Shown here piece after piece: positions 1 to 64,000 of a stretch of DNA of 64,000 bases. The stretch is from Aurantiacibacter sp. D1-12 (lineage in GTDB: Bacteria; Pseudomonadota; Alphaproteobacteria; Sphingomonadales; Sphingomonadaceae), in assembly GCF_028858515.1 (NCBI RefSeq), contig NZ_JAPJZJ010000002.1, positions 372,001 to 436,000 of the forward strand, read 5' to 3'. Position numbers and translations under genes: made by a program. Position 1 is the first letter of the stretch. Every line of letters begins with the position of its first letter. The notes under the pieces were generated by a model. The model had not been told where the DNA came from. It worked only from the letters and a program-made list of their open reading frames with translations, and did not search any database.

Positions 1-417
1 GGTGGGTTTGACGAAGACCGCCTCCCCCTCTCCCCAAGGACGTGAAAGAAGATTGCACACCGGCTTCACCAGGTCCTTCGCGGCATCGCCCGCTCCGGCG
101 AGCTGTGCAAGAATGCCGGGTTCGGCCATGCCCAAACTTACACCCGCAATGTTCATCGCGCGTGCCAGCAGGGTCGATCGGCAGAAGGCGGTGTGGAAGA
201 TGAAGTGCACGGGGCCGGTCGCGGGTGTCATCGCGCGGACCTGATCAAATGGCACCCACTCGGCCCCGTCAGCCCCATCCGGCTTCACGTCGGCGAGGAA
301 ACCGCTTTGCGTGAAGACTTCGCGCGAAACCTTTACGAACAACATCTTCCCGTCCGCCATATCCAGCGAATGCGGTAGCCATGCGGGATCGGCGGCGATA
401 TGGGCGGCGTTAGTCAT
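1..417 (-). CDS. Partial P-loop protein, sulfotransferase-like (3' end outside window)
   Basis: This is an open minus-strand frame of 139 codons from an ATG at 417 to the window edge, with no stop, so the C-terminus is missing. Residues around 70-85 read HFIFHTAFCRSTLLARAM. This resembles the 5'-phosphosulfate-binding loop of sulfotransferases (a hydrophobic strand, then a small loop ending R-S-T-L-L) more than a classical Walker A. Upstream it shares about 95 bases with the divergent mannose-6-phosphate isomerase gene. I infer a sulfotransferase or related P-loop fold. The acceptor substrate cannot be guessed, and the missing half would be needed to place the 3'-phosphate-binding residues. 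Confidence 0.55.
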   Translation of the reverse strand, partial: MTNAAHIAADPAWLPHSLDMADGKMLFVKVSREVFTQSGFLADVKPDGADGAEWVPFDQVRAMTPATGPVHFIFHTAFCRSTLLARAMNIAGVSLGMAEPGILAQLAGAGDAAKDLVKPVCNLLSRPWGEGEAVFVKPT

Positions 418-512
418 CGCAGGCCGCTATCGCCCAGCCTTTGGGCAAATTGCAACATATGTGCGATATCGCCGTGTCGACCGGAATACTGAAACAGAGT
501 TTGAAAGAGCCC

Positions 513-1316
513 ATGATCCTTCCCACCCGCACCGTAGAGAAAGTCTGGGGCATGGACGTGCTGCCCGCGCCTTTTGTCGCGCCGGAGGGCAAACGTATCG
601 GTGAGATCTGGTTCGAGCCGCCCGAACAATTGCCCGAACTGCTCGTCAAATATCTGTTCACCAGCGAGAAGCTTTCGGTCCAGTGTCACCCTGACGATGC
701 TCAGGCTGAAGCTGCCGGGCTCGGCCGCAACGGCAAGGAAGAATGCTGGCTGGTTGTCGCTGCCGAGCCTGGCGCAACACTGGGCATCGGGTTTGATGCG
801 GAAATTTCGAGCGACGAGATGCGCGCCTCCGCGCTTGACGGGACTATCGAAAACAAGTTGACCTGGCACGAGGTGCAGGCGGGCGACTTTTTCTACATCC
901 CGGCGAACACCGTCCACGCGATTGGCCCGGGCTGCTCGATCATCGAAATCCAGCAGAACTGCGACATCACCTATCGCCTCTACGATTACGGCCGCCCGCG
1001 CGAATTGCATCTGGACGAAGGCATGGCGGTAGCAATCGGTGAACCCTATCCCGAAGAGCTGTACAAGCGTTTGCCTGCCAGCGGCCATGCAAGCCTTGTC
1101 GACGGGCCGCACTTTATGCTCGATCTTGTCGACGGCGTGGCGGATGACGGATTGCTCTATGCCTATTCGGGCAAGCTGCTGGTCGTACCACTATCGGGCG
1201 ATGTTCTGGTCGAAGGTGACGTGGTGAAACCCGGTGAATGTGCCTATGCACCGAGCCTGGCCAGCGTCACTTTCGCTCCGCAGGGCAAGGCGCTGGTGAC
1301 AGCGCCGCTCGCTTAA
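513..1316 (+). CDS. manA: Class I mannose-6-phosphate isomerase (short cupin type)
   Basis: The 267-residue cupin interconverts fructose-6-phosphate and mannose-6-phosphate, feeding GDP-mannose and surface polysaccharide synthesis in the cytoplasm. The family metal site is visible: the strand ending SVQCHPDD (Gln and His ligands), a downstream Glu, and a second cupin strand with IPANTVHAIG. The length matches the short bacterial class I enzymes, not the roughly 390-residue enteric form. I chose the ATG at 513, preceded by GAAAGAG; an in-frame ATG 72 bases upstream adds residues with no family character. The stop overlaps the convergent gdhA stop by four bases. Confidence 0.9.
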   Translation: MILPTRTVEKVWGMDVLPAPFVAPEGKRIGEIWFEPPEQLPELLVKYLFTSEKLSVQCHPDDAQAEAAGLGRNGKEECWLVVAAEPGATLGIGFDAEISSDEMRASALDGTIENKLTWHEVQAGDFFYIPANTVHAIGPGCSIIEIQQNCDITYRLYDYGRPRELHLDEGMAVAIGEPYPEELYKRLPASGHASLVDGPHFMLDLVDGVADDGLLYAYSGKLLVVPLSGDVLVEGDVVKPGECAYAPSLASVTFAPQGKALVTAPLA

Positions 1317-2674
1317 ACCACCCCGAACGCCAACATCGCATCGGCCACCTTCTTGAAGCCCGCGATATTCGCGCCCTTCACATAGTCGACATAGCCCTCA
1401 CCCTGATCGCCATATTCAACACATTTGCCGTGGATGCCTTCCATCAGCTCGGTGAGCATTTCGCCCAGCCGCTCGTGATTCCAGCTGATGCGTTCGGAAT
1501 TCTGGCTCATTTCAAGGCCTGATACGGCAACGCCTCCGGCATTTGCGGCCTTGCCCGGACCGTACATGATCTTGGCATCGTGGAACACGTGCACGCCTTC
1601 CAGCGTGGTCGGCATGTTCGCGCCTTCGGATACCGCCATCACGCCGTTATCGACCAGCGCCTTTGCCTCGTCTTCGTTGAGCTCGTTCTGCGTCGCGCAG
1701 GGGAGCGCGAGGTCGCATTCCACACCCCACGGGCGCTCGCCCTCGTGATATGTCGCACTCGAAAACTCGTCGGCATATTCGCTGACCCGGCCACGCTTTA
1801 CGGTCTTGAGATGCTTCACCCAGTCGATCTTCTCCTGATCGATGCCATCGGGATCATGGATGAACCCGCCGCTGTCCGACAGCGTGAGGACCTTGCCGCC
1901 GAGCTGGGTGATCTTCTCCGCCGCATGCGTCGCGACGTTGCCGGAGCCGGAGATGACCGCGGTGTGCCCCTCCACGTCCATGTCTTTGTGCTTGAGCATG
2001 TTCTGCAGGAAATAGACCGCGCCATAGCCAGTCGCTTCGGGTCGCATCTGCGATCCGCCGTATTCCTGGCCCTTGCCCGTCAGCACGCCTTCCCAACGAT
2101 TGGTCAGGCGCTTGTACTGACCGAACATATAGCCAATCTCGCGCCCGCCAACGCCGATATCGCCTGCTGGCACGTCTGTGTTCGGGCCGATATGGCGGAA
2201 CAGCTCGTTCATGAAGCTCTGGCAGAAGCGCATGACTTCGGCATCGCTTTTGCCGCGCGGATTGAAGTTCGCGCCGCCCTTGCCCCCGCCCATCGGCAAG
2301 CCGGTGAGCGAGTTCTTGAAGGTCTGCTCGAACGCGAGGAATTTGAGCACACTTTCGTTCACGCTCGGGTGGAAACGGATGCCGCCTTTGTAGGGTCCGA
2401 TGGCATTGTTGTTCTGCACCCGCCAGCCGCGCTGCACGCGGATATTGTGGTTGTCGTCTTCCCAGCAGACCCGGAAGCTTACCACCCGATCGGGCTCGGC
2501 AATACGGCGCAGGATCTGGGCCTCGTGATACTCTTCCTTGTCTTCGATAAATTCGAAGACGTCCTGCGCCACTTCCTGCACCGCCTGGATGAATTCGGTC
2601 TGCCCCGGATTGCGCTTCTTCACGCCTTCCATAAACTGTCCGAGATCGACGTGACGATCGTACACTGATGCCAT
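1313..2674 (-). CDS. gdhA: NADP-specific glutamate dehydrogenase
   Basis: The enzyme catalyses reductive amination of 2-oxoglutarate with NADPH and assimilates ammonium in the cytoplasm. At 453 residues it has the normal length of the hexameric bacterial enzyme. The substrate-binding loop GPYKGGIRFHPSV, the catalytic lysine motif PMGGGKGGANF, the segment SQMRPEATGYG and the Rossmann loop ISGSGNVATHAAEK are all present. The ATG at 2674 follows a GGGGGG ribosome-binding site; the upstream in-frame extension is dispensable. It is divergent from the CHASE2 cyclase, with 117 bases between them. Confidence 0.95.
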   Translation of the reverse strand: MASVYDRHVDLGQFMEGVKKRNPGQTEFIQAVQEVAQDVFEFIEDKEEYHEAQILRRIAEPDRVVSFRVCWEDDNHNIRVQRGWRVQNNNAIGPYKGGIRFHPSVNESVLKFLAFEQTFKNSLTGLPMGGGKGGANFNPRGKSDAEVMRFCQSFMNELFRHIGPNTDVPAGDIGVGGREIGYMFGQYKRLTNRWEGVLTGKGQEYGGSQMRPEATGYGAVYFLQNMLKHKDMDVEGHTAVISGSGNVATHAAEKITQLGGKVLTLSDSGGFIHDPDGIDQEKIDWVKHLKTVKRGRVSEYADEFSSATYHEGERPWGVECDLALPCATQNELNEDEAKALVDNGVMAVSEGANMPTTLEGVHVFHDAKIMYGPGKAANAGGVAVSGLEMSQNSERISWNHERLGEMLTELMEGIHGKCVEYGDQGEGYVDYVKGANIAGFKKVADAMLAFGVV

Positions 2675-2791
2675 GAATCTATTCCCCCCTGTCTGGTGGC
2701 TCTCTAGCCGAGTCCTTTCGCGGCTTATGCCCCTTTTGGTTACGATTGACGAATCCCGCTGGTCTGGCATGTTCGCCGCGGAGGGGGAGCT

Positions 2792-4861
2792 TTGGCAGCA
2801 CGCAAACCATTGGGCATTTTCGCCGCCGGCTGGCGCAGCGTGCGCGAGGCCGGGTCGAAAAGGCTGCTGTTTACGGGCGTGCTGCTGCTGGCAGCGCTGC
2901 TGCTGGCGCGGTTTAGTTGGTCGATCTGGTTCACTGACGAAGCCGAACGCGCGCTCTACGATGCTCGTGAGTATTACCTGTCAGAGCTTGTCGAACCGGA
3001 CCAGCGCGTTGTGCTTGTCACTTTCAACGACTTCGATTTACAGCAGTTGCAGAAGCGGTCGCCTCTGCCGCGCGACACCATCGCCGCTGCATTGCGCAAT
3101 ATCGATACGTTGGGCGCGAAAGCTATCGGGATCGATATCCTGTTCGACCAGCGACAGGACGAAGATCTCGAGCTCGTCGAAACGCTCAACAATATGCAAA
3201 CGCCGGTCGCCATCGGGTACGCCGACATAATCACCAACGATCTCGATATCGAGTATGAGCAGCAAGCCTATCTCGATGAATTCCTGCTTGCGCTCGAAAG
3301 CACGAATACCCGGGCCGCGAGCATTCGATTGGCCGAGACAGACGGCGTAACGCGCGTTTGGCCCGAGGTTATAGATGGAACTCCACCGCTGCTTGGCCGA
3401 GTGATGCTGGAGATGGCCGGCGATGCTGCTGTTGAACGGTTTGAGGGATACGAAGGCGCGATCCGCTTCCGCCGCCCGGAATATCACGAAGAACCGGTCT
3501 TCCCGAACATGTCGATCACAGCGTTCAGCGTGGACGAGATTTTCGCTATTCCCGAAGCCCGCGCCGAATTCGAGGAAGCAGTGCGCGATTCCTACGTCCT
3601 GATTGGCGGCGACATCATCGATTATGACCGCGTTCTGACACCGCTCTCCGGGTACGAGGACGAAGCGACCGAGCTGGGCGGGAGGAGCGAGCGCCCGGCG
3701 GGAATCACAATCCACGCGGCAACGATTGCGCAGATGCTGGATGGTGAACGGTTGCAGCAACCCTCCGTCATCTATCTTTGGGCCTTATCACTGCTGGTCG
3801 TCATCGCCGCGACACTCACAGCGCTGCTGGAACTTCGCAACTGGAAGTTCATCCCACTGCTGGTCATCCAGGTCCTGCTCTTCATCGGCCTGCCATTCTT
3901 CCTCCATGATCGCGGGATCGATACGCATGGCTTCCCCGCCGTCGGGCCGGCGCTCGGCTGGATCGTCGCCTTCACCGCCGTCACCAGCGCGGCGCGTGCA
4001 TCTGGCGCGGTACAGCGCAAATTCGCGCAAGGGGCGCTCGGCAAATACTTGCCCCAGAGCATTGCGGACGAGATTATCGAGAAGCCCGAGCTGCTCAGCC
4101 TTGGCGGCGAGAAGCGCGAGATTTACGTGCTCTTCTCCGACCTCGAAGGCTTCACCAAGATGAGCCATGCAATCGCGCCGGAGATGGTCGCGAAACTGCT
4201 CAACCGCTATCTCGAAATGCTGTCTGATGTCGTTCTCGAACACGGCGGGATTCTCGACAAGTTCATCGGCGATGCGGTGGTCGCCTTCTGGGGGGCGCCG
4301 ATCAGCCGTCCTGATGATGCCCAGCGCGCGGCCCAATGCGGCTATGCCATCTGGCAGGCGGGCGAGGCCTTCCGCGAGGAAGTCGCCAAGATGGATCCGG
4401 GCCTGCCGCCCATCGGCAAGACCCGCGTGGGCCTGCATTTCGGCGAGGCCGTGGTGGGCAATTTTGGCGGAGAGAACCGCATCCAGTACACTGCGCTGGG
4501 TGATAGCATGAACACTGCCGCGCGGCTGGAATCGGGCAACAAGACCTTCAAGACATCGGTTATGGCGAGCAGGGAATTTGCCAGCCGGTCGGGCCTCCAC
4601 TGGTGGAGGCGGATGGGCAAAGTCGTCCTCTCGGGCCGTTCGCGCCCGGTCGACCTCTACGAGCCTGCACCGCACTTTCCCGAGGACGATAACCTCCTGC
4701 TGGGTGACGCGCTCGACATGCTCGGCACGGCACGCAAGGGAGCGATCAAGACAATCGAAGTACTGGTGCGCAAATATCCTGACGATGAAGCGCTCGCGGC
4801 GTTGCTGGAGCGATGTCGCCATCTCAACGAAGATGGCGCCTATGTCATGGCGGGCAAGTGA
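2792..4861 (+). CDS. CHASE2-domain adenylate/guanylate cyclase (class III)
   Basis: This 689-residue membrane protein should make a cyclic nucleotide (probably cAMP) in response to an extracytoplasmic signal. Residues about 24-46 form the first membrane helix. A periplasmic CHASE2 domain follows to about 320, then three closely spaced helices (about 326-347, 353-372 and 389-404). The C-terminal class III catalytic domain has both metal-binding aspartates, D450 in FSDLEGF and D494 in FIGDAVVAFWGAP, and the transition-state segment ALGDSMNTAARLE, so it looks active. The start is a TTG at 2792, eight bases after GGAGGGGGAG. A FecR-like gene follows 135 bases downstream, a recurrent partner of CHASE2 cyclases. 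Confidence 0.9.
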   Translation: MAARKPLGIFAAGWRSVREAGSKRLLFTGVLLLAALLLARFSWSIWFTDEAERALYDAREYYLSELVEPDQRVVLVTFNDFDLQQLQKRSPLPRDTIAAALRNIDTLGAKAIGIDILFDQRQDEDLELVETLNNMQTPVAIGYADIITNDLDIEYEQQAYLDEFLLALESTNTRAASIRLAETDGVTRVWPEVIDGTPPLLGRVMLEMAGDAAVERFEGYEGAIRFRRPEYHEEPVFPNMSITAFSVDEIFAIPEARAEFEEAVRDSYVLIGGDIIDYDRVLTPLSGYEDEATELGGRSERPAGITIHAATIAQMLDGERLQQPSVIYLWALSLLVVIAATLTALLELRNWKFIPLLVIQVLLFIGLPFFLHDRGIDTHGFPAVGPALGWIVAFTAVTSAARASGAVQRKFAQGALGKYLPQSIADEIIEKPELLSLGGEKREIYVLFSDLEGFTKMSHAIAPEMVAKLLNRYLEMLSDVVLEHGGILDKFIGDAVVAFWGAPISRPDDAQRAAQCGYAIWQAGEAFREEVAKMDPGLPPIGKTRVGLHFGEAVVGNFGGENRIQYTALGDSMNTAARLESGNKTFKTSVMASREFASRSGLHWWRRMGKVVLSGRSRPVDLYEPAPHFPEDDNLLLGDALDMLGTARKGAIKTIEVLVRKYPDDEALAALLERCRHLNEDGAYVMAGK

Positions 4862-4996
4862 CATGATGCTGACATGTGGCATCAGCCCCCGTTCAGGAGA
4901 GGCAGGGCAGCTTTTTCGCAAATTTCCAATCCGGCACGCACAAAGCGTGGCAAATCTGGTATTGGACAACGGACCGATGGTGTGAGGAGGGAACCG

Positions 4997-5716
4997 ATGG
5001 GTTTGGCAAAACAGGCAATGTTGGGAGTTGCGGGTGCGTTTGCCGCGCTGGCGCTGACACCGCAGGCCGCGGAAGCTGGCACGGTTGTCGCATCAAGCGG
5101 ACCTTCGTCAGAGACCTATCCCGTGGGCGCGCAGATCGGCGACACCCAGCGCATTACATTGCGCGCAGGCGATACGCTGACCGTGCTTTCCAACGGCCGC
5201 ACGCGAACCTTGCGCGGCCCCGGCACGTTCATCCTGGCGCAGCGCGGTGCGCGGTCGGACAATCGTGCACTGTCCGCACTCACCTCCCGCCGTTCCTCCA
5301 GCCGGGCGCGCACGGGTGCTGTGCGGGGCGACGGCAATGCGGTCGTAAGCAATCCCAACCTCTGGTATGTCGATGTCGCGCAAAGCGGCACGATCTGCCT
5401 TGCCAATCCTGATCCCATCCAGCTCTGGCGCGCCGACACTGAAGCTGCGGCCAGCTATTCCTTCAGCCGTAGCGGTGCGGAAGGGGAAGCGATCGACGTT
5501 GCTTTCCCCGAAAGCGAAATGCTCGGCATCTGGGATGGCGCGGTGCAGCTGCGCGAAGGTGAAACCTATGTGATTTCGGGCGGAGGCTCCTCGGCTGAAG
5601 TCAGCTTCGTCTTCCTGCAGGAAATCCCCAATGACGGGGAGGAACTGGCGTTGACGCTGATCGAAAACGGCTGCTCCGTGCAGCTCGATCAGTTGACCCG
5701 CGCGCTTGCGGAATGA
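4997..5716 (+). CDS. Secreted FecR-like domain protein
   Basis: The 239-residue product has a clear signal peptide (hydrophobic to about residue 22, cleavage after QAAEA), so it acts in the periplasm. The N-terminal half reads as a small beta-rich FecR-type domain: short strands around ITLRAGDTLTVLSNGRTRTLRGPGTF, which matches the usual effect-of-charge/threshold pattern of FecR-fold proteins. An Arg/Ser-rich stretch follows at about 90-110, then a C-terminal beta domain with two cysteines. The ATG at 4997 has an excellent site, GAGGAGGGAACCG. Placement directly after a CHASE2 cyclase suggests it modulates or is sensed by that receptor. The FecR assignment is by pattern only. Confidence 0.65.
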   Translation: MGLAKQAMLGVAGAFAALALTPQAAEAGTVVASSGPSSETYPVGAQIGDTQRITLRAGDTLTVLSNGRTRTLRGPGTFILAQRGARSDNRALSALTSRRSSSRARTGAVRGDGNAVVSNPNLWYVDVAQSGTICLANPDPIQLWRADTEAAASYSFSRSGAEGEAIDVAFPESEMLGIWDGAVQLREGETYVISGGGSSAEVSFVFLQEIPNDGEELALTLIENGCSVQLDQLTRALAE

Positions 5717-5744
5717 ATTTGGGGCGGAATAGCGCACTCGCCAA

Positions 5745-5760
5745 GCGCATATTGATGCGC
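5745..5760. promoter_or_regulatory. Perfect 6-bp-arm inverted repeat upstream of the cytochrome operon
   Basis: GCGCAT, a four-base spacer ATTG, then ATGCGC. It lies 80 bases before the pentahaem cytochrome start, in the 123-base gap that must hold the operon promoter. A second, shorter repeat (CAGCT-GGGG-AGCTG) is at 5784-5797. Either could be an operator or a weak terminator for the upstream gene; there is no T-tract. Confidence 0.3.
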
Positions 5761-5839
5761 TAGGCTCGACCTGAGCAGAAGGGCAGCTGGGGAGCTGTCT
5801 CCCCGCCTGATCAGTGGGGGCAACAAGGGGGGAATCATC

Positions 5840-7261
5840 ATGGCGCGACGAGCGGTCGGAATCCGCCGGTTCATCGCCAGAATTTCAGGGTCACGCAGCC
5901 GCGTGGCCACGACCCTGCCCGCCGCTGCCCTTACGCTTGCCATCACCCTGTTTATCGCGCTCTCCGCGGGCGAACCGCTCAATGCGCAAGGCGGATATTC
6001 CTACACCGGTGTCGCGAGCTGCGCAGGTTCAACCTGCCACGGGCGTAGCGAAGGCAATGGCGCCATCGTGCGTCAGGACGAAATCGCCACCTGGCAATCG
6101 CCCAGCGCGGTGAGCGGAGCGCACAGCCGCGCCTACGCCGTGCTTGGCGGGCGGCGCGGGCAGCAGATCGCCGCCTCGCTAGGACTGGGTGACGCGCGTG
6201 AGGCGCCTGCCTGCCTCGGCTGCCATGCGACCTATGCGCCCGGTCCCGAGCGCGGACCACGTTTCCGGCTTGACGATGGCGTTGGCTGTGAAAGCTGCCA
6301 CGGCGCAGCGATTGGCTGGCTTTCGAGCCACTACGAAGTGCGCGGCACGCATCCTGCCAATGTCCGCAATGGCCTGACCCCGCTGGAAGATCCGCAGGCG
6401 CGTGCCCGCGTGTGTCTCGATTGCCATTACGGCAGTACTGATCGCGGGCAATTCGTAACGCATTCGATGATGGCGGCAGGCCACCCGCGCATCACCTTCG
6501 AGCTCGACCTGTTCAGCTCCTTCCAGCAGCACCACGATGTCGACAGCGACTATGTCCAGCGCAAGGGCCGCCCCGATAGCGTGCAGCTGTGGGCCGTGGG
6601 CCAGGCCGAGGCCGTCGCGCGCGCGACTGACCTTTTCGCACGACCCGAGTACGGGCAGGAAGGCGTCTTCCCGCAGCTCTATTTCTACGATTGCCATTCG
6701 TGCCACCGGCCGATCACCGATGGCGAGGAGCGCCGCCTGACGTTCGAGACCAATCCGGGTCGCCCGATCACGTTCGGCCAGCCGCCGTTCAATGATGAGA
6801 ACATCATCATGCTCTCTACCGTGGCCGATGTACTCGCGCCGGGCCGCGCCGACGCTTTCCGCAGCGCCAGCCGCAATTTCCACGATGCGATGGACAATGG
6901 CCGCGCCGACGCGCAACGGGCTGCGATTGCCCTGCGCAGCGAAGCTCAAGCGCTTTCGAGCGCGCTGTCGGGCCGCAACTTCGGGTCGAACGACGCCTTC
7001 ACCATTGTCGCGCGGATCGGCAGCGATGCGACCTCGCCGCGCTTCACCGACTACACCGGGAGCGTGCAGGCGGTGATGGCCATCGACACGCTCCTCAATG
7101 CACTCGTCACCGATGGTCGGGTGACCACGGGTGCCGCAGCAGGCATCCGCGCGAACCTCAACCGTGCCTACGTCGCCGTGCGCAGTCCCAATGGGTACCG
7201 CCCCGCGCAGTTCCGCGAGGCGCTTGGCGATGCGGTCAGTGCGATTGGACGCTTGCGATAA
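5840..7261 (+). CDS. Periplasmic pentahaem cytochrome c (c554-like)
   Basis: The 473-residue protein starts at an ATG behind AAGGGGGGAATCATC. An Arg-rich N-region and a hydrophobic stretch at about 24-43 ending in LNAQ give a signal peptide. Five haem-attachment sites are visible: an unusual CX4CH site at C61-H67 (CAGSTCH), then CXXCH at C125, C150, C192 and C285. The order and spacing recall the cytochrome c554 / multihaem family. The region after about 330 is helical and lacks haem motifs. It is the first gene of a coupled operon with a GlcG-like lipoprotein, a beta-barrel and a decahaem protein, so a periplasmic electron shuttle is the likely role. Its stop codon (TAA) overlaps the next start by one base. 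Confidence 0.85.
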   Translation: MARRAVGIRRFIARISGSRSRVATTLPAAALTLAITLFIALSAGEPLNAQGGYSYTGVASCAGSTCHGRSEGNGAIVRQDEIATWQSPSAVSGAHSRAYAVLGGRRGQQIAASLGLGDAREAPACLGCHATYAPGPERGPRFRLDDGVGCESCHGAAIGWLSSHYEVRGTHPANVRNGLTPLEDPQARARVCLDCHYGSTDRGQFVTHSMMAAGHPRITFELDLFSSFQQHHDVDSDYVQRKGRPDSVQLWAVGQAEAVARATDLFARPEYGQEGVFPQLYFYDCHSCHRPITDGEERRLTFETNPGRPITFGQPPFNDENIIMLSTVADVLAPGRADAFRSASRNFHDAMDNGRADAQRAAIALRSEAQALSSALSGRNFGSNDAFTIVARIGSDATSPRFTDYTGSVQAVMAIDTLLNALVTDGRVTTGAAAGIRANLNRAYVAVRSPNGYRPAQFREALGDAVSAIGRLR

Positions 7262-9252
7262 TGCGCTGGAGGCGAGCGACTGCTCTACTGTCAGCCAGCG
7301 CGCTGGTGCTGGCGGGATGCGGCGGTGGCGGCGATGGCGGGCAGAACGGCAGCGGCAACGTGGTCGTGCCCACGCCAAGCCCCACGCCTCCGCCATCAGG
7401 CCAGCTGTTCACCCCGCCCGCGCAGGAATTTCTAACCAGCGCTGATGTGCAGACAGTGATCGCGCAGGCGGTTGCAGAAGCGCAGAACCGCAACCTGCCC
7501 TCGATAATCGCGGTGACGGATCGCGTGGGCAATGTGCTTGCGGTGTTCGCGATGAACGGCGCGCCGGATATGACCGCGCTCAGCCGCCAGCAGATCGGCG
7601 GTATGGCAGCGATGGGAGACGAGATCGGCCTGCAAGGCGCGATGGTGCCGAGCACCACCGCTGCCATCGCCAAAGCGATAACGGGTGCCTACCTCTCGAG
7701 CAGCGGCAATGCGTTTACCAGCCGCACGGCGAGCATGATCGTGCAGGAACACTTCCCGCCTGCGCCGACGACTGTAGGACTGGAAAGCGGGCCTTTGTTC
7801 GGCGTGCAGTTCAGCCAGCTGCCCTGCTCTGACCTGTCCGCACGCGCGAGCGACGGGATGATCGGACCCAAGCGATCACCGCTCGGGCTCTCTGCCGATC
7901 CGGGCGGCTTGCCACTCTACAAGAACGGCGTGGTCGTCGGCGGCATCGGGATCATGGGCGATGGCGATTACGGCTTCGATCCCAACATTCTTGATGTCGA
8001 GAACGACACGGAAGAAGCCATCGCGCTTGCCGGGGCGCAGGGCTTCATGGCCCCGACCGACATCCGCGCAAACCGCATTTTCGTGGACGGAACCGCGCTG
8101 CGCTTCACCGACGTGACCGAGGCGCAGATCGCGGGCGGCGGAGGCAATTTTGCCGCGATCAACGGCACGGCGGGCAATCTCGTCGCGGTGACCGGATATA
8201 CCGATGGCATGCTGCGCGCTGGCACGGCCTATGGCACCGAAGCCTCGGGCATCCGCGCCTCGACGCCGGGCGAGTTCTCCAACCGTGACGCATGGGTTCT
8301 GACAGATGGTGCGGGCACGCCGCGCTATCCCATCCGCGCCGGCACCGATGCGGGCAGCGTCGCCCAGCCGCTCAGCGCCGCTGAAGTACGCGCGATCCTC
8401 GAAGAGGCGTTCACGATCCTGAGCCGCGCGCGTGCGCAGATCCGCCGTCCACTCGACAGCCGGATGCAGGCGAGCATCAGCTTGGTCGACACGCATGGCG
8501 AAGTGCTCGGCATTGTCCGCTCGCCGGACGGGCCAATCTTCGGCGTCGATGTGAGCTTGCAAAAGGCGCGCACCGCCGCGTTCTTCTCCAATCCCGCGGC
8601 TGCCGCAGATTTGACCCCCATCGCCGCTCCGCCTGGCGGGCTTTCAGGCGCCGACTACGTCAATCGCGTGCGCAATTTCCTCGGCGATCCCAACGCGCTC
8701 ACCGGTAATTTCGCCTTTGCAGACCGCTCCGGCGGCAACCTCTCGCGGCCCTACTTCCCGGATGGTGAAGTGAGCGCGGTGGCAGGGCCGCTGTCAGTGC
8801 AAGTGCCCAACACTTTCAGCCCCTTCGCTGTGGGCCTGCAGACCGATCTCATCGTTCCGAATGTCGGCGCGCACCTGAATTTCGTCGCCGGGCTATCGCC
8901 GAACGACACCCCGCGCGGTTGCACGCTCGCGCCTAATTCACCGTCGGGCGCGCCGCGCATCGCCAACGGCATCCAGATCTTCCCCGGCTCTGTCCCGATC
9001 TATCGTGGCGGCGAGCTCGTGGGCGGCATCGGCGTTTCGGGAGACGGGATTGATCAGGATGACATGGTCAGCTTCCTTGGCCTACATAATGCGGGCCTTC
9101 GCGTGGGCGGCATCGGTAATGCCGATCCGGCGATCCGCGCCGACCGAATTGTCGTGAACGTCAACGGGCGCAATGTCCGGCTTCGCTATGTCAATTGCCC
9201 CTTCGCGCCGTTCCTCGATACGGACACACAAAACGTGTGCCAGGGCCTTTGA
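7261..9252 (+). CDS. Lipoprotein with two GlcG/HbpS-like (DUF336) domains
   Basis: The 663-residue product has a lipoprotein signal: Arg-rich start, hydrophobic stretch, lipobox LAGC with the lipid cysteine at residue 20. A glycine/proline linker follows. Two copies of a GlcG/HbpS-type fold can be read: one from about 58 (VIAQAVAEAQNRNLPSIIAV, then VTDRVGNVLAVFAM) and one from about 378 (ILEEAF..., then SLVDTHGEVLGIVRSPDG). Each is followed by the family GGIGI/GGIGVSGDG turn. HbpS-type proteins bind haem; here haem binding or a structural role on the outer-membrane inner face is an inference from the family and the cytochrome operon. Start and stop overlap both neighbours (TAATG and TGATG). 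Confidence 0.75.
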   Translation: MRWRRATALLSASALVLAGCGGGGDGGQNGSGNVVVPTPSPTPPPSGQLFTPPAQEFLTSADVQTVIAQAVAEAQNRNLPSIIAVTDRVGNVLAVFAMNGAPDMTALSRQQIGGMAAMGDEIGLQGAMVPSTTAAIAKAITGAYLSSSGNAFTSRTASMIVQEHFPPAPTTVGLESGPLFGVQFSQLPCSDLSARASDGMIGPKRSPLGLSADPGGLPLYKNGVVVGGIGIMGDGDYGFDPNILDVENDTEEAIALAGAQGFMAPTDIRANRIFVDGTALRFTDVTEAQIAGGGGNFAAINGTAGNLVAVTGYTDGMLRAGTAYGTEASGIRASTPGEFSNRDAWVLTDGAGTPRYPIRAGTDAGSVAQPLSAAEVRAILEEAFTILSRARAQIRRPLDSRMQASISLVDTHGEVLGIVRSPDGPIFGVDVSLQKARTAAFFSNPAAAADLTPIAAPPGGLSGADYVNRVRNFLGDPNALTGNFAFADRSGGNLSRPYFPDGEVSAVAGPLSVQVPNTFSPFAVGLQTDLIVPNVGAHLNFVAGLSPNDTPRGCTLAPNSPSGAPRIANGIQIFPGSVPIYRGGELVGGIGVSGDGIDQDDMVSFLGLHNAGLRVGGIGNADPAIRADRIVVNVNGRNVRLRYVNCPFAPFLDTDTQNVCQGL

Positions 9253-11264
9253 TGGAGACTGCGCTCGCCTTGATCCTCGCCCTTCAGGCTCAGGACGCAC
9301 CACCGCCGCAAGACGTGTCCCGCGATCCAGAGACGGAGGAAGAGCAGGCACAAGACCGCCCCGATGGCGGTTTGGGCACGCAGGTCGATCCGGCAGAGCC
9401 CGTCGATCCCGAAATCATCGATGGCCGCCGCCGCCCGGGCTTTGTCGGCGATCTTCCAGATCCGGTAACGCAGGATAATCCGGGCGCAGTGCGCGCACCG
9501 CCGCCACAGGCGTTCCCAATTGACCAGATACCTGTCCCTGATCGCTGGCGGCTCATCCAGACGCTGGGCATCGTCGAGGAAGATCCCTTCGATCCGTACA
9601 ACCAGAACACCTACAAGGGTGACCGCCCGATCTGCATCAATTCGGACGAGGAGCGCGAGTATCGTGCGGGGCTTCGTGAAGCGGCCGAAGAGGAAGAACG
9701 CGACCTCGCCCGCATTGAGAACCGGGCCTACGATCCTGATCGCGTCGCCTACCCCTACGGTTCGGACGAATGCTGGACCCCGCGCTTCCTCGGGCTGGAG
9801 GGCAATGACTGGTTCTTCGTGGTCAATGCAATCTCAGACACGGTGTTCGAACCGCGCACCTTCCCGATTCCCGTGGGCGTGCAGACGACCGAGGACCCGG
9901 ACCGGATCGACGTTTTCGGCAACGATTTCTCGCCCGTCCTATCGCAGACCTTCATCCTTGGTGCGGCGCTGATCAAGGGTTCGACCGCCTACAAACCACC
10001 CGATGTCGAGTATCGCCTGACGCTCGCCTATAACATCAACTACGTCGACGTGCCCGAGCGGCGCGTGCTGCTGGTCGAGCCAAGCCGCGACAGCAACCGA
10101 CTCGACGATTTCCTCGGCGTGCAGGAAGCCTTTTTCGACTATCACATCCGCAACACTAGCGAGCGGTACGACTTCGACAGCTTCCGTATCGGCATCCAGC
10201 CGTTCCAGGCCGATTTCCGCGGCTTCTTGTTCAACGACAGCCAGCTTGGCCTGCGCTTCTTCGGCACGCGGGATAACAACCGCTTCCAGTACAACCTGGG
10301 CGCGTTCTGGCGGTTGGAGAAGGACACCAATTCGGGCCTGAACGACATCACGCAGACGCCGCGCAGCGATTTCGTGTTTGTCGCCAATGCCTACCGTCAG
10401 GACTTCCTGATCCCCGCGCTCACAAGCCAGTTCACACTCGTCTACAACATGAACCGCGAAGGCGGCGACGTGGAGATTGACGACAACGGTTTCCCTGTGC
10501 GCCCGGCCTTGTTGGGTGATCTGCGCGGACGCGATTACGATGTGGTCTACGTCGGCTACAACGCCGATGGCCGTATCGGTCGTATCAATGTGACCGCAAG
10601 CATCTACGGCGCCTTTGGCGAGGACCGCAATTCGATCTTCACCAGCGAGCCCGCAGAGATCCGCGCGTTCTTCGGCGCAGCAGAGCTGAGCTACGACCAG
10701 GACTGGATGCGCTTCCGCCTCTCCGGCCTGTTCGCGAGCGGCGATTCCGATCCGTTCAACAATGTCGAAGGTGGGTTTGATGCGATCTTTGAAAACCCCG
10801 TGTTTGCCGGAGCTGACACGTCATACTGGATGCGCCAGACCATTCCTTTTGCCGGCGGTGGCCGCGCGATCAGCCTGAATGGTCGCAATGGTCTCCTGAA
10901 CTCGCTGCGCAGTTCCAAGGAGCAGGGGCAGAGCAACTTCAACAATCCCGGCCTGATCCTGGGCGGTGTGGGCGCGGACTTTGATCTGACGCCCGAATTC
11001 CGCCTGACCGGCAACGCCAATTATCTGCGGTTCGAGGATACGAGCGTGCTCGAAACGCTGCGTGTCGAGGGCACGATCCCCGAGGAGATCGGCTACGACG
11101 TGTCGCTTTCCGCCATCTGGAGGCCGCGCGCCAACCAGAACCTCGTATTCCGCCTTTCGGGCGCGGCGCTGATCGCGGGTGACGGGTTTCAGGACCTGTT
11201 CGACAATCGCGGGGGTAACAACGTCTACTACTCTGTCCTCGCCAATGCGGTGCTGACCTACTGA
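9252..11264 (+). CDS. Outer-membrane beta-barrel protein of the cytochrome operon
   Basis: The 670-residue product begins with a short hydrophobic signal (METALALILALQAQ) followed by an acidic, proline-rich linker to about residue 95. The rest shows alternating aromatic/polar strands with Asp/Asn-rich turns, and the chain ends VLTY, the aromatic C-terminus of outer-membrane barrels recognised by BamA. No plug domain or TonB box was seen, so it is more porin-like than a TonB receptor. A barrel encoded between a periplasmic cytochrome and a decahaem protein recalls porin-cytochrome conduits, in which the barrel sheathes a multihaem protein; that function is inference. The start (TGATG) overlaps the upstream stop, favouring this ATG over one 57 bases upstream. 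Confidence 0.7.
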   Translation: METALALILALQAQDAPPPQDVSRDPETEEEQAQDRPDGGLGTQVDPAEPVDPEIIDGRRRPGFVGDLPDPVTQDNPGAVRAPPPQAFPIDQIPVPDRWRLIQTLGIVEEDPFDPYNQNTYKGDRPICINSDEEREYRAGLREAAEEEERDLARIENRAYDPDRVAYPYGSDECWTPRFLGLEGNDWFFVVNAISDTVFEPRTFPIPVGVQTTEDPDRIDVFGNDFSPVLSQTFILGAALIKGSTAYKPPDVEYRLTLAYNINYVDVPERRVLLVEPSRDSNRLDDFLGVQEAFFDYHIRNTSERYDFDSFRIGIQPFQADFRGFLFNDSQLGLRFFGTRDNNRFQYNLGAFWRLEKDTNSGLNDITQTPRSDFVFVANAYRQDFLIPALTSQFTLVYNMNREGGDVEIDDNGFPVRPALLGDLRGRDYDVVYVGYNADGRIGRINVTASIYGAFGEDRNSIFTSEPAEIRAFFGAAELSYDQDWMRFRLSGLFASGDSDPFNNVEGGFDAIFENPVFAGADTSYWMRQTIPFAGGGRAISLNGRNGLLNSLRSSKEQGQSNFNNPGLILGGVGADFDLTPEFRLTGNANYLRFEDTSVLETLRVEGTIPEEIGYDVSLSAIWRPRANQNLVFRLSGAALIAGDGFQDLFDNRGGNNVYYSVLANAVLTY

Positions 11265-14200
11265 TGCTGAAGCGCTTCGCCTCTCGCCACGTGATCCCGG
11301 TCATGTTCATCGCCGGAGCCGCGCTGATGGGCGGAGGATCACTGCTGGCCGCCGAAGGATATGAGACCGCGGTGGAGCGCGATTACGAGGCGGCAGGCGT
11401 GATCGCCCCGCCCGCTCCGCAGAACCAGACGCAGGCAGAGGCTGATGCCAAGTCCGCAGGTTGTAACAGCTGCCATGTGCAGACCGATGCGCCGACCATG
11501 CATGTGTCCGATGCGGTGGTGCTCGGCTGTATTGATTGCCACGGCGGTAATGCTGAAGTCTTCGGAGATCCTTCGCTCGGTTTCGATGCCGAGGAATACG
11601 TGCTGGCGCGTGAGGCGGCGCACGTACTGCCCACTTACCCTGACAGCTGGCACTATCCGTCGAGCGCCAATCCCGAACGCAGCTATTCGCTGCTCAACCG
11701 CGAAGACCCGATTTTCATCCGCTTCGTGAACCCCAGCGATTACCGCGTGGCGCGCGAGGCCTGCGGATCGTGTCATATGCCGGTGATCGAAGCCGCGGAG
11801 CGAAGCCTGATGGCGACGGGCGCCATGCTGTGGGGCGGCGCGGCCTACAACAATGGCATCCTGCCCTATAAGAATTATGTGCTGGGAGAGGCCTACACCC
11901 GCGACGGCGAAGCGGCGATGATCCTTTCGCCGAGCGACGACGGCGAGCACGGCACGGTGACCGAGGAACAGGCCGAGCGCGGCGCGCTGGGTGCAATGTA
12001 TCCGTTGCCGACATGGCAGGTCGTCCCTCCCGCTGATGTCTTCCGCGTGTTCGAGCGCGGCGGGCGCACGATCAACACCCAATTCCCCGAGATCGGCATT
12101 CCCAACCCGACCGGTCAGATCCAGCGGCTAGAAGAACCGGGACGGCCCGATCTGCGCCAGTCCAACCGTGGTCCCGGCACCGGCCTGCGCGCCGCCATTC
12201 CTGTGCTCAACATACACAAGACGCGGCTCAACGATCCCTTCACCTGGTTCATGGGCACCAATGACCAGCCCGGCGACTATCGCCATTCGGGCTGCGCAAG
12301 CTGCCACGTAATCTACGCCAATGATCGCGAGCCGCGCCACTCGCTGATCTACGCGCAATATGGCCGCGACGGGCAGACGGTGACGGTCGACCCGACCATC
12401 GCCAGCCAGATCCAACGCCTGCACGATGACTACGGCGATCATGGCGACGCGCACAGTGATGAAGAGCACGCTTACGATGAGGGCGGCCACGGCGACCTGA
12501 TCCAGCCGCATGACGAGGCTCTCGGCGAAGACGACCATACCGAGGGGGACGGCTGGGCCCCCGATGATCGCGAACGCGGCCACCCGCTGCGCCACGTGTT
12601 CACCCGCGCCATCCCAACAGCGCAGTGCATGAATTGTCATATGCACCAGCCCAACATCTTCCTGAATTCGTACCTCGGCTACACCATGTGGGATTACGAG
12701 AGCGATGCGCCGGTGATGTGGCCGGGTCCGGAAAACACCGCCCCGCGCCCGCCGGGGATGAGTGATGAAGAATACGAGGAAATGTTCCTCCGCCAGCGTT
12801 ATCCGACTGCCGAGGAAGTGCGCGCCGTGCTTGATCGCAACCCCGAAGGAGCAGCTCCGCGCGGGCTGTGGGCGGACCTCGATTTCCTGCGCAACGTCTA
12901 CGATCTGAACGCGGTGCTGGAAGACACCCAGATGGCCGATTACCACGGCCACGGGTGGAACTTCCGCGGCATCTTCCGGCGTGATCGGGAGGGCAATCTG
13001 CTCGACGCCGATGGTGAGATCATCCGCCCCTCGAACGAAAGCGACACGCCCGAAGAGGCCGCGCGGCACGATGACCGCTGGCGCCAGCGCTTCCGCCGCG
13101 ATGGAGAGGAGCAGTTCGTCCAGCCCGGCACCAACCCGGGTGAAGCCGTGCACATGATGAGCATCCATGCCGAAAACGGCATGCAGTGCGCCGACTGCCA
13201 CTACGCGCAAGACAGCCATGGCAACGGGCTGATCTACGGCGAAGTCGCCAACGCTATCGAGATCGGCTGCAAGGATTGCCACGGCACGGCGGACGAATAT
13301 CCGACCTTGCGTACCTCCGGCCCCGCCGCGCCGCCCGAGGGCCATGACCTCACCCTGCTGCGCAACCCCGACGGTCGCCGCCGGTTCGAATGGGTCGAGA
13401 ACACCAACGGCAGCCGCACGCTGATCCAGCGCTCGATTGTCGATCCCTCGCTCGAGTGGGAAGTCAGCCTGGTGCGTGACAGCGTCGATCCCGCCTCGCC
13501 CGATTTCAACGCTCTCTCGGCCCGGTCCAAGCTGATGAGCGCCGACGGTGCTGAAACCGGCGAGTTCGGCTTTGGTCCGGGCGTGGCAGTGGAAGACCGC
13601 GCACATGGCGAGCAGGAGATGGCGTGCTTCACCTGCCACCTCTCGTGGACCACCTCATGCGGCGGGTGCCACCTGCCTATCGAGGCAAACTGGCAGAGCG
13701 AAGTCCACCGCTATGAAGGCGAGACGACGCGCAATTTCGCGACCTACAACCCGCAGGTCGCACGCGACCAGATGTTCCAGCTGGGCATCCACCAGACGAC
13801 CAAGGGCAATCAAGTTGCTCCGGTCCGCTCGACCAGCGCGCTGGTGCTGAGCTCCACCAATATCAACCGCGAGCGGATCTATATCCAGCAGCCGCCAGTC
13901 AGCGCCGCAGGCTTCTCCTCCCAAGCCTTCGCGCCGCATTTCCCGCACACCGTCCGTCTGACCGAGACCAAGCAGTGCTCTGACTGCCACCTGTCCGAAG
14001 CCGAGGACAACAACGCGATCATGAGCCAGCTGTTGCTGCTTGGCACGAACTTCGTGAACTTCGTCGGCATGCATGCATGGACCGGCCTTGAAGGCGGATT
14101 CGAAGCGGTGCGCGTGACCGAGTGGGAAGAACCGCAGGCGGTGCTCGGCTCCTACCTCCACCGCTACGCCTACCCTGACTATTACCGCTACCATGTCGAA

Positions 14201-15517
14201 GACAATGGCCGCGAGCTGATCAACTGGGCGCGGGGCGATATCTTTGACGAAGACCTTTCGGGCGAAACCCGCGCGCTTGAGGAATTCGCCAACGTGCACG
14301 AGGGCACCGGTGACCGCGTCGGCTGTCTGCAGATGCGCGGCGAATATATGTTCGTCGCCGAAGGATCGGGCGGCTTCCGTGTCTATGATATCGCGAGCGT
14401 CGCCAACAAGGGCTTCTCTGAACGCATCATCACCGCGCCCTTCTCTCCGCTGGGGCATGACACGCATGTCGGGACCGAAAACGCCACCTGCATGGCGCTC
14501 GCCACCAACCAGCCCATCGCCCCGCACCGCAACACTGCACAGATGCATGAGGACAATCAGGAGCAGGCCTTCCTGCCGATCTATTCCTACGCCGTGGTGA
14601 CCGATGCGGTCGAAGGGCTGATCCTCGTCAATGTCGATACGCTGGCCGATGGCGAGCTGCGCAACAACAACCTTGATCGCCTTACGCTCGGCAACGGTGC
14701 AGATGCCTGGAACCCCGATGGCGTGTTGAACGGCGCGCGGCACATACATCTGGCGGGCGAGATTGCCTACATTACTGCTGACGCCGGGCTTGTGGTGGTC
14801 GATCTGGCCGACCCTGCCAGTCCGCAACTCGCAGCCGTGCGCCCACTGCGTGATGCCCGCGCCAGCACGATCCAGTTCCGCTACCTGTGGGTCTCCGATG
14901 CCGAGGGCGTGAAGCTGTTCGACGTGACTGACATGCGCAATCCCGTTGCGCGGCCCGAAGGCACCATCCCGCTCGCCAATGCGCAGCGCATGTATATTGC
15001 GCGCACCTATCTCTACATTGCAGGCAAGCAGGACGGGCTGGTTATTGCCGATGTGACGCGTCCACTAGCGCCCGAGATCTATCGCCGCGAGACCTTTGGC
15101 GGGACGATGAACGATGTCGAGGACGTGATAGTCGCCAGCACCAATGCCAGCCTGTTCGCTTACGTGGCGGACGGGGTAAACGGGATGAAGGTGGTGCAAC
15201 TCACCAGCCCTTCCAGCCAGCCCAATTTCTACGGCTTCAGCCCCGCCCCCGTGCCCGAACTGATCGCCTTCCGCCGCACGCCCAGCCCCGCAATTTCGCT
15301 CAGCAAGGGCCTCGACCGGGACCGCGCAGTCGACGAAACAGGCGGACAGATGGCGGTGTTCGGCAGGCTCGGCTCTCGCCCGTTCAACCGCGATGAAATG
15401 GAGACTCTGTTCCTCAATTCCGCGGGCATCCCGTGGCGGGTGAGTGACGAGGCGAACATGGATGCCTGGATGCCGGGTGCTGGCCCTGTTGCGGGCAGGC
15501 GGAGGCCGGGCGAGTGA
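11264..15517 (+). CDS. Giant decahaem cytochrome c with C-terminal LVIVD-type beta-propeller
   Basis: The 1417-residue exported protein (signal peptide ending in LLAAEG near residue 31) has ten CXXCH sites, with first cysteines at residues 67, 89, 167, 344, 455, 642, 669, 788, 799 and 905. Between haems 4 and 5, residues about 388-430 are packed with His, Asp and Glu and could bind metal. After the last haem, residues about 1030-1350 repeat short blades such as VVVDLADPASPQ, VKLFDVTDMRNPVA and LVIADVTRPLAPE, the pattern of LVIVD/YVTN beta-propellers. Four coupled genes surround it. It is plausibly the terminal outer-membrane or periplasmic partner of the upstream barrel. I know no characterised protein with this exact architecture. 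Confidence 0.85.
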   Translation: MLKRFASRHVIPVMFIAGAALMGGGSLLAAEGYETAVERDYEAAGVIAPPAPQNQTQAEADAKSAGCNSCHVQTDAPTMHVSDAVVLGCIDCHGGNAEVFGDPSLGFDAEEYVLAREAAHVLPTYPDSWHYPSSANPERSYSLLNREDPIFIRFVNPSDYRVAREACGSCHMPVIEAAERSLMATGAMLWGGAAYNNGILPYKNYVLGEAYTRDGEAAMILSPSDDGEHGTVTEEQAERGALGAMYPLPTWQVVPPADVFRVFERGGRTINTQFPEIGIPNPTGQIQRLEEPGRPDLRQSNRGPGTGLRAAIPVLNIHKTRLNDPFTWFMGTNDQPGDYRHSGCASCHVIYANDREPRHSLIYAQYGRDGQTVTVDPTIASQIQRLHDDYGDHGDAHSDEEHAYDEGGHGDLIQPHDEALGEDDHTEGDGWAPDDRERGHPLRHVFTRAIPTAQCMNCHMHQPNIFLNSYLGYTMWDYESDAPVMWPGPENTAPRPPGMSDEEYEEMFLRQRYPTAEEVRAVLDRNPEGAAPRGLWADLDFLRNVYDLNAVLEDTQMADYHGHGWNFRGIFRRDREGNLLDADGEIIRPSNESDTPEEAARHDDRWRQRFRRDGEEQFVQPGTNPGEAVHMMSIHAENGMQCADCHYAQDSHGNGLIYGEVANAIEIGCKDCHGTADEYPTLRTSGPAAPPEGHDLTLLRNPDGRRRFEWVENTNGSRTLIQRSIVDPSLEWEVSLVRDSVDPASPDFNALSARSKLMSADGAETGEFGFGPGVAVEDRAHGEQEMACFTCHLSWTTSCGGCHLPIEANWQSEVHRYEGETTRNFATYNPQVARDQMFQLGIHQTTKGNQVAPVRSTSALVLSSTNINRERIYIQQPPVSAAGFSSQAFAPHFPHTVRLTETKQCSDCHLSEAEDNNAIMSQLLLLGTNFVNFVGMHAWTGLEGGFEAVRVTEWEEPQAVLGSYLHRYAYPDYYRYHVEDNGRELINWARGDIFDEDLSGETRALEEFANVHEGTGDRVGCLQMRGEYMFVAEGSGGFRVYDIASVANKGFSERIITAPFSPLGHDTHVGTENATCMALATNQPIAPHRNTAQMHEDNQEQAFLPIYSYAVVTDAVEGLILVNVDTLADGELRNNNLDRLTLGNGADAWNPDGVLNGARHIHLAGEIAYITADAGLVVVDLADPASPQLAAVRPLRDARASTIQFRYLWVSDAEGVKLFDVTDMRNPVARPEGTIPLANAQRMYIARTYLYIAGKQDGLVIADVTRPLAPEIYRRETFGGTMNDVEDVIVASTNASLFAYVADGVNGMKVVQLTSPSSQPNFYGFSPAPVPELIAFRRTPSPAISLSKGLDRDRAVDETGGQMAVFGRLGSRPFNRDEMETLFLNSAGIPWRVSDEANMDAWMPGAGPVAGRRRPGE

Positions 15518-15777
15518 GCAAGATGCTCGACAAAGTGCTGGACTTCGAGGAGCGCTGGGGCAACTGGACCACCGTCGTTCTCGGTGTCTGGTTCTGGCTT
15601 GGCATTGCGGTCTACGCGCGCTTTATCACCCTACCCGACATTCCGCTGATCAATGAGCAGGCGATCTTCTTTTGGGGATCGGTCGCTTTCAACGCGATCT
15701 GGTGGGGCTTTGCGAGGCCCGCGTTGCAGAACCGAAAAGCTGCGCGCGAAAAGATCGAGCCGCCAAAGGGCGACTAA
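15514..15777 (+). CDS. Small two-helix membrane protein of the cytochrome operon
   Basis: The 87-residue protein has two hydrophobic segments (about 20-37 and 48-66) separated by a short loop, with a basic C-terminal tail, which suggests an inner-membrane hairpin with both ends in the cytoplasm. The GTG at 15514 overlaps the stop of the decahaem gene (GTGA) and is eight bases from GGAGG; an in-frame ATG nine bases later would be too far from that site. The stop overlaps the convergent phosphodiesterase gene. I do not recognise the family; a role as an assembly or anchoring subunit of the cytochrome system is only suggested by position. Confidence 0.6.
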   Translation: MSKMLDKVLDFEERWGNWTTVVLGVWFWLGIAVYARFITLPDIPLINEQAIFFWGSVAFNAIWWGFARPALQNRKAAREKIEPPKGD

Positions 15778-16634
15778 CCCGTCCCCTTCTCGCGCTCCAT
15801 TTCGCGGATCATCGGCTGCAGATGCGGGCCGTAGTTGGCGATCACTTCCCAATCGCTCACGCGTTCGTAATGGCTCACCAGGCTCGTGCCATCCCAGCGG
15901 TGTAGCGCATAGGTGGGCGGCTCCGTAGTGATCAGCGGGCGACTGTCGGGCTTGTCCGAGCTGATCGCGCGCAGGTCCATCGACACAAGCGGCGCGACAG
16001 AAGGCGTCACCGAAACCGGGATGCCGCAGAACTGGCCCACAATCTGGCGGTGCAAATGCCCGCAGTGGATCGCAAGCACCTGATCGCTGCGACCTTCGAG
16101 CGCGCTGGCGAGATTGGCGATCCATTGCTCGGACGGGTCGGGGTCCATCCATTCAATACCTGAGACAATCGGCGGGTGGTGCATGAAAATGACCGCAGGC
16201 GTGCCCTCGTGCTTGGCAAGCGTCGCGGCCAGCCAGTCGCGGCGTTTTTCGCAGAAGGCACCGCCGTGCCGCCCCGGCTCCAGCGTATCGAGCATGACGA
16301 CCAGCAGCCCCTCCTGCACGAAGGCGGATTGGACAAAGCCGTTTTCATCGGTGGCGGTATCGGGGAAAGCGTGCAGCAGTTCCTCGCGCGTATCGTGATT
16401 GCCGACCAACGCTTTGACCGGGAACGGGCATTGGCTGAGCATCTCCGCCGTGCGCGCAAAACTCTCGCGATCCCCGCGGTCGGTGATGTCGCCCGTCACC
16501 AGCAGCATGTCGACCGGATTGGGCTGCGCGAACAGGCGATCGAGCGTGGCACGAAAGCGCGTGCGGTTCAGCTCTTCGGGCTTCGCATCCGGGTCAAAGC
16601 CGATGTGAACATCGGTGATCTGCGCAATCAGCAT
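15774..16634 (-). CDS. Class III phosphodiesterase / calcineurin-like metallophosphoesterase (CpdA-like)
   Basis: All five metal-site motifs of class III cyclic-nucleotide phosphodiesterases are present in 286 residues: DVH (D8, H10), GDITDRGD, GNHD, FMHHPP and the final CGHLH. Length and the opening AQITDVHIG match the CpdA/Icc type, which hydrolyses cAMP in the cytoplasm. It is the last gene of the minus-strand operon that begins with the cNMP-binding oxidoreductase, starting two bases after the FHA-cytochrome stop. Placement beside a protein with two cNMP-binding domains makes a cyclic-nucleotide substrate attractive, but the family also contains enzymes acting on other phosphodiesters. 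Confidence 0.8.
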   Translation of the reverse strand: MLIAQITDVHIGFDPDAKPEELNRTRFRATLDRLFAQPNPVDMLLVTGDITDRGDRESFARTAEMLSQCPFPVKALVGNHDTREELLHAFPDTATDENGFVQSAFVQEGLLVVMLDTLEPGRHGGAFCEKRRDWLAATLAKHEGTPAVIFMHHPPIVSGIEWMDPDPSEQWIANLASALEGRSDQVLAIHCGHLHRQIVGQFCGIPVSVTPSVAPLVSMDLRAISSDKPDSRPLITTEPPTYALHRWDGTSLVSHYERVSDWEVIANYGPHLQPMIREMEREKGTG

Positions 16635-16636
16635 GG

Positions 16637-18376
16637 CTAACGCTCCCGTCTGGCAATACGCGGCGGCGCAGCGGCACCGTCGCGATCTCGCGGATGATAG
16701 GAATGGCACATGGCGCAGCTCGATGGCACCTCTGCCTCCAGCGCGGTCTCGCCCAGATGGCAATCGCGGCAGCTTTCCAGATCAGGCAGCAGCAGATCGG
16801 TTGCATTGTCCGACGTGTCGGCAGCGTGGCAGCTGACGCAGGTTTCCTGCCGGTGCGGTTCGTGATCGAACCAGCCATTCTGGAAATAGCGGGACCGCTG
16901 GACGATCGGATGCACCGCCAGCCCGCCCGTGGGGTTGGTATCGCGATAGTGGCACTCCCCGCACACGCCTTCATCTGACAACGCATTGCCCAGCGTCGGC
17001 AGCGTGACGCGGCTGAAATTGCCATAATAGATCCCGCCCTCGGCATAGGGGCCGGGCCGTTGACGACCGGTGCTGACCGGGCGACGCGGCGCGCGGTCGG
17101 CGGCGAGCAGATCGGCCTGCACCTGCTCGATATCGCCGTGGCTCAGCGAGCGGAAAGTGCTGCCCACCTGATCGTAAACGAGGCTGTGACAGCTCTCGCA
17201 GCTTTGCTCCATATCGACCGGCAGGAAGCGCACGCCATCCGCCGTCGGAGTGTGGCAGGCGCTGCACTCCATCGCGCCGTCCTCGCTCATGTCCCATTCG
17301 CCCAGCCGCATCGCCATGCGGGCAACGCCGTTGGTGGTGGAAAGGTGCATGTCGTGCGGGAATTTCAGCCCGTTGAAGTCGCGCGTGTCACTCGCCAGCT
17401 CCACCCGAGCCTCTTGTCCACCGCGCTCTGGCAGAACAAGCGTCTGGAACTGCGGGTGGCCCGTGCCGAAATCATGCGCGTTGCCGAGTTCGGTGTCGGT
17501 CAGGCGCGTATCGAGCGTGTCATGGCAATCGGCGCAGAAGGCTTGCGATGTCGGCTCCATCCGGCCCGCGCCTTCGTGCTCAGTATGGCAATCGGTGCAG
17601 GCGCCCGGTCCCGGTTTGTTAAACGCGTGCGCGACTGACCAGAGGAAGGCTTCTCCGCCGGAAAACTCGGGCATTCCTGCAACCAGGCGATCTCCTTCGG
17701 CGTGATCGCCCAGCCCTTCGTGGCACGTCAGGCAGGCATTGTCTGTCACTGCAACGAAGGGCTGCGTGTGGCATGACTCGCAGCTATCTTCGAGGCCGTG
17801 GTGCACGCTCGAGAGCGCTCCAGTTGACCAGGCCGCATCCATCAGCACCACGCCTTCCCCTTCCACGCTCGGTTCTGCGACCGGCGCGCGAGTAAGATGC
17901 GACACAATGGGTATGGCGAGAAATGCCACGATTATGGCTATCAGCCCTGTCCAGGCCATCGCGCGCTTGCCGGGCATGGTGCCGGTCAGGCCAAAACCGG
18001 CCAATCGGTCCTTTGCCTCTCCGTCATCGCCTTCAGCCTTGCGCTGGGTGAGCGTGAGCAACCCCTCGTCGTCCTGCCCGATTTCCAGCAGGTAGGAACC
18101 GACACCCAGCTCCCCGCCCTTGGCAGGGTCGATTGTGGCCGATTCCACCGATACGCCATCGTGGGTGAAGCCGAGTGTTCCCGCAGCCACGGCCTCCAGT
18201 CGGCCGCTGGCATTGCGGGTGATGGTAATATGATGCTGCTCGATAGCGAGATCGGGCAGGTGCACCGTGTTTTCGCTGGCGCGACCGATGGTGACCGCGT
18301 CGACGCTGACATCGCGCTCGCGCACGATCTCGCGGCCGCTGGCGGTGAAGTCGATACTGCGTATGCGGATATCCAT
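16637..18376 (-). CDS. FHA-like domain fused through one membrane helix to a decahaem cytochrome c
   Basis: This 579-residue protein has a cytoplasmic FHA-like domain (about 25-105, with the GR pair at 31-32 and NTVHLPD), a transmembrane helix at about 141-160, and a periplasmic domain with ten CXXCH motifs (CESCH, CLTCH, CTDCH, CADCH, CSACH, CESCH, CGECH, CVSCH, CRDCH, CAMCH). It resembles NapC/NrfH-like or cytochrome c3-type electron carriers anchored to the inner membrane. The FHA serine normally contacting phosphothreonine appears as Glu (IEQHH instead of VSRxH), so phosphopeptide binding is uncertain. The ATG at 18376 sits five bases after AGGGGG; a GTG three bases upstream is less well placed. 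The gene lies between the cytochrome b-like and phosphodiesterase genes. Confidence 0.85.
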   Translation of the reverse strand: MDIRIRSIDFTASGREIVRERDVSVDAVTIGRASENTVHLPDLAIEQHHITITRNASGRLEAVAAGTLGFTHDGVSVESATIDPAKGGELGVGSYLLEIGQDDEGLLTLTQRKAEGDDGEAKDRLAGFGLTGTMPGKRAMAWTGLIAIIVAFLAIPIVSHLTRAPVAEPSVEGEGVVLMDAAWSTGALSSVHHGLEDSCESCHTQPFVAVTDNACLTCHEGLGDHAEGDRLVAGMPEFSGGEAFLWSVAHAFNKPGPGACTDCHTEHEGAGRMEPTSQAFCADCHDTLDTRLTDTELGNAHDFGTGHPQFQTLVLPERGGQEARVELASDTRDFNGLKFPHDMHLSTTNGVARMAMRLGEWDMSEDGAMECSACHTPTADGVRFLPVDMEQSCESCHSLVYDQVGSTFRSLSHGDIEQVQADLLAADRAPRRPVSTGRQRPGPYAEGGIYYGNFSRVTLPTLGNALSDEGVCGECHYRDTNPTGGLAVHPIVQRSRYFQNGWFDHEPHRQETCVSCHAADTSDNATDLLLPDLESCRDCHLGETALEAEVPSSCAMCHSYHPRDRDGAAAPPRIARRER

Positions 18377-18386
18377 CACAGCCCCC

Positions 18387-19253
18387 TCACCAGTAGTAGA
18401 ACACGGAAACGATATGCGCCGTCAGCGCCGCGAGCAGCGCGATAGTGACGGGCACATGGATGTAGAGCCAGACATCGAGCATCGCACGAAGGCGCATCTG
18501 GCGGCGGATCTGGTCCAATTGCGCGCGGCGCTTGCGCAGCAGCGAGACGACCTTGCCAAGCGCTTCATCATGGCCGGACACTCCGAAATGATCGAGCGCG
18601 GCGATGGTGCGACAATTGCGATAGCTGTTCGTCAGGCGCGCGCCGAGGCCGAAATCGAACGGATCCTGCTCCAGCGCGGCGATCACCAGATCAGCATCCT
18701 CGCGCCCCAGCGGCTGCGCGGCATTTTCCAGCTGGCGATCAATCGCGGCGAGCGCATCGAGCATTTCGCCCTTGGTCATTTGCCGCCGGTTGCTGCTGAT
18801 CTCGGCTGGCAGCGTCGCATAGGCAAATATGCCGTAAAGTCCTGAAATGATGACCACCATCATCAGCACCCAGGCGAGCGTGTGGACATTCCAGCCGAGC
18901 TGGAAGCCGGTGTGCAGCGTGCCGATGACGATCAGCGCAAGGCCGAGATAGACATGCGCGCTGGTCCATGCCTTCAGGCTCCAGCGCCCCTCGCTCATAT
19001 TGCGTTTGCGCACACCGAGGAGACTCAGCCACACGATCAGGCCAGCACCGATGGTGCCGAGAGTATAGCCGTACCAGCTGCCGCCATTGTGGCGCGGTTC
19101 GACATCGACGAGGACGTAGCTGAGGATCGCGACGATCGAGATGATCGTTGCTGCCTTCGCCCAGCGCCAGCGGCGATGCTTCAGGAAACTGACGTGGTCG
19201 CTGTCACGGCGCTCCTCATCGAGCGTGAAACGACCTTCGGGAGCGCTAGCCAT
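18387..19253 (-). CDS. Five-helix cytochrome b-like membrane protein
   Basis: The 288-residue protein has five predicted helices: about 35-52, 64-84, 98-118, 123-145 and 264-286. Histidines lie inside or at the ends of helices 3, 4 and 5 (SAHVYLG, TLHTGF, NVHTLAW, YIHVPVT, TAHIVSV), enough to bind two b-type haems in a ferric-reductase/cytochrome b561-like bundle. A cytoplasmic helical domain of about 110 residues separates helices 4 and 5. Between a soluble flavin/Fe-S protein and a membrane-anchored decahaem, it is the obvious transmembrane electron carrier. The start at the fourth residue of the longest frame (ATG 19253) is nine bases from GGGGGG; the first ATG touches that site. Confidence 0.7.
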   Translation of the reverse strand: MASAPEGRFTLDEERRDSDHVSFLKHRRWRWAKAATIISIVAILSYVLVDVEPRHNGGSWYGYTLGTIGAGLIVWLSLLGVRKRNMSEGRWSLKAWTSAHVYLGLALIVIGTLHTGFQLGWNVHTLAWVLMMVVIISGLYGIFAYATLPAEISSNRRQMTKGEMLDALAAIDRQLENAAQPLGREDADLVIAALEQDPFDFGLGARLTNSYRNCRTIAALDHFGVSGHDEALGKVVSLLRKRRAQLDQIRRQMRLRAMLDVWLYIHVPVTIALLAALTAHIVSVFYYW

Positions 19254-19268
19254 TGTCGACATCCCCCC

Positions 19269-21722
19269 TCATTCCACATCCTCGGTCAGTTTGGTGACGG
19301 TTAGGAACTTGTCGGGCGATACGCGGATTGCGGCTCCGGTTGGGCAGGCGCGTACACAGGCAGGGCCACCCTCGATGCCGGAGCACATGTCGCACTTGAT
19401 CGCCTGCTTGGGCTTTTCCGGATCGGCGTGCTGCTTGCGCCAGCCATAGCTTGCTTCGCCCGGCCCCGGCCCGCTGCCGAACAGCAGCCAGCTGATCAGA
19501 GAGGGCTTTTTCGGTGGCACGGCATCCATGCGGATCACCCCGTAGGGGCAGTTGCGCTGGCAATTACCGCAGCCGATGCAGGTTTCGTTGATGAAGACCT
19601 CTCCATCGGGCCCGCGCTGGATCGCGTTGGGCGGGCAATCGGCCATGCAATGCGGATGTTCGCAGTGGCGGCAGCTCGTCGGCACGTGGAGGTGCGCGTA
19701 GGACCGGCCCGCCTCACGGTCGAGGCGCGAAAGGCCATCGTGACTGTCTGCGCAGGCCTTCTCGCAATTGTCGCAGCCGACGCACAGCTTCTCGTCGATC
19801 AGCAGCACGTCGGTCGCTTCGCCGATGCCGTTGTCGACGAGGAATTGCGCAGTTTCGGAATACATGTCCGCCGCCGAGCCGAAGCTGTCCTTGCGCGCTT
19901 CGACAAAGGCGTTAACCTCCCGCCGCCCGCGCATGTCCTCGAGCGCGCGGCCACGCAGGTCGGGCTTCGCATCCATCAGCGCGAGGAACTTGTCGCCCGG
20001 AAAACGCACGACTTCGCTCTTGATCGCGGCTTTCACCGTCGCGGTGCGCGCCGACCCGTCGATCACCGCCATTTCCCCGAAGTAGGAGCCTGCAGGAAGA
20101 TAGGAGAGGAAGACCGGGTGCCCGCCAATACTCTTTTCAACGATCATCGATCCGCGCCGCACGACGAAAATATCTTTGTCATCCGCGCCTTCCTCGACAA
20201 CCACCTGCCCCGCACGAATGTCCATGACTTCGCCCGCATCAACAATCTCGGCCACGTCCGCCTGAGTCAGGCCGGAGCCGAACATCTGCAGAAATTGGCG
20301 TTCGATCGAGATGCGGTTCACCGCGCGGCCCGCACTCGGCACGGTGGCGATCAGCTTGAGCGCGGCATTGCGCGACAGCTCGATAGCCACTAGCGGCTCG
20401 GCCGCCTGAATTGTCGCACCGCGGCGGCGGCCCGAAATCAGCCCGACCTCGCCGAAGATTGAGCCCTGCTCGATAGGCACGGTGATCGAAGGATCGTCCT
20501 CACTCACCTGCACCGCCACCGAGCCTTCGGCGATAGCGAACATGGAAGAGCCTGGCTCGTTCTTGGTGAACACGACTTCGCCCGGCTGGAAGTAGTGCAC
20601 GGTGGAATCGAGCATCAACTCGCGCAGTTGCAGCGGTGAAAGCTCTTCAAAGATGACGACATTCTTCCCGAACACCTCAAGCCAGTCTTCAACCGGGCGA
20701 CGACCCGGCAGGCCAGCAAATTTCTCTTCCAGAATGGGCTGATCGGCGGGTTTGAGATCGGTATTTCCGTGCAGGAACTCGATCACGTCATAGCCCTGGT
20801 TCATGCAGTGCTTGATCAGCGGATATCCCGCCAGCGCACCGATCACATGAACGCCGTTCTTGGTCGTTTCGAACGTAGGCGTCAGCGCGGGATAGGCATC
20901 ACGCTCCTCGCTGGTGAATTCCACCCCGATGGCCTCGACAAAGCCGCGCGGCGGTTTGGAGCCGGTGCGCGCGATAATGCGATCGCAGGGGATGGTGACT
21001 TCGCCGTCGCGGGTTTCAAGAACCAGTTCCCCCGGGCGCGCTTCGATAGGAGAGGTTTCCCGCCGCACATCGATCCGACCGTCAGCCTCTGCTTCTTCGA
21101 GCAGCTTGACGTTGGCTCCCTTGGCGCGGGCAAAACTGTCGCGACGGTTGAGGATCGTCACGCGGTTCGCCTGCGCCGGATCGGCAGCCAAACCCAGCGC
21201 GTTCTCGATACCTGCATCGCCCGAGCCGACCACGGTGATATGCTCGTCAAAATACTCGCCCGGATCATCGAGCTGGTACTGGATATGCGGCAGATCAGCG
21301 CCGGGAATGCGTAGAAGATTGGGATTGCCCTGCGTGCCGATGGCGAGCACCACAGCCTGCGCCTTCACAACGTCGCCGCCCTTGGTTTGCAGAGTAAAGT
21401 CGCCGCTTTCGCCCGTAATCTCGGTCACCTCGGCATTGTAGAGGACACTGACCTTGCCCTCTTCGATCTGCCGGTCCCAGGTGTCGAGAATGACTTCGCG
21501 CTTGCCCGCGTCGAAATCGAGATCACTGCGCAGCACCAGGTTGCTGGGCGTCGCCATCACGTGCTTGCCCTTCTGGTATTTGAAGATCGTATCGGAGAGG
21601 TGATCGGTCTTTTCGATGAGGACGTGGCTCATGCCCAGCGCTGCTGCATGCGCGGCAGCGGAAAGGCCCGCCGGCCCCGATCCGACAATGGCTACCTGAA
21701 CCTGATCCGGCTCTTGCCCCAT
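19269..21722 (-). CDS. Flavin oxidoreductase fused to two cNMP-binding domains and four [4Fe-4S] clusters
   Basis: In this 817-residue cytoplasmic protein, residues about 8-330 form a two-dinucleotide flavoprotein module (GSGPAGL at 14-20, second Rossmann loop GSGDAGIENA near 168), like YpdA/TrxR-type reductases but without a TrxR CxxC disulfide. Two CRP-type cyclic-nucleotide-binding domains follow (about 365-470 and 490-610, each with GE and R-x-A-T phosphate-cassette-like segments: GEVGLISGRRRGAT and GEMAVIDGSARTAT). Residues about 645-800 hold sixteen cysteines in four ferredoxin motifs of the DmsB/NarH type. It probably moves electrons between NAD(P)H and the membrane haems under cyclic-nucleotide control. 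It heads the operon behind CAGGGGGGAAT. Confidence 0.85.
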   Translation of the reverse strand: MGQEPDQVQVAIVGSGPAGLSAAAHAAALGMSHVLIEKTDHLSDTIFKYQKGKHVMATPSNLVLRSDLDFDAGKREVILDTWDRQIEEGKVSVLYNAEVTEITGESGDFTLQTKGGDVVKAQAVVLAIGTQGNPNLLRIPGADLPHIQYQLDDPGEYFDEHITVVGSGDAGIENALGLAADPAQANRVTILNRRDSFARAKGANVKLLEEAEADGRIDVRRETSPIEARPGELVLETRDGEVTIPCDRIIARTGSKPPRGFVEAIGVEFTSEERDAYPALTPTFETTKNGVHVIGALAGYPLIKHCMNQGYDVIEFLHGNTDLKPADQPILEEKFAGLPGRRPVEDWLEVFGKNVVIFEELSPLQLRELMLDSTVHYFQPGEVVFTKNEPGSSMFAIAEGSVAVQVSEDDPSITVPIEQGSIFGEVGLISGRRRGATIQAAEPLVAIELSRNAALKLIATVPSAGRAVNRISIERQFLQMFGSGLTQADVAEIVDAGEVMDIRAGQVVVEEGADDKDIFVVRRGSMIVEKSIGGHPVFLSYLPAGSYFGEMAVIDGSARTATVKAAIKSEVVRFPGDKFLALMDAKPDLRGRALEDMRGRREVNAFVEARKDSFGSAADMYSETAQFLVDNGIGEATDVLLIDEKLCVGCDNCEKACADSHDGLSRLDREAGRSYAHLHVPTSCRHCEHPHCMADCPPNAIQRGPDGEVFINETCIGCGNCQRNCPYGVIRMDAVPPKKPSLISWLLFGSGPGPGEASYGWRKQHADPEKPKQAIKCDMCSGIEGGPACVRACPTGAAIRVSPDKFLTVTKLTEDVE

Positions 21723-21840
21723 ATTCCCCCCTGCCGCCTGTTAAGCACAAAAACAGGGCCAAGGGAAAGGGGGCCATCGCGCTTGCGCCTCTTGGTGACA
21801 TCGTTAGGCTGGTAGCGCGGGAATGAGGGGGACCGCTTCA
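21723..21840. promoter_or_regulatory. Divergent promoter region of the oxidoreductase operon and the TPR gene
   Basis: The 118-base gap must contain promoters for both directions. Each gene has a strong G-run Shine-Dalgarno at its edge (CAGGGGGG for the minus gene, GAGGGGG for the plus gene). No clear operator palindrome was seen here. Confidence 0.5.
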
Positions 21841-22743
21841 ATGGCAGCACTGCGCAAGGGTACCGTCGGGGCAATTATCGGCATCGCGCTGCTGGCAGGC
21901 GTTGTCGGCTGGCGGACGATTGGCACTAGCGATACCGCGAGTGAAGCCGAGGGCGACAGGGCCGGAATGTCCCTCCCGCCAACGCTCGAGCAGATGGCCG
22001 CAAGGGCAGAGGCCGACCCTGACAATGCGCTGCTGTGGCAGGAATACGGGCTGGCGCTGTTCAATTCGGGCCGCTTTGCCGAGGCTGCGGATGCCTATGA
22101 GAGCGCTGTCGAGGCCGATACCGATACAGCCATCCTGTGGTCCTCGCTGGGCGAAGCACGGGTTATGGCGAGCGAAAGCGATCCCATGCCCCAAGCCGCC
22201 GAACGCGCCTTTCGCCGCGCCCTGGAACTGGACCCGACCGATCCGCGCGCGCGCTATTTCCTTGCGGTTGCGCGAGACCTGACCGGCGATCATGAGGGCG
22301 CGATTACCGACTGGCTGGCGCTGCTGGCGGATACACCTCCAGGCGCGCCTTGGGAGACCGACCTTGTCCGCACGATCCAGCAGGTCGGGGCCATCAACGA
22401 GATCGAGGTGGAACAGCGCATCGCCAGCGCAGCGGGCACGCGCGATCTGCTGCCGGCCGAAATGACCGGCGGCATGCCCGGCCCGACGCAGGAGCAGATG
22501 GCCGCAGCTGCCTCCATCGCGCCGGACGAGCAACAAAGCATGGCAGAAGGCATGGTCGCGCGCCTTGCTGCGCGGATTGAAGCCGAAGGCGGCACCGTGG
22601 AGGAATGGGTCATGCTGATGCGCAGTTACAACCAGCTGGGCCGCACTGGAGACGCGCGGCGAGCTCGGGATGCGGCCATTTCGGCGCATCCGGATGCACG
22701 CGAACAGATTGAAAACATGGCGGCAACACTCGGTATCGAGTGA
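21841..22743 (+). CDS. CcmI/CycH-like TPR protein, membrane-anchored
   Basis: The 300-residue protein has one N-terminal helix (about 10-30) and tetratricopeptide repeats from about 55 (ALLWQEYGLALFNSGRFAEAADAY, then AERAFRRALELDPTDPRARY), with a C-terminal helical domain repeating the pattern near 255-290. This matches the C-terminal TPR part of the cytochrome c maturation factor CcmI/CycH, which presents apocytochromes to the haem-ligation machinery. Its position opposite a cytochrome operon supports a role in maturing multihaem proteins, but no other ccm genes are in the window. The ATG at 21841 was chosen because the GAGGGGG site lies after the earlier in-frame ATG at 21823. Confidence 0.65.
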   Translation: MAALRKGTVGAIIGIALLAGVVGWRTIGTSDTASEAEGDRAGMSLPPTLEQMAARAEADPDNALLWQEYGLALFNSGRFAEAADAYESAVEADTDTAILWSSLGEARVMASESDPMPQAAERAFRRALELDPTDPRARYFLAVARDLTGDHEGAITDWLALLADTPPGAPWETDLVRTIQQVGAINEIEVEQRIASAAGTRDLLPAEMTGGMPGPTQEQMAAAASIAPDEQQSMAEGMVARLAARIEAEGGTVEEWVMLMRSYNQLGRTGDARRARDAAISAHPDAREQIENMAATLGIE

Positions 22744-22816
22744 ACCGTCGCAAATGACCAATACCGCGATTCGACTCTGCTCCAAAACAGGCGCATTGTG
22801 GTGAACAGACGGGTCG

Positions 22817-22830
22817 GCCCCTTAAGGGGC
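22817..22830. promoter_or_regulatory. 14-bp perfect palindrome in the fhaC-like gene leader
   Basis: GCCCCTTAAGGGGC, followed by TTTGGGG, 17 bases before the transporter start. It can form a five-pair GC stem with a TTAA loop next to the ribosome-binding site, or act as an operator. The short T-run makes it a poor intrinsic terminator. Confidence 0.4.
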
Positions 22831-22847
22831 TTTGGGGAGGCGACCGA

Positions 22848-24677
22848 ATGAATTCAGTAGGGCACCTGTGCAAGAAATCCGGCCACAAGGCTCGCTTTCG
22901 CGCACTCGCAAGAGCTAGCCTGGCAACGGCCAGTGCGCTTGCGGGACTGGCCATGCCATCAACTATCTACGCGCAGGATACGGGCGCACCCAATCGCGGC
23001 GAGCTGGCTCCGCCACAGGCACAACCCGATGAACGGCAAGGTGTGACACTGACCGTGGACGGGCAAATGGAGCGCCGTGTCTGCGCGCTCGACAATCCCG
23101 AATATGCCGATCTTACGGTCACGCTGACAGGCGTTGACTACACCGGTGCCGAACGCGCCGCCGATGTCGCGCTGGAGGAAGCCCATCGCGGGTACCTGAA
23201 CCGCGAGCTGCCGATCCGCGCACTGTGCGATATCCGCGACCGCGCTGCAGCCTTGCTCGAAGATGCCGGATATCTTGCAGCGGTCGAGATTCCTGCCCAG
23301 TCGCTGGGCGATGGCCGGGCCGAAATGGGTGTAGTTCTGGGCCGCCTGATCGCCGTGCGCGCTCGCGGCGATACGCAAGGGGCCGAACAGCTCATTTCGG
23401 GCTATCTCGAACAGCTTGTCGGGCAAGACGTGTTCCGTGTGAGCGAGGCCGAGCGTTCGCTGCTGCTCGCCAATGATGTGCCGGGCATGGAAGTGCGCCT
23501 GTCTTTGCGCCCTGCCGAAAACGGCGTCCCGGGCGATCTGATCGGCGAAGTGGCGGTGATCCGTCAGTGGGGCGCGATTGACGCCAATGTGCAGAACTGG
23601 GGTAGCAAGGCGCTGGGGCGCTTTGGCGGCCTGATGCGCGCCGAATTCTACAATGTTACAGGGCTTGGCGATCGTACGGCAATTTCGGCCTTCTCCACTC
23701 TCGAATTCGAAGAACAGCAAACGCTGCAGATCAGCCACGATATGCGGCTCGGCAGCGATGGGCTGGTACTTTCCGGACAGGTCACGCTGGGCTGGACAAA
23801 CCCCGACGCCTTGCCCGGTTTCGACATCGAGTCCGAAACCGTCTTTGCCTCGCTGGAAGCGAGTTATCCGTTCCTGCGCACGCAGACCGATAGCCTCTGG
23901 GGCGCGGTGGGTTTTGACCTGGTCGATCAGGATGTGACCATCAACGGCAACCCCTTCACCCGGGACCGCGTGCGCGCCGCCTTCTTGCGCGGCAACTATG
24001 TCCACGTGGATGGCGACAGTGTTGCCCGGCGTGGGGGCTATTCACCGTTCGAGCCCAAGTTCCGCTTTGCCGCGACCGGAGAGTTGCGCCAGGGCCTCGG
24101 TATCTTGGGCGCTTCGGACGATTGCCGCGCCAATCCCGCAGCCTGCCTGATCAACGGCGGCATTGCCCCCGCACGCATCGGGCAAGACCCCACGCCATTC
24201 TATGGCCGCGCCTCGCTCGGTGCCGAGTACCGCCCGATCCCGCTGCTGACAGTTGCCTTCGATCTGGAAGGACAATTGAGCGGTAGCCCGCTCCCTGCGT
24301 TCGAGGAATATGGCGCGGGCAATTACGGGATTGGCCGGGGATATGATCCCAGCTCCATCCTTGGCGATAGCGGTGTCGGCACCAGTCTGGAGCTGCGCTA
24401 CGGCACTCTCGTCCCATCCAGCGCGGAGTCGCTTGTCTGGCAGCCGTACGTGTTCACCGATCTGGCATGGACCGACAATGAAGATGCCGGGCTGTTCGAC
24501 CCGACTGACGAGCTGTGGTCCGCCGGTGCGGGCATCCGCTTCGTCCGTGGCGCGAACGTCCAGGGCGATGTCAGTGTCGCGGTGCCGCTTCGCCGGCTCG
24601 ATTCCACCGGAGAGCGCCCCGGTTTCCGCATTCTCTTCTCGATCACAGCCCGCCTGCTGCCCTGGAGGTCATCATGA
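22848..24677 (+). CDS. Two-partner secretion transporter, FhaC/ShlB/HecB family
   Basis: This 609-residue outer-membrane transporter should secrete the exoprotein encoded immediately after it. A signal peptide ends at TIYAQ (about residue 43). The region at about 75-220 reads as two POTRA domains (for example LTVTLTGVDYTG and RDRAAALLEDAGYLAAVEIPAQ). The rest is a 16-strand-type barrel, with GIGRGYDPSSILGDSG near 495-510, the counterpart of the loop-6 VRGY/F motif of the Omp85/TpsB superfamily. The start at 22848 follows GGGGAGGCGACCGA. The stop overlaps the adhesin start as ATGA. The TpsB role and direction are well supported by family and neighbour; the exact sub-family is not resolved. Confidence 0.88.
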   Translation: MNSVGHLCKKSGHKARFRALARASLATASALAGLAMPSTIYAQDTGAPNRGELAPPQAQPDERQGVTLTVDGQMERRVCALDNPEYADLTVTLTGVDYTGAERAADVALEEAHRGYLNRELPIRALCDIRDRAAALLEDAGYLAAVEIPAQSLGDGRAEMGVVLGRLIAVRARGDTQGAEQLISGYLEQLVGQDVFRVSEAERSLLLANDVPGMEVRLSLRPAENGVPGDLIGEVAVIRQWGAIDANVQNWGSKALGRFGGLMRAEFYNVTGLGDRTAISAFSTLEFEEQQTLQISHDMRLGSDGLVLSGQVTLGWTNPDALPGFDIESETVFASLEASYPFLRTQTDSLWGAVGFDLVDQDVTINGNPFTRDRVRAAFLRGNYVHVDGDSVARRGGYSPFEPKFRFAATGELRQGLGILGASDDCRANPAACLINGGIAPARIGQDPTPFYGRASLGAEYRPIPLLTVAFDLEGQLSGSPLPAFEEYGAGNYGIGRGYDPSSILGDSGVGTSLELRYGTLVPSSAESLVWQPYVFTDLAWTDNEDAGLFDPTDELWSAGAGIRFVRGANVQGDVSVAVPLRRLDSTGERPGFRILFSITARLLPWRSS

Positions 24678-27600
24678 CCCTTTCACCCATCCGCAAAACC
24701 ACGCTCTTGCACAGCTGTGCCGGAGCGGCCCTGCTCGCCTCTCTCGCATTCGCTTCGGGCAGTGCGTCCGCACAGGGGATCAACGCGACCGGGACAGTTG
24801 TTCAGGGTTCTGCGCAGATCGACAATATGGTCCCGGGAACGACCCTCGTCACGGTGGATACGCAGGACACCGTCATCGACTGGGACCCGGACATCGATCC
24901 GACGCTGGGCGTAGCTGAAACCTTCTTGCCATTCGGCAACACAGCGATTTTCCAGAACGGCAGCAACAACACCAATTTCGCCGTACTCAACCGCATTATG
25001 CCAGGACCCGGAGGGAATCCGGCGCTCTTTCAGGGACTGGTTCAGGCCTTCCTCAACGATCTGGTCACCGGCGCGCAAACGCCGGGTGGTTTTGTTGCCT
25101 TCTATTCGCCTACGGGTATCATCGTGGGGCCGACGGGCCGCTTCGAAGTGCCGCAGCTGATGCTGACAACGCAGGCCGTGGATATCAGCACGATCAGCAA
25201 CTTTGCCAATGGCACAGGTGCGATCCTGCTCAATGGCAATACCGGGTCAATCGACCTGCAAGCCGGATCGACTTTCGTCGGCACACCGGAAGACAGCTTC
25301 CTGATTGTCGCATCACCGCAGATCAACATGGCGGGCGATGCCTTCTACAACGGTTCGATTGCCTATGTCGCATCGACATCGGTGCAGATGACGCATTCTT
25401 CCGGCCTGTTCGATATCATTATTGTCGGCGGAGTCGGCGGCGGTCAGGTGATCACCCATACAGGCAGCTCCGGCGGCCCGTCGAGCACCGGCGCGGGTGA
25501 TGAACATGTCATCTACGGTGTAACGCAGGGCGCGATTGGCGGCGGGGGTGTTTCCATGCTGTTCAGCGGCAATCTCGGTTTCCAGCCGGCCGCCAGCGCG
25601 GCGGTAGTGAACGGCGACATCATCCTTTCCGCCAATTACAACGTGTTTGGCCGGACAGTGGACGGGGATGACAACCGCCAGGGTGCGGATTCCTTCTTCG
25701 ATGGCCGTAGTCAGGTCCCGGGCGTTTCGGGCGATATCCTGCTGGAAGGGATCACGGCGACCAGCAATTTCCTCGCGATCGCGAGCGACCAGGTCAATCT
25801 GGACGCCACCGGAGCCTCTTCCAGCTTCTCTGCCGATCTGTCGTTGGTCGGCCGCACACAGGCGGTAATCAATGCGGCCAACGGCAACGATGTGACAGTA
25901 GACGGCGATCTGTTCGTTTCCGCGCGCAATTATGGTCTGATCACCCAGGGCAATATCGGCATCGATGCGACGGGCGGATTTGCCTCGGTGCGGGCCGGTG
26001 TCGATAGCGGGATCATCGTTCTTGGCGAGACAATGGTTGCGGCAAGCGCTCTTCCGGGCTTCGATTTCTTCACCAATACGGCAGGTGCAGGCACCGGAGG
26101 ACAGGCCCAGATCCTGGCCGAAGGCGGCTTTATCGATCTGCAGGGCAATGTGCGGATGGAAAGCTATGCCCGCTTTGACCCGGGCGCGTTTTCGTTCCCT
26201 CCCAGCGGCTATGGCGCGATGCAAGGCGGGCAAGTGCAGTTCCTCGCCACCGAAGACGGCGGCCTCAACACGCTAGGCTCGCTGACCATTGATGCCAGCG
26301 CTGAAGGGCCGAGTATCGATGCTGCAGATGCCAGCCTGGCTTCCAACGTTACCGGCGGGAACATCACTGTGGGCGTCGGCACCAACAGTGGCAGCGTGTC
26401 TATTGCGGGAGATGTCAGCGCGAGTGCCAACGCCAACATACTTACCCAGGCCTTCGCAACCGGTACCGGCCCGTTCGCGAATGGCGGCACGGTGAATTTC
26501 AGTGTTATCGACCTCGGCACGCTGACCATGGGCGGCAATGTTAGCGGCACGGCGAACGCATTCATCGGAGCGATCACTGGCGGTGGAAGCGCGGGCAGCG
26601 CGAGCGGTGGTTCCGCGGTTCTCAGCGCAATCGGCGGTGATATCGACATCACCGGATCGCTGAGCCTTGCCGCGCTGGGTCAGGGCGGCGATGGCGAGAT
26701 AGGCGGCGATGCATTCGGCGGTGACGCCAATATTCTGGTGAACAACGGCAATGTGTCGATAGGTGGAACCACAAGCGCTTCGGCAGACAGCACAGGTGGA
26801 ACCGGAGCCAGCGACGGCGGCAATGGCAACGGCGGCAACGCATCCATCGTTGTAAGTGGCGGTTCGCTCACAACCACCGGCCAGACCACGGTTTCTGCAT
26901 CGGGCTCTGGCGCGCTCGGCGCAGCTGGCGGGGACGGAACAGGCGGTATCGGCTTCCTCGGCGTGGACAATGGCGGGACCTGGACCGCAAACGGCATATT
27001 TGCCAACACCAACGGGTTCGCAGCGCCGGGCCAAGATGGCGATGGCGGCTTTGCAGCTGGTGGAGAGCTGAGCATTTTCCTCGGCAACGGCGGGACGCTC
27101 AACCTTACCGGCTTCTCGAACTTCTCTTCCACCGGAGCTGCAGCTGGCGGTGATACGACCAGTGGAGACGGTGTCTCGGCTGCGGGCGGCTCGGTATCGC
27201 TCACCGTGGACAATGCAACACTCAACGGCGCGACCGCGACGCTCGACATGATCGCATCGGCCACCGGCGGCGCAGTCGACACAGCAGGCTTTACTGGCGG
27301 ATCGGCGAGCGGCGGTGACGTAAGTATCGCAATCCAGAACGGCGGCACCGCATCGCTCAACCTGCTTGGCGTGGAATCGCGCGGTACAGGCGGCAACGGG
27401 GTCGATGGCTCCTCCGGAGGCGGTGCCGATGGCGGCTCTGTCGACGTACTGGTTGATGGCACAGGAAGCGACCTGACCACAGCCGACGATTTCATCATCA
27501 CGACGCGCGCTGATGGCGGCGACACAACCTCGGCGGGCATCAATGGCGGCACGGCGGATGGCGGCACTATCGGTGTTTCCGTTTCCAATGGTGCCAACGT

Positions 27601-29905
27601 CGATATCGGCGGTCAGTTTGACGGGCGCACCAGCGCGCTTGGCGGCGTGGGTCCGCAAGGCGGCGATGCGTTTGGCGGCTCGGCCACGTTCACGGCGACA
27701 GACAGCAACGTGACAATCGGCGATGATTTCAGCCTGCAATCGGATGCCGGAAGTGGCTTTGACCCGAGCGGAACGGGAGCTGGCGGTAATGCCACGGGCG
27801 GCGATGCCAGCCTGCTGATCGACAATTCCACTTTCACCGCCTCCAATTCGACCGGCGCACTGGATGCAGACGCCATCGCCGGTGGTTCTGCCGGGGCAGG
27901 CGTCGGCGGTGATGCTACGGGCGGCACTACGCTGGTCGATATTTCCAACGGCTCGGTCGTCGATCTGGGAGTCGATTTTGGCCTGTTCGCGCTCGCGGTG
28001 ACGGGCGGATCAAACGGTGGCGACGGTGGAGACGGTATCGGCGGTGACAACCGAATGCTGATTTCCGGCGGAAGCGATGTGACTGTTGGCCAGCTCATTT
28101 ATGAAACCACGGTCACCGGCAACAATGGCGCAACCGGCGGCAATGCCACGGGCGGGAGCAATCTGCTCGACATCAGCGGATCGGACTTTACCTCCAACGA
28201 GCTCATCATGTTCGCAGCGGTTGTTACCCGGCCGGACAACGCTGTGGGCACGGGCGGCAGTGCGATTGTGCGCCTGTCCGATGGCGCGCAGGCCAGCTTT
28301 GGCGATACCTATCTGGAGGCTTTCGCCGAAGCGGTCGGCGCCAATGCCACCAGCAACTCGGGCTCCATCATCATCGAAACGGTTGGTGGTGGCTTGCCGT
28401 CATTTGCAACGTTTGGCAGCACCGAATTCTTCAACGACGCACTTGGCGGCGTGACCAACACCGCCGGGCTCATCCAGGTGAACGCAGTAAATGGCGAGCT
28501 CGATTTCACCGAGCTGCTGATTACCAACCTCGGCAATGTAGCAAACGCCACGCCTTCGCAGATCACAGCCGATAATGGTGCGGTACGTATTGTTGACCTT
28601 CTCGACTTTGTCAGCTTTGGCGATATCGTTTTCACCTATGCCAATGATGGCACCATTCTTGGCGGAGTCGGGCCGGACAGTCTGACCGCGCTGTTCAACG
28701 TGACTGCCACCGATGGCACCATTTTCATCGACGGTGACAGCACGATCATACGCAGCTTCGGCGCGCAGACGCTAAACCTGACATCGGACGATATCGAAGT
28801 CGGGGCCGATACCCGTTTTGGCGGTAATGACGTAAATCTTACGTCTACCGATACAGACAATGCCGCGCTCATTGGTGGTACGACTGCGGGCGCGGGCTAC
28901 ACCCTGCTGGCAGACGAAGCTGTCGCGATTGACGGGATCAACCTGACCATCCTGCTGCCAGGTGTCACCAGCGCGACCGTAGATGCCGTGGTGGACGATG
29001 TGACCTTCCTGGGCTCGGGCGGGCAGCGTTTCGCCAACATCAACCTGTTCGTCGATGGCTCGCTCGACATTATCGGCGCACTCAACTTCAGCTCTCTGCT
29101 GAGCGGCGACACGCTGAATATTGCGGTTGAGCAGAACGTACGCATCGTCCTTCCTACCGGAAGCATCAACCTGGATGACGGCGGATCGGGCATTGCCGGC
29201 GATCTGCTTATCAGCGGCACAAGCTTTGCCGCTGCCGACCCGGGATTACTGGCCACGATTGCCGCCGATCCCGCTGATCCAACGATTGCCGCTGCCCTGC
29301 TGGACGACGGCGGGGCCGCTGCGGCGAGTTCGTACATCTCTGCCGGCCGGGTAGAGATTTCCATGCTGGATTACATTTTCGGCCAGAATACCGGGGCTAA
29401 TGGCGTCTACGGCGGTATCACAGTGGGCGGCGGCGGACTGCTGATCACGCAGCAAACGGGCGCCCCGGCACTTTTGAATGTGATCGCTTTCGGCCTGCGC
29501 GACGATGGCACCGGTCAGCTGACCAACAGCGATTTCTTCTTCGTGGTGGAATACGCAACCGATCTGGCGGGCACCTACTTTGCCGATGCCACGTTCAATA
29601 ATTGCGTGATCGTGACGCAGACCTGCCCGACTACGCCGGTCGATCCGGTCGATCCGGTTATTGATATCCCGATCACCAACCAGATCCTGGTCGAACAGCC
29701 CGTGCGGCCCAAGCAGAACATCGAAGAGGGCGCGATGACCGACAGCCAGTTCGGTTTCGACTTCCCCAGCCTGCTTGATGCGCCGTTGATCAGCGAGGAC
29801 GAGGTTATCCGCGATCCGGTCACCAGCGGCACCGACAGCGCGGTTCATGCGCTGGGGTTGATTCCCGATGAAGAACGCGAAGAGGAAGAGGAGGGAGCAG
29901 AATGA
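24674..29905 (+). CDS. Large glycine-rich exoprotein of two-partner secretion (filamentous haemagglutinin-like)
   Basis: The 1743-residue protein begins with a signal peptide (cleavage after GSASAQ) and a TPS-like N-domain (about 35-270) including FYSPTGIIVGPTGRFEV, a degenerate form of the NPNGI-type motif. From about 480 to 1250 the chain is dominated by short Gly/Ala/Thr/Asn repeats (GGDATGG, GGNAS, GGDAFGG) expected to build a right-handed beta-helix. The tail is proline-rich (VDPVDPV) and then strongly acidic (EEREEEEEG), unlike a hydrophobic anchor. It is probably secreted by the upstream transporter to the cell surface as an adhesin or matrix protein. The ATG at 24674 overlaps the transporter stop and has GGAGGT; its own stop overlaps the CHAT gene. 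Confidence 0.85.
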   Translation: MTLSPIRKTTLLHSCAGAALLASLAFASGSASAQGINATGTVVQGSAQIDNMVPGTTLVTVDTQDTVIDWDPDIDPTLGVAETFLPFGNTAIFQNGSNNTNFAVLNRIMPGPGGNPALFQGLVQAFLNDLVTGAQTPGGFVAFYSPTGIIVGPTGRFEVPQLMLTTQAVDISTISNFANGTGAILLNGNTGSIDLQAGSTFVGTPEDSFLIVASPQINMAGDAFYNGSIAYVASTSVQMTHSSGLFDIIIVGGVGGGQVITHTGSSGGPSSTGAGDEHVIYGVTQGAIGGGGVSMLFSGNLGFQPAASAAVVNGDIILSANYNVFGRTVDGDDNRQGADSFFDGRSQVPGVSGDILLEGITATSNFLAIASDQVNLDATGASSSFSADLSLVGRTQAVINAANGNDVTVDGDLFVSARNYGLITQGNIGIDATGGFASVRAGVDSGIIVLGETMVAASALPGFDFFTNTAGAGTGGQAQILAEGGFIDLQGNVRMESYARFDPGAFSFPPSGYGAMQGGQVQFLATEDGGLNTLGSLTIDASAEGPSIDAADASLASNVTGGNITVGVGTNSGSVSIAGDVSASANANILTQAFATGTGPFANGGTVNFSVIDLGTLTMGGNVSGTANAFIGAITGGGSAGSASGGSAVLSAIGGDIDITGSLSLAALGQGGDGEIGGDAFGGDANILVNNGNVSIGGTTSASADSTGGTGASDGGNGNGGNASIVVSGGSLTTTGQTTVSASGSGALGAAGGDGTGGIGFLGVDNGGTWTANGIFANTNGFAAPGQDGDGGFAAGGELSIFLGNGGTLNLTGFSNFSSTGAAAGGDTTSGDGVSAAGGSVSLTVDNATLNGATATLDMIASATGGAVDTAGFTGGSASGGDVSIAIQNGGTASLNLLGVESRGTGGNGVDGSSGGGADGGSVDVLVDGTGSDLTTADDFIITTRADGGDTTSAGINGGTADGGTIGVSVSNGANVDIGGQFDGRTSALGGVGPQGGDAFGGSATFTATDSNVTIGDDFSLQSDAGSGFDPSGTGAGGNATGGDASLLIDNSTFTASNSTGALDADAIAGGSAGAGVGGDATGGTTLVDISNGSVVDLGVDFGLFALAVTGGSNGGDGGDGIGGDNRMLISGGSDVTVGQLIYETTVTGNNGATGGNATGGSNLLDISGSDFTSNELIMFAAVVTRPDNAVGTGGSAIVRLSDGAQASFGDTYLEAFAEAVGANATSNSGSIIIETVGGGLPSFATFGSTEFFNDALGGVTNTAGLIQVNAVNGELDFTELLITNLGNVANATPSQITADNGAVRIVDLLDFVSFGDIVFTYANDGTILGGVGPDSLTALFNVTATDGTIFIDGDSTIIRSFGAQTLNLTSDDIEVGADTRFGGNDVNLTSTDTDNAALIGGTTAGAGYTLLADEAVAIDGINLTILLPGVTSATVDAVVDDVTFLGSGGQRFANINLFVDGSLDIIGALNFSSLLSGDTLNIAVEQNVRIVLPTGSINLDDGGSGIAGDLLISGTSFAAADPGLLATIAADPADPTIAAALLDDGGAAAASSYISAGRVEISMLDYIFGQNTGANGVYGGITVGGGGLLITQQTGAPALLNVIAFGLRDDGTGQLTNSDFFFVVEYATDLAGTYFADATFNNCVIVTQTCPTTPVDPVDPVIDIPITNQILVEQPVRPKQNIEEGAMTDSQFGFDFPSLLDAPLISEDEVIRDPVTSGTDSAVHALGLIPDEEREEEEEGAE

Positions 29906-32900
29906 TGCGCTCCCTTGGTAAAGTCGTGATGTTTGCGGCGGGACTCGGCCTTCTCGCCACAACCCCATCGACCGCACAGGATGTTCCGACATCGCTACGG
30001 GACAGCGTGCCCATCGGCTCCAACGGACTGTGCGAAGCGCAGATCCGTTCTCCCGAAGCGCAAGGCGGCTTGTTCGACCGCGAGTATGCGATCATCTGCC
30101 AGGATGCATCGATTGCGGTAGGCAGCCTCGCAGTCTTCTCCGGCCGGAGCATGGACAGCGTGCTCGGCGCACTGGCGCATGACGGCCTGACCTGCCGCGA
30201 AACCGAGCTGGGAGACGTGCCCGCAGGCGTCGACAACCTGCGCGCACTAGCTTGCCGTGAACAAGCGACCAACCTCAACCGCCTTTTGCTCGTCGGCAAT
30301 GGCGCCGGGCGAACCTATGCGGCGGAAGGCATCGCAGTCTATGCGGACGCGTTGACGCTCGGCATGGCGACACTTGCGACAGACGCGCAGGTGGAAGGCA
30401 CGGTCGAGGTCCCGCTGACGCTTGCATCCGATGACAGCGCCTTTGCCCGCGCCCAGGCCGAAGCCATCGGTGCGCGCAGTGCGCTGGTCGAAGCATATCG
30501 CCGCGCCAATGCCGGCAATTACGCCGACGCTGCCGAGTTCTTCGCGGCATCGGCAGATGCACTGGAAGGTGGTGACGCAACCGAAGCGCTGCTCAACGCT
30601 GCGCTTCAACAGAGCAATCTGGGCAACTATTTCGAGGCAGCGCTGCTGTTCATCGATATTCGCGAGCTGATTGACGAGGATCCGATCCTTGCCCGCATGG
30701 CGCGCAATTACGAAGCGCTCGACGCGCTCAATCGTGAACGCCCCGGCGAAGCGATCATGACGCTCGACATGCCATTGCCCGGCAGTGCAGCGAGCCTTGA
30801 TGCGCTGCGTGAGATGCAAGTTTCTATGCCGCTGGCGGATCGCCTTGCGGCAGAAAACGGCAATGCCATCAGCGGCGCGACCGGAGAGCTGACCGAGCTG
30901 GAGCGCGCACAACTTCTCGATGCCCAATCGCTCTATGTTCGTGCTGCGGCGCTGCGGGCAGACAACCGTCCTGCAGATGCGCGCGATGCGCTGGTCGCTT
31001 CGCGGCAAGACATTCTGGCGGTGCGCGACGGGCGCGTAGTTTCGGTCCTGTGGTTGCGGGCACAGATCCTGTCAGAGATCGCCGAGATTGACGAGCGTAC
31101 GGGCGATCTGGGTTCGGCCGAATACTACCACGGGGAAGCCATCGCCCTGCTCGAAGCATTCTACCCTTCCTCCCCCTCTCTCGCGAGTGCGCAGGCGCAG
31201 TTCGCGGGTTTCCTCGCACGTAACGGTCGGGAAGACGAAGCGCTGGTGCTCTACCGCTCGCTGGTCGAGAACGCCGATACAAAGCCTTCGGCCGCCTTGC
31301 GCCGATTGCTTGCCCCGTATTTCGCCCTGCTGATCGAGCGCGAGCCTCCGGGCATGACGCGCGAGTTCTTCGATGCCAGCCAGCTGATGCTGCGCCCCGG
31401 CCTTGCGCAAACGCAGGCGGTGATGGCACGCGAACTTTCCGGCGGTAGCGACGAGGCATCGCAGCTGTTCCGGCAGACGCTCAATGTCGGGCGCGGGATC
31501 GAGCAACTGCGCGTCCAGATCGCACAGGCAGATCTCGATGCCAGCGTTGCAGGCACTCCGACCGGACCCGAGGTGGAAGAAATGCGCACCCGCTTGCGCG
31601 TGCTCGAAATCCGCCAACTCGAACTGCAGCAGGCACTGGCCGAGTATCCGCGATACCGTGTAGTCGAAGATGGCCGCATGGATCTGCAAGCACTTCAAGC
31701 GACGCTGCAAGCGGGTGAAGCCTATTACAAGCTGGTGATGCTGGATGACGCGAGTTACGCGATCTTTGTGACACCCGGCACGCTGCACGCTTTCCGACTG
31801 GATGCGGACTCACAGTCTATCGAACAAATGGTCGGCATGTTGCGCGATTCCATTGCTGTCGAACTGGCTGGTCAGACAATCACCTATCCCTTCGAGATGG
31901 CGACCGCGCACGATCTCTACGCGCAGCTGTTCGACCCGGTCGAACAATTCATGCAAGGCGTGGATCACCTCGTGTTCGAACCCGACGGGGCAATGCTGCG
32001 CCTGCCGGTCAACTTACTCGTCCGCGATGATGCTAGCGTCCAGCGCCACGCCGCGCGCGTGGAAGCAGGCGGCGACGAATATGACTATCGCGGCACGGCA
32101 TGGCTGGGGCGCGACATGCGGGTGACAACGTCGGTTTCCCCGACCAGCTTCCGCGATGTGCGAGCCACACGGGTCAGTGATGCACAGATGGACTATCTCG
32201 GCCTCGGCCAGAACGCTCCTCTCGGCGCGTCGCCGTTACCGATGCTGCCACAGGGTGCAGGCGGTATGGTGAGCGAGCGCTGTATGTGGGGCGCCTCTAC
32301 ATGGAACGATCCGATTGCTGCGGGTGAACTGCGCACCGCGCAAGCCGCCCTTCGCGCCGGTGGAGCAAGTGCGCAATTGCTCACCGATGCAGCTTTCTCC
32401 GATACCGCGCTGCTCGGCATGGAACAGCTCGATGAATATCGCATCCTGCATTTCGCCACGCATGGTCTGGTGACTGCTCCGGCATCGGAATGCCCACCCC
32501 GCCCCGCGCTGCTTACCAGCTTTGGCGATGGCAATTCCGACGGACTGCTCAGCTTCTCCGAAATCTTCGATCTGCAAATTGATGCCGACCTGGTGGTCCT
32601 GTCCGCTTGCAACACCGCGAGCGAAGGCGGCCTGGTTGCCAGTCAGGAAGCAGGGATCAGCGGTGCGGGTGACTTTGCTCTCGACGGGCTGGTGCGTGCC
32701 TTTGTTGGAGCCGGAGGTCGCACGGTGGTGGCGAGCCATTGGCCGGTGCCCGACGAATACGATGCCACACAGCGTCTCGTCAGCGGTCTATTCTCCGCCG
32801 GTGAAGGCGAAACAACCACAGAGGCACTCCGCCGCGCGCAGCTTGGTCTGATGGACGATGCCGAAGCATCGCACCCGTTCTACTGGGCCGCCTTTGCCGT

Positions 32901-32934
32901 GGTGGGCGACGGGACGATCACCGTCCGTCGTTGA
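29902..32934 (+). CDS. Exported CHAT-domain (caspase-like) protein with TPR-like repeats
   Basis: The 1010-residue product has a signal peptide (cleavage near TPSTAQ, residue 26). A helical repeat region at about 185-560 has TPR-like pairs (AYRRANAGNYADAAEFFAAS, ALLNAALQQSNLGNYFEAALLF). A C-terminal CHAT domain from about 640 carries the caspase-fold dyad, His854 in ILHFATHG and Cys903 in VVLSACNTA. CHAT proteases cut specific partners; here the likely partner is the coupled exoprotein, in the periplasm or at the outer membrane, but cleavage is inference. The adhesin stop and this start overlap (ATGATG; a start three bases later is equally possible). An exported CHAT protein is less usual than the cytoplasmic ones known from defence systems. 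Confidence 0.85.
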   Translation: MMRSLGKVVMFAAGLGLLATTPSTAQDVPTSLRDSVPIGSNGLCEAQIRSPEAQGGLFDREYAIICQDASIAVGSLAVFSGRSMDSVLGALAHDGLTCRETELGDVPAGVDNLRALACREQATNLNRLLLVGNGAGRTYAAEGIAVYADALTLGMATLATDAQVEGTVEVPLTLASDDSAFARAQAEAIGARSALVEAYRRANAGNYADAAEFFAASADALEGGDATEALLNAALQQSNLGNYFEAALLFIDIRELIDEDPILARMARNYEALDALNRERPGEAIMTLDMPLPGSAASLDALREMQVSMPLADRLAAENGNAISGATGELTELERAQLLDAQSLYVRAAALRADNRPADARDALVASRQDILAVRDGRVVSVLWLRAQILSEIAEIDERTGDLGSAEYYHGEAIALLEAFYPSSPSLASAQAQFAGFLARNGREDEALVLYRSLVENADTKPSAALRRLLAPYFALLIEREPPGMTREFFDASQLMLRPGLAQTQAVMARELSGGSDEASQLFRQTLNVGRGIEQLRVQIAQADLDASVAGTPTGPEVEEMRTRLRVLEIRQLELQQALAEYPRYRVVEDGRMDLQALQATLQAGEAYYKLVMLDDASYAIFVTPGTLHAFRLDADSQSIEQMVGMLRDSIAVELAGQTITYPFEMATAHDLYAQLFDPVEQFMQGVDHLVFEPDGAMLRLPVNLLVRDDASVQRHAARVEAGGDEYDYRGTAWLGRDMRVTTSVSPTSFRDVRATRVSDAQMDYLGLGQNAPLGASPLPMLPQGAGGMVSERCMWGASTWNDPIAAGELRTAQAALRAGGASAQLLTDAAFSDTALLGMEQLDEYRILHFATHGLVTAPASECPPRPALLTSFGDGNSDGLLSFSEIFDLQIDADLVVLSACNTASEGGLVASQEAGISGAGDFALDGLVRAFVGAGGRTVVASHWPVPDEYDATQRLVSGLFSAGEGETTTEALRRAQLGLMDDAEASHPFYWAAFAVVGDGTITVRR

Positions 32935-32940
32935 GCTGGA

Positions 32941-33813
32941 TCAGTCGTATTCGGTAATTATCGCGGAGAAATCACGCGCGCCGTTTCCGGCAGCGTCGAA
33001 CGCTTCGTAAAGTTCCTTCGCCTTCGCACCGATCCGCGTGTCGATACCTGCCGTTTGCGCCGCTTCCATCGCGAGCCTCAAGTCCTTGAGCATCAAGCCC
33101 GTCGCAAAGCCGCCCTGATAGCCATTGTCCGCCGGCGTGGTCGGGCCGACACCCGGAACGGGGCAATAGCTCGTCATCGACCAGCACTGGCCGGAAGACA
33201 CGCTCGAAATATCGTAAAAGGTCTGCGGATCGAGGCCGAGCTTCTGCGCCATCGCAAAAGCCTCTGCCGTGCCGATCATGTGAATGCCAAGCAGCATGTT
33301 GTTGCAAATCTTGGCGGCCTGCCCGTTGCCCGCATCGCCTGCGTGAATCACTGCCTTGCCCATGTGCTTCAGCACCTCTTCTGCGCGGGTGAAGCCCTCT
33401 TCAGTGCCGCCGACCATGAAGGTAAGCGTGCCCGCATCGGCGGCTGCAATGCCGCCCGAAACAGGCGCATCGACCATCGGATAGCCCGCCGCCTTGGCTG
33501 CTTCTGCCACTTCGCGCGCAGTTGCGACGTCGATTGTCGAGCAATCGATCAGCACTGCTCCTTCGGGTGCATGGCCTATTACACTATCTGTGTAGACCGC
33601 TTTCACGATGCCACCGTTGGGCAACATGGAAACCACCGCGTCCACCCCTTCGCACGCCTCGCTCGCCGCTGTGAAAGTGGCGCAGCCCTTGTCCGAGGCC
33701 GCTGCCAGTGCCGCTTCGCTCAGGTCGAAAGCGCGCACGTCATGCCCTGCTTTCGCAAGGTTCGCGGCCATGCCGCCGCCCATGTTGCCGAGGCCGATAA
33801 ATGCGATTTTCAT
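32941..33813 (-). CDS. mmsB: 3-hydroxyisobutyrate dehydrogenase
   Basis: This 290-residue NAD-dependent beta-hydroxyacid dehydrogenase of valine catabolism oxidises 3-hydroxyisobutyrate to methylmalonate semialdehyde. It shows the Rossmann start FIGLGNMGGGMAANLAKAGH, the substrate signature VDAPVSGG and the catalytic lysine in GNGQAAKICNNM. Length is standard. CAAGGAGAGAATCGCC provides the ribosome site. It is convergent with the CHAT gene, leaving six bases, and lies 43 bases downstream of the LuxR-type regulator on the same strand. No other valine-degradation genes are present here, so other short-chain 3-hydroxyacids remain possible substrates. Confidence 0.9.
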   Translation of the reverse strand: MKIAFIGLGNMGGGMAANLAKAGHDVRAFDLSEAALAAASDKGCATFTAASEACEGVDAVVSMLPNGGIVKAVYTDSVIGHAPEGAVLIDCSTIDVATAREVAEAAKAAGYPMVDAPVSGGIAAADAGTLTFMVGGTEEGFTRAEEVLKHMGKAVIHAGDAGNGQAAKICNNMLLGIHMIGTAEAFAMAQKLGLDPQTFYDISSVSSGQCWSMTSYCPVPGVGPTTPADNGYQGGFATGLMLKDLRLAMEAAQTAGIDTRIGAKAKELYEAFDAAGNGARDFSAIITEYD

Positions 33814-33856
33814 GGCGATTCTCTCCTTGGAAACCCGCCTGTCATCTCACGTGGAA

Positions 33857-34849
33857 CTATGCAAGGGCCAGCACACCCGTGAGCACGTGGCGCACCAGAT
33901 CGACCTGCCCGCGCGCACCCGTTTTGGCGTAGATCTTCTTCGAGTAATTGCGCGCGGTTTCGATCGTCAGCCCGTGCTCCTGAGCCGCCTCCGCAATCGA
34001 AAGGCCTTGCGCCATGGACCAGGCCATGCGCGCCTCGCTCGGCGTGAGGTCGAACAGGTCGACCAGCTGCTCGGCGCGCGTTTCGGAGCTTGAGCGGTCG
34101 CCGCGCAGATAGACCACCGCCACAGCATCCTTCCCGCCCGCCAGTGCATCAAGCCGAAGCGGCGCGACCAGAATATCGATCCACGGATCATGGCTGAGGT
34201 TGATCGCGCGTGGGCGCGCGCGCGGGTTGGCGGCAAATTCCTTGAGCAGGCCGGTCAATTGCCGGTCAATTGCCGCGTCCGAAGGCACCAGCCGGTCATA
34301 GGCGCCGCGACGGAGCAAGCCGGATTCACGCAGCATCCTGTCCGCCTGGGTATCATTATCGACAATGATACCCTTCGCATCGAGGCTCACCCAGCCGAAA
34401 TCGAGCCGCGCAAAAGCCTCTGCACTCATTTCCGACCGCGCCCGTTCACGCTCCAGCCCGGCAAGCACGCGCAGCGCCACTTGAACATGCGGAACCAGCG
34501 CACTCAGCACGCCGCCAACGCGCGCATCGGCTGCCGGTTCGGAAATCGCAAGCGTCACGGACAGACGTTCGTCGTACGCGACGCGCACTGCTTGCAGGTC
34601 ACCACAACCAGTCTCCTCTCCTGAGTATAGCCGCCCGGGGCGCATCGCGTCAGGATCGGGCCACCCCTGCGCCATCACACCGGACAAAAAGCGCAGTTCG
34701 TCACTGGCAGTACGCAGTAGGATCGCGGCGCCACGCGCACCAGCTGCTGTGCGGAGGCGGGAAAGAAAGGTCTGCCACATCGGCTGTTCGAACACGCCAT
34801 CGTGCAGCGGCACGAGCAGTTCGGTTTCGCCAAGATTAGGAACGCGCAT
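33857..34849 (-). CDS. LuxR-family transcriptional regulator
   Basis: The 330-residue protein has a C-terminal LuxR helix-turn-helix (about 265-325, with [21 protein letters not shown] and [20 protein letters not shown]) and an N-terminal sensory part resembling a GAF/PAS arrangement (a first domain to about 140, then a second with LGWVSLD-like strands at about 150-250). No phosphoacceptor receiver domain was seen. It is divergent from cysD; the 67-base gap contains two inverted repeats, including a perfect 18-bp palindrome just upstream of its start, suggesting autoregulation. The ligand cannot be inferred; candidates are its own promoter, mmsB, and possibly the cys operon. Confidence 0.85.
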
Positions 34850-34852
34850 GAT

Positions 34853-34866
34853 GTGTTATCTAACAC
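34853..34866. promoter_or_regulatory. Inverted repeat GTGTTA-TC-TAACAC next to the regulator start
   Basis: Two perfect six-base arms separated by TC, three bases upstream of the LuxR-type gene start on the minus strand. It abuts the 18-bp palindrome (they share two bases), so the two may form one compound operator or leader hairpin. Confidence 0.45.
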
Positions 34867-34882
34867 CTCCCATATGGGAGGT
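34865..34882. promoter_or_regulatory. Perfect 18-bp palindrome between the LuxR-type gene and cysD
   Basis: ACCTCCCATATGGGAGGT reads identically on both strands. It is 16 bases upstream of the regulator and 34 upstream of the chosen cysD start, and each arm carries GGAGGT or its complement, so it also contains Shine-Dalgarno-like sequence for both genes. A protein operator or an RNA hairpin that hides the ribosome site are both possible. Confidence 0.55.
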
Positions 34883-34916
34883 CCAATGCTATCGGCTCAT
34901 GCCTATTTCCCGCCGC

Positions 34917-35831
34917 ATGACTGCACCGCTTACCCACCTCCAGCGCCTCGAAGCCGAGGCAATCCACATCATCCGCGAAGTCGCGGCAGAGGCGGAGAAC
35001 CCCGTCATGATGTATTCGATCGGCAAGGATTCGGCCGTGATGCTGCATCTGGCGAAGAAGGCATTCTATCCCTCACCCCCGCCCTTCCCGCTGCTCCACG
35101 TCGATACGACCTGGAAATTCAGGGACATGTACGATCTGCGCGAACGCTCGGCCGAGGAAGCGGGCATGGAGCTGATCGTCTACCGCAACCCGGAAGCCGA
35201 AGAGCGTGGTATCAACCCGTTCGATCACGGTCCGCTGCATACCGACATGTGGAAGACCGAAGGCCTGAAGCAGGCGCTCACCATGCACGGCTTCGATGCG
35301 GCTTTCGGCGGCGCGCGCCGCGATGAGGAAAAGAGCCGCGCCAAGGAACGCGTATTCTCTTTCCGGACCGCATCGCACGGCTGGGACCCGAAGAACCAGC
35401 GCCCCGAGCTGTGGAACCTCTACAACGCCAAGAAGAACAAGGGTGAAAGCATCCGCGTCTTCCCGATCTCCAACTGGACCGAGCTCGACGTGTGGCAATA
35501 CATCCAGCTCGAGAATATCGAGATCGTTCCGCTCTATTTTGCCGCCAAGCGCCCGACCTTCATCTGGGAAGGCGGCTTGTTCATGGCTGACGATATCGAG
35601 CGGCTGGAAAAAGTGATGGGTCATCGCCCCGAGATTACCGAACGCTCGGTGCGTTTCCGCACGCTGGGCTGCTTCCCGCTAACGGGCGCGGTCGAAAGCG
35701 AGGCCGCAACGCTTAGCGATGTCATCCAGGAAACCCTGCTCACCACCACCAGCGAGCGACAGGGCCGCGTGATCGACAAGGATGCTGGTGGTGCCGGCAT
35801 GGAGAAGAAGAAGCAGGAGGGCTATTTTTGA
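34917..35831 (+). CDS. cysD: Sulfate adenylyltransferase small subunit
   Basis: The 304-residue protein is the ATP-sulfurylase catalytic subunit: ATP and sulfate give adenosine phosphosulfate, first step of sulfate assimilation. The chain follows E. coli CysD throughout: [18 protein letters not shown], the PP-loop [52 protein letters not shown] and [12 protein letters not shown]. The ATG at 34917 lacks a clear site; an ATG at 34899 would add six residues and lies 17 bases from GGGAGGT, so the true start may be either. Its stop overlaps the cysNC start (TGATG). The heterodimer with CysN is expected. Confidence 0.93.
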
Positions 35832-37744
35832 TGTCTCAGGACTCCGTCTACCAGACCGATGCCCTCATCGCCGAGGATATCGATAGCTATCTGGAAACCC
35901 ACCAGCACAAGACCATGCTGCGCTTCATTACCTGCGGCAGCGTGGATGACGGCAAGTCGACGCTGATCGGGCGCCTGCTGTATGACAGCAAGATGATCTT
36001 CGAGGACCAGCTCGAAGCATTGAGCAATGACAGCAAGAAAGTCGGCACGCAGGGTCAGGAAATCGACTTTGCACTGCTGGTTGATGGCCTCGCTGCAGAG
36101 CGAGAGCAAGGCATCACCATCGATGTCGCCTACCGCTTCTTCAACACCGAAAAGCGCAAATTCATCGTCGCCGATTGCCCGGGGCACGAGCAGTACACTC
36201 GCAATATGGTCACCGGCGCATCGACTGCTGACCTCGCAATCGTCATGATCGATGCGCGCAAGGGCGTGCTCGTGCAGACACGGCGGCACTCCTATCTGTG
36301 CAACCTGATCGGCATCAAAAATATCGTGCTGGCGGTGAACAAGATGGACCTGGTCGACTACGATCAGGAGACTTTCGACAAGATCGTCGCCGACTATGCG
36401 GCCTTCGCCGAAGAGATCGGGATCGAGAGCTTCACCGCGATGCCAATTTCGGGCTTCAAGGGCGACAACATCACCAGCGCACCTTCGGTCAACACACCGT
36501 GGTACGAAGGGCCTAGCCTGGTCGAGCATCTCGAAAGCGTTGAAGTGCTGTCCGAAGTCGCCTCGCAGAAGCCTTTCCGCATGCCAGTGCAATGGGTGAA
36601 CCGCCCGAACCTAGACTTCCGTGGCTTCTCCGGCCTGATTGCCACTGGCTCGGTCAAGCCGGGTGACACGGTGCGTGCGCTGCCTTCGGGCAAGACCTCG
36701 ACCGTAAAGAGCGTGGTCACCTTCGATGGCGAGCTGGATGAAGCAACCGCAGGCCAGTCGGTCACTCTCACACTGGCTGACGAGATTGATTGCTCGCGCG
36801 GCGACGTGCTGTGCGTGGCAGACAATCCGCCCGAAACCGCAGACCAGTTCGAAGCAACGCTCGTATGGCTCAACGATGAGGACCTGCACGTCGGGCGCAG
36901 TTACTGGCTGAAGCTCGGCACGCAAACTGTCTCCGCCACGGTGCAGCAACCCAAGCACCGCATCGACGTCAACACGATGGACAAGCTGGCCGCAAAGTCG
37001 CTGTCGCTGAATGATATTGGCGTCGCGGAAATCTATGCCGACAAGGCGCTGGTGTTCGAGCCATACGCACAGAACCGCACGCTCGGCGGCTTTATCCTGA
37101 TCGACAAGATCACCAATGCGACCGTGGGTGCGGGCATGCTCAACTTCTCGCTACGCCGCAGCCAGAACGTGCACTGGCAGGCGACCGACATCACCCGCGA
37201 GCATCATGCGGGCATGAAGAACCAGACACCACGCGTGCTGTGGTTCACCGGCCTTTCCGGCTCGGGCAAGTCGACAATCGCCAACGAGGTCGAGAAAAAG
37301 CTGGCGCTCATGAACCGTCACACCTTCCTCCTCGACGGCGATAACGTGCGGCACGGGCTGAACAAGGACCTGGGCTTTACCGAGGCTGACCGGATCGAAA
37401 ACATCCGCCGCATAGGCGAAGTCGCCAAGCTGATGACCGATGCCGGCCTGATCGTGCTCACCGCCTTTATCTCGCCATTCCGCGCGGAACGGCAAATGGT
37501 GCGCGACATGCTGCAAGATCACGAATTCATCGAAGTGTTCGTCGACACCCCGCTGGAAGTCGCCGAAGAACGCGACGTGAAAGGCCTTTACAAGAAGGCG
37601 CGTTCTGGTGAGCTGAAAAACTTCACCGGGATCGACAGTCCGTATGAAGCGCCAGAGGAGCCGGAAATCACCGTCAACACGGTGGAGATGACGCCTGAAG
37701 AGGCTGCCGAATACATCATCAACAAGGTCCTCCCCCTCAAATGA
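35831..37744 (+). CDS. cysNC: Bifunctional sulfate adenylyltransferase subunit 1 / APS kinase
   Basis: The 637-residue fusion joins CysN, the GTPase that drives ATP sulfurylase, with CysC, which phosphorylates APS to PAPS. The GTPase domain has the G1 loop GSVDDGKS (36-43), DCPGH and NKMD; the linker carries an EF-Tu-like beta-barrel. From about 470 the kinase P-loop GLSGSGKST and [15 protein letters not shown] are seen. The ATG at 35831 follows AGGAGG and overlaps the cysD stop. An in-frame TTG three bases earlier is less likely. The operon continues to cysQ with an ATGA overlap. Confidence 0.95.
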
Positions 37745-38487
37745 GTGTTGCCCCAATGACCGACGCAGAACTCGCCGCCTATCTGGCCCAGTGTGCGGGC
37801 AGGATCCTGTTGGAAGTGCGCGCTTCGGGCATGTTCGAAGGCAAGGCTCTCGGCAAGGCGGGTGACCAGACAGCGAACCAGTTCCTGTGCCACGCCATCC
37901 GCGCACAGCGTCCCGATGACGGGCTGCTGAGCGAGGAAAGCAAGGACACGGCAGAGCGGCTCGACAAGGAGCGGGTGTGGATCATAGATCCGGTCGATGG
38001 CACACGCGAATACGGTGAGGAGCGCGCCGATTGGGCAGTGCATGTTGCGCTGGCCGTGAACGGGGTGCCCGAAGTGGGTGCGGTTGCCCTACCCGGGCTC
38101 GATCAGGTCCTGCGTACCGATGCGCCCGATGTTGTGCCCGATGCGCCGGAAAAGCTGCGTATGGTCGTCAGCCGTACTCGCCCGGCCGCCGAAGCTGTGG
38201 CGGTATCCGAAGCCATCGGCGCGGAACTTGTCCCTATGGGCAGCGCAGGCGCAAAGGCCATGTCGATCATTCGCGGCGAAGCGGACATTTACCTCCACTC
38301 GGGCGGCCAGTTCGAATGGGACAGCTGCGCCCCTGCCGCGGTAGCGGCGGCGCATGGCCTGCACATCAGCCGTATCGACGGGTCACCGCTGGTCTACAAC
38401 CAGCGCGATACCTACATGCCTGACCTACTGATCTGCCGGAAGGAACATGCCGAACGCGTGTTCGCCGCGCTCGAGGCCTACACCTAG
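37741..38487 (+). CDS. cysQ: 3'(2'),5'-bisphosphate nucleotidase
   Basis: The 248-residue metal-dependent phosphatase of the inositol monophosphatase superfamily removes the 3'-phosphate of PAP, the by-product of PAPS use, so it completes the sulfate-activation operon. The metal site [11 protein letters not shown] and the C-terminal [13 protein letters not shown] are present, and the length is normal for CysQ. The start overlaps the cysNC stop (ATGA), which fixes it. Related family members act on inositol phosphates, but the operon makes PAP the natural substrate. Downstream is a 120-base gap to the RTX gene, with no terminator seen. Confidence 0.92.
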
Positions 38488-38607
38488 GCGCTGCCCTTCC
38501 TCCGGTCTCTGTAACAGCCCCTTCTACCGCCTTAACCTTGTGGCGAAAGGTGATGTTCATGCTGTTTACGCACGAAGCGAGCAAACACGCTATGCAGGAG
38601 CCGGGTC

Positions 38608-40572
38608 ATGCGCAGACCGACCGCCGAAGAACAGCTGATGCTGGAATTGATCAACCGCCTGCGGATGGACCCGCAAGGTGAATATGCGCGGCTGACAACT
38701 CCCGAAGTGCTCGCCGAGATTCAGGGCGCTTTGAACTATTTTGGCGTAGATCTTTCATCGTTTGAGGCCGCAATGAATTCGTTCGCTGCGGTCGCCCCGC
38801 TGGCATGGAACGATAACCTGGCAACTGCTGCATCGGGCCACAATGTAGCAATGATTTCGGCTGACTCACAAAGTCACCAGCTTCCCGGAGAGCCGGGTAT
38901 TGGCCAACGCGCCACCGATGCGGGCTACACGGGGTGGAACCGCCTCGGCGAGAACATCTACGCCTTTTCCAACAGCATCATTTATGGCCATGCAGGCTTC
39001 GTCATCGACTGGGGCTTTGATGACGTGGATTTCGACAGCAATGGTCAGCGCTATTCCGATTGGCAATCGCGCGGTGACGGTATCCAGGATCCTGCGGGGC
39101 ACTTGCTCAGCCTGATGAATGGCAACTTCACCGAAGTCGGCATCGCAATCGATCTGGAAACCGATCCCAGCACCGATGTCGGCCCCTATGTGATCACGCA
39201 GGACTTCGGCCATCGCTTTGCCTACAATGCACAATTCCTCGGCGTGGTAATCGACGATACCGACGGGGACGATTTCTACGACATTGGCGAAGGCATGGGC
39301 GGCGTCACAGTCACACTTGTCGGCACTTCGGGCACTTATGCCACCACCACCTGGGATTCGGGTGGCTGGCAGATCGAAGTGCCCGCAGGCACCTATGACA
39401 TCACCTTCTCCGGCGGAGCTCTCGACGGCACGATCGTGGCCAACGCCACTCTTGGTTCGACCAACGTGAAGCTGGATGTCGAAGCGGACGATGCTGTTGT
39501 CCCTGGCATCAGGATTGATGGCACGGGCAATCACGAAACGATCGATGGCAGCCAGCGCGACGAATGGATCTACGGCTATGGCGGGCGCGATAACCTGCTT
39601 GGCCGCGGCGGCAATGACAGGCTGGACGGCGGCCCCGGAAACGACTCGCTGCAGGGCGGCCCCGGAAACGACATTCTGATCGGCGGCGATGGTAGTGATA
39701 CGCTGAACGGCAACAATGGCGATGACGATATGCGCGGCGGTGCCGGAAACGATCGCTATGTGGTCAACAGCCTCGGCGACACGGTTACCGAACTTGCCGG
39801 AGAGGGTACCGATACGGTCTATGCCCACGTCAACTGGGTGCTGGGAGACAATGTCGAGAACCTTCGCGTACGAGCCGGCGCGACGACCGGCACTGGGAAT
39901 GGGCTCGCCAACACGCTTATCGCCCATTCCAGCGGTTCGACGCTCTACGGCATGGCCGGAGCAGACAAGCTGATCGGGAGCCAGGCGATTGATACCCTGT
40001 TCGGCGGCGCAGGCGATGACAGTTTCTTCGGCAAAGGCAGCGCGGACACGATGTATGGCGATGCCGGCAACGATATCCTGCGCGGCGATGCGGGCAACGA
40101 TGTCCTCAACGGCGGCGCCGGGGCGGACAATCTGCGCGGTGGAACAGACGACGACATTCTTAGTGGAGGGGCCGGCACAGATGTGCTCTATGGCAACTCC
40201 GGGAACGATACGCTGACCGGCGGCGCTGATCGTGATGTCATGTTCGGCGGCAGCGGAGCGGACACTTTCGTCTTCGCTGATGGAGATATGGCCGGTACAA
40301 AATTCGGCGATTCCGAAAGGATCCGAGATTTCGACACCACAGAAGGCGACATGCTCGATCTCTCGGGCCTCGACGCGATCATGGGCGGAAGTGACGACGC
40401 GTTCGACTTCATCGGCAATGCCGCATTCTCTGGCACCGCCGGGGAATTGCGCTTCGCCTTCACCAACGGTTCGACCATGATCTACATGGACGTCGATGGT
40501 GATGCTGTCGCCGACTATGCCATCCGGCTGGACGGCACGATCAATCTGGCCGAGGCGAACTTCGTTTTGTGA
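38608..40572 (+). CDS. Secreted CAP-domain protein with RTX calcium-binding repeats
   Basis: The 654-residue protein has no signal peptide, as expected for type I secretion. Residues about 5-195 are a CAP/SCP-like domain (HNVAMISADSQSHQLPGEPGIGQRATDAGY, then WNRLGENIYAF and VIDWG). Residues about 205-290 look like an SdrD/Cna-B beta domain (VVIDDTDGDDFYDIGEGMGGVTVTL). From about 315 there are two blocks of RTX nonapeptides (GGPGNDSLQ, GGDGSDTLN, GDAGNDILR), and the end resembles the serralysin C-terminal secretion region (ADTFVFADGD...). Calcium-dependent folding outside the cell is expected. No type I transporter genes are in the window. The start has GCAGGAG. Confidence 0.85.
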   Translation: MRRPTAEEQLMLELINRLRMDPQGEYARLTTPEVLAEIQGALNYFGVDLSSFEAAMNSFAAVAPLAWNDNLATAASGHNVAMISADSQSHQLPGEPGIGQRATDAGYTGWNRLGENIYAFSNSIIYGHAGFVIDWGFDDVDFDSNGQRYSDWQSRGDGIQDPAGHLLSLMNGNFTEVGIAIDLETDPSTDVGPYVITQDFGHRFAYNAQFLGVVIDDTDGDDFYDIGEGMGGVTVTLVGTSGTYATTTWDSGGWQIEVPAGTYDITFSGGALDGTIVANATLGSTNVKLDVEADDAVVPGIRIDGTGNHETIDGSQRDEWIYGYGGRDNLLGRGGNDRLDGGPGNDSLQGGPGNDILIGGDGSDTLNGNNGDDDMRGGAGNDRYVVNSLGDTVTELAGEGTDTVYAHVNWVLGDNVENLRVRAGATTGTGNGLANTLIAHSSGSTLYGMAGADKLIGSQAIDTLFGGAGDDSFFGKGSADTMYGDAGNDILRGDAGNDVLNGGAGADNLRGGTDDDILSGGAGTDVLYGNSGNDTLTGGADRDVMFGGSGADTFVFADGDMAGTKFGDSERIRDFDTTEGDMLDLSGLDAIMGGSDDAFDFIGNAAFSGTAGELRFAFTNGSTMIYMDVDGDAVADYAIRLDGTINLAEANFVL

Positions 40573-40582
40573 GGCAAATGCG

Positions 40583-40598
40583 GCGGCTGCTTAGCCGC
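40583..40598. terminator. Short GC hairpin between convergent rtx and kbl genes
   Basis: GCGGC, a six-base loop, then GCCGC, spanning the kbl stop codon and just after the RTX stop. A weak bidirectional terminator is possible, but there is no T-run on the plus side and the stem is only five pairs. Confidence 0.3.
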
Positions 40599-41763
40599 TC
40601 ACGCTTTTGAACACATCGACCGCGCGGTCGATCTCGTCGCGTGACAGCGCCGAGGACATCTGCGTGCGGATGCGCGCCTGTCCCTTCGGCACTACGGGGA
40701 AGCTGAACGCCGTAACGTAGATGCCCGCAGCACGTGCGCCGGCAGCGAAGTCTGCAGCCTTTTTCGCGTCATAGAGCATGATCGGAATGATCGGGTGTTC
40801 GCCCGGCAGAATGTCGAACCCTGCCTCTTCCAGCTTGCCCCGGAAGTAGGCGGTGTTGTCCCACAGCTTCTCGCGCACATCGCCGCGTCGTGCCAACTCA
40901 AGCGCCTTCAATGACCCCGCCACCACTGGCGGTGCGACCGAGTTGGAGAACAGGTATGGCCGTGACCGCTGGCGAAGCAGGTTCACGATTTCGGGTCGCG
41001 CGCTGGTGTAGCCGCCGCTTGCTCCGCCCAGCGCCTTGCCCAGCGTGCCGGTGGTGATGTCCACGCGGTCCATGCAGCCGCGATATTCATGCGTACCCTT
41101 GCCATTCGCGCCGAGGAAGCCTGTGGCGTGGCAATCATCGAAGTGGACGAGCGCATCGTACTTCTCGGCGAGGTCACATATCTCGTCCAGCCGCGCGATG
41201 AAGCCGTCCATCGAGAACACACCATCAGTGGTGATCAGCTTGAATCGCGCGCCAGCCGCGTCAGCCTCTTTCAGCCGCTCTTCCAGCTCACCCATGTCAT
41301 TGTTGGCGTAGCGGTAGCGCTTGGCCTTGCACAGGCGCACTCCGTCGATGATCGAGGCATGGTTGAGCGCATCCGAAATCACCGCATCTTCCGGCCCCAG
41401 CAGCGTTTCGAACAGGCCGCCGTTGGCATCGAAGCATGAGGGGTAGAGGATGGTGTCGTCGAAACCCACGAACTCGGAAATGCTCGCTTCCAGCTCTTTG
41501 TGCTGGTCCTGCGTACCGCAGATGAAACGCACCGAAGCCATGCCGAAACCGTATTCGTCGAGCGCGGCGCGGCTTGCGGCGAGAATCTCCGGATGATCGG
41601 CGAGGCCCAGATAATTGTTCGCGCAAAGGTTCACGACACTGCGATCGCCCAGCGACACAGTCCCGCTTTGCGGAGAGGTGATCTGCTGCTCGGACTTGGT
41701 CAGCCCCTGCTCCTCGATAGCATCGAGTTCGGCGGCGAGATGTTCGTAGAAACGCTGGCTCAT
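40591..41763 (-). CDS. kbl: Glycine C-acetyltransferase (2-amino-3-ketobutyrate CoA ligase)
   Basis: This 390-residue PLP enzyme of the AONS family converts 2-amino-3-oxobutyrate and CoA to glycine and acetyl-CoA. The PLP lysine lies in [11 protein letters not shown] and the family residues [12 protein letters not shown] and NHASIIDG are clear. Length is normal for Kbl. It is encoded ten bases after tdh on the same strand, giving the two-step threonine-to-glycine pathway. A close paralogue, 5-aminolevulinate synthase, has similar motifs, but the tdh partner decides the call. Confidence 0.95.
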
Positions 41764-41773
41764 CTTGTGTTCC

Positions 41774-42802
41774 TCAGTCTTCCCAGTTCAGCACGACCTT
41801 GACCGCTTCGCCCGAGGACATGGCGGCGAAGCCTTCCTCGAAGCGGTCGACCGGCAGGCGATGGGTGATGATGGGAGACAAGTCCAGACCCGACTGGATG
41901 AAGACCGACATCTTGTACCAGGTTTCGAAAATCTCGCGACCGTAGACGCCCTTGATCGTCAGCATCGAGAAGATGATCTTGTCCATGTCCACCGTTGGCG
42001 GATTGGCGGGCAAGCCCAGAATCGCGACCTTGCCGCCGTGCGCCATATTGGCAATCAGCGAGTCGAGCCCGGGCTGCGATCCCGACATTTCGAGCCCGAC
42101 ATCGAAGCCCTCGCTCATGCCGAGCTCCGTCTGCACGTCCTCGATTGAGCCCTTTGTCGGATTGACCGTGGCGCTCGCGCCCATCTTTTTGGCAAGCGCC
42201 AGCCGTTCATCATTGAGGTCACTCACCACCACGTGGCGCGCACCCGCATGGCGGCAGACCGCTGCGGCCATGATGCCAATGGGGCCGGCGCCCACGACCA
42301 GCACATCCTCGCCCAGCACATCGAACTGAAGCGCGGTGTGCACGGCATTGCCATAGGGATCAAAGATGCTGGCAATGTCGAGGTCGATATCATCGTCATG
42401 CACCCACAGGTTCGCCGCGGGCAGGACAAGATATTCGGCGAAAGCACCCTCTCGGTTCACGCCGATACCTTGGGTGTAGGCGCACATATGGCGGCGCCCG
42501 GCCATGCAGTTGCGGCAGCGGCCGCACACAACGTGGCCTTCGCCAGACACGATCTGGCCCAGCTCGAAGCCGGAAACATTGCTGCCGATCTCGACGATCT
42601 TGCCGACGAACTCGTGCCCCACGGTCATCGGCACAGGGATGGTGCGCTGCGCCCATTCGTCCCAGTTCCAGATATGCATGTCGGTGCCGCAGATCGCGGT
42701 GCGCAGGATTTTCACCTTCACATCGTTCACGCCGGTTTCGGGTTCCGGAACATCCTGGAGCCAGAGCCCCTTTTCCGCTTTCGCCTTGACCAGTGCCTTC
42801 AT
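41774..42802 (-). CDS. tdh: L-threonine 3-dehydrogenase
   Basis: The 342-residue zinc-dependent medium-chain dehydrogenase oxidises L-threonine to 2-amino-3-oxobutyrate with NAD, and the next gene (kbl) uses that product. The catalytic zinc site ([11 protein letters not shown]), the structural zinc cysteines ([15 protein letters not shown]) and the NAD loop [12 protein letters not shown] are present. Length is typical. It starts at 42802 and diverges from an XRE-cupin regulator, with two near-identical 11-bp repeats in the 89-base gap. Confidence 0.95.
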
Positions 42803-42815
42803 GGAACTATTCCTT

Positions 42816-42826
42816 CAATATATAAG
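42816..42826. promoter_or_regulatory. Direct-repeat half-site 1 (CAATATATAAG)
   Basis: One of two near-identical 11-bp elements between tdh and the XRE-cupin gene, 10 of 11 bases matching the second. It is close to the tdh start. The 53-base spacing between repeats is about five helical turns, which fits one bound regulator dimer pair. Confidence 0.4.
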
Positions 42827-42868
42827 AATGGCGGCGTTATACTGTCGCCAAGTCCAATTTCAAGCGCA

Positions 42869-42879
42869 CAATATACAAG
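42869..42879. promoter_or_regulatory. Direct-repeat half-site 2 (CAATATACAAG)
   Basis: Second copy of the 11-bp element, 13 bases before the regulator gene. A TATACT -10-like hexamer lies between the two copies (42838-42843), so binding could govern both divergent promoters. Confidence 0.4.
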
Positions 42880-42891
42880 AGCACATCCACT

Positions 42892-43458
42892 ATGTCGGAA
42901 AATGCCATCAGCCGCGAATTCGGCAACCGCGTTGCCACGATGCGGCGCACGCACAAGATCACGCTCGATCAACTCGCGGAACGCTCCGGAGTTTCCCGTT
43001 CCATGCTCTCGCAGATCGAACGCGGCAAGGCGAACCCCACGCTCGCCGTGGCTGCGCGGATTGCCGATGCCTTCGGCCTCTCCATCATCCATCTGATCGA
43101 GGAAGATATCCGCCCTTCGCTGATCGAGATTGTCGATGCGGCTGACGAGGGCGCGATCTTCAGCGAGAAGAACGGCTGCCGTCTGCGCACGCTCACGCCG
43201 CTACATATGGAAAAGAACATCGAGTTCTACGAGCTCACCTTCGCGCCCGGAGGAGAGCTGGACAGCGACGCCCACTTTTCCGGCACCCGCGAAGTTTTGA
43301 CCGTGACCAGCGGCGAGGTGCAGTTAACCGTAGGCGCGGAAGGCCCGACTATCCTGAAGGCAGGAGACACCGCCCACTATCCCGCCGACCGCAAGCACCG
43401 CATCGCCAATGCAGGTCGCAAGGATGCAGTTTGCTACCTGGTGGTAAGCTACGCCTGA
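42892..43458 (+). CDS. XRE-family regulator with cupin sensor domain
   Basis: The 188-residue cytoplasmic protein has an N-terminal XRE helix-turn-helix (residues about 9-65, LDQLAERSGVSRSMLSQIERG) and a C-terminal single cupin domain (about 105-188, ending HRIANAG...). This is the common HTH_3-cupin_2 repressor design, in which the cupin binds an amino acid or similar small molecule. It is divergent from tdh-kbl, so threonine or a catabolite is the natural candidate ligand, and it probably autoregulates through the repeats in the intergenic gap. No metal ligands of enzymatic cupins are evident. Confidence 0.9.
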   Translation: MSENAISREFGNRVATMRRTHKITLDQLAERSGVSRSMLSQIERGKANPTLAVAARIADAFGLSIIHLIEEDIRPSLIEIVDAADEGAIFSEKNGCRLRTLTPLHMEKNIEFYELTFAPGGELDSDAHFSGTREVLTVTSGEVQLTVGAEGPTILKAGDTAHYPADRKHRIANAGRKDAVCYLVVSYA

Positions 43459-43469
43459 ATTGTCTTGAA

Positions 43470-43556
<87 letters not shown>

Positions 43557-43776
43557 ACTCACTTCGCGGCCGCAGTCTTGGCTGGGCCATGTGGTAGGAG
43601 CGCGCCTCTAAGACAGGTGTGGGGCCGAGTCAACGCGGGTTTTGCAAGCAAAGTGCGCTTTTCCGCTCCCGCCGGAACTACAGCCGCAAGCAATCCGTTT
43701 CTGAAGCATTGCCCCCTGCCGCCATGCTGTGCATAGGGCCAAGCACGAAGACCCAACTGCTGTAAGGATTGCCACC

Positions 43777-44724
43777 ATGGCCAGCGCATCACCGCTCGCA
43801 GGAAAACTCGTCACACTGATCGGCGGAAGCGGATTTATCGGATCGCTTATTGCACAGCACCTGCTCGAACGCGGGGCGCGTGTGCGGATCGCAGCGCGCG
43901 AGCCGGAAAAGGCCTTCAAGCTGAAGCCGCTTGCCAATCTCGGGCAGATCCAGTTTGCCCGTTGCAATGTAAAGGATGCCCGCAGCGTGGAAGCCTGCGT
44001 GCAGGGTTCGGATGCCGTTGCCTACCTGGTGGGCACCTTTGGATCCGATCAGCGACAGTTGCAGGTCATTGGAGCCGGCAAGGCGGCAGAGGCCGCCAAT
44101 GCGACCGGAGCAAACGCGTTTCTCTACATGTCTGCCATCGGCGCCGATGCAGAAAAGGACACCGGCTATTTCCGCACCAAGGGCGAAGGCGAGCAGCTTG
44201 TGCTCGGCACCTTCCCCAAAGCGACGATCATGCGCCCCTCTGGCGTTTTTGGCGAGCAGGACGGATTTGTCCCCTTGTTCGCCGATCTGGTGGCGATGAT
44301 GCCGGTGGTCCCGGTGTTTGGTCCTGAGTCAAAGTTGCAACCGGTTTGGGTCGACGATCTGGCAACGGCCTGCGTCAATGCGCTGGAGAACCCCGGCAAG
44401 CATGGCGGCAAGACATTTGAAGCCACGGGCCCCGATGCACTCACCATGATGCAGATCAACGAGATGATTGCGGATGCCCAAGGTCGCGATCGCATGTTCA
44501 TGCCTATGCCGGGCCCGATCGCCAAGGTGATAGCCGCTCTGCCGCTCACCCCGATCAATTCGGACCAGTACGCGATGCTGGAAGAGGGAAGCGTGGCGAC
44601 GAAAGGCGCGGCGCAGATCAGCAAGCTGGGGGTCGAGCCGAAGCCGCTTTCTCTATTCCTTGGCCGCTGGATGGTGCGCTATCGCGAGAAGGGTCGCTTT
44701 GGCGAGAAGCGCGCGGCGAACTGA
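43777..44724 (+). CDS. NAD(P)-binding epimerase-fold protein, complex I NDUFA9-like
   Basis: The 315-residue protein has the atypical short-chain dehydrogenase start LVTLIGGSGFIGSLIAQHLLERGA (NAD(P)-binding GGSGFIG) and the family follow-up ARCNVKDARSV, matching the NDUFA9-type group often found in alphaproteobacteria. In mitochondria NDUFA9 is a complex I accessory subunit; in bacteria the role is unknown. The ATG at 43777 has AAGGATTGCCACC; an earlier ATG adds 16 unrelated residues. A 220-base gap precedes it, holding no gene that I can see. Confidence 0.8.
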   Translation: MASASPLAGKLVTLIGGSGFIGSLIAQHLLERGARVRIAAREPEKAFKLKPLANLGQIQFARCNVKDARSVEACVQGSDAVAYLVGTFGSDQRQLQVIGAGKAAEAANATGANAFLYMSAIGADAEKDTGYFRTKGEGEQLVLGTFPKATIMRPSGVFGEQDGFVPLFADLVAMMPVVPVFGPESKLQPVWVDDLATACVNALENPGKHGGKTFEATGPDALTMMQINEMIADAQGRDRMFMPMPGPIAKVIAALPLTPINSDQYAMLEEGSVATKGAAQISKLGVEPKPLSLFLGRWMVRYREKGRFGEKRAAN

Positions 44725-44839
44725 ACGCGCAGCCTTCATTTCAGTAGAGGAAATCCCCAGCGCACGAGTGGCGCGGGCTGCATCAGCGCGCCTATACCGC
44801 TTGCAGTGATTCGCACCTGACTTTGGGGACTACGCAGCC

Positions 44840-45493
44840 ATGAAATTTTTCGCCGACACCGCCGAACTCGATGACATCCGTGAGCTGGCGGCAACCGGCC
44901 TGCTCGACGGGGTGACGACCAACCCGTCGCTGATCGCCAAGTCAGGCCGTGATTTCATGGAAGTAACGCGGGAGATCTGCGGCATCACCGATGGTCCGGT
45001 GAGCGCCGAAGTCGTCGCGCTCGATCACGAAACGATGATGAAAGAGGCCGAAGTCCTGCGCAAGATTGCGGACAATGTCTGCATCAAGGTGCCGCTGACG
45101 GTCGACGGGCTAAAGACCTGCAAGGCGCTGACTGACGATGGCACGATGGTCAACGTTACGCTGTGCTTCTCCGCCAACCAGGCGCTGCTGGCGGCCAAGG
45201 CGGGGGCGACTTTCGTGTCACCCTTTGTGGGCCGGCATGACGACAACGGGACGGACGGGATGGATCTGATCCGCGACATCCGCCTCGTCTACGACAACTA
45301 CGACTTCCACACCGAAATCCTCGTCGCCAGCGTGCGCCACGTGGTCCATGTTCTGGAAAGCGCACGCATCGGAGCAGATGTGATGACTGCGCCACCCAAG
45401 GTGATCATGGCGCTGTTCAAGCACGTGCTGACCGACAAGGGGATCGAAGGCTTCCTGAAGGACTGGGAAACCACCGGCCAATCAATTCTGTAA
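44840..45493 (+). CDS. fsa: Fructose-6-phosphate aldolase / small transaldolase family
   Basis: The 217-residue class I aldolase has the family opening [28 protein letters not shown], the Schiff-base lysine in NVCIKVPLT and [26 protein letters not shown]. Short members of this family are either fructose-6-phosphate aldolases or transaldolases, and the residues seen here do not decide between the two. Probable substrates are sugar phosphates of the pentose-phosphate pathway. The start matches the family N-terminus exactly; a good ribosome site is lacking. It is followed 17 bases later by the stop of the convergent acyl-CoA synthetase. Confidence 0.85.
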
Positions 45494-45510
45494 GGTCGAT
45501 GCGATAGAGA

Positions 45511-47139
45511 TCAGCCGCCGAGAATTCCCTCGGCCTTCTCGTTCACATGCTTGGCGATCCACTGATCGCGCAGCTTGAACTTCTGAATCTTGCCCGATCC
45601 GGTGAGCGGCCACTCTTTGACCTCTTCCCAATAGGCGGGGCATTTTTGCGGAGCGATCTGCGAACGGCAGAAGTTGCGCAGCTCTTCGGCGTCGAAACTG
45701 TGTCCGTCTTCCATCCGCACGCAGGCGGCAACCGCCTCACCCAGCACATCGTCCGGGACGCCGAAGACGGCACATTCGGCCACGCCTTCATGCTCGGCGA
45801 GAACGTTTTCGATCTCGGCAGGGAAGAGGTTTTCACCACCGCGGATGATCATTTCCTTCACCCGGCCTGTGATGCGGACGAACCCGCGATCATCCATCGT
45901 GCCGAGGTCGCCAGTTCGCAGCCAGTTGTCCTTGTCGATCGTTTCGGCAGTCGCTTCGGGGTTCTCGTGATAGCCGAGCATGGTCGCATAACTGCGCGAG
46001 CGGATTTCTCCGACCACGCCGCAATCGACGATCTCGTCCGTTGCCGGATCGAAAATGCCGACTTCACAGCCGAGTGCCGGGCGGCCGATGCTGGTGGTAA
46101 TGTCAACCACATCGTCTTCGGGCCGCGCGCTTGTGATAACCGGCGAGCTTTCGGTCTGGCCGTAAGCAACCAGCGCCTTGGCGCCGAGCACCGCCTCTGC
46201 CGCGCGTGCAAGTTCGGGGGCGACCATCGCGCCGCCCATGCCGATCAGCTTCATCGATGACAGGTCACGCTCATTGGCCTTTTGCATGGCGATCATCGCC
46301 ACCGCCATTGTCGGCACAGCGAGCGTCCAGGTAACTTTCTCGTTCGCGATAATGTCCAGCGCGGCATTGGGCTCGAAGAAGGGCAGCGGCACATATTTTG
46401 ACGCGGTCTGGAGCGATCCGAGCACACCCATCGAGCAACCCATGGTGTGGAACAGCGGGGTGAGGCCGATGGTGGACTGGCGATCATCCAGATTGCCGGT
46501 CTTGGCAAAAATGCGCGCATTGTTGGTGATGTTGCGATGGGAAAGGACAACGCCTTTCGGGAAGCCTGTCGTGCCCGAAGTATACTGGATCTGCGCCGGA
46601 TCGTTGGTATCGACATCGGGCAGCGTGCCACTTGGGTCAGTGAACATGGCCGCATCATCGTGCATATCGACAACTTCGCGCACTGCGGGGATTTCCGCGC
46701 ACACGGCCTTGCCGATTTCCGCCATCGGGTTACCGCGCACTTCCTTGATCAGGAACAGCGCCACCGCGCCGGACTGGCGCAGGACGTAGTCAAGCTCGCG
46801 CTTCTGGTAGGCAGGATTGACGGTGACGAGCGTAAGACCAGCGAGTGCGCAGGCATATTCGACCAGCACCCATTCGGGGATGTTCGGCCCCCACACGGCA
46901 ATACGTTCACCCGGCTGGAATCGCACAGCCAAGCCCCTTGCCATCCGTTCCGCCCCTTCGAGTAGCTGAGCGTAGGTCCACCGGCGCCCGGTGGTGCCAT
47001 CCATGAGACCTTCAACCAGCGCCTCGGCATCGCCATTGTTCGCCGCCTGATCGCGCAGCAGCCCTCCGATAGTGGTGTCGAGGATTTCCTCGCCAGCATA
47101 CCAGTCACAATGCGCTTTCTCGAGCCGCTGCTCGGCCAT
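45511..47139 (-). CDS. Fatty-acyl-CoA synthetase, AMP-binding family
   Basis: The 542-residue ANL-superfamily enzyme should activate a fatty or aryl acid to its CoA thioester with ATP. The phosphate-binding loop QYTSGTTGFPKGVVLSHRN, the adenine/Mg segment AYGQTESSP, GEIRSRSYATMLGYHENPEATAET, GDLGTMDDRGFVRITGRVKEMI and the catalytic lysine near the end (TGSGKIQKFKLR) are present. The ATG at 47139 was chosen because GGAGAGAG lies just before it; the much longer frame upstream has no family similarity. Chain-length specificity is not predictable. It is not in an operon with other fatty-acid genes. Confidence 0.9.
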   Translation of the reverse strand: MAEQRLEKAHCDWYAGEEILDTTIGGLLRDQAANNGDAEALVEGLMDGTTGRRWTYAQLLEGAERMARGLAVRFQPGERIAVWGPNIPEWVLVEYACALAGLTLVTVNPAYQKRELDYVLRQSGAVALFLIKEVRGNPMAEIGKAVCAEIPAVREVVDMHDDAAMFTDPSGTLPDVDTNDPAQIQYTSGTTGFPKGVVLSHRNITNNARIFAKTGNLDDRQSTIGLTPLFHTMGCSMGVLGSLQTASKYVPLPFFEPNAALDIIANEKVTWTLAVPTMAVAMIAMQKANERDLSSMKLIGMGGAMVAPELARAAEAVLGAKALVAYGQTESSPVITSARPEDDVVDITTSIGRPALGCEVGIFDPATDEIVDCGVVGEIRSRSYATMLGYHENPEATAETIDKDNWLRTGDLGTMDDRGFVRITGRVKEMIIRGGENLFPAEIENVLAEHEGVAECAVFGVPDDVLGEAVAACVRMEDGHSFDAEELRNFCRSQIAPQKCPAYWEEVKEWPLTGSGKIQKFKLRDQWIAKHVNEKAEGILGG

Positions 47140-47252
47140 ATCTCTCTCCATCACTTGCTGATCATCCGTCAGCTTACTGATTCCTTCCTGTATAGACGCT
47201 TCATACGCTCGACCAAGGGTAAGGCCGCGGAATCTTTTCAGGCAGCAGCAGC

Positions 47253-47291
47253 TTGCCAAAAGAAGACCCTGCCGGATCAATGCCGGCAGGG
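47253..47291 (-). terminator. Intrinsic terminator after the DUF4168 gene
   Basis: On the minus strand, the perfect nine-pair stem CCCTGCCGG/CCGGCAGGG (47267-47291, seven-base loop) is followed by TCTTCTTTTGG. It lies about 85 bases past the DUF4168 stop and before the acyl-CoA synthetase promoter, so it probably ends the DUF4168 transcript. Confidence 0.65.
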
Positions 47292-47377
47292 CCAAAGGCT
47301 GGAGTTGTAACAGGCCGGGTCGGGGCCTGACAGGCAAGCAAGGGGGAAGAGGATAGCTCGCCCTGGTCTTGCCCGGT

Positions 47378-47779
47378 CTATTCGCCGGGTTCTTCAGACA
47401 TGGCGTTCACGGCTTGCTGCACACGCATTGCAATGGCGGGGTCAGCCTGCGCCGCGCGGCCGATGGCGCGATAGGTTGCTTCATCCAGCCCCGCCTCTGT
47501 CACAATCGCCTGGGCGCGCGCTTCACGCGCTGCATCATCAAGCGTTTCGTCGGCTCGCAGCTCACGCATCTGCACCGCTGCCGCGGCGAATGCAGCGATC
47601 TGTCCGTCCGTGAACGATGGCATGGTATCGGGATCCAGCGCCGGGTCCGATGGCGGGATGGGTGTCGTCTCCATCGGCTCCGGCACCTGCGTCGGCGGGC
47701 TTGGCGGCACATCCTGCGCTTGTGCCGCTCCGCCTGCAAACAACAGTGCCGCGCCGGACAGGGTAAGAAGAGATTTCAT
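47378..47779 (-). CDS. Secreted DUF4168-like protein
   Basis: The 133-residue protein has a signal peptide (cleavage after GAAQAQ), a proline/acid-rich linker to about residue 55 and a C-terminal helical domain (FTDGQIAAFAAAAVQMREL through AIAMRVQQAVNAM) with the pattern of DUF4168, a small periplasmic family of unknown role. The ATG at 47779 keeps a proper spacing from AAAGGAA; the first ATG, six bases earlier, overlaps that site. A terminator follows. No operon partner. Confidence 0.65.
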   Translation of the reverse strand: MKSLLTLSGAALLFAGGAAQAQDVPPSPPTQVPEPMETTPIPPSDPALDPDTMPSFTDGQIAAFAAAAVQMRELRADETLDDAAREARAQAIVTEAGLDEATYRAIGRAAQADPAIAMRVQQAVNAMSEEPGE

Positions 47780-47997
47780 GGTCATTTCCTTTAAGGGTTC
47801 GTCACGCCCCCAAAGGAAAGCTGCTCTGTCGGCGCGCCAGGCACAATCGCGCGCTGGCCGAACCGCGCCGCAAACCCGATAGTCTGCAGAAGATGTTGGC
47901 TGCTGGCGACGAACCGTTGCCCCGAACCGGAAAACGCCAAGAAGCGCCGTTTCAGTCTGTCTTCCGGATCGCTCGCTTTGTCAGCAGGGCGGACGAA

Positions 47998-48873
47998 TCA
48001 GAGCTTTGCGCGATAGAGTGCCAGCAGATTCGACCAGGCTCTCTCGGCCTCTGCTTCGGCATAGGCGGGGCTATCCAGCACGGTCCAGCCGTGATCACCA
48101 TCATACAAGTCGACAACAACGTCAGCCGTTGCCGAAGCGGCGGCTGTATCCAATGCGTCTTTCATGCCTTCACTGCGGGCATTGTCATCGCGCGCCACAC
48201 CGATGTGCACGCCTGTGCTTTCCGGCAGACCAGCCAGCAGATTGACCGGAGCCATGGCATCGCCGCGCGTTAGCCCGCCCGAATGGAAGCTGGCTGCCGC
48301 CTTGATCCGGCCACGCACAGCGCTGGCGGCAAGGATCGTCCAGCTGCCGGTCATGCAATAGCCCTGATTGCCGATGCCGCGAGAGCTATCGACGGCATCC
48401 TGTTCATCAAGCCATTCCACCACGCTGCGCGCTGTCGCCATGACCGCATCGGGCGTATTCACTTCGCGCCACGGCATCACGCGGTTCCAGCCATCGTTGC
48501 TGCGCCAGTCGCTGAAGTCTTCGAACTGCTGCCCGGCAACCGAGCGGTAATAGGGGTTCGCCACGAGGACCGAAAAGCCGTCTTCAGCCAGCCGCCTACC
48601 CATTGCGATCTTCGCCGGACGCAGCCCCGCGATGTCGGGCCAGAGAATGACTGCCGGGTTGGTGGTGCCCGCACGGTGCATGAAAACCCCGTCCATCGTC
48701 CCGCCATCGGCAGCGAAAGTCACATTGCGCTGGGTGATCCCGGCCTGTCCGTCCTCACCACCGACGGGGGCGCAAGCTGCCATCGCGCCTGCTGCACCAA
48801 ATGCACCGAACTGGCGGCGGCTGACTGGCCGCGATAGCGCCTTCATCGATTCAAGATGGTCACGATCACACAT
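47998..48873 (-). CDS. Tat-exported dienelactone hydrolase-like protein
   Basis: The 291-residue alpha/beta-hydrolase begins with a twin-arginine-type signal (SRRQFGAFGAAGAMAACAP, residues about 18-36, with a possible lipobox-like AAC), so it may be exported folded. The nucleophile elbow GYCMTG uses Cys in the dienelactone hydrolase manner, with the acid in ARDDNA and the His in DGDHGW. Dienelactone hydrolases open chlorinated-catechol intermediates, but many homologues act on other esters; no catechol genes are near. The ATG at 48873 has AAGGAGAG. The longer upstream frame is a shadow of the divergent TM2 gene. Confidence 0.8.
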   Translation of the reverse strand: MCDRDHLESMKALSRPVSRRQFGAFGAAGAMAACAPVGGEDGQAGITQRNVTFAADGGTMDGVFMHRAGTTNPAVILWPDIAGLRPAKIAMGRRLAEDGFSVLVANPYYRSVAGQQFEDFSDWRSNDGWNRVMPWREVNTPDAVMATARSVVEWLDEQDAVDSSRGIGNQGYCMTGSWTILAASAVRGRIKAAASFHSGGLTRGDAMAPVNLLAGLPESTGVHIGVARDDNARSEGMKDALDTAAASATADVVVDLYDGDHGWTVLDSPAYAEAEAERAWSNLLALYRAKL

Positions 48874-49032
48874 GGCAGTTTCTCTCCTTTTCGAAGCTCT
48901 ATTCGGACATAGCAGTGATGGGGTTACGCGCAAATCGCGGTTTTCGAAGGGGAAATTGAACGCTCGTCTAGTGCTGACGTCGCTTGTCGAAGGAGTCCTT
49001 GATTCTCGCCCCAAAAGCGGCATCTTTAAGGC

Positions 49033-49515
49033 ATGGACAAACGTGCGGAAGAAATTCGGAAACTCAGCCAGAAGGGCCCTATCCAGCTTGATCGCGGTGG
49101 GTATGACGGGGGCAGCCTGCCCCGTGCCGAACCTCATGCAGAGCTTACCCGGCCGGCGAACATCGCCAAGCGTGAAGGACGGATCAACTGCCCGGTCTGT
49201 GACGAGGATATCTCCGCGCGCGCCAAGAAATGCCGCCATTGTGGTGAAGTCCTCGACGCAAACATGCGCCAGGAACAGATGGCGGAGCGCCGCACCGGAC
49301 CGCACTACACTCGCAACAAGAGCAAGATTGCGGCAGGAATCTTTGCAATTCTTCTGGGCGGTATCGGCGTCCACAAGTATTACCTCGGCAGAATCGGCCA
49401 AGGCATTCTATATACACTGTTCGCCGTCACCGGCATTCCAACGATACTCGGAGTTATCGAGGGCATCATCTACCTGACGATGGATGACGAGAAATTCTGG
49501 CAGAAATACGGGTAG
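49033..49515 (+). CDS. TM2-domain protein with N-terminal zinc ribbon
   Basis: The 160-residue membrane protein has a four-cysteine zinc ribbon (CPVC at about 53-56, CRHC at 67-70) and then a TM2 domain from about 93: a helix, the GGIGVHKYYLGR turn, and a second helix. TM2 proteins are widespread and poorly understood; some plausibly dimerise through membrane helices. It is divergent from the dienelactone hydrolase-like gene, with 159 bases between. The next gene is convergent with only six bases between the stops. Confidence 0.85.
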   Translation: MDKRAEEIRKLSQKGPIQLDRGGYDGGSLPRAEPHAELTRPANIAKREGRINCPVCDEDISARAKKCRHCGEVLDANMRQEQMAERRTGPHYTRNKSKIAAGIFAILLGGIGVHKYYLGRIGQGILYTLFAVTGIPTILGVIEGIIYLTMDDEKFWQKYG

Positions 49516-49521
49516 GCTGGC

Positions 49522-50544
49522 CTAACCGGCACGCGATGGCCGCTTCAGCGCCACTTCGCTCTGTTCCATCAGTTTTGCGATGATATCGGCGGCAGGCTCT
49601 TCCTCGGTAACGAGGCTGACGCTCTGGCCCGCCATCATCGAACCGCTTTCGACGTCGCCATCGACGACCGCGCGGCGCAGTGCGCCAGCCCAGAAGTGCT
49701 CGATCTCCAGCTGCGCTTCGAGCATGTCGACCTTGCCATCATCGAGCATCTTGGCGACTTCGCGCTGTTTGGCGGTGAATTCCTCGGTGCCCTTGTTCTT
49801 GAGTGCGCGCACCGGGATCACCGGCAGGCGCGGATCGACCTGGACGCTCATTTCGGCGTCACGTGCCTTGGCCCGAAAAAAGGCCTTCTTGAAGTCGGCA
49901 TGGGCAATGCTCTCGGCAGCGCAAGCGAAACGCGTGCCGAGCTGAACGCCGCTCGCGCCCATTTCCAGATAGGCGGCAATCATATCGCCTGTGCCGATGC
50001 CGCCTGCAACAAACACCACGAACTCCTCAGCTAACGCGGGCAGGAATTCCTGCGCGAGAACACTGGTGGAGACAGGGCCGATGTGGCCACCAGCTTCGCT
50101 GCCCTCGATCACCAATGCATCAGCGCCCGAACGCAGCAGCTTCTTGGCCAGCGCCAGCGTCGGCGCAAAAACGATGACCTTGGCACCGTGACCCTTGATC
50201 GCCTCGACACTTCCCTTGGGCGGGATACCACCGGCCAGCACAACATGGCTGACGCCGTGCTTGCCGCAAATGTCGATCAACTCGAAAATCTGCGGATGCA
50301 TGGTGATGAGGTTCACGCCAAAGGGCTTGTCCGTCATCGCCTTGGTCGCGGCGATTTCCGCATCGAGCAGTTCGGGCGTCATCGCACCGCAGGCGATCAC
50401 ACCAAAGCCGCCGCCGTTGCTGATCGCGGAAACGAGGTTGCGTTCGGAAACCCAGCTCATCGCGCCGCACATGATCGCATGCTCGCTGCCGAGAAATTCG
50501 ATGCCTCGCGCCATCAGCGCGCTGGTCTTGGGATAGTTGTTCAT
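49522..50544 (-). CDS. Nitronate monooxygenase-like flavin oxidoreductase
   Basis: The 340-residue FMN-dependent TIM-barrel enzyme of the 2-nitropropane dioxygenase family has AIMCGAMSWVSERNLVSAISNGGGFGVIACG, HVVLAGGIPP and the FMN phosphate segment EGSEAGGHIGPVST, then FVAGGIGTGDMIAAYLEMGASGVQLGTRF. Substrates range from nitronates to quinones and enoyl compounds, so the physiological reaction is open. It follows purT by 20 bases on the same strand and may be cotranscribed with lysC-purT. The start at 50544 follows a G-rich leader. Confidence 0.85.
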   Translation of the reverse strand: MNNYPKTSALMARGIEFLGSEHAIMCGAMSWVSERNLVSAISNGGGFGVIACGAMTPELLDAEIAATKAMTDKPFGVNLITMHPQIFELIDICGKHGVSHVVLAGGIPPKGSVEAIKGHGAKVIVFAPTLALAKKLLRSGADALVIEGSEAGGHIGPVSTSVLAQEFLPALAEEFVVFVAGGIGTGDMIAAYLEMGASGVQLGTRFACAAESIAHADFKKAFFRAKARDAEMSVQVDPRLPVIPVRALKNKGTEEFTAKQREVAKMLDDGKVDMLEAQLEIEHFWAGALRRAVVDGDVESGSMMAGQSVSLVTEEEPAADIIAKLMEQSEVALKRPSRAG

Positions 50545-50564
50545 GGTGAAGCCGCTTAAAGCGG

Positions 50565-51743
50565 TCAGTCGCGATAGTCTATCCGCACTTTGCCAGCCGC
50601 CTCTGCGGCAAGCGCCCTCGCCTCGTCGGTATCCTCACCCACCGCAAGCGCGACACCCATCCGGCGATAGGGGCGTGTAGTGGGCTTCCCGAAGATCCGC
50701 ACGTCAACATCCGGGCCAAGGCCGAGCGCATCGGAGACACCCTCGATAGCAAAGTCTGCGCTTTCGCGATCCGCCAGGATTACAGCCGACGCCGCAGGAA
50801 TCGCGGGTTCGTCCGCGAAGACCGGCAGGCCCATCACTGCGCGGGCATGCAGATCGAATTCGGAAAGGCCCTGCGAGATCAGCGTAACCATGCCGGTGTC
50901 GTGCGGACGTGGACTAAGTTCGGAGAAGATCACTTCCTCTCCCTTCACGAAGAATTCGACGCCGTAGAGACCCCAGCCGCGCCCCTCGCCCTCAAGCGCG
51001 CTCACGACCTTCTCGGCCATCTGCTGCGCTTTCGATAGCGCCGCATCGCTCATCGCCGCAGGCTGCCAGCTTTCCTGGTAATCGCCGCGTTCCTGCCGGT
51101 GGCCGATAGGCTCGCAGAAGGTGAAACCTCCGGCATGGCGCACGGTCAGCAGGGTAATTTCGTAGTCGAAGGCGATGAACTGCTCGACGATCACACGCTG
51201 GCGGTCACCGCGCATATTGTCGACCGCGTAGTTCCATGCCTTTTGCAGATCGGCTTCGCTATCGACCTTGCTCTGGCCTTTGCCCGAGGAAGACATGACC
51301 GGCTTGATGACACATGGAAAGCCGGTGACTTCTGCCCCCGCCTTCACTTCATCAAAGCTTTCGGCATAGCGATAGCGCGAAGTGGTGAGCCCGAGTTCCT
51401 GCGCCGCAAGATCGCGGATCGCATCGCGGTTCATGGTGAGCTGCGTAGCGCGGGCAGAAGGCACGACGTTGAACCCGTCGACCTCGACATCGGCGAGCAC
51501 TTCGGTGCGGATCGCCTCGATCTCGGGCACGATCAGATCGGGCTGATGCTTCGCCACAACGGAGCGCAGGGCTTCACCATCGAGCATCGAAAACACTTCG
51601 CTCGCATCAGCCACCTGCATTGCTGGCGCATTGTCATAGGCATCACATGCGACGACATAGGCACCCAGTCGCTTGGCCGAGATCACAAATTCACGGCCCA
51701 GTTCGCCCGAGCCGAGAAGGAGGATTTTGTGGGTGTGGCTCAC
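50565..51743 (-). CDS. purT: Formate-dependent phosphoribosylglycinamide formyltransferase
   Basis: The 392-residue ATP-grasp enzyme of purine synthesis formylates GAR using formate and ATP, as an alternative to the folate-dependent PurN. The Rossmann-like start [20 protein letters not shown], the ATP-grasp segments [14 protein letters not shown] and [17 protein letters not shown], and the length are as expected. It starts with GTG at 51743, overlapping the lysC stop (GTGA), so the two are coupled. Formate availability would be needed for the reaction. Confidence 0.94.
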
Positions 51744-53020
51744 GCAGCTTCGTCCGGCGCATCGAGGCCGTAGGCGGTGTGCAGCACACGCACCGCCAGT
51801 TCAGTCTCGTCCTCGTCAATCAGCACGCTGACCTTGATTTCCGAAGTCGAGATCGCCTGCACGTTGATGCCACGATCAGCGAGTGCTTGGAACATCGTAG
51901 CTGCCACACCCGCGTGGCTCTTCATCCCCATCCCGACAACGCTGATCTTGGCGACCTTGCTGTCTGTAATTACGCGGTTGAAGCCGAGCTTTTCCTTGCG
52001 GTCTTCCAGCATCGCCTGTGTCCGCGCCAGGTCGGAAAGCGGTACGGTGAAGGTCACGTCGGTCTCACCCTTGTCGCGGCCAACGTTCTGAATGATCATG
52101 TCGACATTAATGCCGGCGTCACCCAGCGGCCCGAAAATTTCGGCCACCGCGCCGGGTTTGTCGGGCACGCGGGTCAGCACCACGCGGGCCTCGTTCTTGT
52201 CATGCGCGATGCCGGTTACGACTTGGCGTTCCACTTGGCCATCCTCCAGAAGTTTACCCATCTCCTCTTCGGAGACGATCATTGTGCCGGGCAGCGTATC
52301 TGCGCTGGGCGAGCTTTCATCGACGAAGGACGAGAGCACCTGCAGCCGGACATTGTATTTCATCGCCATGCTGACAGAGCGCGTCTGCAGCACCTTGGCG
52401 CCCACCGATGCGAGCTCGAGCATTTCTTCAAAGGCGATATGCTTGATCTTGCGGGCGCGGGCCACGATGCGCGGATCGGTGGTGTAGACACCGTCCACAT
52501 CGGTGTAGATATCGCAGCGATCCGCTTCCACCGCAGCAGCCACGGCGACAGCCGAGGTGTCCGATCCGCCGCGACCCATTGTGGTAATGCGCCCGTCATC
52601 GGAAACGCCCTGGAAACCCGGGATAATAGCGATCTGCCCGCCTTCCATTGCGGCGATCATTTCGGCGGCTTCGATATCACCGACGCGGGCGTTAGCGTGA
52701 TTGGCAAAGGTCTTCACTGGCACCTGCCAGCCGAGCCAGCTGCGCGCCCGGCACCCCATGCTCTGCAGCGTGAGCGCGAGCAGTCCGGCAGTCACCTGCT
52801 CTCCGCTGGAAACAACCACGTCATATTCCGCGGGGTCAAAAAGCGGGTTTGCTTCGCGGCAGAAATTTACGAGGCGATCAGTCTCACCCGCCATCGCCGA
52901 AACCACAACGGCCACCTGATTGCCGCCCGCAGCCTGCGCGCGCACGATGTTGGCGACACGGCGGATCCGCTCGGTCCCTGCGACCGATGTCCCCCCGAAT
53001 TTCATCACTATGCGTGCCAA
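51740..53020 (-). CDS. lysC: Aspartate kinase
   Basis: The 426-residue kinase phosphorylates aspartate at the head of lysine, threonine and methionine synthesis. Family features: [10 protein letters not shown] near residue 6, [23 protein letters not shown] and [15 protein letters not shown]; the C-terminal third has two ACT domains ([34 protein letters not shown]) for feedback control. I chose the TTG at 53020, eight bases after GAGG, because the family begins [10 protein letters not shown] there; the longer frame adds unrelated residues. It is back to back with ubiG (53 bases), a common alphaproteobacterial arrangement. Confidence 0.93.
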
Positions 53021-53073
53021 GGCCGCCTCACATCGGTATGGTTGAATGCCCCGGGCGCTGTTAAGGGCAGTGC

Positions 53074-53823
53074 ATGAGCGATGCAACTGTCACATTGGAA
53101 ACCAGTTCGGCCACCATCCGGCCGGAGGAAGCCGCGCACTTCGGCAAGCTGGCAAAGGAATGGTGGGACCCCAAAGGCTCCTCCGCCATGCTGCACAAGC
53201 TGAACCCGGTGCGGCTTGGCTTCATTCGCGAGGCCATAGACATGCACTGGGCAGGCGATGTGGAAAGCGTGAAGCCGCTCGCGGGCAAAACCGCGCTCGA
53301 CGTTGGCTGCGGTGCCGGGCTGCTGTGCGAACCCTTGGCGCGCATGGGCGCGGAAGTGACGGGCGTTGATGCCGCGCCGGAGAACACGCAAGTTGCTGCC
53401 CTGCATGCCGAGGGTGCGGGGCTCGATATCCGCTACGTTCCGGGTGAGCTGGGTTCGCTCGGGCTTGGCACGTTCGATCTCGTCACCTGCATGGAAGTGA
53501 TCGAACACGTAGCCGACAAAGCAGCGTTCCTTTCGCAACTCGCCGCGCATCTGGCGGAGGGCGGGCTGATGGCCCTTTCCACTCCCAACCGCACGCTGAT
53601 GAGCAAGGCGCTGCTTGTAGAGGGAGCCGAAGCGATTGGCATGGTGCCCAAAGGGACGCATCACTGGGAGGACTTTGTTACTCCTGAAGAACTCGAAGAT
53701 CTGCTCAGCGCGGCGGGACTGAAAGTGACGCGCGTCAAAGGCATTGCTTTCTCGCCGCTCAGTGGTCTGCATGTGAGCGAAGATCTATCGCTCAACTATA
53801 TCTTGACGGCGCGGCACGCCTGA
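53074..53823 (+). CDS. ubiG: Ubiquinone biosynthesis O-methyltransferase
   Basis: The 249-residue SAM-dependent methyltransferase acts in both O-methylation steps of ubiquinone synthesis. Diagnostic segments are HFGKLAKEWWDPKGSSAMLHKLNPVR, the SAM loop LDVGCGAGLLCEPLA, and HHWEDFVTPEEL near the C-terminus. Length is typical. Its stop (TGA at 53821-53823) directly abuts the stop of the convergent glycerophosphodiester phosphodiesterase gene, leaving no room for a terminator. Confidence 0.95.
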   Translation: MSDATVTLETSSATIRPEEAAHFGKLAKEWWDPKGSSAMLHKLNPVRLGFIREAIDMHWAGDVESVKPLAGKTALDVGCGAGLLCEPLARMGAEVTGVDAAPENTQVAALHAEGAGLDIRYVPGELGSLGLGTFDLVTCMEVIEHVADKAAFLSQLAAHLAEGGLMALSTPNRTLMSKALLVEGAEAIGMVPKGTHHWEDFVTPEELEDLLSAAGLKVTRVKGIAFSPLSGLHVSEDLSLNYILTARHA

Positions 53824-54978
53824 TCAGGGAATGATCGGCATCGAGCGACGCGGCTCGTCGCGATCCCGGTCAGCTCCCGCGAAAGCCCGGAGCAAATTCT
53901 CCCGGTCTTCCTGCTGGTAGAGCGGAACAGCAATAGCGGGGTCATCGGTGAATACACCGTCAACTCCGGCAAACTCCAGCAATACCAGCAGCACGGGCAT
54001 ATTCCCCCAGGCAGCATCGTCCTCGGAGCTCCGCAGAAGATCGGGGAGAAATGCGTTTTCCTTCCGCGCGGTCCATGCATGGACGAGCAACCCGGCCTGA
54101 TGCGCCGCGCTGATCAAGCCCGTGCTTTGCCCTTGCGCATTGAGGACGAGTGGGATCGCGACACCCACGCCATCGGCATAGGTGGCCACCTCGGCCAAAC
54201 CCTCCGGCGTCACCATGTCTGCGTAGCTAGACTCGGGATCGTCCGCGGGACCACCTTCAGGGGAAATCAGCTGCACCAGTCGAATATCGGTCATCGCGTC
54301 CAGCCGCCGCAGAGGCTCCACATCAAAGCTCTGGATGAATACCGGCGCGCCTTCACCTTCGTAGCCTGCCGCATGCAACTGCTCCACCAGCATCGCGGCA
54401 AGATCGTGCCCTTCGCCTATGAAATAGGTTGGGTGCTTGATTTCGGGGTAGATGCCAATGTCCCGGCCCGTCTCTGCCTCCCGAGCCCTCACAAGCTGGA
54501 TGATTTCAGCTAGTGTCGGCACCTGATAGAGCCCGTCGAAGCGCGTGTTCTGCGGGCGAATATCAGGCAGCCGCTCGCGAGCGCGCAGAGTGCGAAGCTC
54601 GGCGAGCGTGAAGTCCTCTGTGAACCAGCCGGTGAGCTCTTCGCCGTCGATCACCTTGGTCGTGCGTCGGTCGGCAAATTCTATGCGATCGGCAACATCG
54701 GTGGTACCCGAAATTTCATTCTCGTGCCGCGCAACCAGCACGCCATCGCGCGTAGGAACAAGGTCCGGCTCGATATAATCAGCACCCTGATCAATCGCGA
54801 GATCGTAGGCAGCGAGCGTATGCTCGGGCCGGTCTCCGCTGGCTCCGCGATGGGCGATAATCAGCATGCCCGACCCCTCATTCTGCTGCGCCATAGCGGG
54901 CGAAAATGCTGCACCCAATGCTGCGCAGCAAAGCATTGTAATAATGAGGAATTGCCTCAGCAAAGCGCCGCTTTCCAT
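53824..54978 (-). CDS. glpQ: Periplasmic glycerophosphodiester phosphodiesterase
   Basis: The 384-residue enzyme hydrolyses glycerophosphodiesters to glycerol-3-phosphate and an alcohol. A signal peptide ends at SPAMAQ (about residue 30). The GDPD TIM-barrel shows AHRGASGDRPEHTLAAYD, the metal-binding EPDLV, and YPEIKHP. Length (about 350 residues after cleavage) fits periplasmic GlpQ. The ATG at 54978 follows AAGGAAGAGGA inside the C-terminal codons of the upstream YffB-like gene, giving a 22-base overlap, so the two are probably cotranscribed. An internal ATG nearer the hydrophobic core is possible. Confidence 0.88.
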   Translation of the reverse strand: MESGALLRQFLIITMLCCAALGAAFSPAMAQQNEGSGMLIIAHRGASGDRPEHTLAAYDLAIDQGADYIEPDLVPTRDGVLVARHENEISGTTDVADRIEFADRRTTKVIDGEELTGWFTEDFTLAELRTLRARERLPDIRPQNTRFDGLYQVPTLAEIIQLVRAREAETGRDIGIYPEIKHPTYFIGEGHDLAAMLVEQLHAAGYEGEGAPVFIQSFDVEPLRRLDAMTDIRLVQLISPEGGPADDPESSYADMVTPEGLAEVATYADGVGVAIPLVLNAQGQSTGLISAAHQAGLLVHAWTARKENAFLPDLLRSSEDDAAWGNMPVLLVLLEFAGVDGVFTDDPAIAVPLYQQEDRENLLRAFAGADRDRDEPRRSMPIIP

Positions 54979-55307
54979 TCCTCTTCCTTGAAGCCCACCA
55001 GAATTCCGCCGGAATGCTCGACAATCGGCCGCTTGATCATGCTCGGATTCGCTTCGAGCAGGGTAGCAGCACCTGCCGCATCTTCGCCCTGCGCCTTCTC
55101 CGCATCGGAGAGCTTGCGATAGGTTGTGCCGCGCTTGTTGAGCACCACGCCCACGCCCTTCGCCGCGATCCATGCTTCCAGCCTGGCCGGATCCGCGCCT
55201 TCCTTCTTGTAGTCATGGAAGGTGTAATCAATCCCCTGCGCCTCAAGCCACTTGCGCGCCTTCTTGATCGTGTCGCAATTGGGAATGCCGTAGACGTGAA
55301 TGCTCAT
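54957..55307 (-). CDS. YffB/Spx-type ArsC-like thioredoxin-fold protein
   Basis: The 116-residue protein has the ArsC/Spx thioredoxin-fold start VYGIPNCDTIKKARKWLEAQGI and the LLEANPSMIKRPIVE segment (cis-Pro region) of the family. It has the single Cys of YffB-type members, not the HX3CX3R arsenate-reductase site, so I call it YffB-like and not a true arsenate reductase. The ATG at 55307 is eight bases from AGGAGA and overlaps the stop of a possible 55-codon frame (ATGA). Its own 3' end overlaps glpQ. Confidence 0.82.
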   Translation of the reverse strand: MSIHVYGIPNCDTIKKARKWLEAQGIDYTFHDYKKEGADPARLEAWIAAKGVGVVLNKRGTTYRKLSDAEKAQGEDAAGAATLLEANPSMIKRPIVEHSGGILVGFKEEEWKAALC

Positions 55308-55471
55308 GCTTTCTCCTGATTCCCCAACCATGCCGCAAAGCTGACGAAATTGACATCGTGATGATGCCGGGTGCGCGCAGTTTCCCGCAGAAATCCGCAG
55401 ACTTCATCATGCAACACGAAGTTGACACTTTGAGGTAACAGGGGGGTGGGGGCAGGAGATCGGCAGAACAT
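55304..55471 (-). CDS. Possible small protein coupled to the YffB-like gene
   Basis: A 55-codon minus-strand frame begins at ATG 55471, five bases after AGGTGG, and ends with a TGA that overlaps the next ATG (ATGA), the usual sign of coupling. The composition is protein-like, with a His-rich RTRHHHDV segment and two cysteines, but I recognise no family, and the start is not certain (an ATG 24 bases upstream is in frame). It occupies most of the 204-base gap between ruvC and the YffB-like gene. It may be a genuine small ORF or chance. Confidence 0.3.
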   Translation of the reverse strand: MFCRSPAPTPLLPQSVNFVLHDEVCGFLRETARTRHHHDVNFVSFAAWLGNQEKA

Positions 55472-55511
55472 GCAAACCACCTGGCCGAGCACCATTTCTG
55501 TAGGAAAGCCC

Positions 55512-55976
55512 TTAACCGATGTTCGCGTCGGTAATCGCCACCGCGAGCGCATCGGCAGCGTCGGCTCCAGCAATCTTCGCACCGGGCAACAGCACCTTGA
55601 GCATCGCCTGCACCTGCGCCTTGTCCGCCCCGCCGGTGCCGACCACCGCCTTCTTCACCAGCCGCGCCGCATGTTCGCGAACTTCGAGCCCTGAGCTGCC
55701 GCACGCCGCCAGCACTGCGCCACGCGCCTGCGCCAGCTTGATGGTCGACTGCGCATTCTTGTTGGCGAACACCTCTTCCGCCGCTGCACGGTCAGGAGCA
55801 TGCGCCGCGATCACCTCTGCAATGGCAGTGTGCAGTTGCGTCAGCCGCGCCGTGATGGGCGCTTTGGGGTCAGTCTTCACCTGCCCGTTTGCCACATGCG
55901 AAATGCGGCTGCCCTCGGCGCGGATCAGGCCCCAGCCGGTGCAGCTGAGCGAGGGATCGAGGCCGAGGATAAGCAT
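55512..55976 (-). CDS. ruvC: Holliday junction resolvase RuvC
   Basis: The 154-residue endonuclease cuts Holliday junctions with RuvAB. The N-terminal LGLDPSLSCTGWG (first acidic residue D7), the second acidic residue in AAAEEVF, the segment VVGTGGADKAQVQAM and the final ADAADALAVAI acidic pair are seen, giving all four metal-binding carboxylates of the family. It follows yebC by 12 bases on the same strand, the common yebC-ruvC order, though ruvA and ruvB are not here. Confidence 0.94.
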   Translation of the reverse strand: MLILGLDPSLSCTGWGLIRAEGSRISHVANGQVKTDPKAPITARLTQLHTAIAEVIAAHAPDRAAAEEVFANKNAQSTIKLAQARGAVLAACGSSGLEVREHAARLVKKAVVGTGGADKAQVQAMLKVLLPGAKIAGADAADALAVAITDANIG

Positions 55977-55988
55977 GCTTACCGGGCT

Positions 55989-56735
55989 TTAATCGCCCAG
56001 CTTCTCCATGATCTCGTCAGAAATCTCGTAATTGCCCCAGACTGTCTGGACGTCGTCATCATCGTCGAGCGCATCGACGAGCTTGAGGAGCACGCCGGCG
56101 TCCTTCTCGTTCATCTCGACAGTGATGTTGGGTTTCCATGCGAGCTTGACGTTCTCGGCCTCGCCCAGCGCCTTTTCCATATCGCCCGAAACCTGGTGCA
56201 GCGCGTCAGCTTCGGTCCAGATGGTGTGGCCATCTTTGCTGCTTTCAATATCATCGGCACCCGCTTCCATCGCCGCCATCAGGACGGTGTCCTCATCACC
56301 CGCGCTGGCCGGATATTCGATCAGACCGCGGCGCTCAAACCCGTGCTGCACGCTACCTTCGGTACCCATATTGCCGCCGTTCTTGGAGAACGCGGTGCGC
56401 ACGGCCGTGGCGGTGCGGTTGCGGTTGTCGGTCAGTGTTTCCACGATCAGAGCGACACCGCCCGGACCATAGCCTTCGTAGCGAACCTCCTCGTAGTTCT
56501 CGTCATCCCCGGCACTCGCCTTGTCGATCGCGCGCTGGATATTGTCCTTCGGCATTGACTGCGCCTTGGCAGTGTTCACAGCCAGGCGCAGGCGCGGGTT
56601 CATGTCAGGATCGGGCGCGCCCATCTTCGCCGCGACGGTGATTTCGCGCGAAAGCTTTGAAAACAAATTGGAACGCTTCTTGTCCTGCGCACCTTTGCGG
56701 TGCATAATGTTCTTGAATTTGGAATGGCCTGCCAT
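55989..56735 (-). CDS. yebC: YebC/PmpR-family transcriptional or translational regulator
   Basis: The 248-residue YebC/TACO1-family protein has [28 protein letters not shown] at the start, [35 protein letters not shown] and the acidic C-terminal [12 protein letters not shown]. YebC-type proteins act as transcription regulators or help ribosomes on polyproline stretches, depending on the member. Length is normal. It is the first gene of a pair with ruvC. Divergent CPBP gene 48 bases upstream. Confidence 0.95.
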
Positions 56736-56783
56736 AGGAAATGTCTTACTTGAAATGATGAGAGTTGGTGGGGCCTTACTCTG

Positions 56784-57527
56784 ATGCAGAAGCTTGAAGC
56801 AAGCGTAAGTGGCACATTGCCCCGGCTGGCCGCGCTTCCCGCAGATATCCTGCGCTTTGTTCGCCGTCCGGACTTGCCCGACAAGACTGCGGGATGGAGC
56901 AAGGTGACAGCGCTACTGCTGCTGGGCGTTATTGCCATCGATATCCTGCTTGATAACCTGATCCAGTCCGTGCTGCGGGCGCTGGATGGCAGGGTCATCA
57001 ACCTGCCGGAAATGTTCGAGAGCGACGTAACGACCGCGCAGCTGCTGCTGTCCTTCCTGGTGCTTGCCCCGCTGGTTGAAGAGGCGATGTTCCGTGGCTG
57101 GATGAGCGGGCGCAAGGCATCATTGCGCTTTGCCGCATGGGGGCTCGCGGCCTTGCTGCTTGCGCTCAGCGGAGAACTCGTCGTCACGCAGGAGTATTTA
57201 ACCCCGATTACCATTGCCGCATTCGGCCTAGCCGGCATCGGCTTCGGGCAATGGGTGCTGACTTACCGGCGCGATGCCGAAGTCCCGGGCTGGTTCCAGC
57301 GCCACTTCCACTGGCTGGTCTGGGCAAGTGCGATCGCCTTCGGGCTTTTCCACCTTGGCAACTATATGGGCGCATTCAGCCTCGGCCATGTGCTGATCGT
57401 GTCACCCGCGATCCTTGGCGGCCTGTTGCTCGCCTACACGCGCACACGCTTCGGCCTGCGCGCAGCCATTGCGCACCACGCGATATACAACGCTGTGTAT
57501 CTGGGTGTGACAGCTATAGGCAGCTGA
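56784..57527 (+). CDS. CPBP-family intramembrane protease
   Basis: The 247-residue protein has about six to eight hydrophobic segments and the CPBP (Abi) signature: motif 1 EEAMFRGW (Glu-Glu and Arg), motif 2 [11 protein letters not shown] (His), and motif 3 [11 protein letters not shown] (His and Asn). Members are related to Rce1 and may cut prenylated or other membrane substrates; bacterial roles are mostly unknown. It has no linked bacteriocin or immunity gene here. The ATG at 56784 is near GGTGGGG. It is convergent with the GapR gene, with nine bases between the stops. Confidence 0.85.
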
Positions 57528-57536
57528 CCTGCGGGA

Positions 57537-57773
57537 TCACCCCATGCCGAGCGCAGCCTTGTAGGTGTCCAGAATCATTTCCATTTCGCTGCGGTCATTG
57601 GTGTCCATCTTCCGCAGGCGCACGATCTGGCGCATGATCTTCACGTCATAACCCACAGCCTTCGCTTCTGCGTAGACATCGCGGATATCGTCGGCGATGC
57701 CCTTCTTTTCTTCTTCGAGCCGTTCGATACGTTCGATGAGAAGGCGCAGGCGATCATCGGTGGCTTCGGCCAT
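57537..57773 (-). CDS. gapR: GapR-family nucleoid-associated protein (DUF2312)
   Basis: The 78-residue protein has a long N-terminal coiled coil ([37 protein letters not shown]) and the family segment [13 protein letters not shown] followed by [14 protein letters not shown]. GapR of Caulobacter clamps overtwisted DNA ahead of the replication fork. Length is slightly under the family's roughly 90 residues. It is a standard alphaproteobacterial gene. The start at 57773 has an upstream purine-rich stretch. Confidence 0.92.
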
Positions 57774-57879
57774 GTGGGGTAACTCCGGTTGGAATGAGAA
57801 TCAGTTGCTGCGCTGGTTAGCCGCGCACCTTCACAGCGTGAAGACCTCAATCCACAAATAGGCGATAGCGTGGAAAACT

Positions 57880-58197
57880 TCAGCGCAAATCGGCCGCATT
57901 CTTCGCAATGCTCGCCTGCATCCGGTCGAGCTGTTCCTGCGTCGCCTCGCTTTGCCGTGTTGTTTTCCATTCTTCCATCGGCATACCGTGGATGAGTTCG
58001 CGCGCAGCCGCTTTGTCGCCTTCGAAGCCGGCATCGCGGATCCAGTCGGCGAGGCAATTTCTGCAGAAGCCAGACAATCCCATCAGATCGATATTCTGTG
58101 CATCGTGGCGATGCTGCAAATGCCGCACCAGCCGGCGAAAAGCGGCAGCCGCCACATTATCCGGAAGTGCATCAAGCGGGTCGTTCTGGTCATGCAT
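57880..58197 (-). CDS. DUF1244 family protein
   Basis: The 105-residue protein has the compact DUF1244 pattern: AAAFRRLVRHLQHRHDAQNIDLMGLSGFCRNCLADWIRDA, where a CX2C pair (FCRNC) could bind zinc, and a C-terminal helical tail rich in Gln and Glu. The family is common in proteobacteria; its function is not known to me. It lies 106 bases from gapR on the same strand and is divergent from pyruvate kinase. Confidence 0.88.
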   Translation of the reverse strand: MHDQNDPLDALPDNVAAAAFRRLVRHLQHRHDAQNIDLMGLSGFCRNCLADWIRDAGFEGDKAAARELIHGMPMEEWKTTRQSEATQEQLDRMQASIAKNAADLR

Positions 58198-58257
58198 ACC
58201 AATGCCTCTCTCAAAGTGCTCTTGTCTTGTAACAATAGCCTGTCATAGGCTCAGCCC

Positions 58258-59733
58258 ATGGCAAACGAAACACGTGCAAAAATCGACCCACGCGGCCGCA
58301 AGGTCAAAATCCTCGCCACTACCGGCCCGTCTACCGCAGACCCTGATGTGTTGCGCCGCCTGTTCAAGGCCGGCGCCGACGCCTTCCGCGTCAATATGAG
58401 CCACGGCGAGCACGAAATTCACGCCAAGACCATTGCCAATATCCGCGCTCTGGAAAAGGAATTCCACCGCCCCATCGCGATCCTCGCTGACCTTCAGGGG
58501 CCGAAGCTGCGTGTGGGCCAGTTTGCGGATGGCCGTGCCACCATTTCGCACGGTGCGACCTTCACATTCGACCGCTCGAGCGAACCGGGTGACGAAAACC
58601 GCGTCGAACTGCCGCACCCGGAAATCTTCGAAGTGATCGAGGAAGGTCAGCGCCTGCTCGTCAACGATGGCAAAATGCGCTTCCGCGTCAAATCGGTTTC
58701 CGACGATGCGATTGTCTGTAAGGCCGAAGTCGGCGGCGTGATTTCGGACCGCAAGGGCGTGAATGTGCCCGATGCCGAAATTCCCATTCCGGCGCTGACC
58801 GAGAAAGACCGCAAGGACCTTGCCTTCGCGATGGAACAGGGCGCGGACTGGATCGGTCTCTCCTTTGTGCAGCGCCCTGATGACCTGATCGAAGCGCGCA
58901 AGCTGATGGGCAGCAAAGGCGCACTGTGCGCCAAGATCGAAAAGCCCTCCGCCGTGCGCCGTCTCGACGAGATTATTGAGCAGGCCGATGGCATCATGGT
59001 GGCGCGCGGCGATCTGGGCGTGGAGCTCAATCCCGAAGAAGTCCCGCCGCTGCAGAAGAAAATCGTCAATGCGACCCGCCTCACCGGCAAGCCGGTGATC
59101 GTGGCAACGCAGATGCTCGAAAGCATGATCGAAAGCCCCGCCCCGACCCGCGCTGAAGTCTCCGACGTCGCTAACGCGGTCTACGACGGAGCCGACGCGG
59201 TCATGCTCTCCGCCGAAACCGCAGCAGGCGACTGGCCCGAAGAAGCAGTGCTGATGATGGCCAGCATTGCGCGACAGGTAGAGGCCGACGAACTCTACAA
59301 GGACCGTGTCCGTATGCTCGACACGCCGCCCGATCCGACCACGGCAGACGCAATGGCGCACGCCTGCATGACCATCGCCGACACGGTGGATATCGGCGCG
59401 ATTGGCGTCTTCACATCGTCGGGCAGCAGCGCGCGCCGTGTTTCGCGTGAACGCCCTGCCGTGCCCGTGATGGTGCTGACACCCAGCATGGCGGTCGCCC
59501 GCCGTGTTGCCCTGTTGTGGGGCGCGCATCCGGTGGCGACCAAGGATATCGGCAGCTTTGAAGAGATGGTTGCCAAGGGTAAGCGCATGGCGCTGCGCCA
59601 CGGCTTTGGCACCTCCGGCTCACGCCTTGCTGTGATGGCGGGCGTACCTTTCGGCCAGTCTGGCGCGACAAACCTTGTCCACGTCGTGACCGTGAAGGGT
59701 GACGAGCTGGAAGGCTATTCCGGAGAGGGTTGA
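58258..59733 (+). CDS. pyk: Pyruvate kinase
   Basis: The 491-residue glycolytic enzyme converts phosphoenolpyruvate and ADP to pyruvate and ATP. Family sequences: VKILATTGPSTADPDVLRRLFKAGADAFRVNMSHG, the active-site IEKPSAVRRLDEIIEQADGIMVARGDLGVEL, and QMLESMIESPAPTRAEVSDVANAVYDGADAVMLSAETAAGDWP. Length matches the bacterial type. The start has only a weak site (AGGCTCAGCCC). Its last 19 bases overlap the convergent hypothetical gene. Confidence 0.95.
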   Translation: MANETRAKIDPRGRKVKILATTGPSTADPDVLRRLFKAGADAFRVNMSHGEHEIHAKTIANIRALEKEFHRPIAILADLQGPKLRVGQFADGRATISHGATFTFDRSSEPGDENRVELPHPEIFEVIEEGQRLLVNDGKMRFRVKSVSDDAIVCKAEVGGVISDRKGVNVPDAEIPIPALTEKDRKDLAFAMEQGADWIGLSFVQRPDDLIEARKLMGSKGALCAKIEKPSAVRRLDEIIEQADGIMVARGDLGVELNPEEVPPLQKKIVNATRLTGKPVIVATQMLESMIESPAPTRAEVSDVANAVYDGADAVMLSAETAAGDWPEEAVLMMASIARQVEADELYKDRVRMLDTPPDPTTADAMAHACMTIADTVDIGAIGVFTSSGSSARRVSRERPAVPVMVLTPSMAVARRVALLWGAHPVATKDIGSFEEMVAKGKRMALRHGFGTSGSRLAVMAGVPFGQSGATNLVHVVTVKGDELEGYSGEG

Positions 59734-60278
59734 GCTTCCACGGGTTGATCCTCCTCGCCGTGTTGCGGCGCGTCCTCGGACCAGCATTCTTCCAGCGTCG
59801 CCAGGCTTCCCTCAACCCAGTTGGCAAGCGGGGTGTCGACGTTCGAGGTAAAATAGAGCTCGTGACCGCCATAACTGTCGTAATGCGCGCTTGACCGAAG
59901 GCTGTATTCGACACCGTCCATCGACAGGATGATCGACCCATCGGGACGCACGGGAATACCCGGCACCAGCACCCGTGGCGGAGCGATCTGGGTCGAGGCG
60001 ACAACAGCATCGCGCGCAGCGGGGCAACGCTGCGTGTCCGTCCAGAGGATATCCCCCTCACCATCGCGCTCCACGATCTTGCGGAACCAGAATTGCAGCC
60101 GCCCTTCCCCGCGCAGCACACCCACCTCAACCGACACATCATCCCCCACCTGCGAAGGCGAACGGGTGAAAGTCATGAATGGAACGAAGTCGCGCGGAAC
60201 AAAGTCCTGCGCGGCCATCAGGGCAGCGAGCGAAGTGAGAGCGACCAGCATGACGCAGGAGAATACAGCACCCTGCAA
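59715..60278 (-). CDS. Secreted hypothetical protein
   Basis: The product (187 residues from the TTG at 60278; 178 from an ATG at 60251) has a hydrophobic N-terminus ending around AAQDF, consistent with export, and a mainly beta C-terminal part with SIILSMDGVEYSLRSSAHYDSYGG. The tail is rich in Glu, Pro and Gln. I do not recognise the family. Neither start has a good ribosome site. It overlaps the pyruvate kinase 3' end in a convergent arrangement and is divergent from the phosphatase-like gene. Confidence 0.6.
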   Translation of the reverse strand: MQGAVFSCVMLVALTSLAALMAAQDFVPRDFVPFMTFTRSPSQVGDDVSVEVGVLRGEGRLQFWFRKIVERDGEGDILWTDTQRCPAARDAVVASTQIAPPRVLVPGIPVRPDGSIILSMDGVEYSLRSSAHYDSYGGHELYFTSNVDTPLANWVEGSLATLEECWSEDAPQHGEEDQPVEAQPSPE

Positions 60279-60408
60279 GGAGTGGCCATAGTGCGCCGGC
60301 AGGCTCGCCCGAAACCGCCGGAATACGTTGCGGGTTGGCAGTCAAATTTGGCCAATCTTAACCCTCGGCTTGGACCTCATGTTAAGCGCACCGGCGTATC
60401 ATGCCCAT

Positions 60409-60900
60409 ATGGAAGCGCGTGATCCTTGCAACATCTATACCTGGCAAAGGTTGAGTGACGTCGTCACTACATCCGGGCGTTTGCGCGAATCGAACATCGA
60501 AGATCTGGCCCAGTTGGGGGTCCGCCATGTGATCGACCTTGCTCCGATTGAGCATGAGGGCGCGCTTCCCAACGAGGGGGCCCTCCTTGCCGATCTTGGC
60601 ATTGAGCACACGCAGATCACGGTTCCGTTCAACCAGCCCGAAGAAGAGCACTATCACGCATTTGTAGAGGCCTACGAAAAGGGGCCGATCCCAGTGCACG
60701 TTCACTGCATCTACAACTACCGCGTTTCCGCATTCTTCTTTCGCTATCATATCGAGCGTGGGATGTCTGAGCGCGAAGCCCGCGCGATCATGAATCCACA
60801 CTGGACTCCGGATGCGAGTGATCATCCCGCGGCACGGCCGTGGAAAGAGTTCATCAACGCGGTGCTGGCACGGCACCGGCAACAGCAAAAAAGCGCGTAG
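60409..60900 (+). CDS. Protein tyrosine phosphatase-like protein (CX4R loop)
   Basis: The 163-residue protein matches the bacterial tyrosine-phosphatase-like (DUF442-type) family: IYTWQRLSDVVTTSGRLRESNIEDLAQLGVRHVIDLAPIEHEG, then PVHVHCIYNYRVSAFFFRYH. The catalytic loop reads C-IYNY-R, four residues between Cys and Arg, not the canonical five, which is usual for this family but may change activity. The ATG at 60409 was chosen because the family starts near MEARDPCNIY; an upstream ATG at 60328 gives a 190-residue form, and neither has a strong ribosome site. The substrate is unknown. Confidence 0.75.
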   Translation: MEARDPCNIYTWQRLSDVVTTSGRLRESNIEDLAQLGVRHVIDLAPIEHEGALPNEGALLADLGIEHTQITVPFNQPEEEHYHAFVEAYEKGPIPVHVHCIYNYRVSAFFFRYHIERGMSEREARAIMNPHWTPDASDHPAARPWKEFINAVLARHRQQQKSA

Positions 60901-60959
60901 CCCGACAACGCGGCCAAGGGCCGGTTCCCGTACATTTACGATCTATCTCTAGAGAAAAA

Positions 60960-61034
60960 TGGAGCGGGCGAGGCGATTCGAACGCCCGACCCCAACCTTG
61001 GCAAGGTTGTGCTCTACCCCTGAGCTACGCCCGC
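60960..61034 (-). tRNA. tRNA-Gly (anticodon GCC)
   Basis: On the minus strand, 75 bases form a cloverleaf with acceptor GCGGGCG/CGCCCGC, a D-arm GTAGCTCAGGGGTAGAGC, an anticodon stem CAACC/GGTTG around TTGCCAA (anticodon GCC, reading GGC/GGT), and a T-arm GGGCGTTCGAATCGCCT. The discriminator base is T and CCA is encoded. Confidence 0.97.
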
Positions 61035-61228
61035 TCACTGGCGCTCATCCAGAAGTGCTTCTGAATGGGGAGCGGCGCGGTTAGCACCAGCTTTCAGGCC
61101 CTGCAAGAGGGAATCGTGCGCTTTTTTGAAAGATACTGCGCAGCGCCCTATCGCCCCTTCACAAAGCGCACAGAAACGCCACATTGCATGCCTACCGCCA
61201 GCAACCGGATTTCGCAGGAGCATACACC

Positions 61229-62179
61229 TTGGCCAGCATGGGATTGAATATCGACGAACAGAAAGCCGTCGACCGTTTTCGTAAGCAGGTTGTCGAGCCG
61301 AGCCAGACCAAGCTGGTGATCGTCGATTTCTGGGCCGAATGGTGCGGCCCGTGCAAGGCGCTCGCCCCGATTCTGGAAAAGGTCGCCGCCGACTATGCCG
61401 ACAAGGGCGTGGTGCTGGCCAAGATTGACGTCGACAGCGAGAAATTCATCGCCGCGCAGTTCCAGGTGCAGTCGATCCCCACGGTCTATGCCATGTTCCA
61501 GGGCCAGCCGGTGGCAGACCTCACCCCGATGCGCAGCGAATCGCAACTGAAGACCGCTCTTGATGAGCTGCTGAAGCAGCTGCCGATCCAGGCAGGCGCT
61601 GGTAAAGGCGGAGAAGCCGACCAGATGGCGCAGATGGAAGCGCAGGTCGCGCAGATGGTGGAAGCGGGCGAGGCAATGCTCGCGGCGGATGAGAACGACA
61701 AGGCGCTCGAACTGTTTACCCAGCTCGCGACGCAGGCCCCTCCCCCAATCGCGCAAAAGCCCGAGGTCCAGTCAGGCTATATCCGTGCGCTGGTTGCCAA
61801 TGATCAGACCGATGCTGCGAAGGCCGCTCATGATGCTCTGCCCGAGGAAGTGCAGAACGAAGCGGCGGTGAAAGCTGCCCATTCGGCTATCGAACTTGCC
61901 GGCCAGCAGGTTGATGACAGCGAGTTGCAGGCCCTGCGCGCCGCCGCAGCAGAGCGCCCCGCAGACACCGAAGCGCAACTCGCCTTTGCCGAAGCAGCCT
62001 TTGCCGCGGGCGAGCGGGACGAAGCTGCTGAAGTGCTGCTCCGCTCCATCGAAGGAGGCGGCGAGGAAGGCAGCGAGGGGGCCAAGGCCAAGTTGCTGCA
62101 GATTTTCGAAGCGGTCGGCCTTGAAGACCCGTGGGTTTCCGCGCAGCGCCGCAAGCTCAGCATCATCCTGTTTGGATGA
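61229..62179 (+). CDS. CnoX/YbbN-like thioredoxin-TPR chaperone
   Basis: The 316-residue protein combines a thioredoxin domain (about 28-130, with the active site WCGPC at 38-42) with a C-terminal TPR-like helical region (about 150-310), the architecture of YbbN/CnoX, a holdase that can keep a catalytically intact or degenerate redox site and work with GroEL. The TTG at 61229 is eight bases from AGGAG and was chosen over the ATG nine bases later. The stop overlaps the start of the Lon-domain gene (ATGA), so they are coupled. Confidence 0.85.
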   Translation: MASMGLNIDEQKAVDRFRKQVVEPSQTKLVIVDFWAEWCGPCKALAPILEKVAADYADKGVVLAKIDVDSEKFIAAQFQVQSIPTVYAMFQGQPVADLTPMRSESQLKTALDELLKQLPIQAGAGKGGEADQMAQMEAQVAQMVEAGEAMLAADENDKALELFTQLATQAPPPIAQKPEVQSGYIRALVANDQTDAAKAAHDALPEEVQNEAAVKAAHSAIELAGQQVDDSELQALRAAAAERPADTEAQLAFAEAAFAAGERDEAAEVLLRSIEGGGEEGSEGAKAKLLQIFEAVGLEDPWVSAQRRKLSIILFG

Positions 62180-62787
62180 GCACGCGGCTTTCCATCTTTC
62201 CCCTGACCGGTGCGATCCTGTTCCCGGGATTGCAATTGCCGCTGCATATCTTCGAGCCACGGTACCGCGCGATGGTGGGCGATGCACTGGCGCGAGATCG
62301 CCGCATCGGCATGATCCAGCCGACAGAGCCGACCGAGGACGCCCCGCTCTATCAGATCGGCTGCGTCGGCAAGATCGAGGATGTCGAGACGAGCGAAGAC
62401 GGGCGCTATAACATCGTGCTGACTGGCGAGAGCCGTTTCCGCATAACTCGCGAACTCGACGTCACGACCCCCTTCCGCCAGGTCGAGGCCGAACTGATCA
62501 AGGAAGAGGACGAGGAATTCCTGTCGCTCGGCGAGCGCGCGAGCGTAGAATACGAAGCGCGGAAATTTGCTGACAGTCAGGGCTATGCCATCGACTGGGA
62601 CTCGGTTGCCAAGCTGGACGATGTGACGCTGATCAACGGCGTATCCCAGATCGCCCCGTTCGATGCCGCCGCCAAGCAGGGTTTGCTGGAGGCAAAGAAC
62701 CTGCGCGAGCGGTGTGATCTGCTCGTCAGCCTGCTGGAGTTTTTCGGCAAGGGCGATCCCGACGAGGGGACCGTGACTCTTCAGTAG
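62176..62787 (+). CDS. Lon N-terminal (substrate-binding) domain protein
   Basis: The 203-residue protein consists of the LAN/LON substrate-binding fold alone (LSIFPLTGAILFPGLQLPLHIFEPRYRAMVGDAL at the start, then IGMIQP, GCVGKIEDVETSEDGRYNIVLTGESRFRITREL) without ATPase or protease domain. The family is usual next to a thioredoxin-like gene in alphaproteobacteria and its role is uncertain. The ATG at 62176 overlaps the thioredoxin stop; an upstream ATG is inside the previous gene. Confidence 0.88.
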   Translation: MSTRLSIFPLTGAILFPGLQLPLHIFEPRYRAMVGDALARDRRIGMIQPTEPTEDAPLYQIGCVGKIEDVETSEDGRYNIVLTGESRFRITRELDVTTPFRQVEAELIKEEDEEFLSLGERASVEYEARKFADSQGYAIDWDSVAKLDDVTLINGVSQIAPFDAAAKQGLLEAKNLRERCDLLVSLLEFFGKGDPDEGTVTLQ

Positions 62788-63065
62788 TTAGGCTCGCCCG
62801 TCCGGGCGAGCATCCTCGGCGCTGTTCGCTCCGCTACGCTGCGCGGCACCTGCGGTCGCGCAGTCGCGCTCTGTCGGTCGCTAGTCGCGTCCGATTTCAG
62901 CGATACCTAATTACCGTGTCGCGAAGCTCGCTCGGCGACGAGCCGAGGGCAAAGGCGACTGCCCGCCCGCAGCGGGCGCAGGTTGTCCTCCCTGCGGTCG
63001 TTCAGCTTCGCTTCGCCTGCGCGTCTAGCGAGGACGAACCCGCGGAGGCGGGTTCATGAGACAAA
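62788..63065. other. Hairpin-dense non-coding spacer (278 bases)
   Basis: This spacer between convergent genes holds no plausible ORF. Visible stems include 62792-62811 (GCTCGCCC/GGGCGAGC), a CTCGGC/GCCGAG hairpin near 62930-62945, a short CCCGC/GCGGG stem near 62968-62978, and 63036-63055 (GAACCCGC/GCGGGTTC). No T-tract follows any of them. It could be a transcription-stopping or RNA-processing region, or a degenerate repeat element. Confidence 0.5.
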
Positions 63066-63698
63066 TCAAATACCAAAACTCCCCCGCAGGCCGTCGATCA
63101 CATACTGCGCTGCCAAGGCCGCCAGCAGCACGCCAAGCAACCGTGTAATCACCGCCTCTACCCTGTCGCCCAGCAGGCGGATCAGCGGACCGGCAGCGAT
63201 CAGGGCAAGCATGGTAATGAAGAGTACGCTAACAAGCGCGCCAAGCACAACCAGTGTCTCCTCCACTCCATCCGCCTCGTTCTGCAGCAGCATGATTGCG
63301 GCAATCGCGCCGGGACCTGCAAGCATGGGCATCGCCATCGGGAAAACAGAGACATCTTCCACTTCGGTCGCGGCGACCTTCTCGGCACGTTCTTCGCGGC
63401 GCTGGGTGCGCTTTTCGAACACCATTTCCCACGCGATCCAGAACAGCATCAGCCCGCCTGCAATGCGGAAGGCATCGAGCTCGATATGCAGCGCGCCAAG
63501 CAGGTCCTGCCCGAACAGCGCGAAGACCAGCAGGATGATGAAAGCGATAATGCTCGCGCGGATCGCCATATTGCGCGCCTGCGCATTGCTGGCCGCCTTG
63601 GTGAGGCCGGCGTAGATCGGCGCACAGCCGGGAGGGTCAATCACCACGAACAGGGTGATGAAGGCGGACAAGAACAATTCGGTCATAGCTTCTGTCAT
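63066..63698 (-). CDS. MarC-family inner-membrane protein
   Basis: The 210-residue protein has about six membrane helices (for example LSAFITLFVVIDPPGCAPIYAGLT, IIAFIILLVFALFG, GLMLFWIAWEMVF, MAMPMLAGPGAIAAIMLL) and the family DPPG turn in the first helical pair. MarC proteins were once tied to multiple antibiotic resistance in E. coli, but their function is unknown. The ATG at 63698 is near GGAGCAGTAAGCC. It starts three bases after the stop of the truncated upstream gene, so they may share a transcript. Confidence 0.85.
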   Translation of the reverse strand: MTEAMTELFLSAFITLFVVIDPPGCAPIYAGLTKAASNAQARNMAIRASIIAFIILLVFALFGQDLLGALHIELDAFRIAGGLMLFWIAWEMVFEKRTQRREERAEKVAATEVEDVSVFPMAMPMLAGPGAIAAIMLLQNEADGVEETLVVLGALVSVLFITMLALIAAGPLIRLLGDRVEAVITRLLGVLLAALAAQYVIDGLRGSFGI

Positions 63699-63701
63699 GG
63701 C

Positions 63702-64000
63702 TTACTGCTCCAGCGGTTCTGGCGCGGTAAAATCGAGCGCGGTCTGCCATTCGCCTTCGCGTATCCAGTCGACCACTACGCGTCGCGTGCCATCAGCATG
63801 GTGTTCCCAGCGATAGGTGAGCGACCCGTCAGCTGAATTCTTCACCGCCCAGTCGATACCAGATGGCAGATCGATGGCGGACTCGGCAAAGCCGCCACCT
63901 TGCTGCGGGCAATCGGCTGTCATGCCATTAATGCCGGTCAGTCCCGGCACAATGATAGCGCCTTCTGGAATATCGGGCTCTTCCGGCGGAGGCGGCTGCG
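63702..64000 (-). CDS. Truncated hypothetical protein (5' end outside window)
   Basis: A minus-strand frame enters from the right edge and stops at 63702. The visible 98 residues start with a proline/glutamate-rich linker (PPPPEEP) and then a domain with ADCPQQGGGFAESAIDLPSGIDWAVKNS and a repeated RWEHHADGTRRVVVDW pattern. The proline linker is typical after a lipoprotein or signal-anchor start, which is beyond the window. I do not recognise it. It is followed immediately by marC. Confidence 0.55.
   Translation of the reverse strand, partial: QPPPPEEPDIPEGAIIVPGLTGINGMTADCPQQGGGFAESAIDLPSGIDWAVKNSADGSLTYRWEHHADGTRRVVVDWIREGEWQTALDFTAPEPLEQ

Follow-up and report, generated by a model that had tools for sequence, protein, structure and literature searches.

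The locus analysed here, part of a 64,000-nucleotide stretch of Aurantiacibacter sp. D1-12 DNA (the window), encodes what on balance appears to be an electron-transfer system of the cell envelope that is linked to NAD(P)H and related as a sister to the predicted PCC4 clusters. Its seven-gene core (G-F-E-B-OMB-C-A) would reduce an acceptor at or beyond the outer membrane. A more detailed version, in which a cNMP-gated, NAD(P)H-driven trans-envelope exporter combines a PCC4-like inner module with an outer module of its own and acts as an extracellular reductase of aerobic proteobacteria, is advanced as a tentative possibility. Established envelope electron relays belong mostly to metal-respiring or iron-oxidising bacteria.

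Gene content and conservation of the locus

Our analysis agrees with the layout proposed in the first-pass annotation, in which two operons converge and a CcmI-like gene diverges (Table 1). The parts named there were also recovered, with the exception of one; B and the metallophosphoesterase had been overlooked. The exception is the small membrane protein, an 87-aa ORF that is probably outside the system because a blastp comparison (1e-5) with the ORFs of at least 70 aa in 61 family loci gave no match to it. B is a member of the core, H is a probable accessory of cytochrome c maturation, and Cpd (SpdA/CpdA-like, with a score under the cut-off) is an accessory of the family that is seldom found elsewhere. 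The OMB gene most likely starts at 9252 rather than at the first listed start, 9195.

Table 1. Genes of the locus, with positions in the window
Feature	Position	Strand	Remarks
CHASE2-adenylate/guanylate cyclase	2792..4861	+	
A, pentahaem cytochrome, predicted periplasmic	5840..7261	+	4 CXXCH + CX4CH, Cytochrome_C554 family
B, lipoprotein with HbpS-like domains	7261..9252	+	lipobox by inspection
OMB, outer-membrane barrel	9252..11264	+	18 strands predicted, aromatic residue at C-terminus
C, decahaem cytochrome fused to LVIVD beta-propeller	11264..15517	+	N-terminal hydrophobic segment read as signal peptide
87-aa ORF, single hydrophobic segment	15514..15777	+	no conservation
Cpd, calcineurin-like phosphoesterase	15774..16634	-	Pfam Metallophos 1.4e-16
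E, degenerate FHA (N-terminal), one membrane helix, periplasmic decahaem	16637..18379	-	
F, membrane protein, PCC3/PCC4-type inner-membrane protein	18387..19262	-	five helices by hydropathy
G, YpdA-like FAD/NAD(P) module, two cNMP-binding domains, 16 Cys	19269..21722	-	
H, CcmI/CycH-like TPR protein	21823..22743	+	

The 25 haem motifs previously claimed for the region are distributed between A (4 CXXCH and 1 CX4CH), C (10) and E (10), and their number hardly changes in the family. Among relatives covering more than 80% of the query protein, ten motifs are present in 129 of 130 distinct C proteins (134/135 counting repeated contigs) and in 120 of 123 distinct E proteins (124/127), and the four motifs plus CX4CH in all 97 distinct A proteins (100/100). 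In 77 of the 80 loci kept for neighbourhood counts, the best-matching segment of C is 53-59% identical to the window protein, and this high conservation would suit a specific catalyst equally with a conduit. A fold search with C returned generic propellers, and the model had pLDDT below 50 over much of the haem part; therefore, no inference was drawn from it. A sequence search of the PDB gave no match for C or for OMB. The FHA domain of E is weak and degenerate, under the Pfam cut-off, and the usual phosphothreonine-binding serine of the motif is not conserved in it, which speaks against a canonical phosphothreonine reader.

F, encoded by a single-copy gene in the window's own genome, carries the motifs W99-x3-H103-x13-H117, W265-x3-H269-x13-H283 and SGLYG, with W99, H103, H117, H127, G141, G144, W265, H269 and H283 invariant in 117 of 117 distinct relatives; its two predicted b-haem sites bear out the earlier description of a b-type membrane protein. 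The 16 Fe-S cysteines ascribed to the flavoprotein were found in G, which matches PF13247, and all 112 distinct relatives share them without exception; they are read as ligands of four putative [4Fe-4S] clusters. In the phosphate cassettes of the cNMP domains of G, the Glu and Arg residues are kept in 113 and 114 of 114 relatives, respectively, for one domain, and in 103 and 114 of 114 for the other. The barrel with an aromatic C-terminus was likewise confirmed, the last residue being Y or F in 119/119 distinct OMB relatives. The predicted structure of OMB is AlgE/Occ-like, with AlgE as the top match.

Co-occurrence and synteny

Joint presence in related genomes had been set beforehand as a check, and the result was favourable. 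In a sample of 296 genomes of the order Sphingomonadales (thresholds of 1e-3 for E and 1e-10 for C), E was detected in 76 and C in 75, and all 75 genomes with C also contained E. There was no case of C without E in these 296 genomes, and the sole E genome devoid of C (G145) gave a weak E match (E = 6e-6). This association extends to unlinked genes: judged from positions, 33 of the 75 genomes have E and C on separate contigs or at a distance of over 15 kb, and A, B, OMB and C were found together in each of the 16 separate C neighbourhoods fetched out of those 33. Such unlinked but co-occurring modules offer a clean genetic test.

The second check, synteny, gave a positive answer too, with the core G-F-E-B-OMB-C-A found again in members of the Alpha-, Beta- and Gammaproteobacteria. 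The neighbourhood counts used 80 of the 593 confirmed C relatives, many of them on short contigs, and C was accompanied there by OMB in 75 loci, B in 63, G in 59, A in 58, E in 58 and F in 56. In the sequences compared, the genes thus behave as a single unit. Hosts of C relatives include Haliea, Parahaliea, Duganella, Steroidobacter and sphingomonads, and among the named hosts there are several isolates. The first four genera are presumably aerobic heterotrophs; should our proposal hold, the export of electrons would be widespread among such bacteria. No link to phototrophy emerged, a Photo_RC match being absent from the window genome.

Proposed electron route and its alternatives

In the route that we propose, electrons would pass from NAD(P)H to the FAD of G, through its four [4Fe-4S] clusters to F, and by the two b-haems of F across the inner membrane to E, whose periplasmic decahaem would be tethered to that membrane. 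A would then serve as a periplasmic shuttle between E and an outer-membrane module made of the barrel OMB, the lipoprotein B and the decahaem-propeller protein C, where or beyond which the acceptor would be reduced. Cyclic nucleotides may bind G and gate this electron line, and the CHASE2 cyclase, whose gene neighbours the cluster in 19 of the 61 family loci, is a possible source of cNMP. The order of NAD(P)H, flavoprotein, b-haems and anchored decahaem, suggested in the first-pass annotation, is consistent with the invariant ligands; from there, electrons may continue through the outer membrane. F could also trade electrons with quinone, as is supposed in PMC5566968. If the route is true, its entry point would be a flavoprotein instead of the quinone pool, and, should the exporter reading hold, an undescribed extracellular reductase would be present in perhaps several hundred species.

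The crossing of the outer membrane is the step at which a different explanation may be considered. C could be a periplasmic substrate-binding enzyme, a terminal reductase or oxidase, with OMB admitting a small soluble substrate and no electrons passing the outer membrane. We regard this as unlikely, though several observations would suit it. The barrel is predicted to be 18-stranded and AlgE/Occ-like, C is strongly conserved across classes, and PCC4 is described in PMC5566968 without an extracellular cytochrome. Moreover, export of C by type II secretion, hinted at by T2SS-type genes adjoining the system in ten distinct loci, found no support at the genome level: no type II secretin (GspD) passed the cut-off in the window's genome, and across the 296 genomes it showed no association with the system (37/75 system genomes vs 102/221 others). 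On the other hand, a thin haem wire would be compatible with an 18-strand barrel, and three loci pair a strong F and the E type of this system with a PCC4-like 5-haem cytochrome and porin, of predicted function, in place of B-OMB-C; because of these mixed loci, the outer module looks exchangeable and less like an enzyme dedicated to one task.

Electrons might also flow inwards: an outside donor, Fe(II) or Mn(II) for example, would feed them to C, and A, E and F would relay them to quinone or NAD(P)+. We consider this improbable, as G has an NAD(P)H/FAD module of its own and reduction of NAD(P)+ by high-potential donors needs an energy input, with no obvious supplier among the parts. Many named hosts (Haliea, Parahaliea, Duganella and Steroidobacter) are, moreover, presumably aerobic heterotrophs, as noted above. 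A donor-to-quinone direction is nevertheless what PMC5566968 proposes for PCC3 and PCC4. In addition, a 'Forkhead-associated protein' of Gallionellaceae (cluster 403), which has ten haem motifs and is likened here to E by description only, occurs in 27 of 87 iron oxidisers according to the part of PMC10734462 that deals with it, where it appears as a cluster entry with neither operon nor function. Expression data for PCC3 point both ways, the inner-membrane gene of copy 2 being up in iron-oxidising cells of Sideroxydans CL21 (PMC12442390) and PCC3 being down with Fe(II) in strain ES-1 (PMC8788666). Finally, instead of serving bulk respiration, the haems could report the outer redox state in a redox-signalling or envelope-stress device, with the cNMP and FHA domains, the cyclase and the phosphoesterase acting as a sensor. 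The FHA-like region of E, the two cNMP domains of G with conserved cassettes, the CHASE2 cyclase and the phosphoesterase encoded next to the system in family loci, and the PP2C and FHA neighbours of distant loci (in 11 and 8, respectively) would fit such a device. It is highly improbable, since a sensor would need far less than a complete flavin/Fe-S chain and 25 haem motifs of constant number, the FHA serine is not kept, and the cyclase and phosphoesterase occur in only 4 and 2 of the 80 named loci.

Comparison with known systems

No description of the seven-gene system appeared among the open-access titles and abstract beginnings listed; such loci may be given in the supplementary files of PMC11475568 and PMC5566968. 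In having decahaems and a barrel, it resembles MtrCAB, MtoAB and PioAB as regards a possible way of working. The earlier statement that none of its proteins looks like MtrA/B/C stood insofar as no NCBIfam DmsE/MtrA-type model passed its cut-off (A scored 21 vs 192 bits for TIGR03508); a caveat is needed for E, which exceeds the Pfam cut-off of the MtrC/MtrF domain II/IV model PF22113 (38 vs 30 bits) over 56 residues. The first match of the barrel was AlgE, not MtrB, which was absent from the best 50 PDB structures listed. Barrel fold and family models thus speak against membership in MtrCAB, with the caveat of that one domain in E. The operon of ExtM/ExtN/ExtO, for selenite and tellurite reduction, was rejected as well: C matches these models in part, with 61, 28.5 and 29.6 bits, far under the curated cut-offs of 800, 200 and 200.

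A closer relation is seen with the clusters predicted by He et al. 2017 (PMC5566968). The inner-membrane protein of PCC3 and PCC4 is characterised there by five TM helices, two WX3HX13H motifs and SGXXG, a signature shared by F. PCC3 also has, like this system, a barrel with inner and outer cytochromes; the median of 34 and 21 haems and the porins of up to 42 predicted strands given for it there do not suit a system with an 18-strand barrel and cytochromes of 10, 10 and 5 haems. For PCC4, the same paper lists predicted periplasmic cytochromes of 4, 5 and 10 haems, to which the 4+1, 10 and 10 haems found here do not correspond, and loci that contain an Fe-S protein with PF13247 and another redox gene.

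We fetched 13 of 16 loci with a distant F, and 12 of the 13 were PCC4-like. All 12 encode a G-like Fe-S protein, a 10-haem and a 5-haem cytochrome (the latter incomplete in L243) and a porin, and 11 encode a tetrahaem. PF13247 and cNMP domains are common to G and the Fe-S proteins encoded in three of these loci (L236, L238 and L241). A different NAD/FAD/2Fe-2S protein was present in all three PCC4-like loci scanned, and therefore both types have a flavin module, which is YpdA-like and fused into G here but separate there. Profile comparison by hhalign indicates that E is homologous to the 10-haem cytochrome (prob 99.7, E 5e-27) and A to the tetrahaem (prob 99.05, E 1.9e-18) of these loci; the FHA-like region sits on the decahaem of the present system. 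For C and the 5-haem cytochrome the outcome varied with the sequences used, from prob 9.9 with 15 sphingomonad sequences to prob 72.8 (E 3e-5, 292 columns) with 33 diverse ones. Although both systems have a barrel, OMB gave prob 2.5 and 1.5 against the porin profile, built from the PCC4-like loci and not from the sequences of PMC5566968 itself, and full PCC4 membership was ruled out on the basis of this non-homologous barrel. The system suggested earlier as possibly new is thus not wholly so: the F signature, E and A are shared with PCC4-like loci, and the seven-gene core has an outer module of its own, in which B, the 18-strand OMB and the decahaem-propeller C stand in contrast to a 5-haem cytochrome and porin. 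Most likely, therefore, as far as sequence comparison can tell, the system and the predicted PCC4 clusters are sisters that have homologous inner modules and differ in the outer one.

Gene layout and conserved positions

Two convergent operons and a divergent CcmI-like gene, as claimed in the first-pass annotation, are present in the window; in its list of components the operons stood, two genes had been missed and one listed gene had to be dropped. The CXXCH and CX4CH motifs together number 25, in agreement with its haem count. The 87-aa open reading frame gave no Pfam match, and among the NCBIfam matches listed for the redox proteins all were below the cut-off (e.g. YpdA for G, ExtM/N/O for C).

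Genes of the system in the window, with their domain matches
Gene	Product	Position	Strand	Domain matches
A	pentahaem cytochrome	5840-7261	plus	Pfam Cytochrome_C554
B	HbpS-like lipoprotein	7261-9252	plus	Pfam HbpS-like
OMB	predicted outer-membrane barrel	9252-11264	plus	no Pfam match
C	decahaem with beta-propeller	11264-15517	plus	Pfam LVIVD and cytochrome c3/c7 domains
phosphoesterase		16634-15774	minus	
E	anchored decahaem with FHA-like region	18379-16637	minus	c3/c7 domains; MtrC/MtrF domain over cut-off; FHA below cut-off (0.0055)
F	b-type membrane protein	19262-18387	minus	Pfam: weak b561-type match only
G	flavin/cNMP/Fe-S protein	21722-19269	minus	Pfam pyridine-nucleotide oxidoreductase, cNMP and Fer4 domains
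H	CcmI-like TPR protein	start at 21823	divergent	

Conserved positions were recounted over distinct proteins, as some contigs had entered twice from two collections. Ten CXXCH motifs were found in 129/130 C and 120/123 E proteins, and four CXXCH plus one CX4CH in 97/97 A proteins. The 16 Fe-S cysteines noticed previously in G are kept in 112/112 relatives, the final residue of OMB is Y or F in 119/119, which bears out its aromatic C-terminus, and W99, H103, H117, H127, G141, G144, W265, H269 and H283 of F are retained in 117/117. The phosphate-cassette Glu and Arg of the cNMP domains of G, counted with repeated contigs included, are present in 113/114 and 114/114 for one domain and in 103/114 and 114/114 for the other. 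A hydrophobic segment lies ahead of the first haem of E in 125/126 proteins, and a loose lipobox pattern occurs in 81/115 B proteins. The serine with which FHA domains usually bind phosphothreonine lacks a conserved counterpart in the alignment of E proteins.

Co-occurrence, linkage and breadth

Within 296 genomes of the order, E was present in 76 (E-values up to 1e-3) and C in 75 (up to 1e-10), and every C genome was also an E genome (75/75); the sole E genome lacking C (G145) has a weak, partial E match (6e-6). The two genes are close in 41 of the 75 genomes and separate in 33 (in 15 they share a contig with over 15 kb between them, and in 18 they lie on different contigs, the assemblies sometimes being drafts), one case being undeterminable at a contig end. 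Neighbourhoods of E from 60 of the 76 genomes and one named plasmid region gave 61 family loci. All 61 contain G, F and E, which we call the inner module; 58 of them also carry the phosphoesterase and 55 carry H, and in 40 the fetched stretch includes A, B, OMB and C. In the 16 separate C neighbourhoods fetched (of 33), A, B, OMB and C stand together in every case, with no match to E or F. The joint occurrence and synteny anticipated for related genomes were thus found, E and C being shared by 75/76 E genomes and G-F-E by 61/61 loci. That both modules are retained though unlinked argues for a shared function of the E and C sides. In one locus (L214) gene A is broken into two open reading frames, with full-length matches to B, OMB and C. 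The cluster in Sphingobium herbicidovorans (L021, NZ_CP020539.1) lies on a 0.96-Mb conjugative megaplasmid; in total, C was matched in 12 plasmid records of Sphingobium and in one of Sphingopyxis.

In wider searches, the C profile gave matches in 20 of the 289 class genomes examined, and 17 of these 20 belong to 11 other families; the E profile gave matches in 11 of 299 phylum genomes, six outside the class (two of these weak). In three loci outside the class (L126, L127, L128) the fetched stretch contains G, F and E but none of B, OMB and C, and the inner module may be able to work with other partners there. A scan of named genomes returned at least 594 stretches, of which 593 were relatives; the best 80 were kept, many on short contigs. 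Their hosts include Oceanibacterium hippocampi, Desertibaculum subflavum, Limnobacter alexandrii, Steroidobacter agaridevorans, Haliea, Parahaliea maris, Parahaliea mediterranea, three Duganella, Tahibacter soli and many metagenome bins; bins labelled Vicinamibacteria, Marinimicrobia and Mycobacteriaceae may be misassigned and do not count here as evidence of other phyla. Frequent gene orders among these 80 loci are G-F-E-B-OMB-C-A and F-E-B-OMB-C-A-G, with OMB in 75, B in 63, G in 59, A and E in 58 each and F in 56. The CHASE2 cyclase (4), phosphoesterase (2) and H (1) are so scarce that they are sphingomonad-family accessories outside the core. A small protein of about 150 aa between E and B was seen in 14 of the 80 and in L111, L113, L115, L116, L120 and L123, and most of the bins concerned bear the name Alphaproteobacteria or Rhodospirillaceae; the single protein scanned had no Pfam match.

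Several neighbouring genes recur. Upstream of A (2792-5716) lie the CHASE2 cyclase gene and another gene, for a 280-aa protein without a Pfam match, each matched in 19/61 family loci, whose stretches often stop short of that point. A gene for a ShlB/FhaC-type transporter followed by a 1796-aa open reading frame without a Pfam match (22848-29905) is a possible two-partner secretion pair; on plasmid pMSHV of S. herbicidovorans the cluster is likewise flanked by a ShlB gene together with a hypothetical gene of 6.3 kb. A PP2C phosphatase gene stands beside the operon in L152, L162, L167-L169, L186-L188, L192, L199 and L208, and an FHA protein gene adjoins it in eight distant loci; both might be linked to the FHA-like region of E. 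Genes for an ABC ATPase (Pfam ABC_tran), which presumably resembles CcmA, and for CcmH/CycH-family proteins lie beside it in L147, L154, L159, L163, L170, L176, L189, L197 and others, as expected for a system rich in c-haems.

Predicted barrel and proposed direction of electron flow

In MtrCAB a decahaem sits inside a wide barrel. For OMB, an AlphaFold2 model built from 38 sequences (mean pLDDT 72, the first 130 residues mostly below 50) has 18 long strands as counted from the DSSP list, and Foldseek placed AlgE first (1e-15) and Occ/OprD-type porins next, with no MtrB among the 50 PDB matches listed; an MtrCAB-type arrangement is therefore not supported for OMB, which may instead serve a thinner wire of haems or the passage of a soluble substrate. 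Type II secretion as a route for surface export of C found no general support either: GspD, counted from E-values, was over the cut-off in 37/75 genomes with the system vs 102/221 others, and the window genome gave no such match. Among the distant loci, ten distinct ones have T2SSE or T2SSF family genes next to the operon.

Electrons would pass from NAD(P)H to the FAD of G and its four [4Fe-4S] clusters, then through the b-haems of F to E, and from E by way of A to C at OMB. For the inner-membrane protein (IMP) of the predicted porin-cytochrome clusters PCC3 and PCC4, quinone exchange was suggested in the part of PMC5566968 available. NAD(P)H is the likelier partner of the inner module, since a flavin/NAD protein occurs in the window system as well as in PCC4-like loci; in G, the second motif for nucleotide binding does not suffice to tell NADH from NADPH. 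The main rival explanation makes C a periplasmic enzyme, which its strong conservation would also suit. Inward flow would suit the related PCC3 system, where, according to the available part of PMC12442390, the inner-membrane gene of one copy rose in iron-oxidising Sideroxydans CL21 cells. We prefer outward flow, to which G and the nature of the hosts point.

Relation to PCC3 and PCC4

Among the entries listed from searches of open-access literature, none described the seven-gene system. As far as the accessible parts of the sources go, PMC11475568 covers over two thousand multihaem neighbourhoods, listed in supplements only, and PMC10734462 records, without comment, a ten-haem 'Forkhead-associated protein' in 27/87 Gallionellaceae iron oxidisers. 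PCC3 and PCC4 were proposed by He et al. 2017 (PMC5566968), who describe a five-helix IMP that carries WX3HX13H on its third and fifth helices and SGXXG on its fourth, and that perhaps binds two b-haems. F fits this signature (W99-x3-H103-x13-H117, W265-x3-H269-x13-H283, SGLYG).

The F profile matched 43 of the 289 genomes of the class, 27 strongly (E < 1e-90) and 16 weakly, and all 20 C genomes fall within the 27. We fetched the loci of the seven strong-F genomes that lack C, together with 13 of the 16 weak-F loci. Twelve of the 13 weak-F loci (L234-L245) are PCC4-like, as assigned by fit to the description in PMC5566968 rather than by comparison with its sequences. A G-like Fe-S protein, a 10-haem protein, a 5-haem protein (incomplete in L243), a porin and a separate oxidoreductase family are present in 12/12, and a tetrahaem in 11/12; cNMP and Fer4 as well as NAD/FAD/2Fe-2S domains were found in all three loci checked. 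The remaining one (L233) appears PCC3-like, a 21-haem protein adjoining the IMP.

Profile-profile comparison relates E to the 10-haem protein (prob 99.7) and A to the tetrahaem (99.05), whereas two comparisons of OMB with the porin gave 2.5 and 1.5. For C and the 5-haem protein the probability was 9.9 when 15 sequences were used and 72.8 when 33 were; as an alignment can arise from haem motifs alone, C is possibly but not certainly an enlarged relative of that protein. In three strong-F loci without C (L228, L229, L230) a PCC4-like 5-haem protein and porin adjoin F and E of the window type, with the fused G in two of them; it thus seems that the outer module (B, OMB and C in the window) can be exchanged while the inner module stays common. 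The FHA match of E exceeds the Pfam cut-off in L228 and lies just below it in L229, and in L230 only a related model matched, below its cut-off. Only A, E, F and G were seen in two further loci (L227, L232); the other two (L226, L231) are truncated where their contigs end, and in L226 B lies at that edge. The flavin/NAD protein is fused and YpdA-like in the window system, but separate and of another type in PCC4-like loci. The operon is real and widespread, has a predicted role in envelope electron transfer, and is best filed as a variant of the predicted PCC4-like type with its own outer module.
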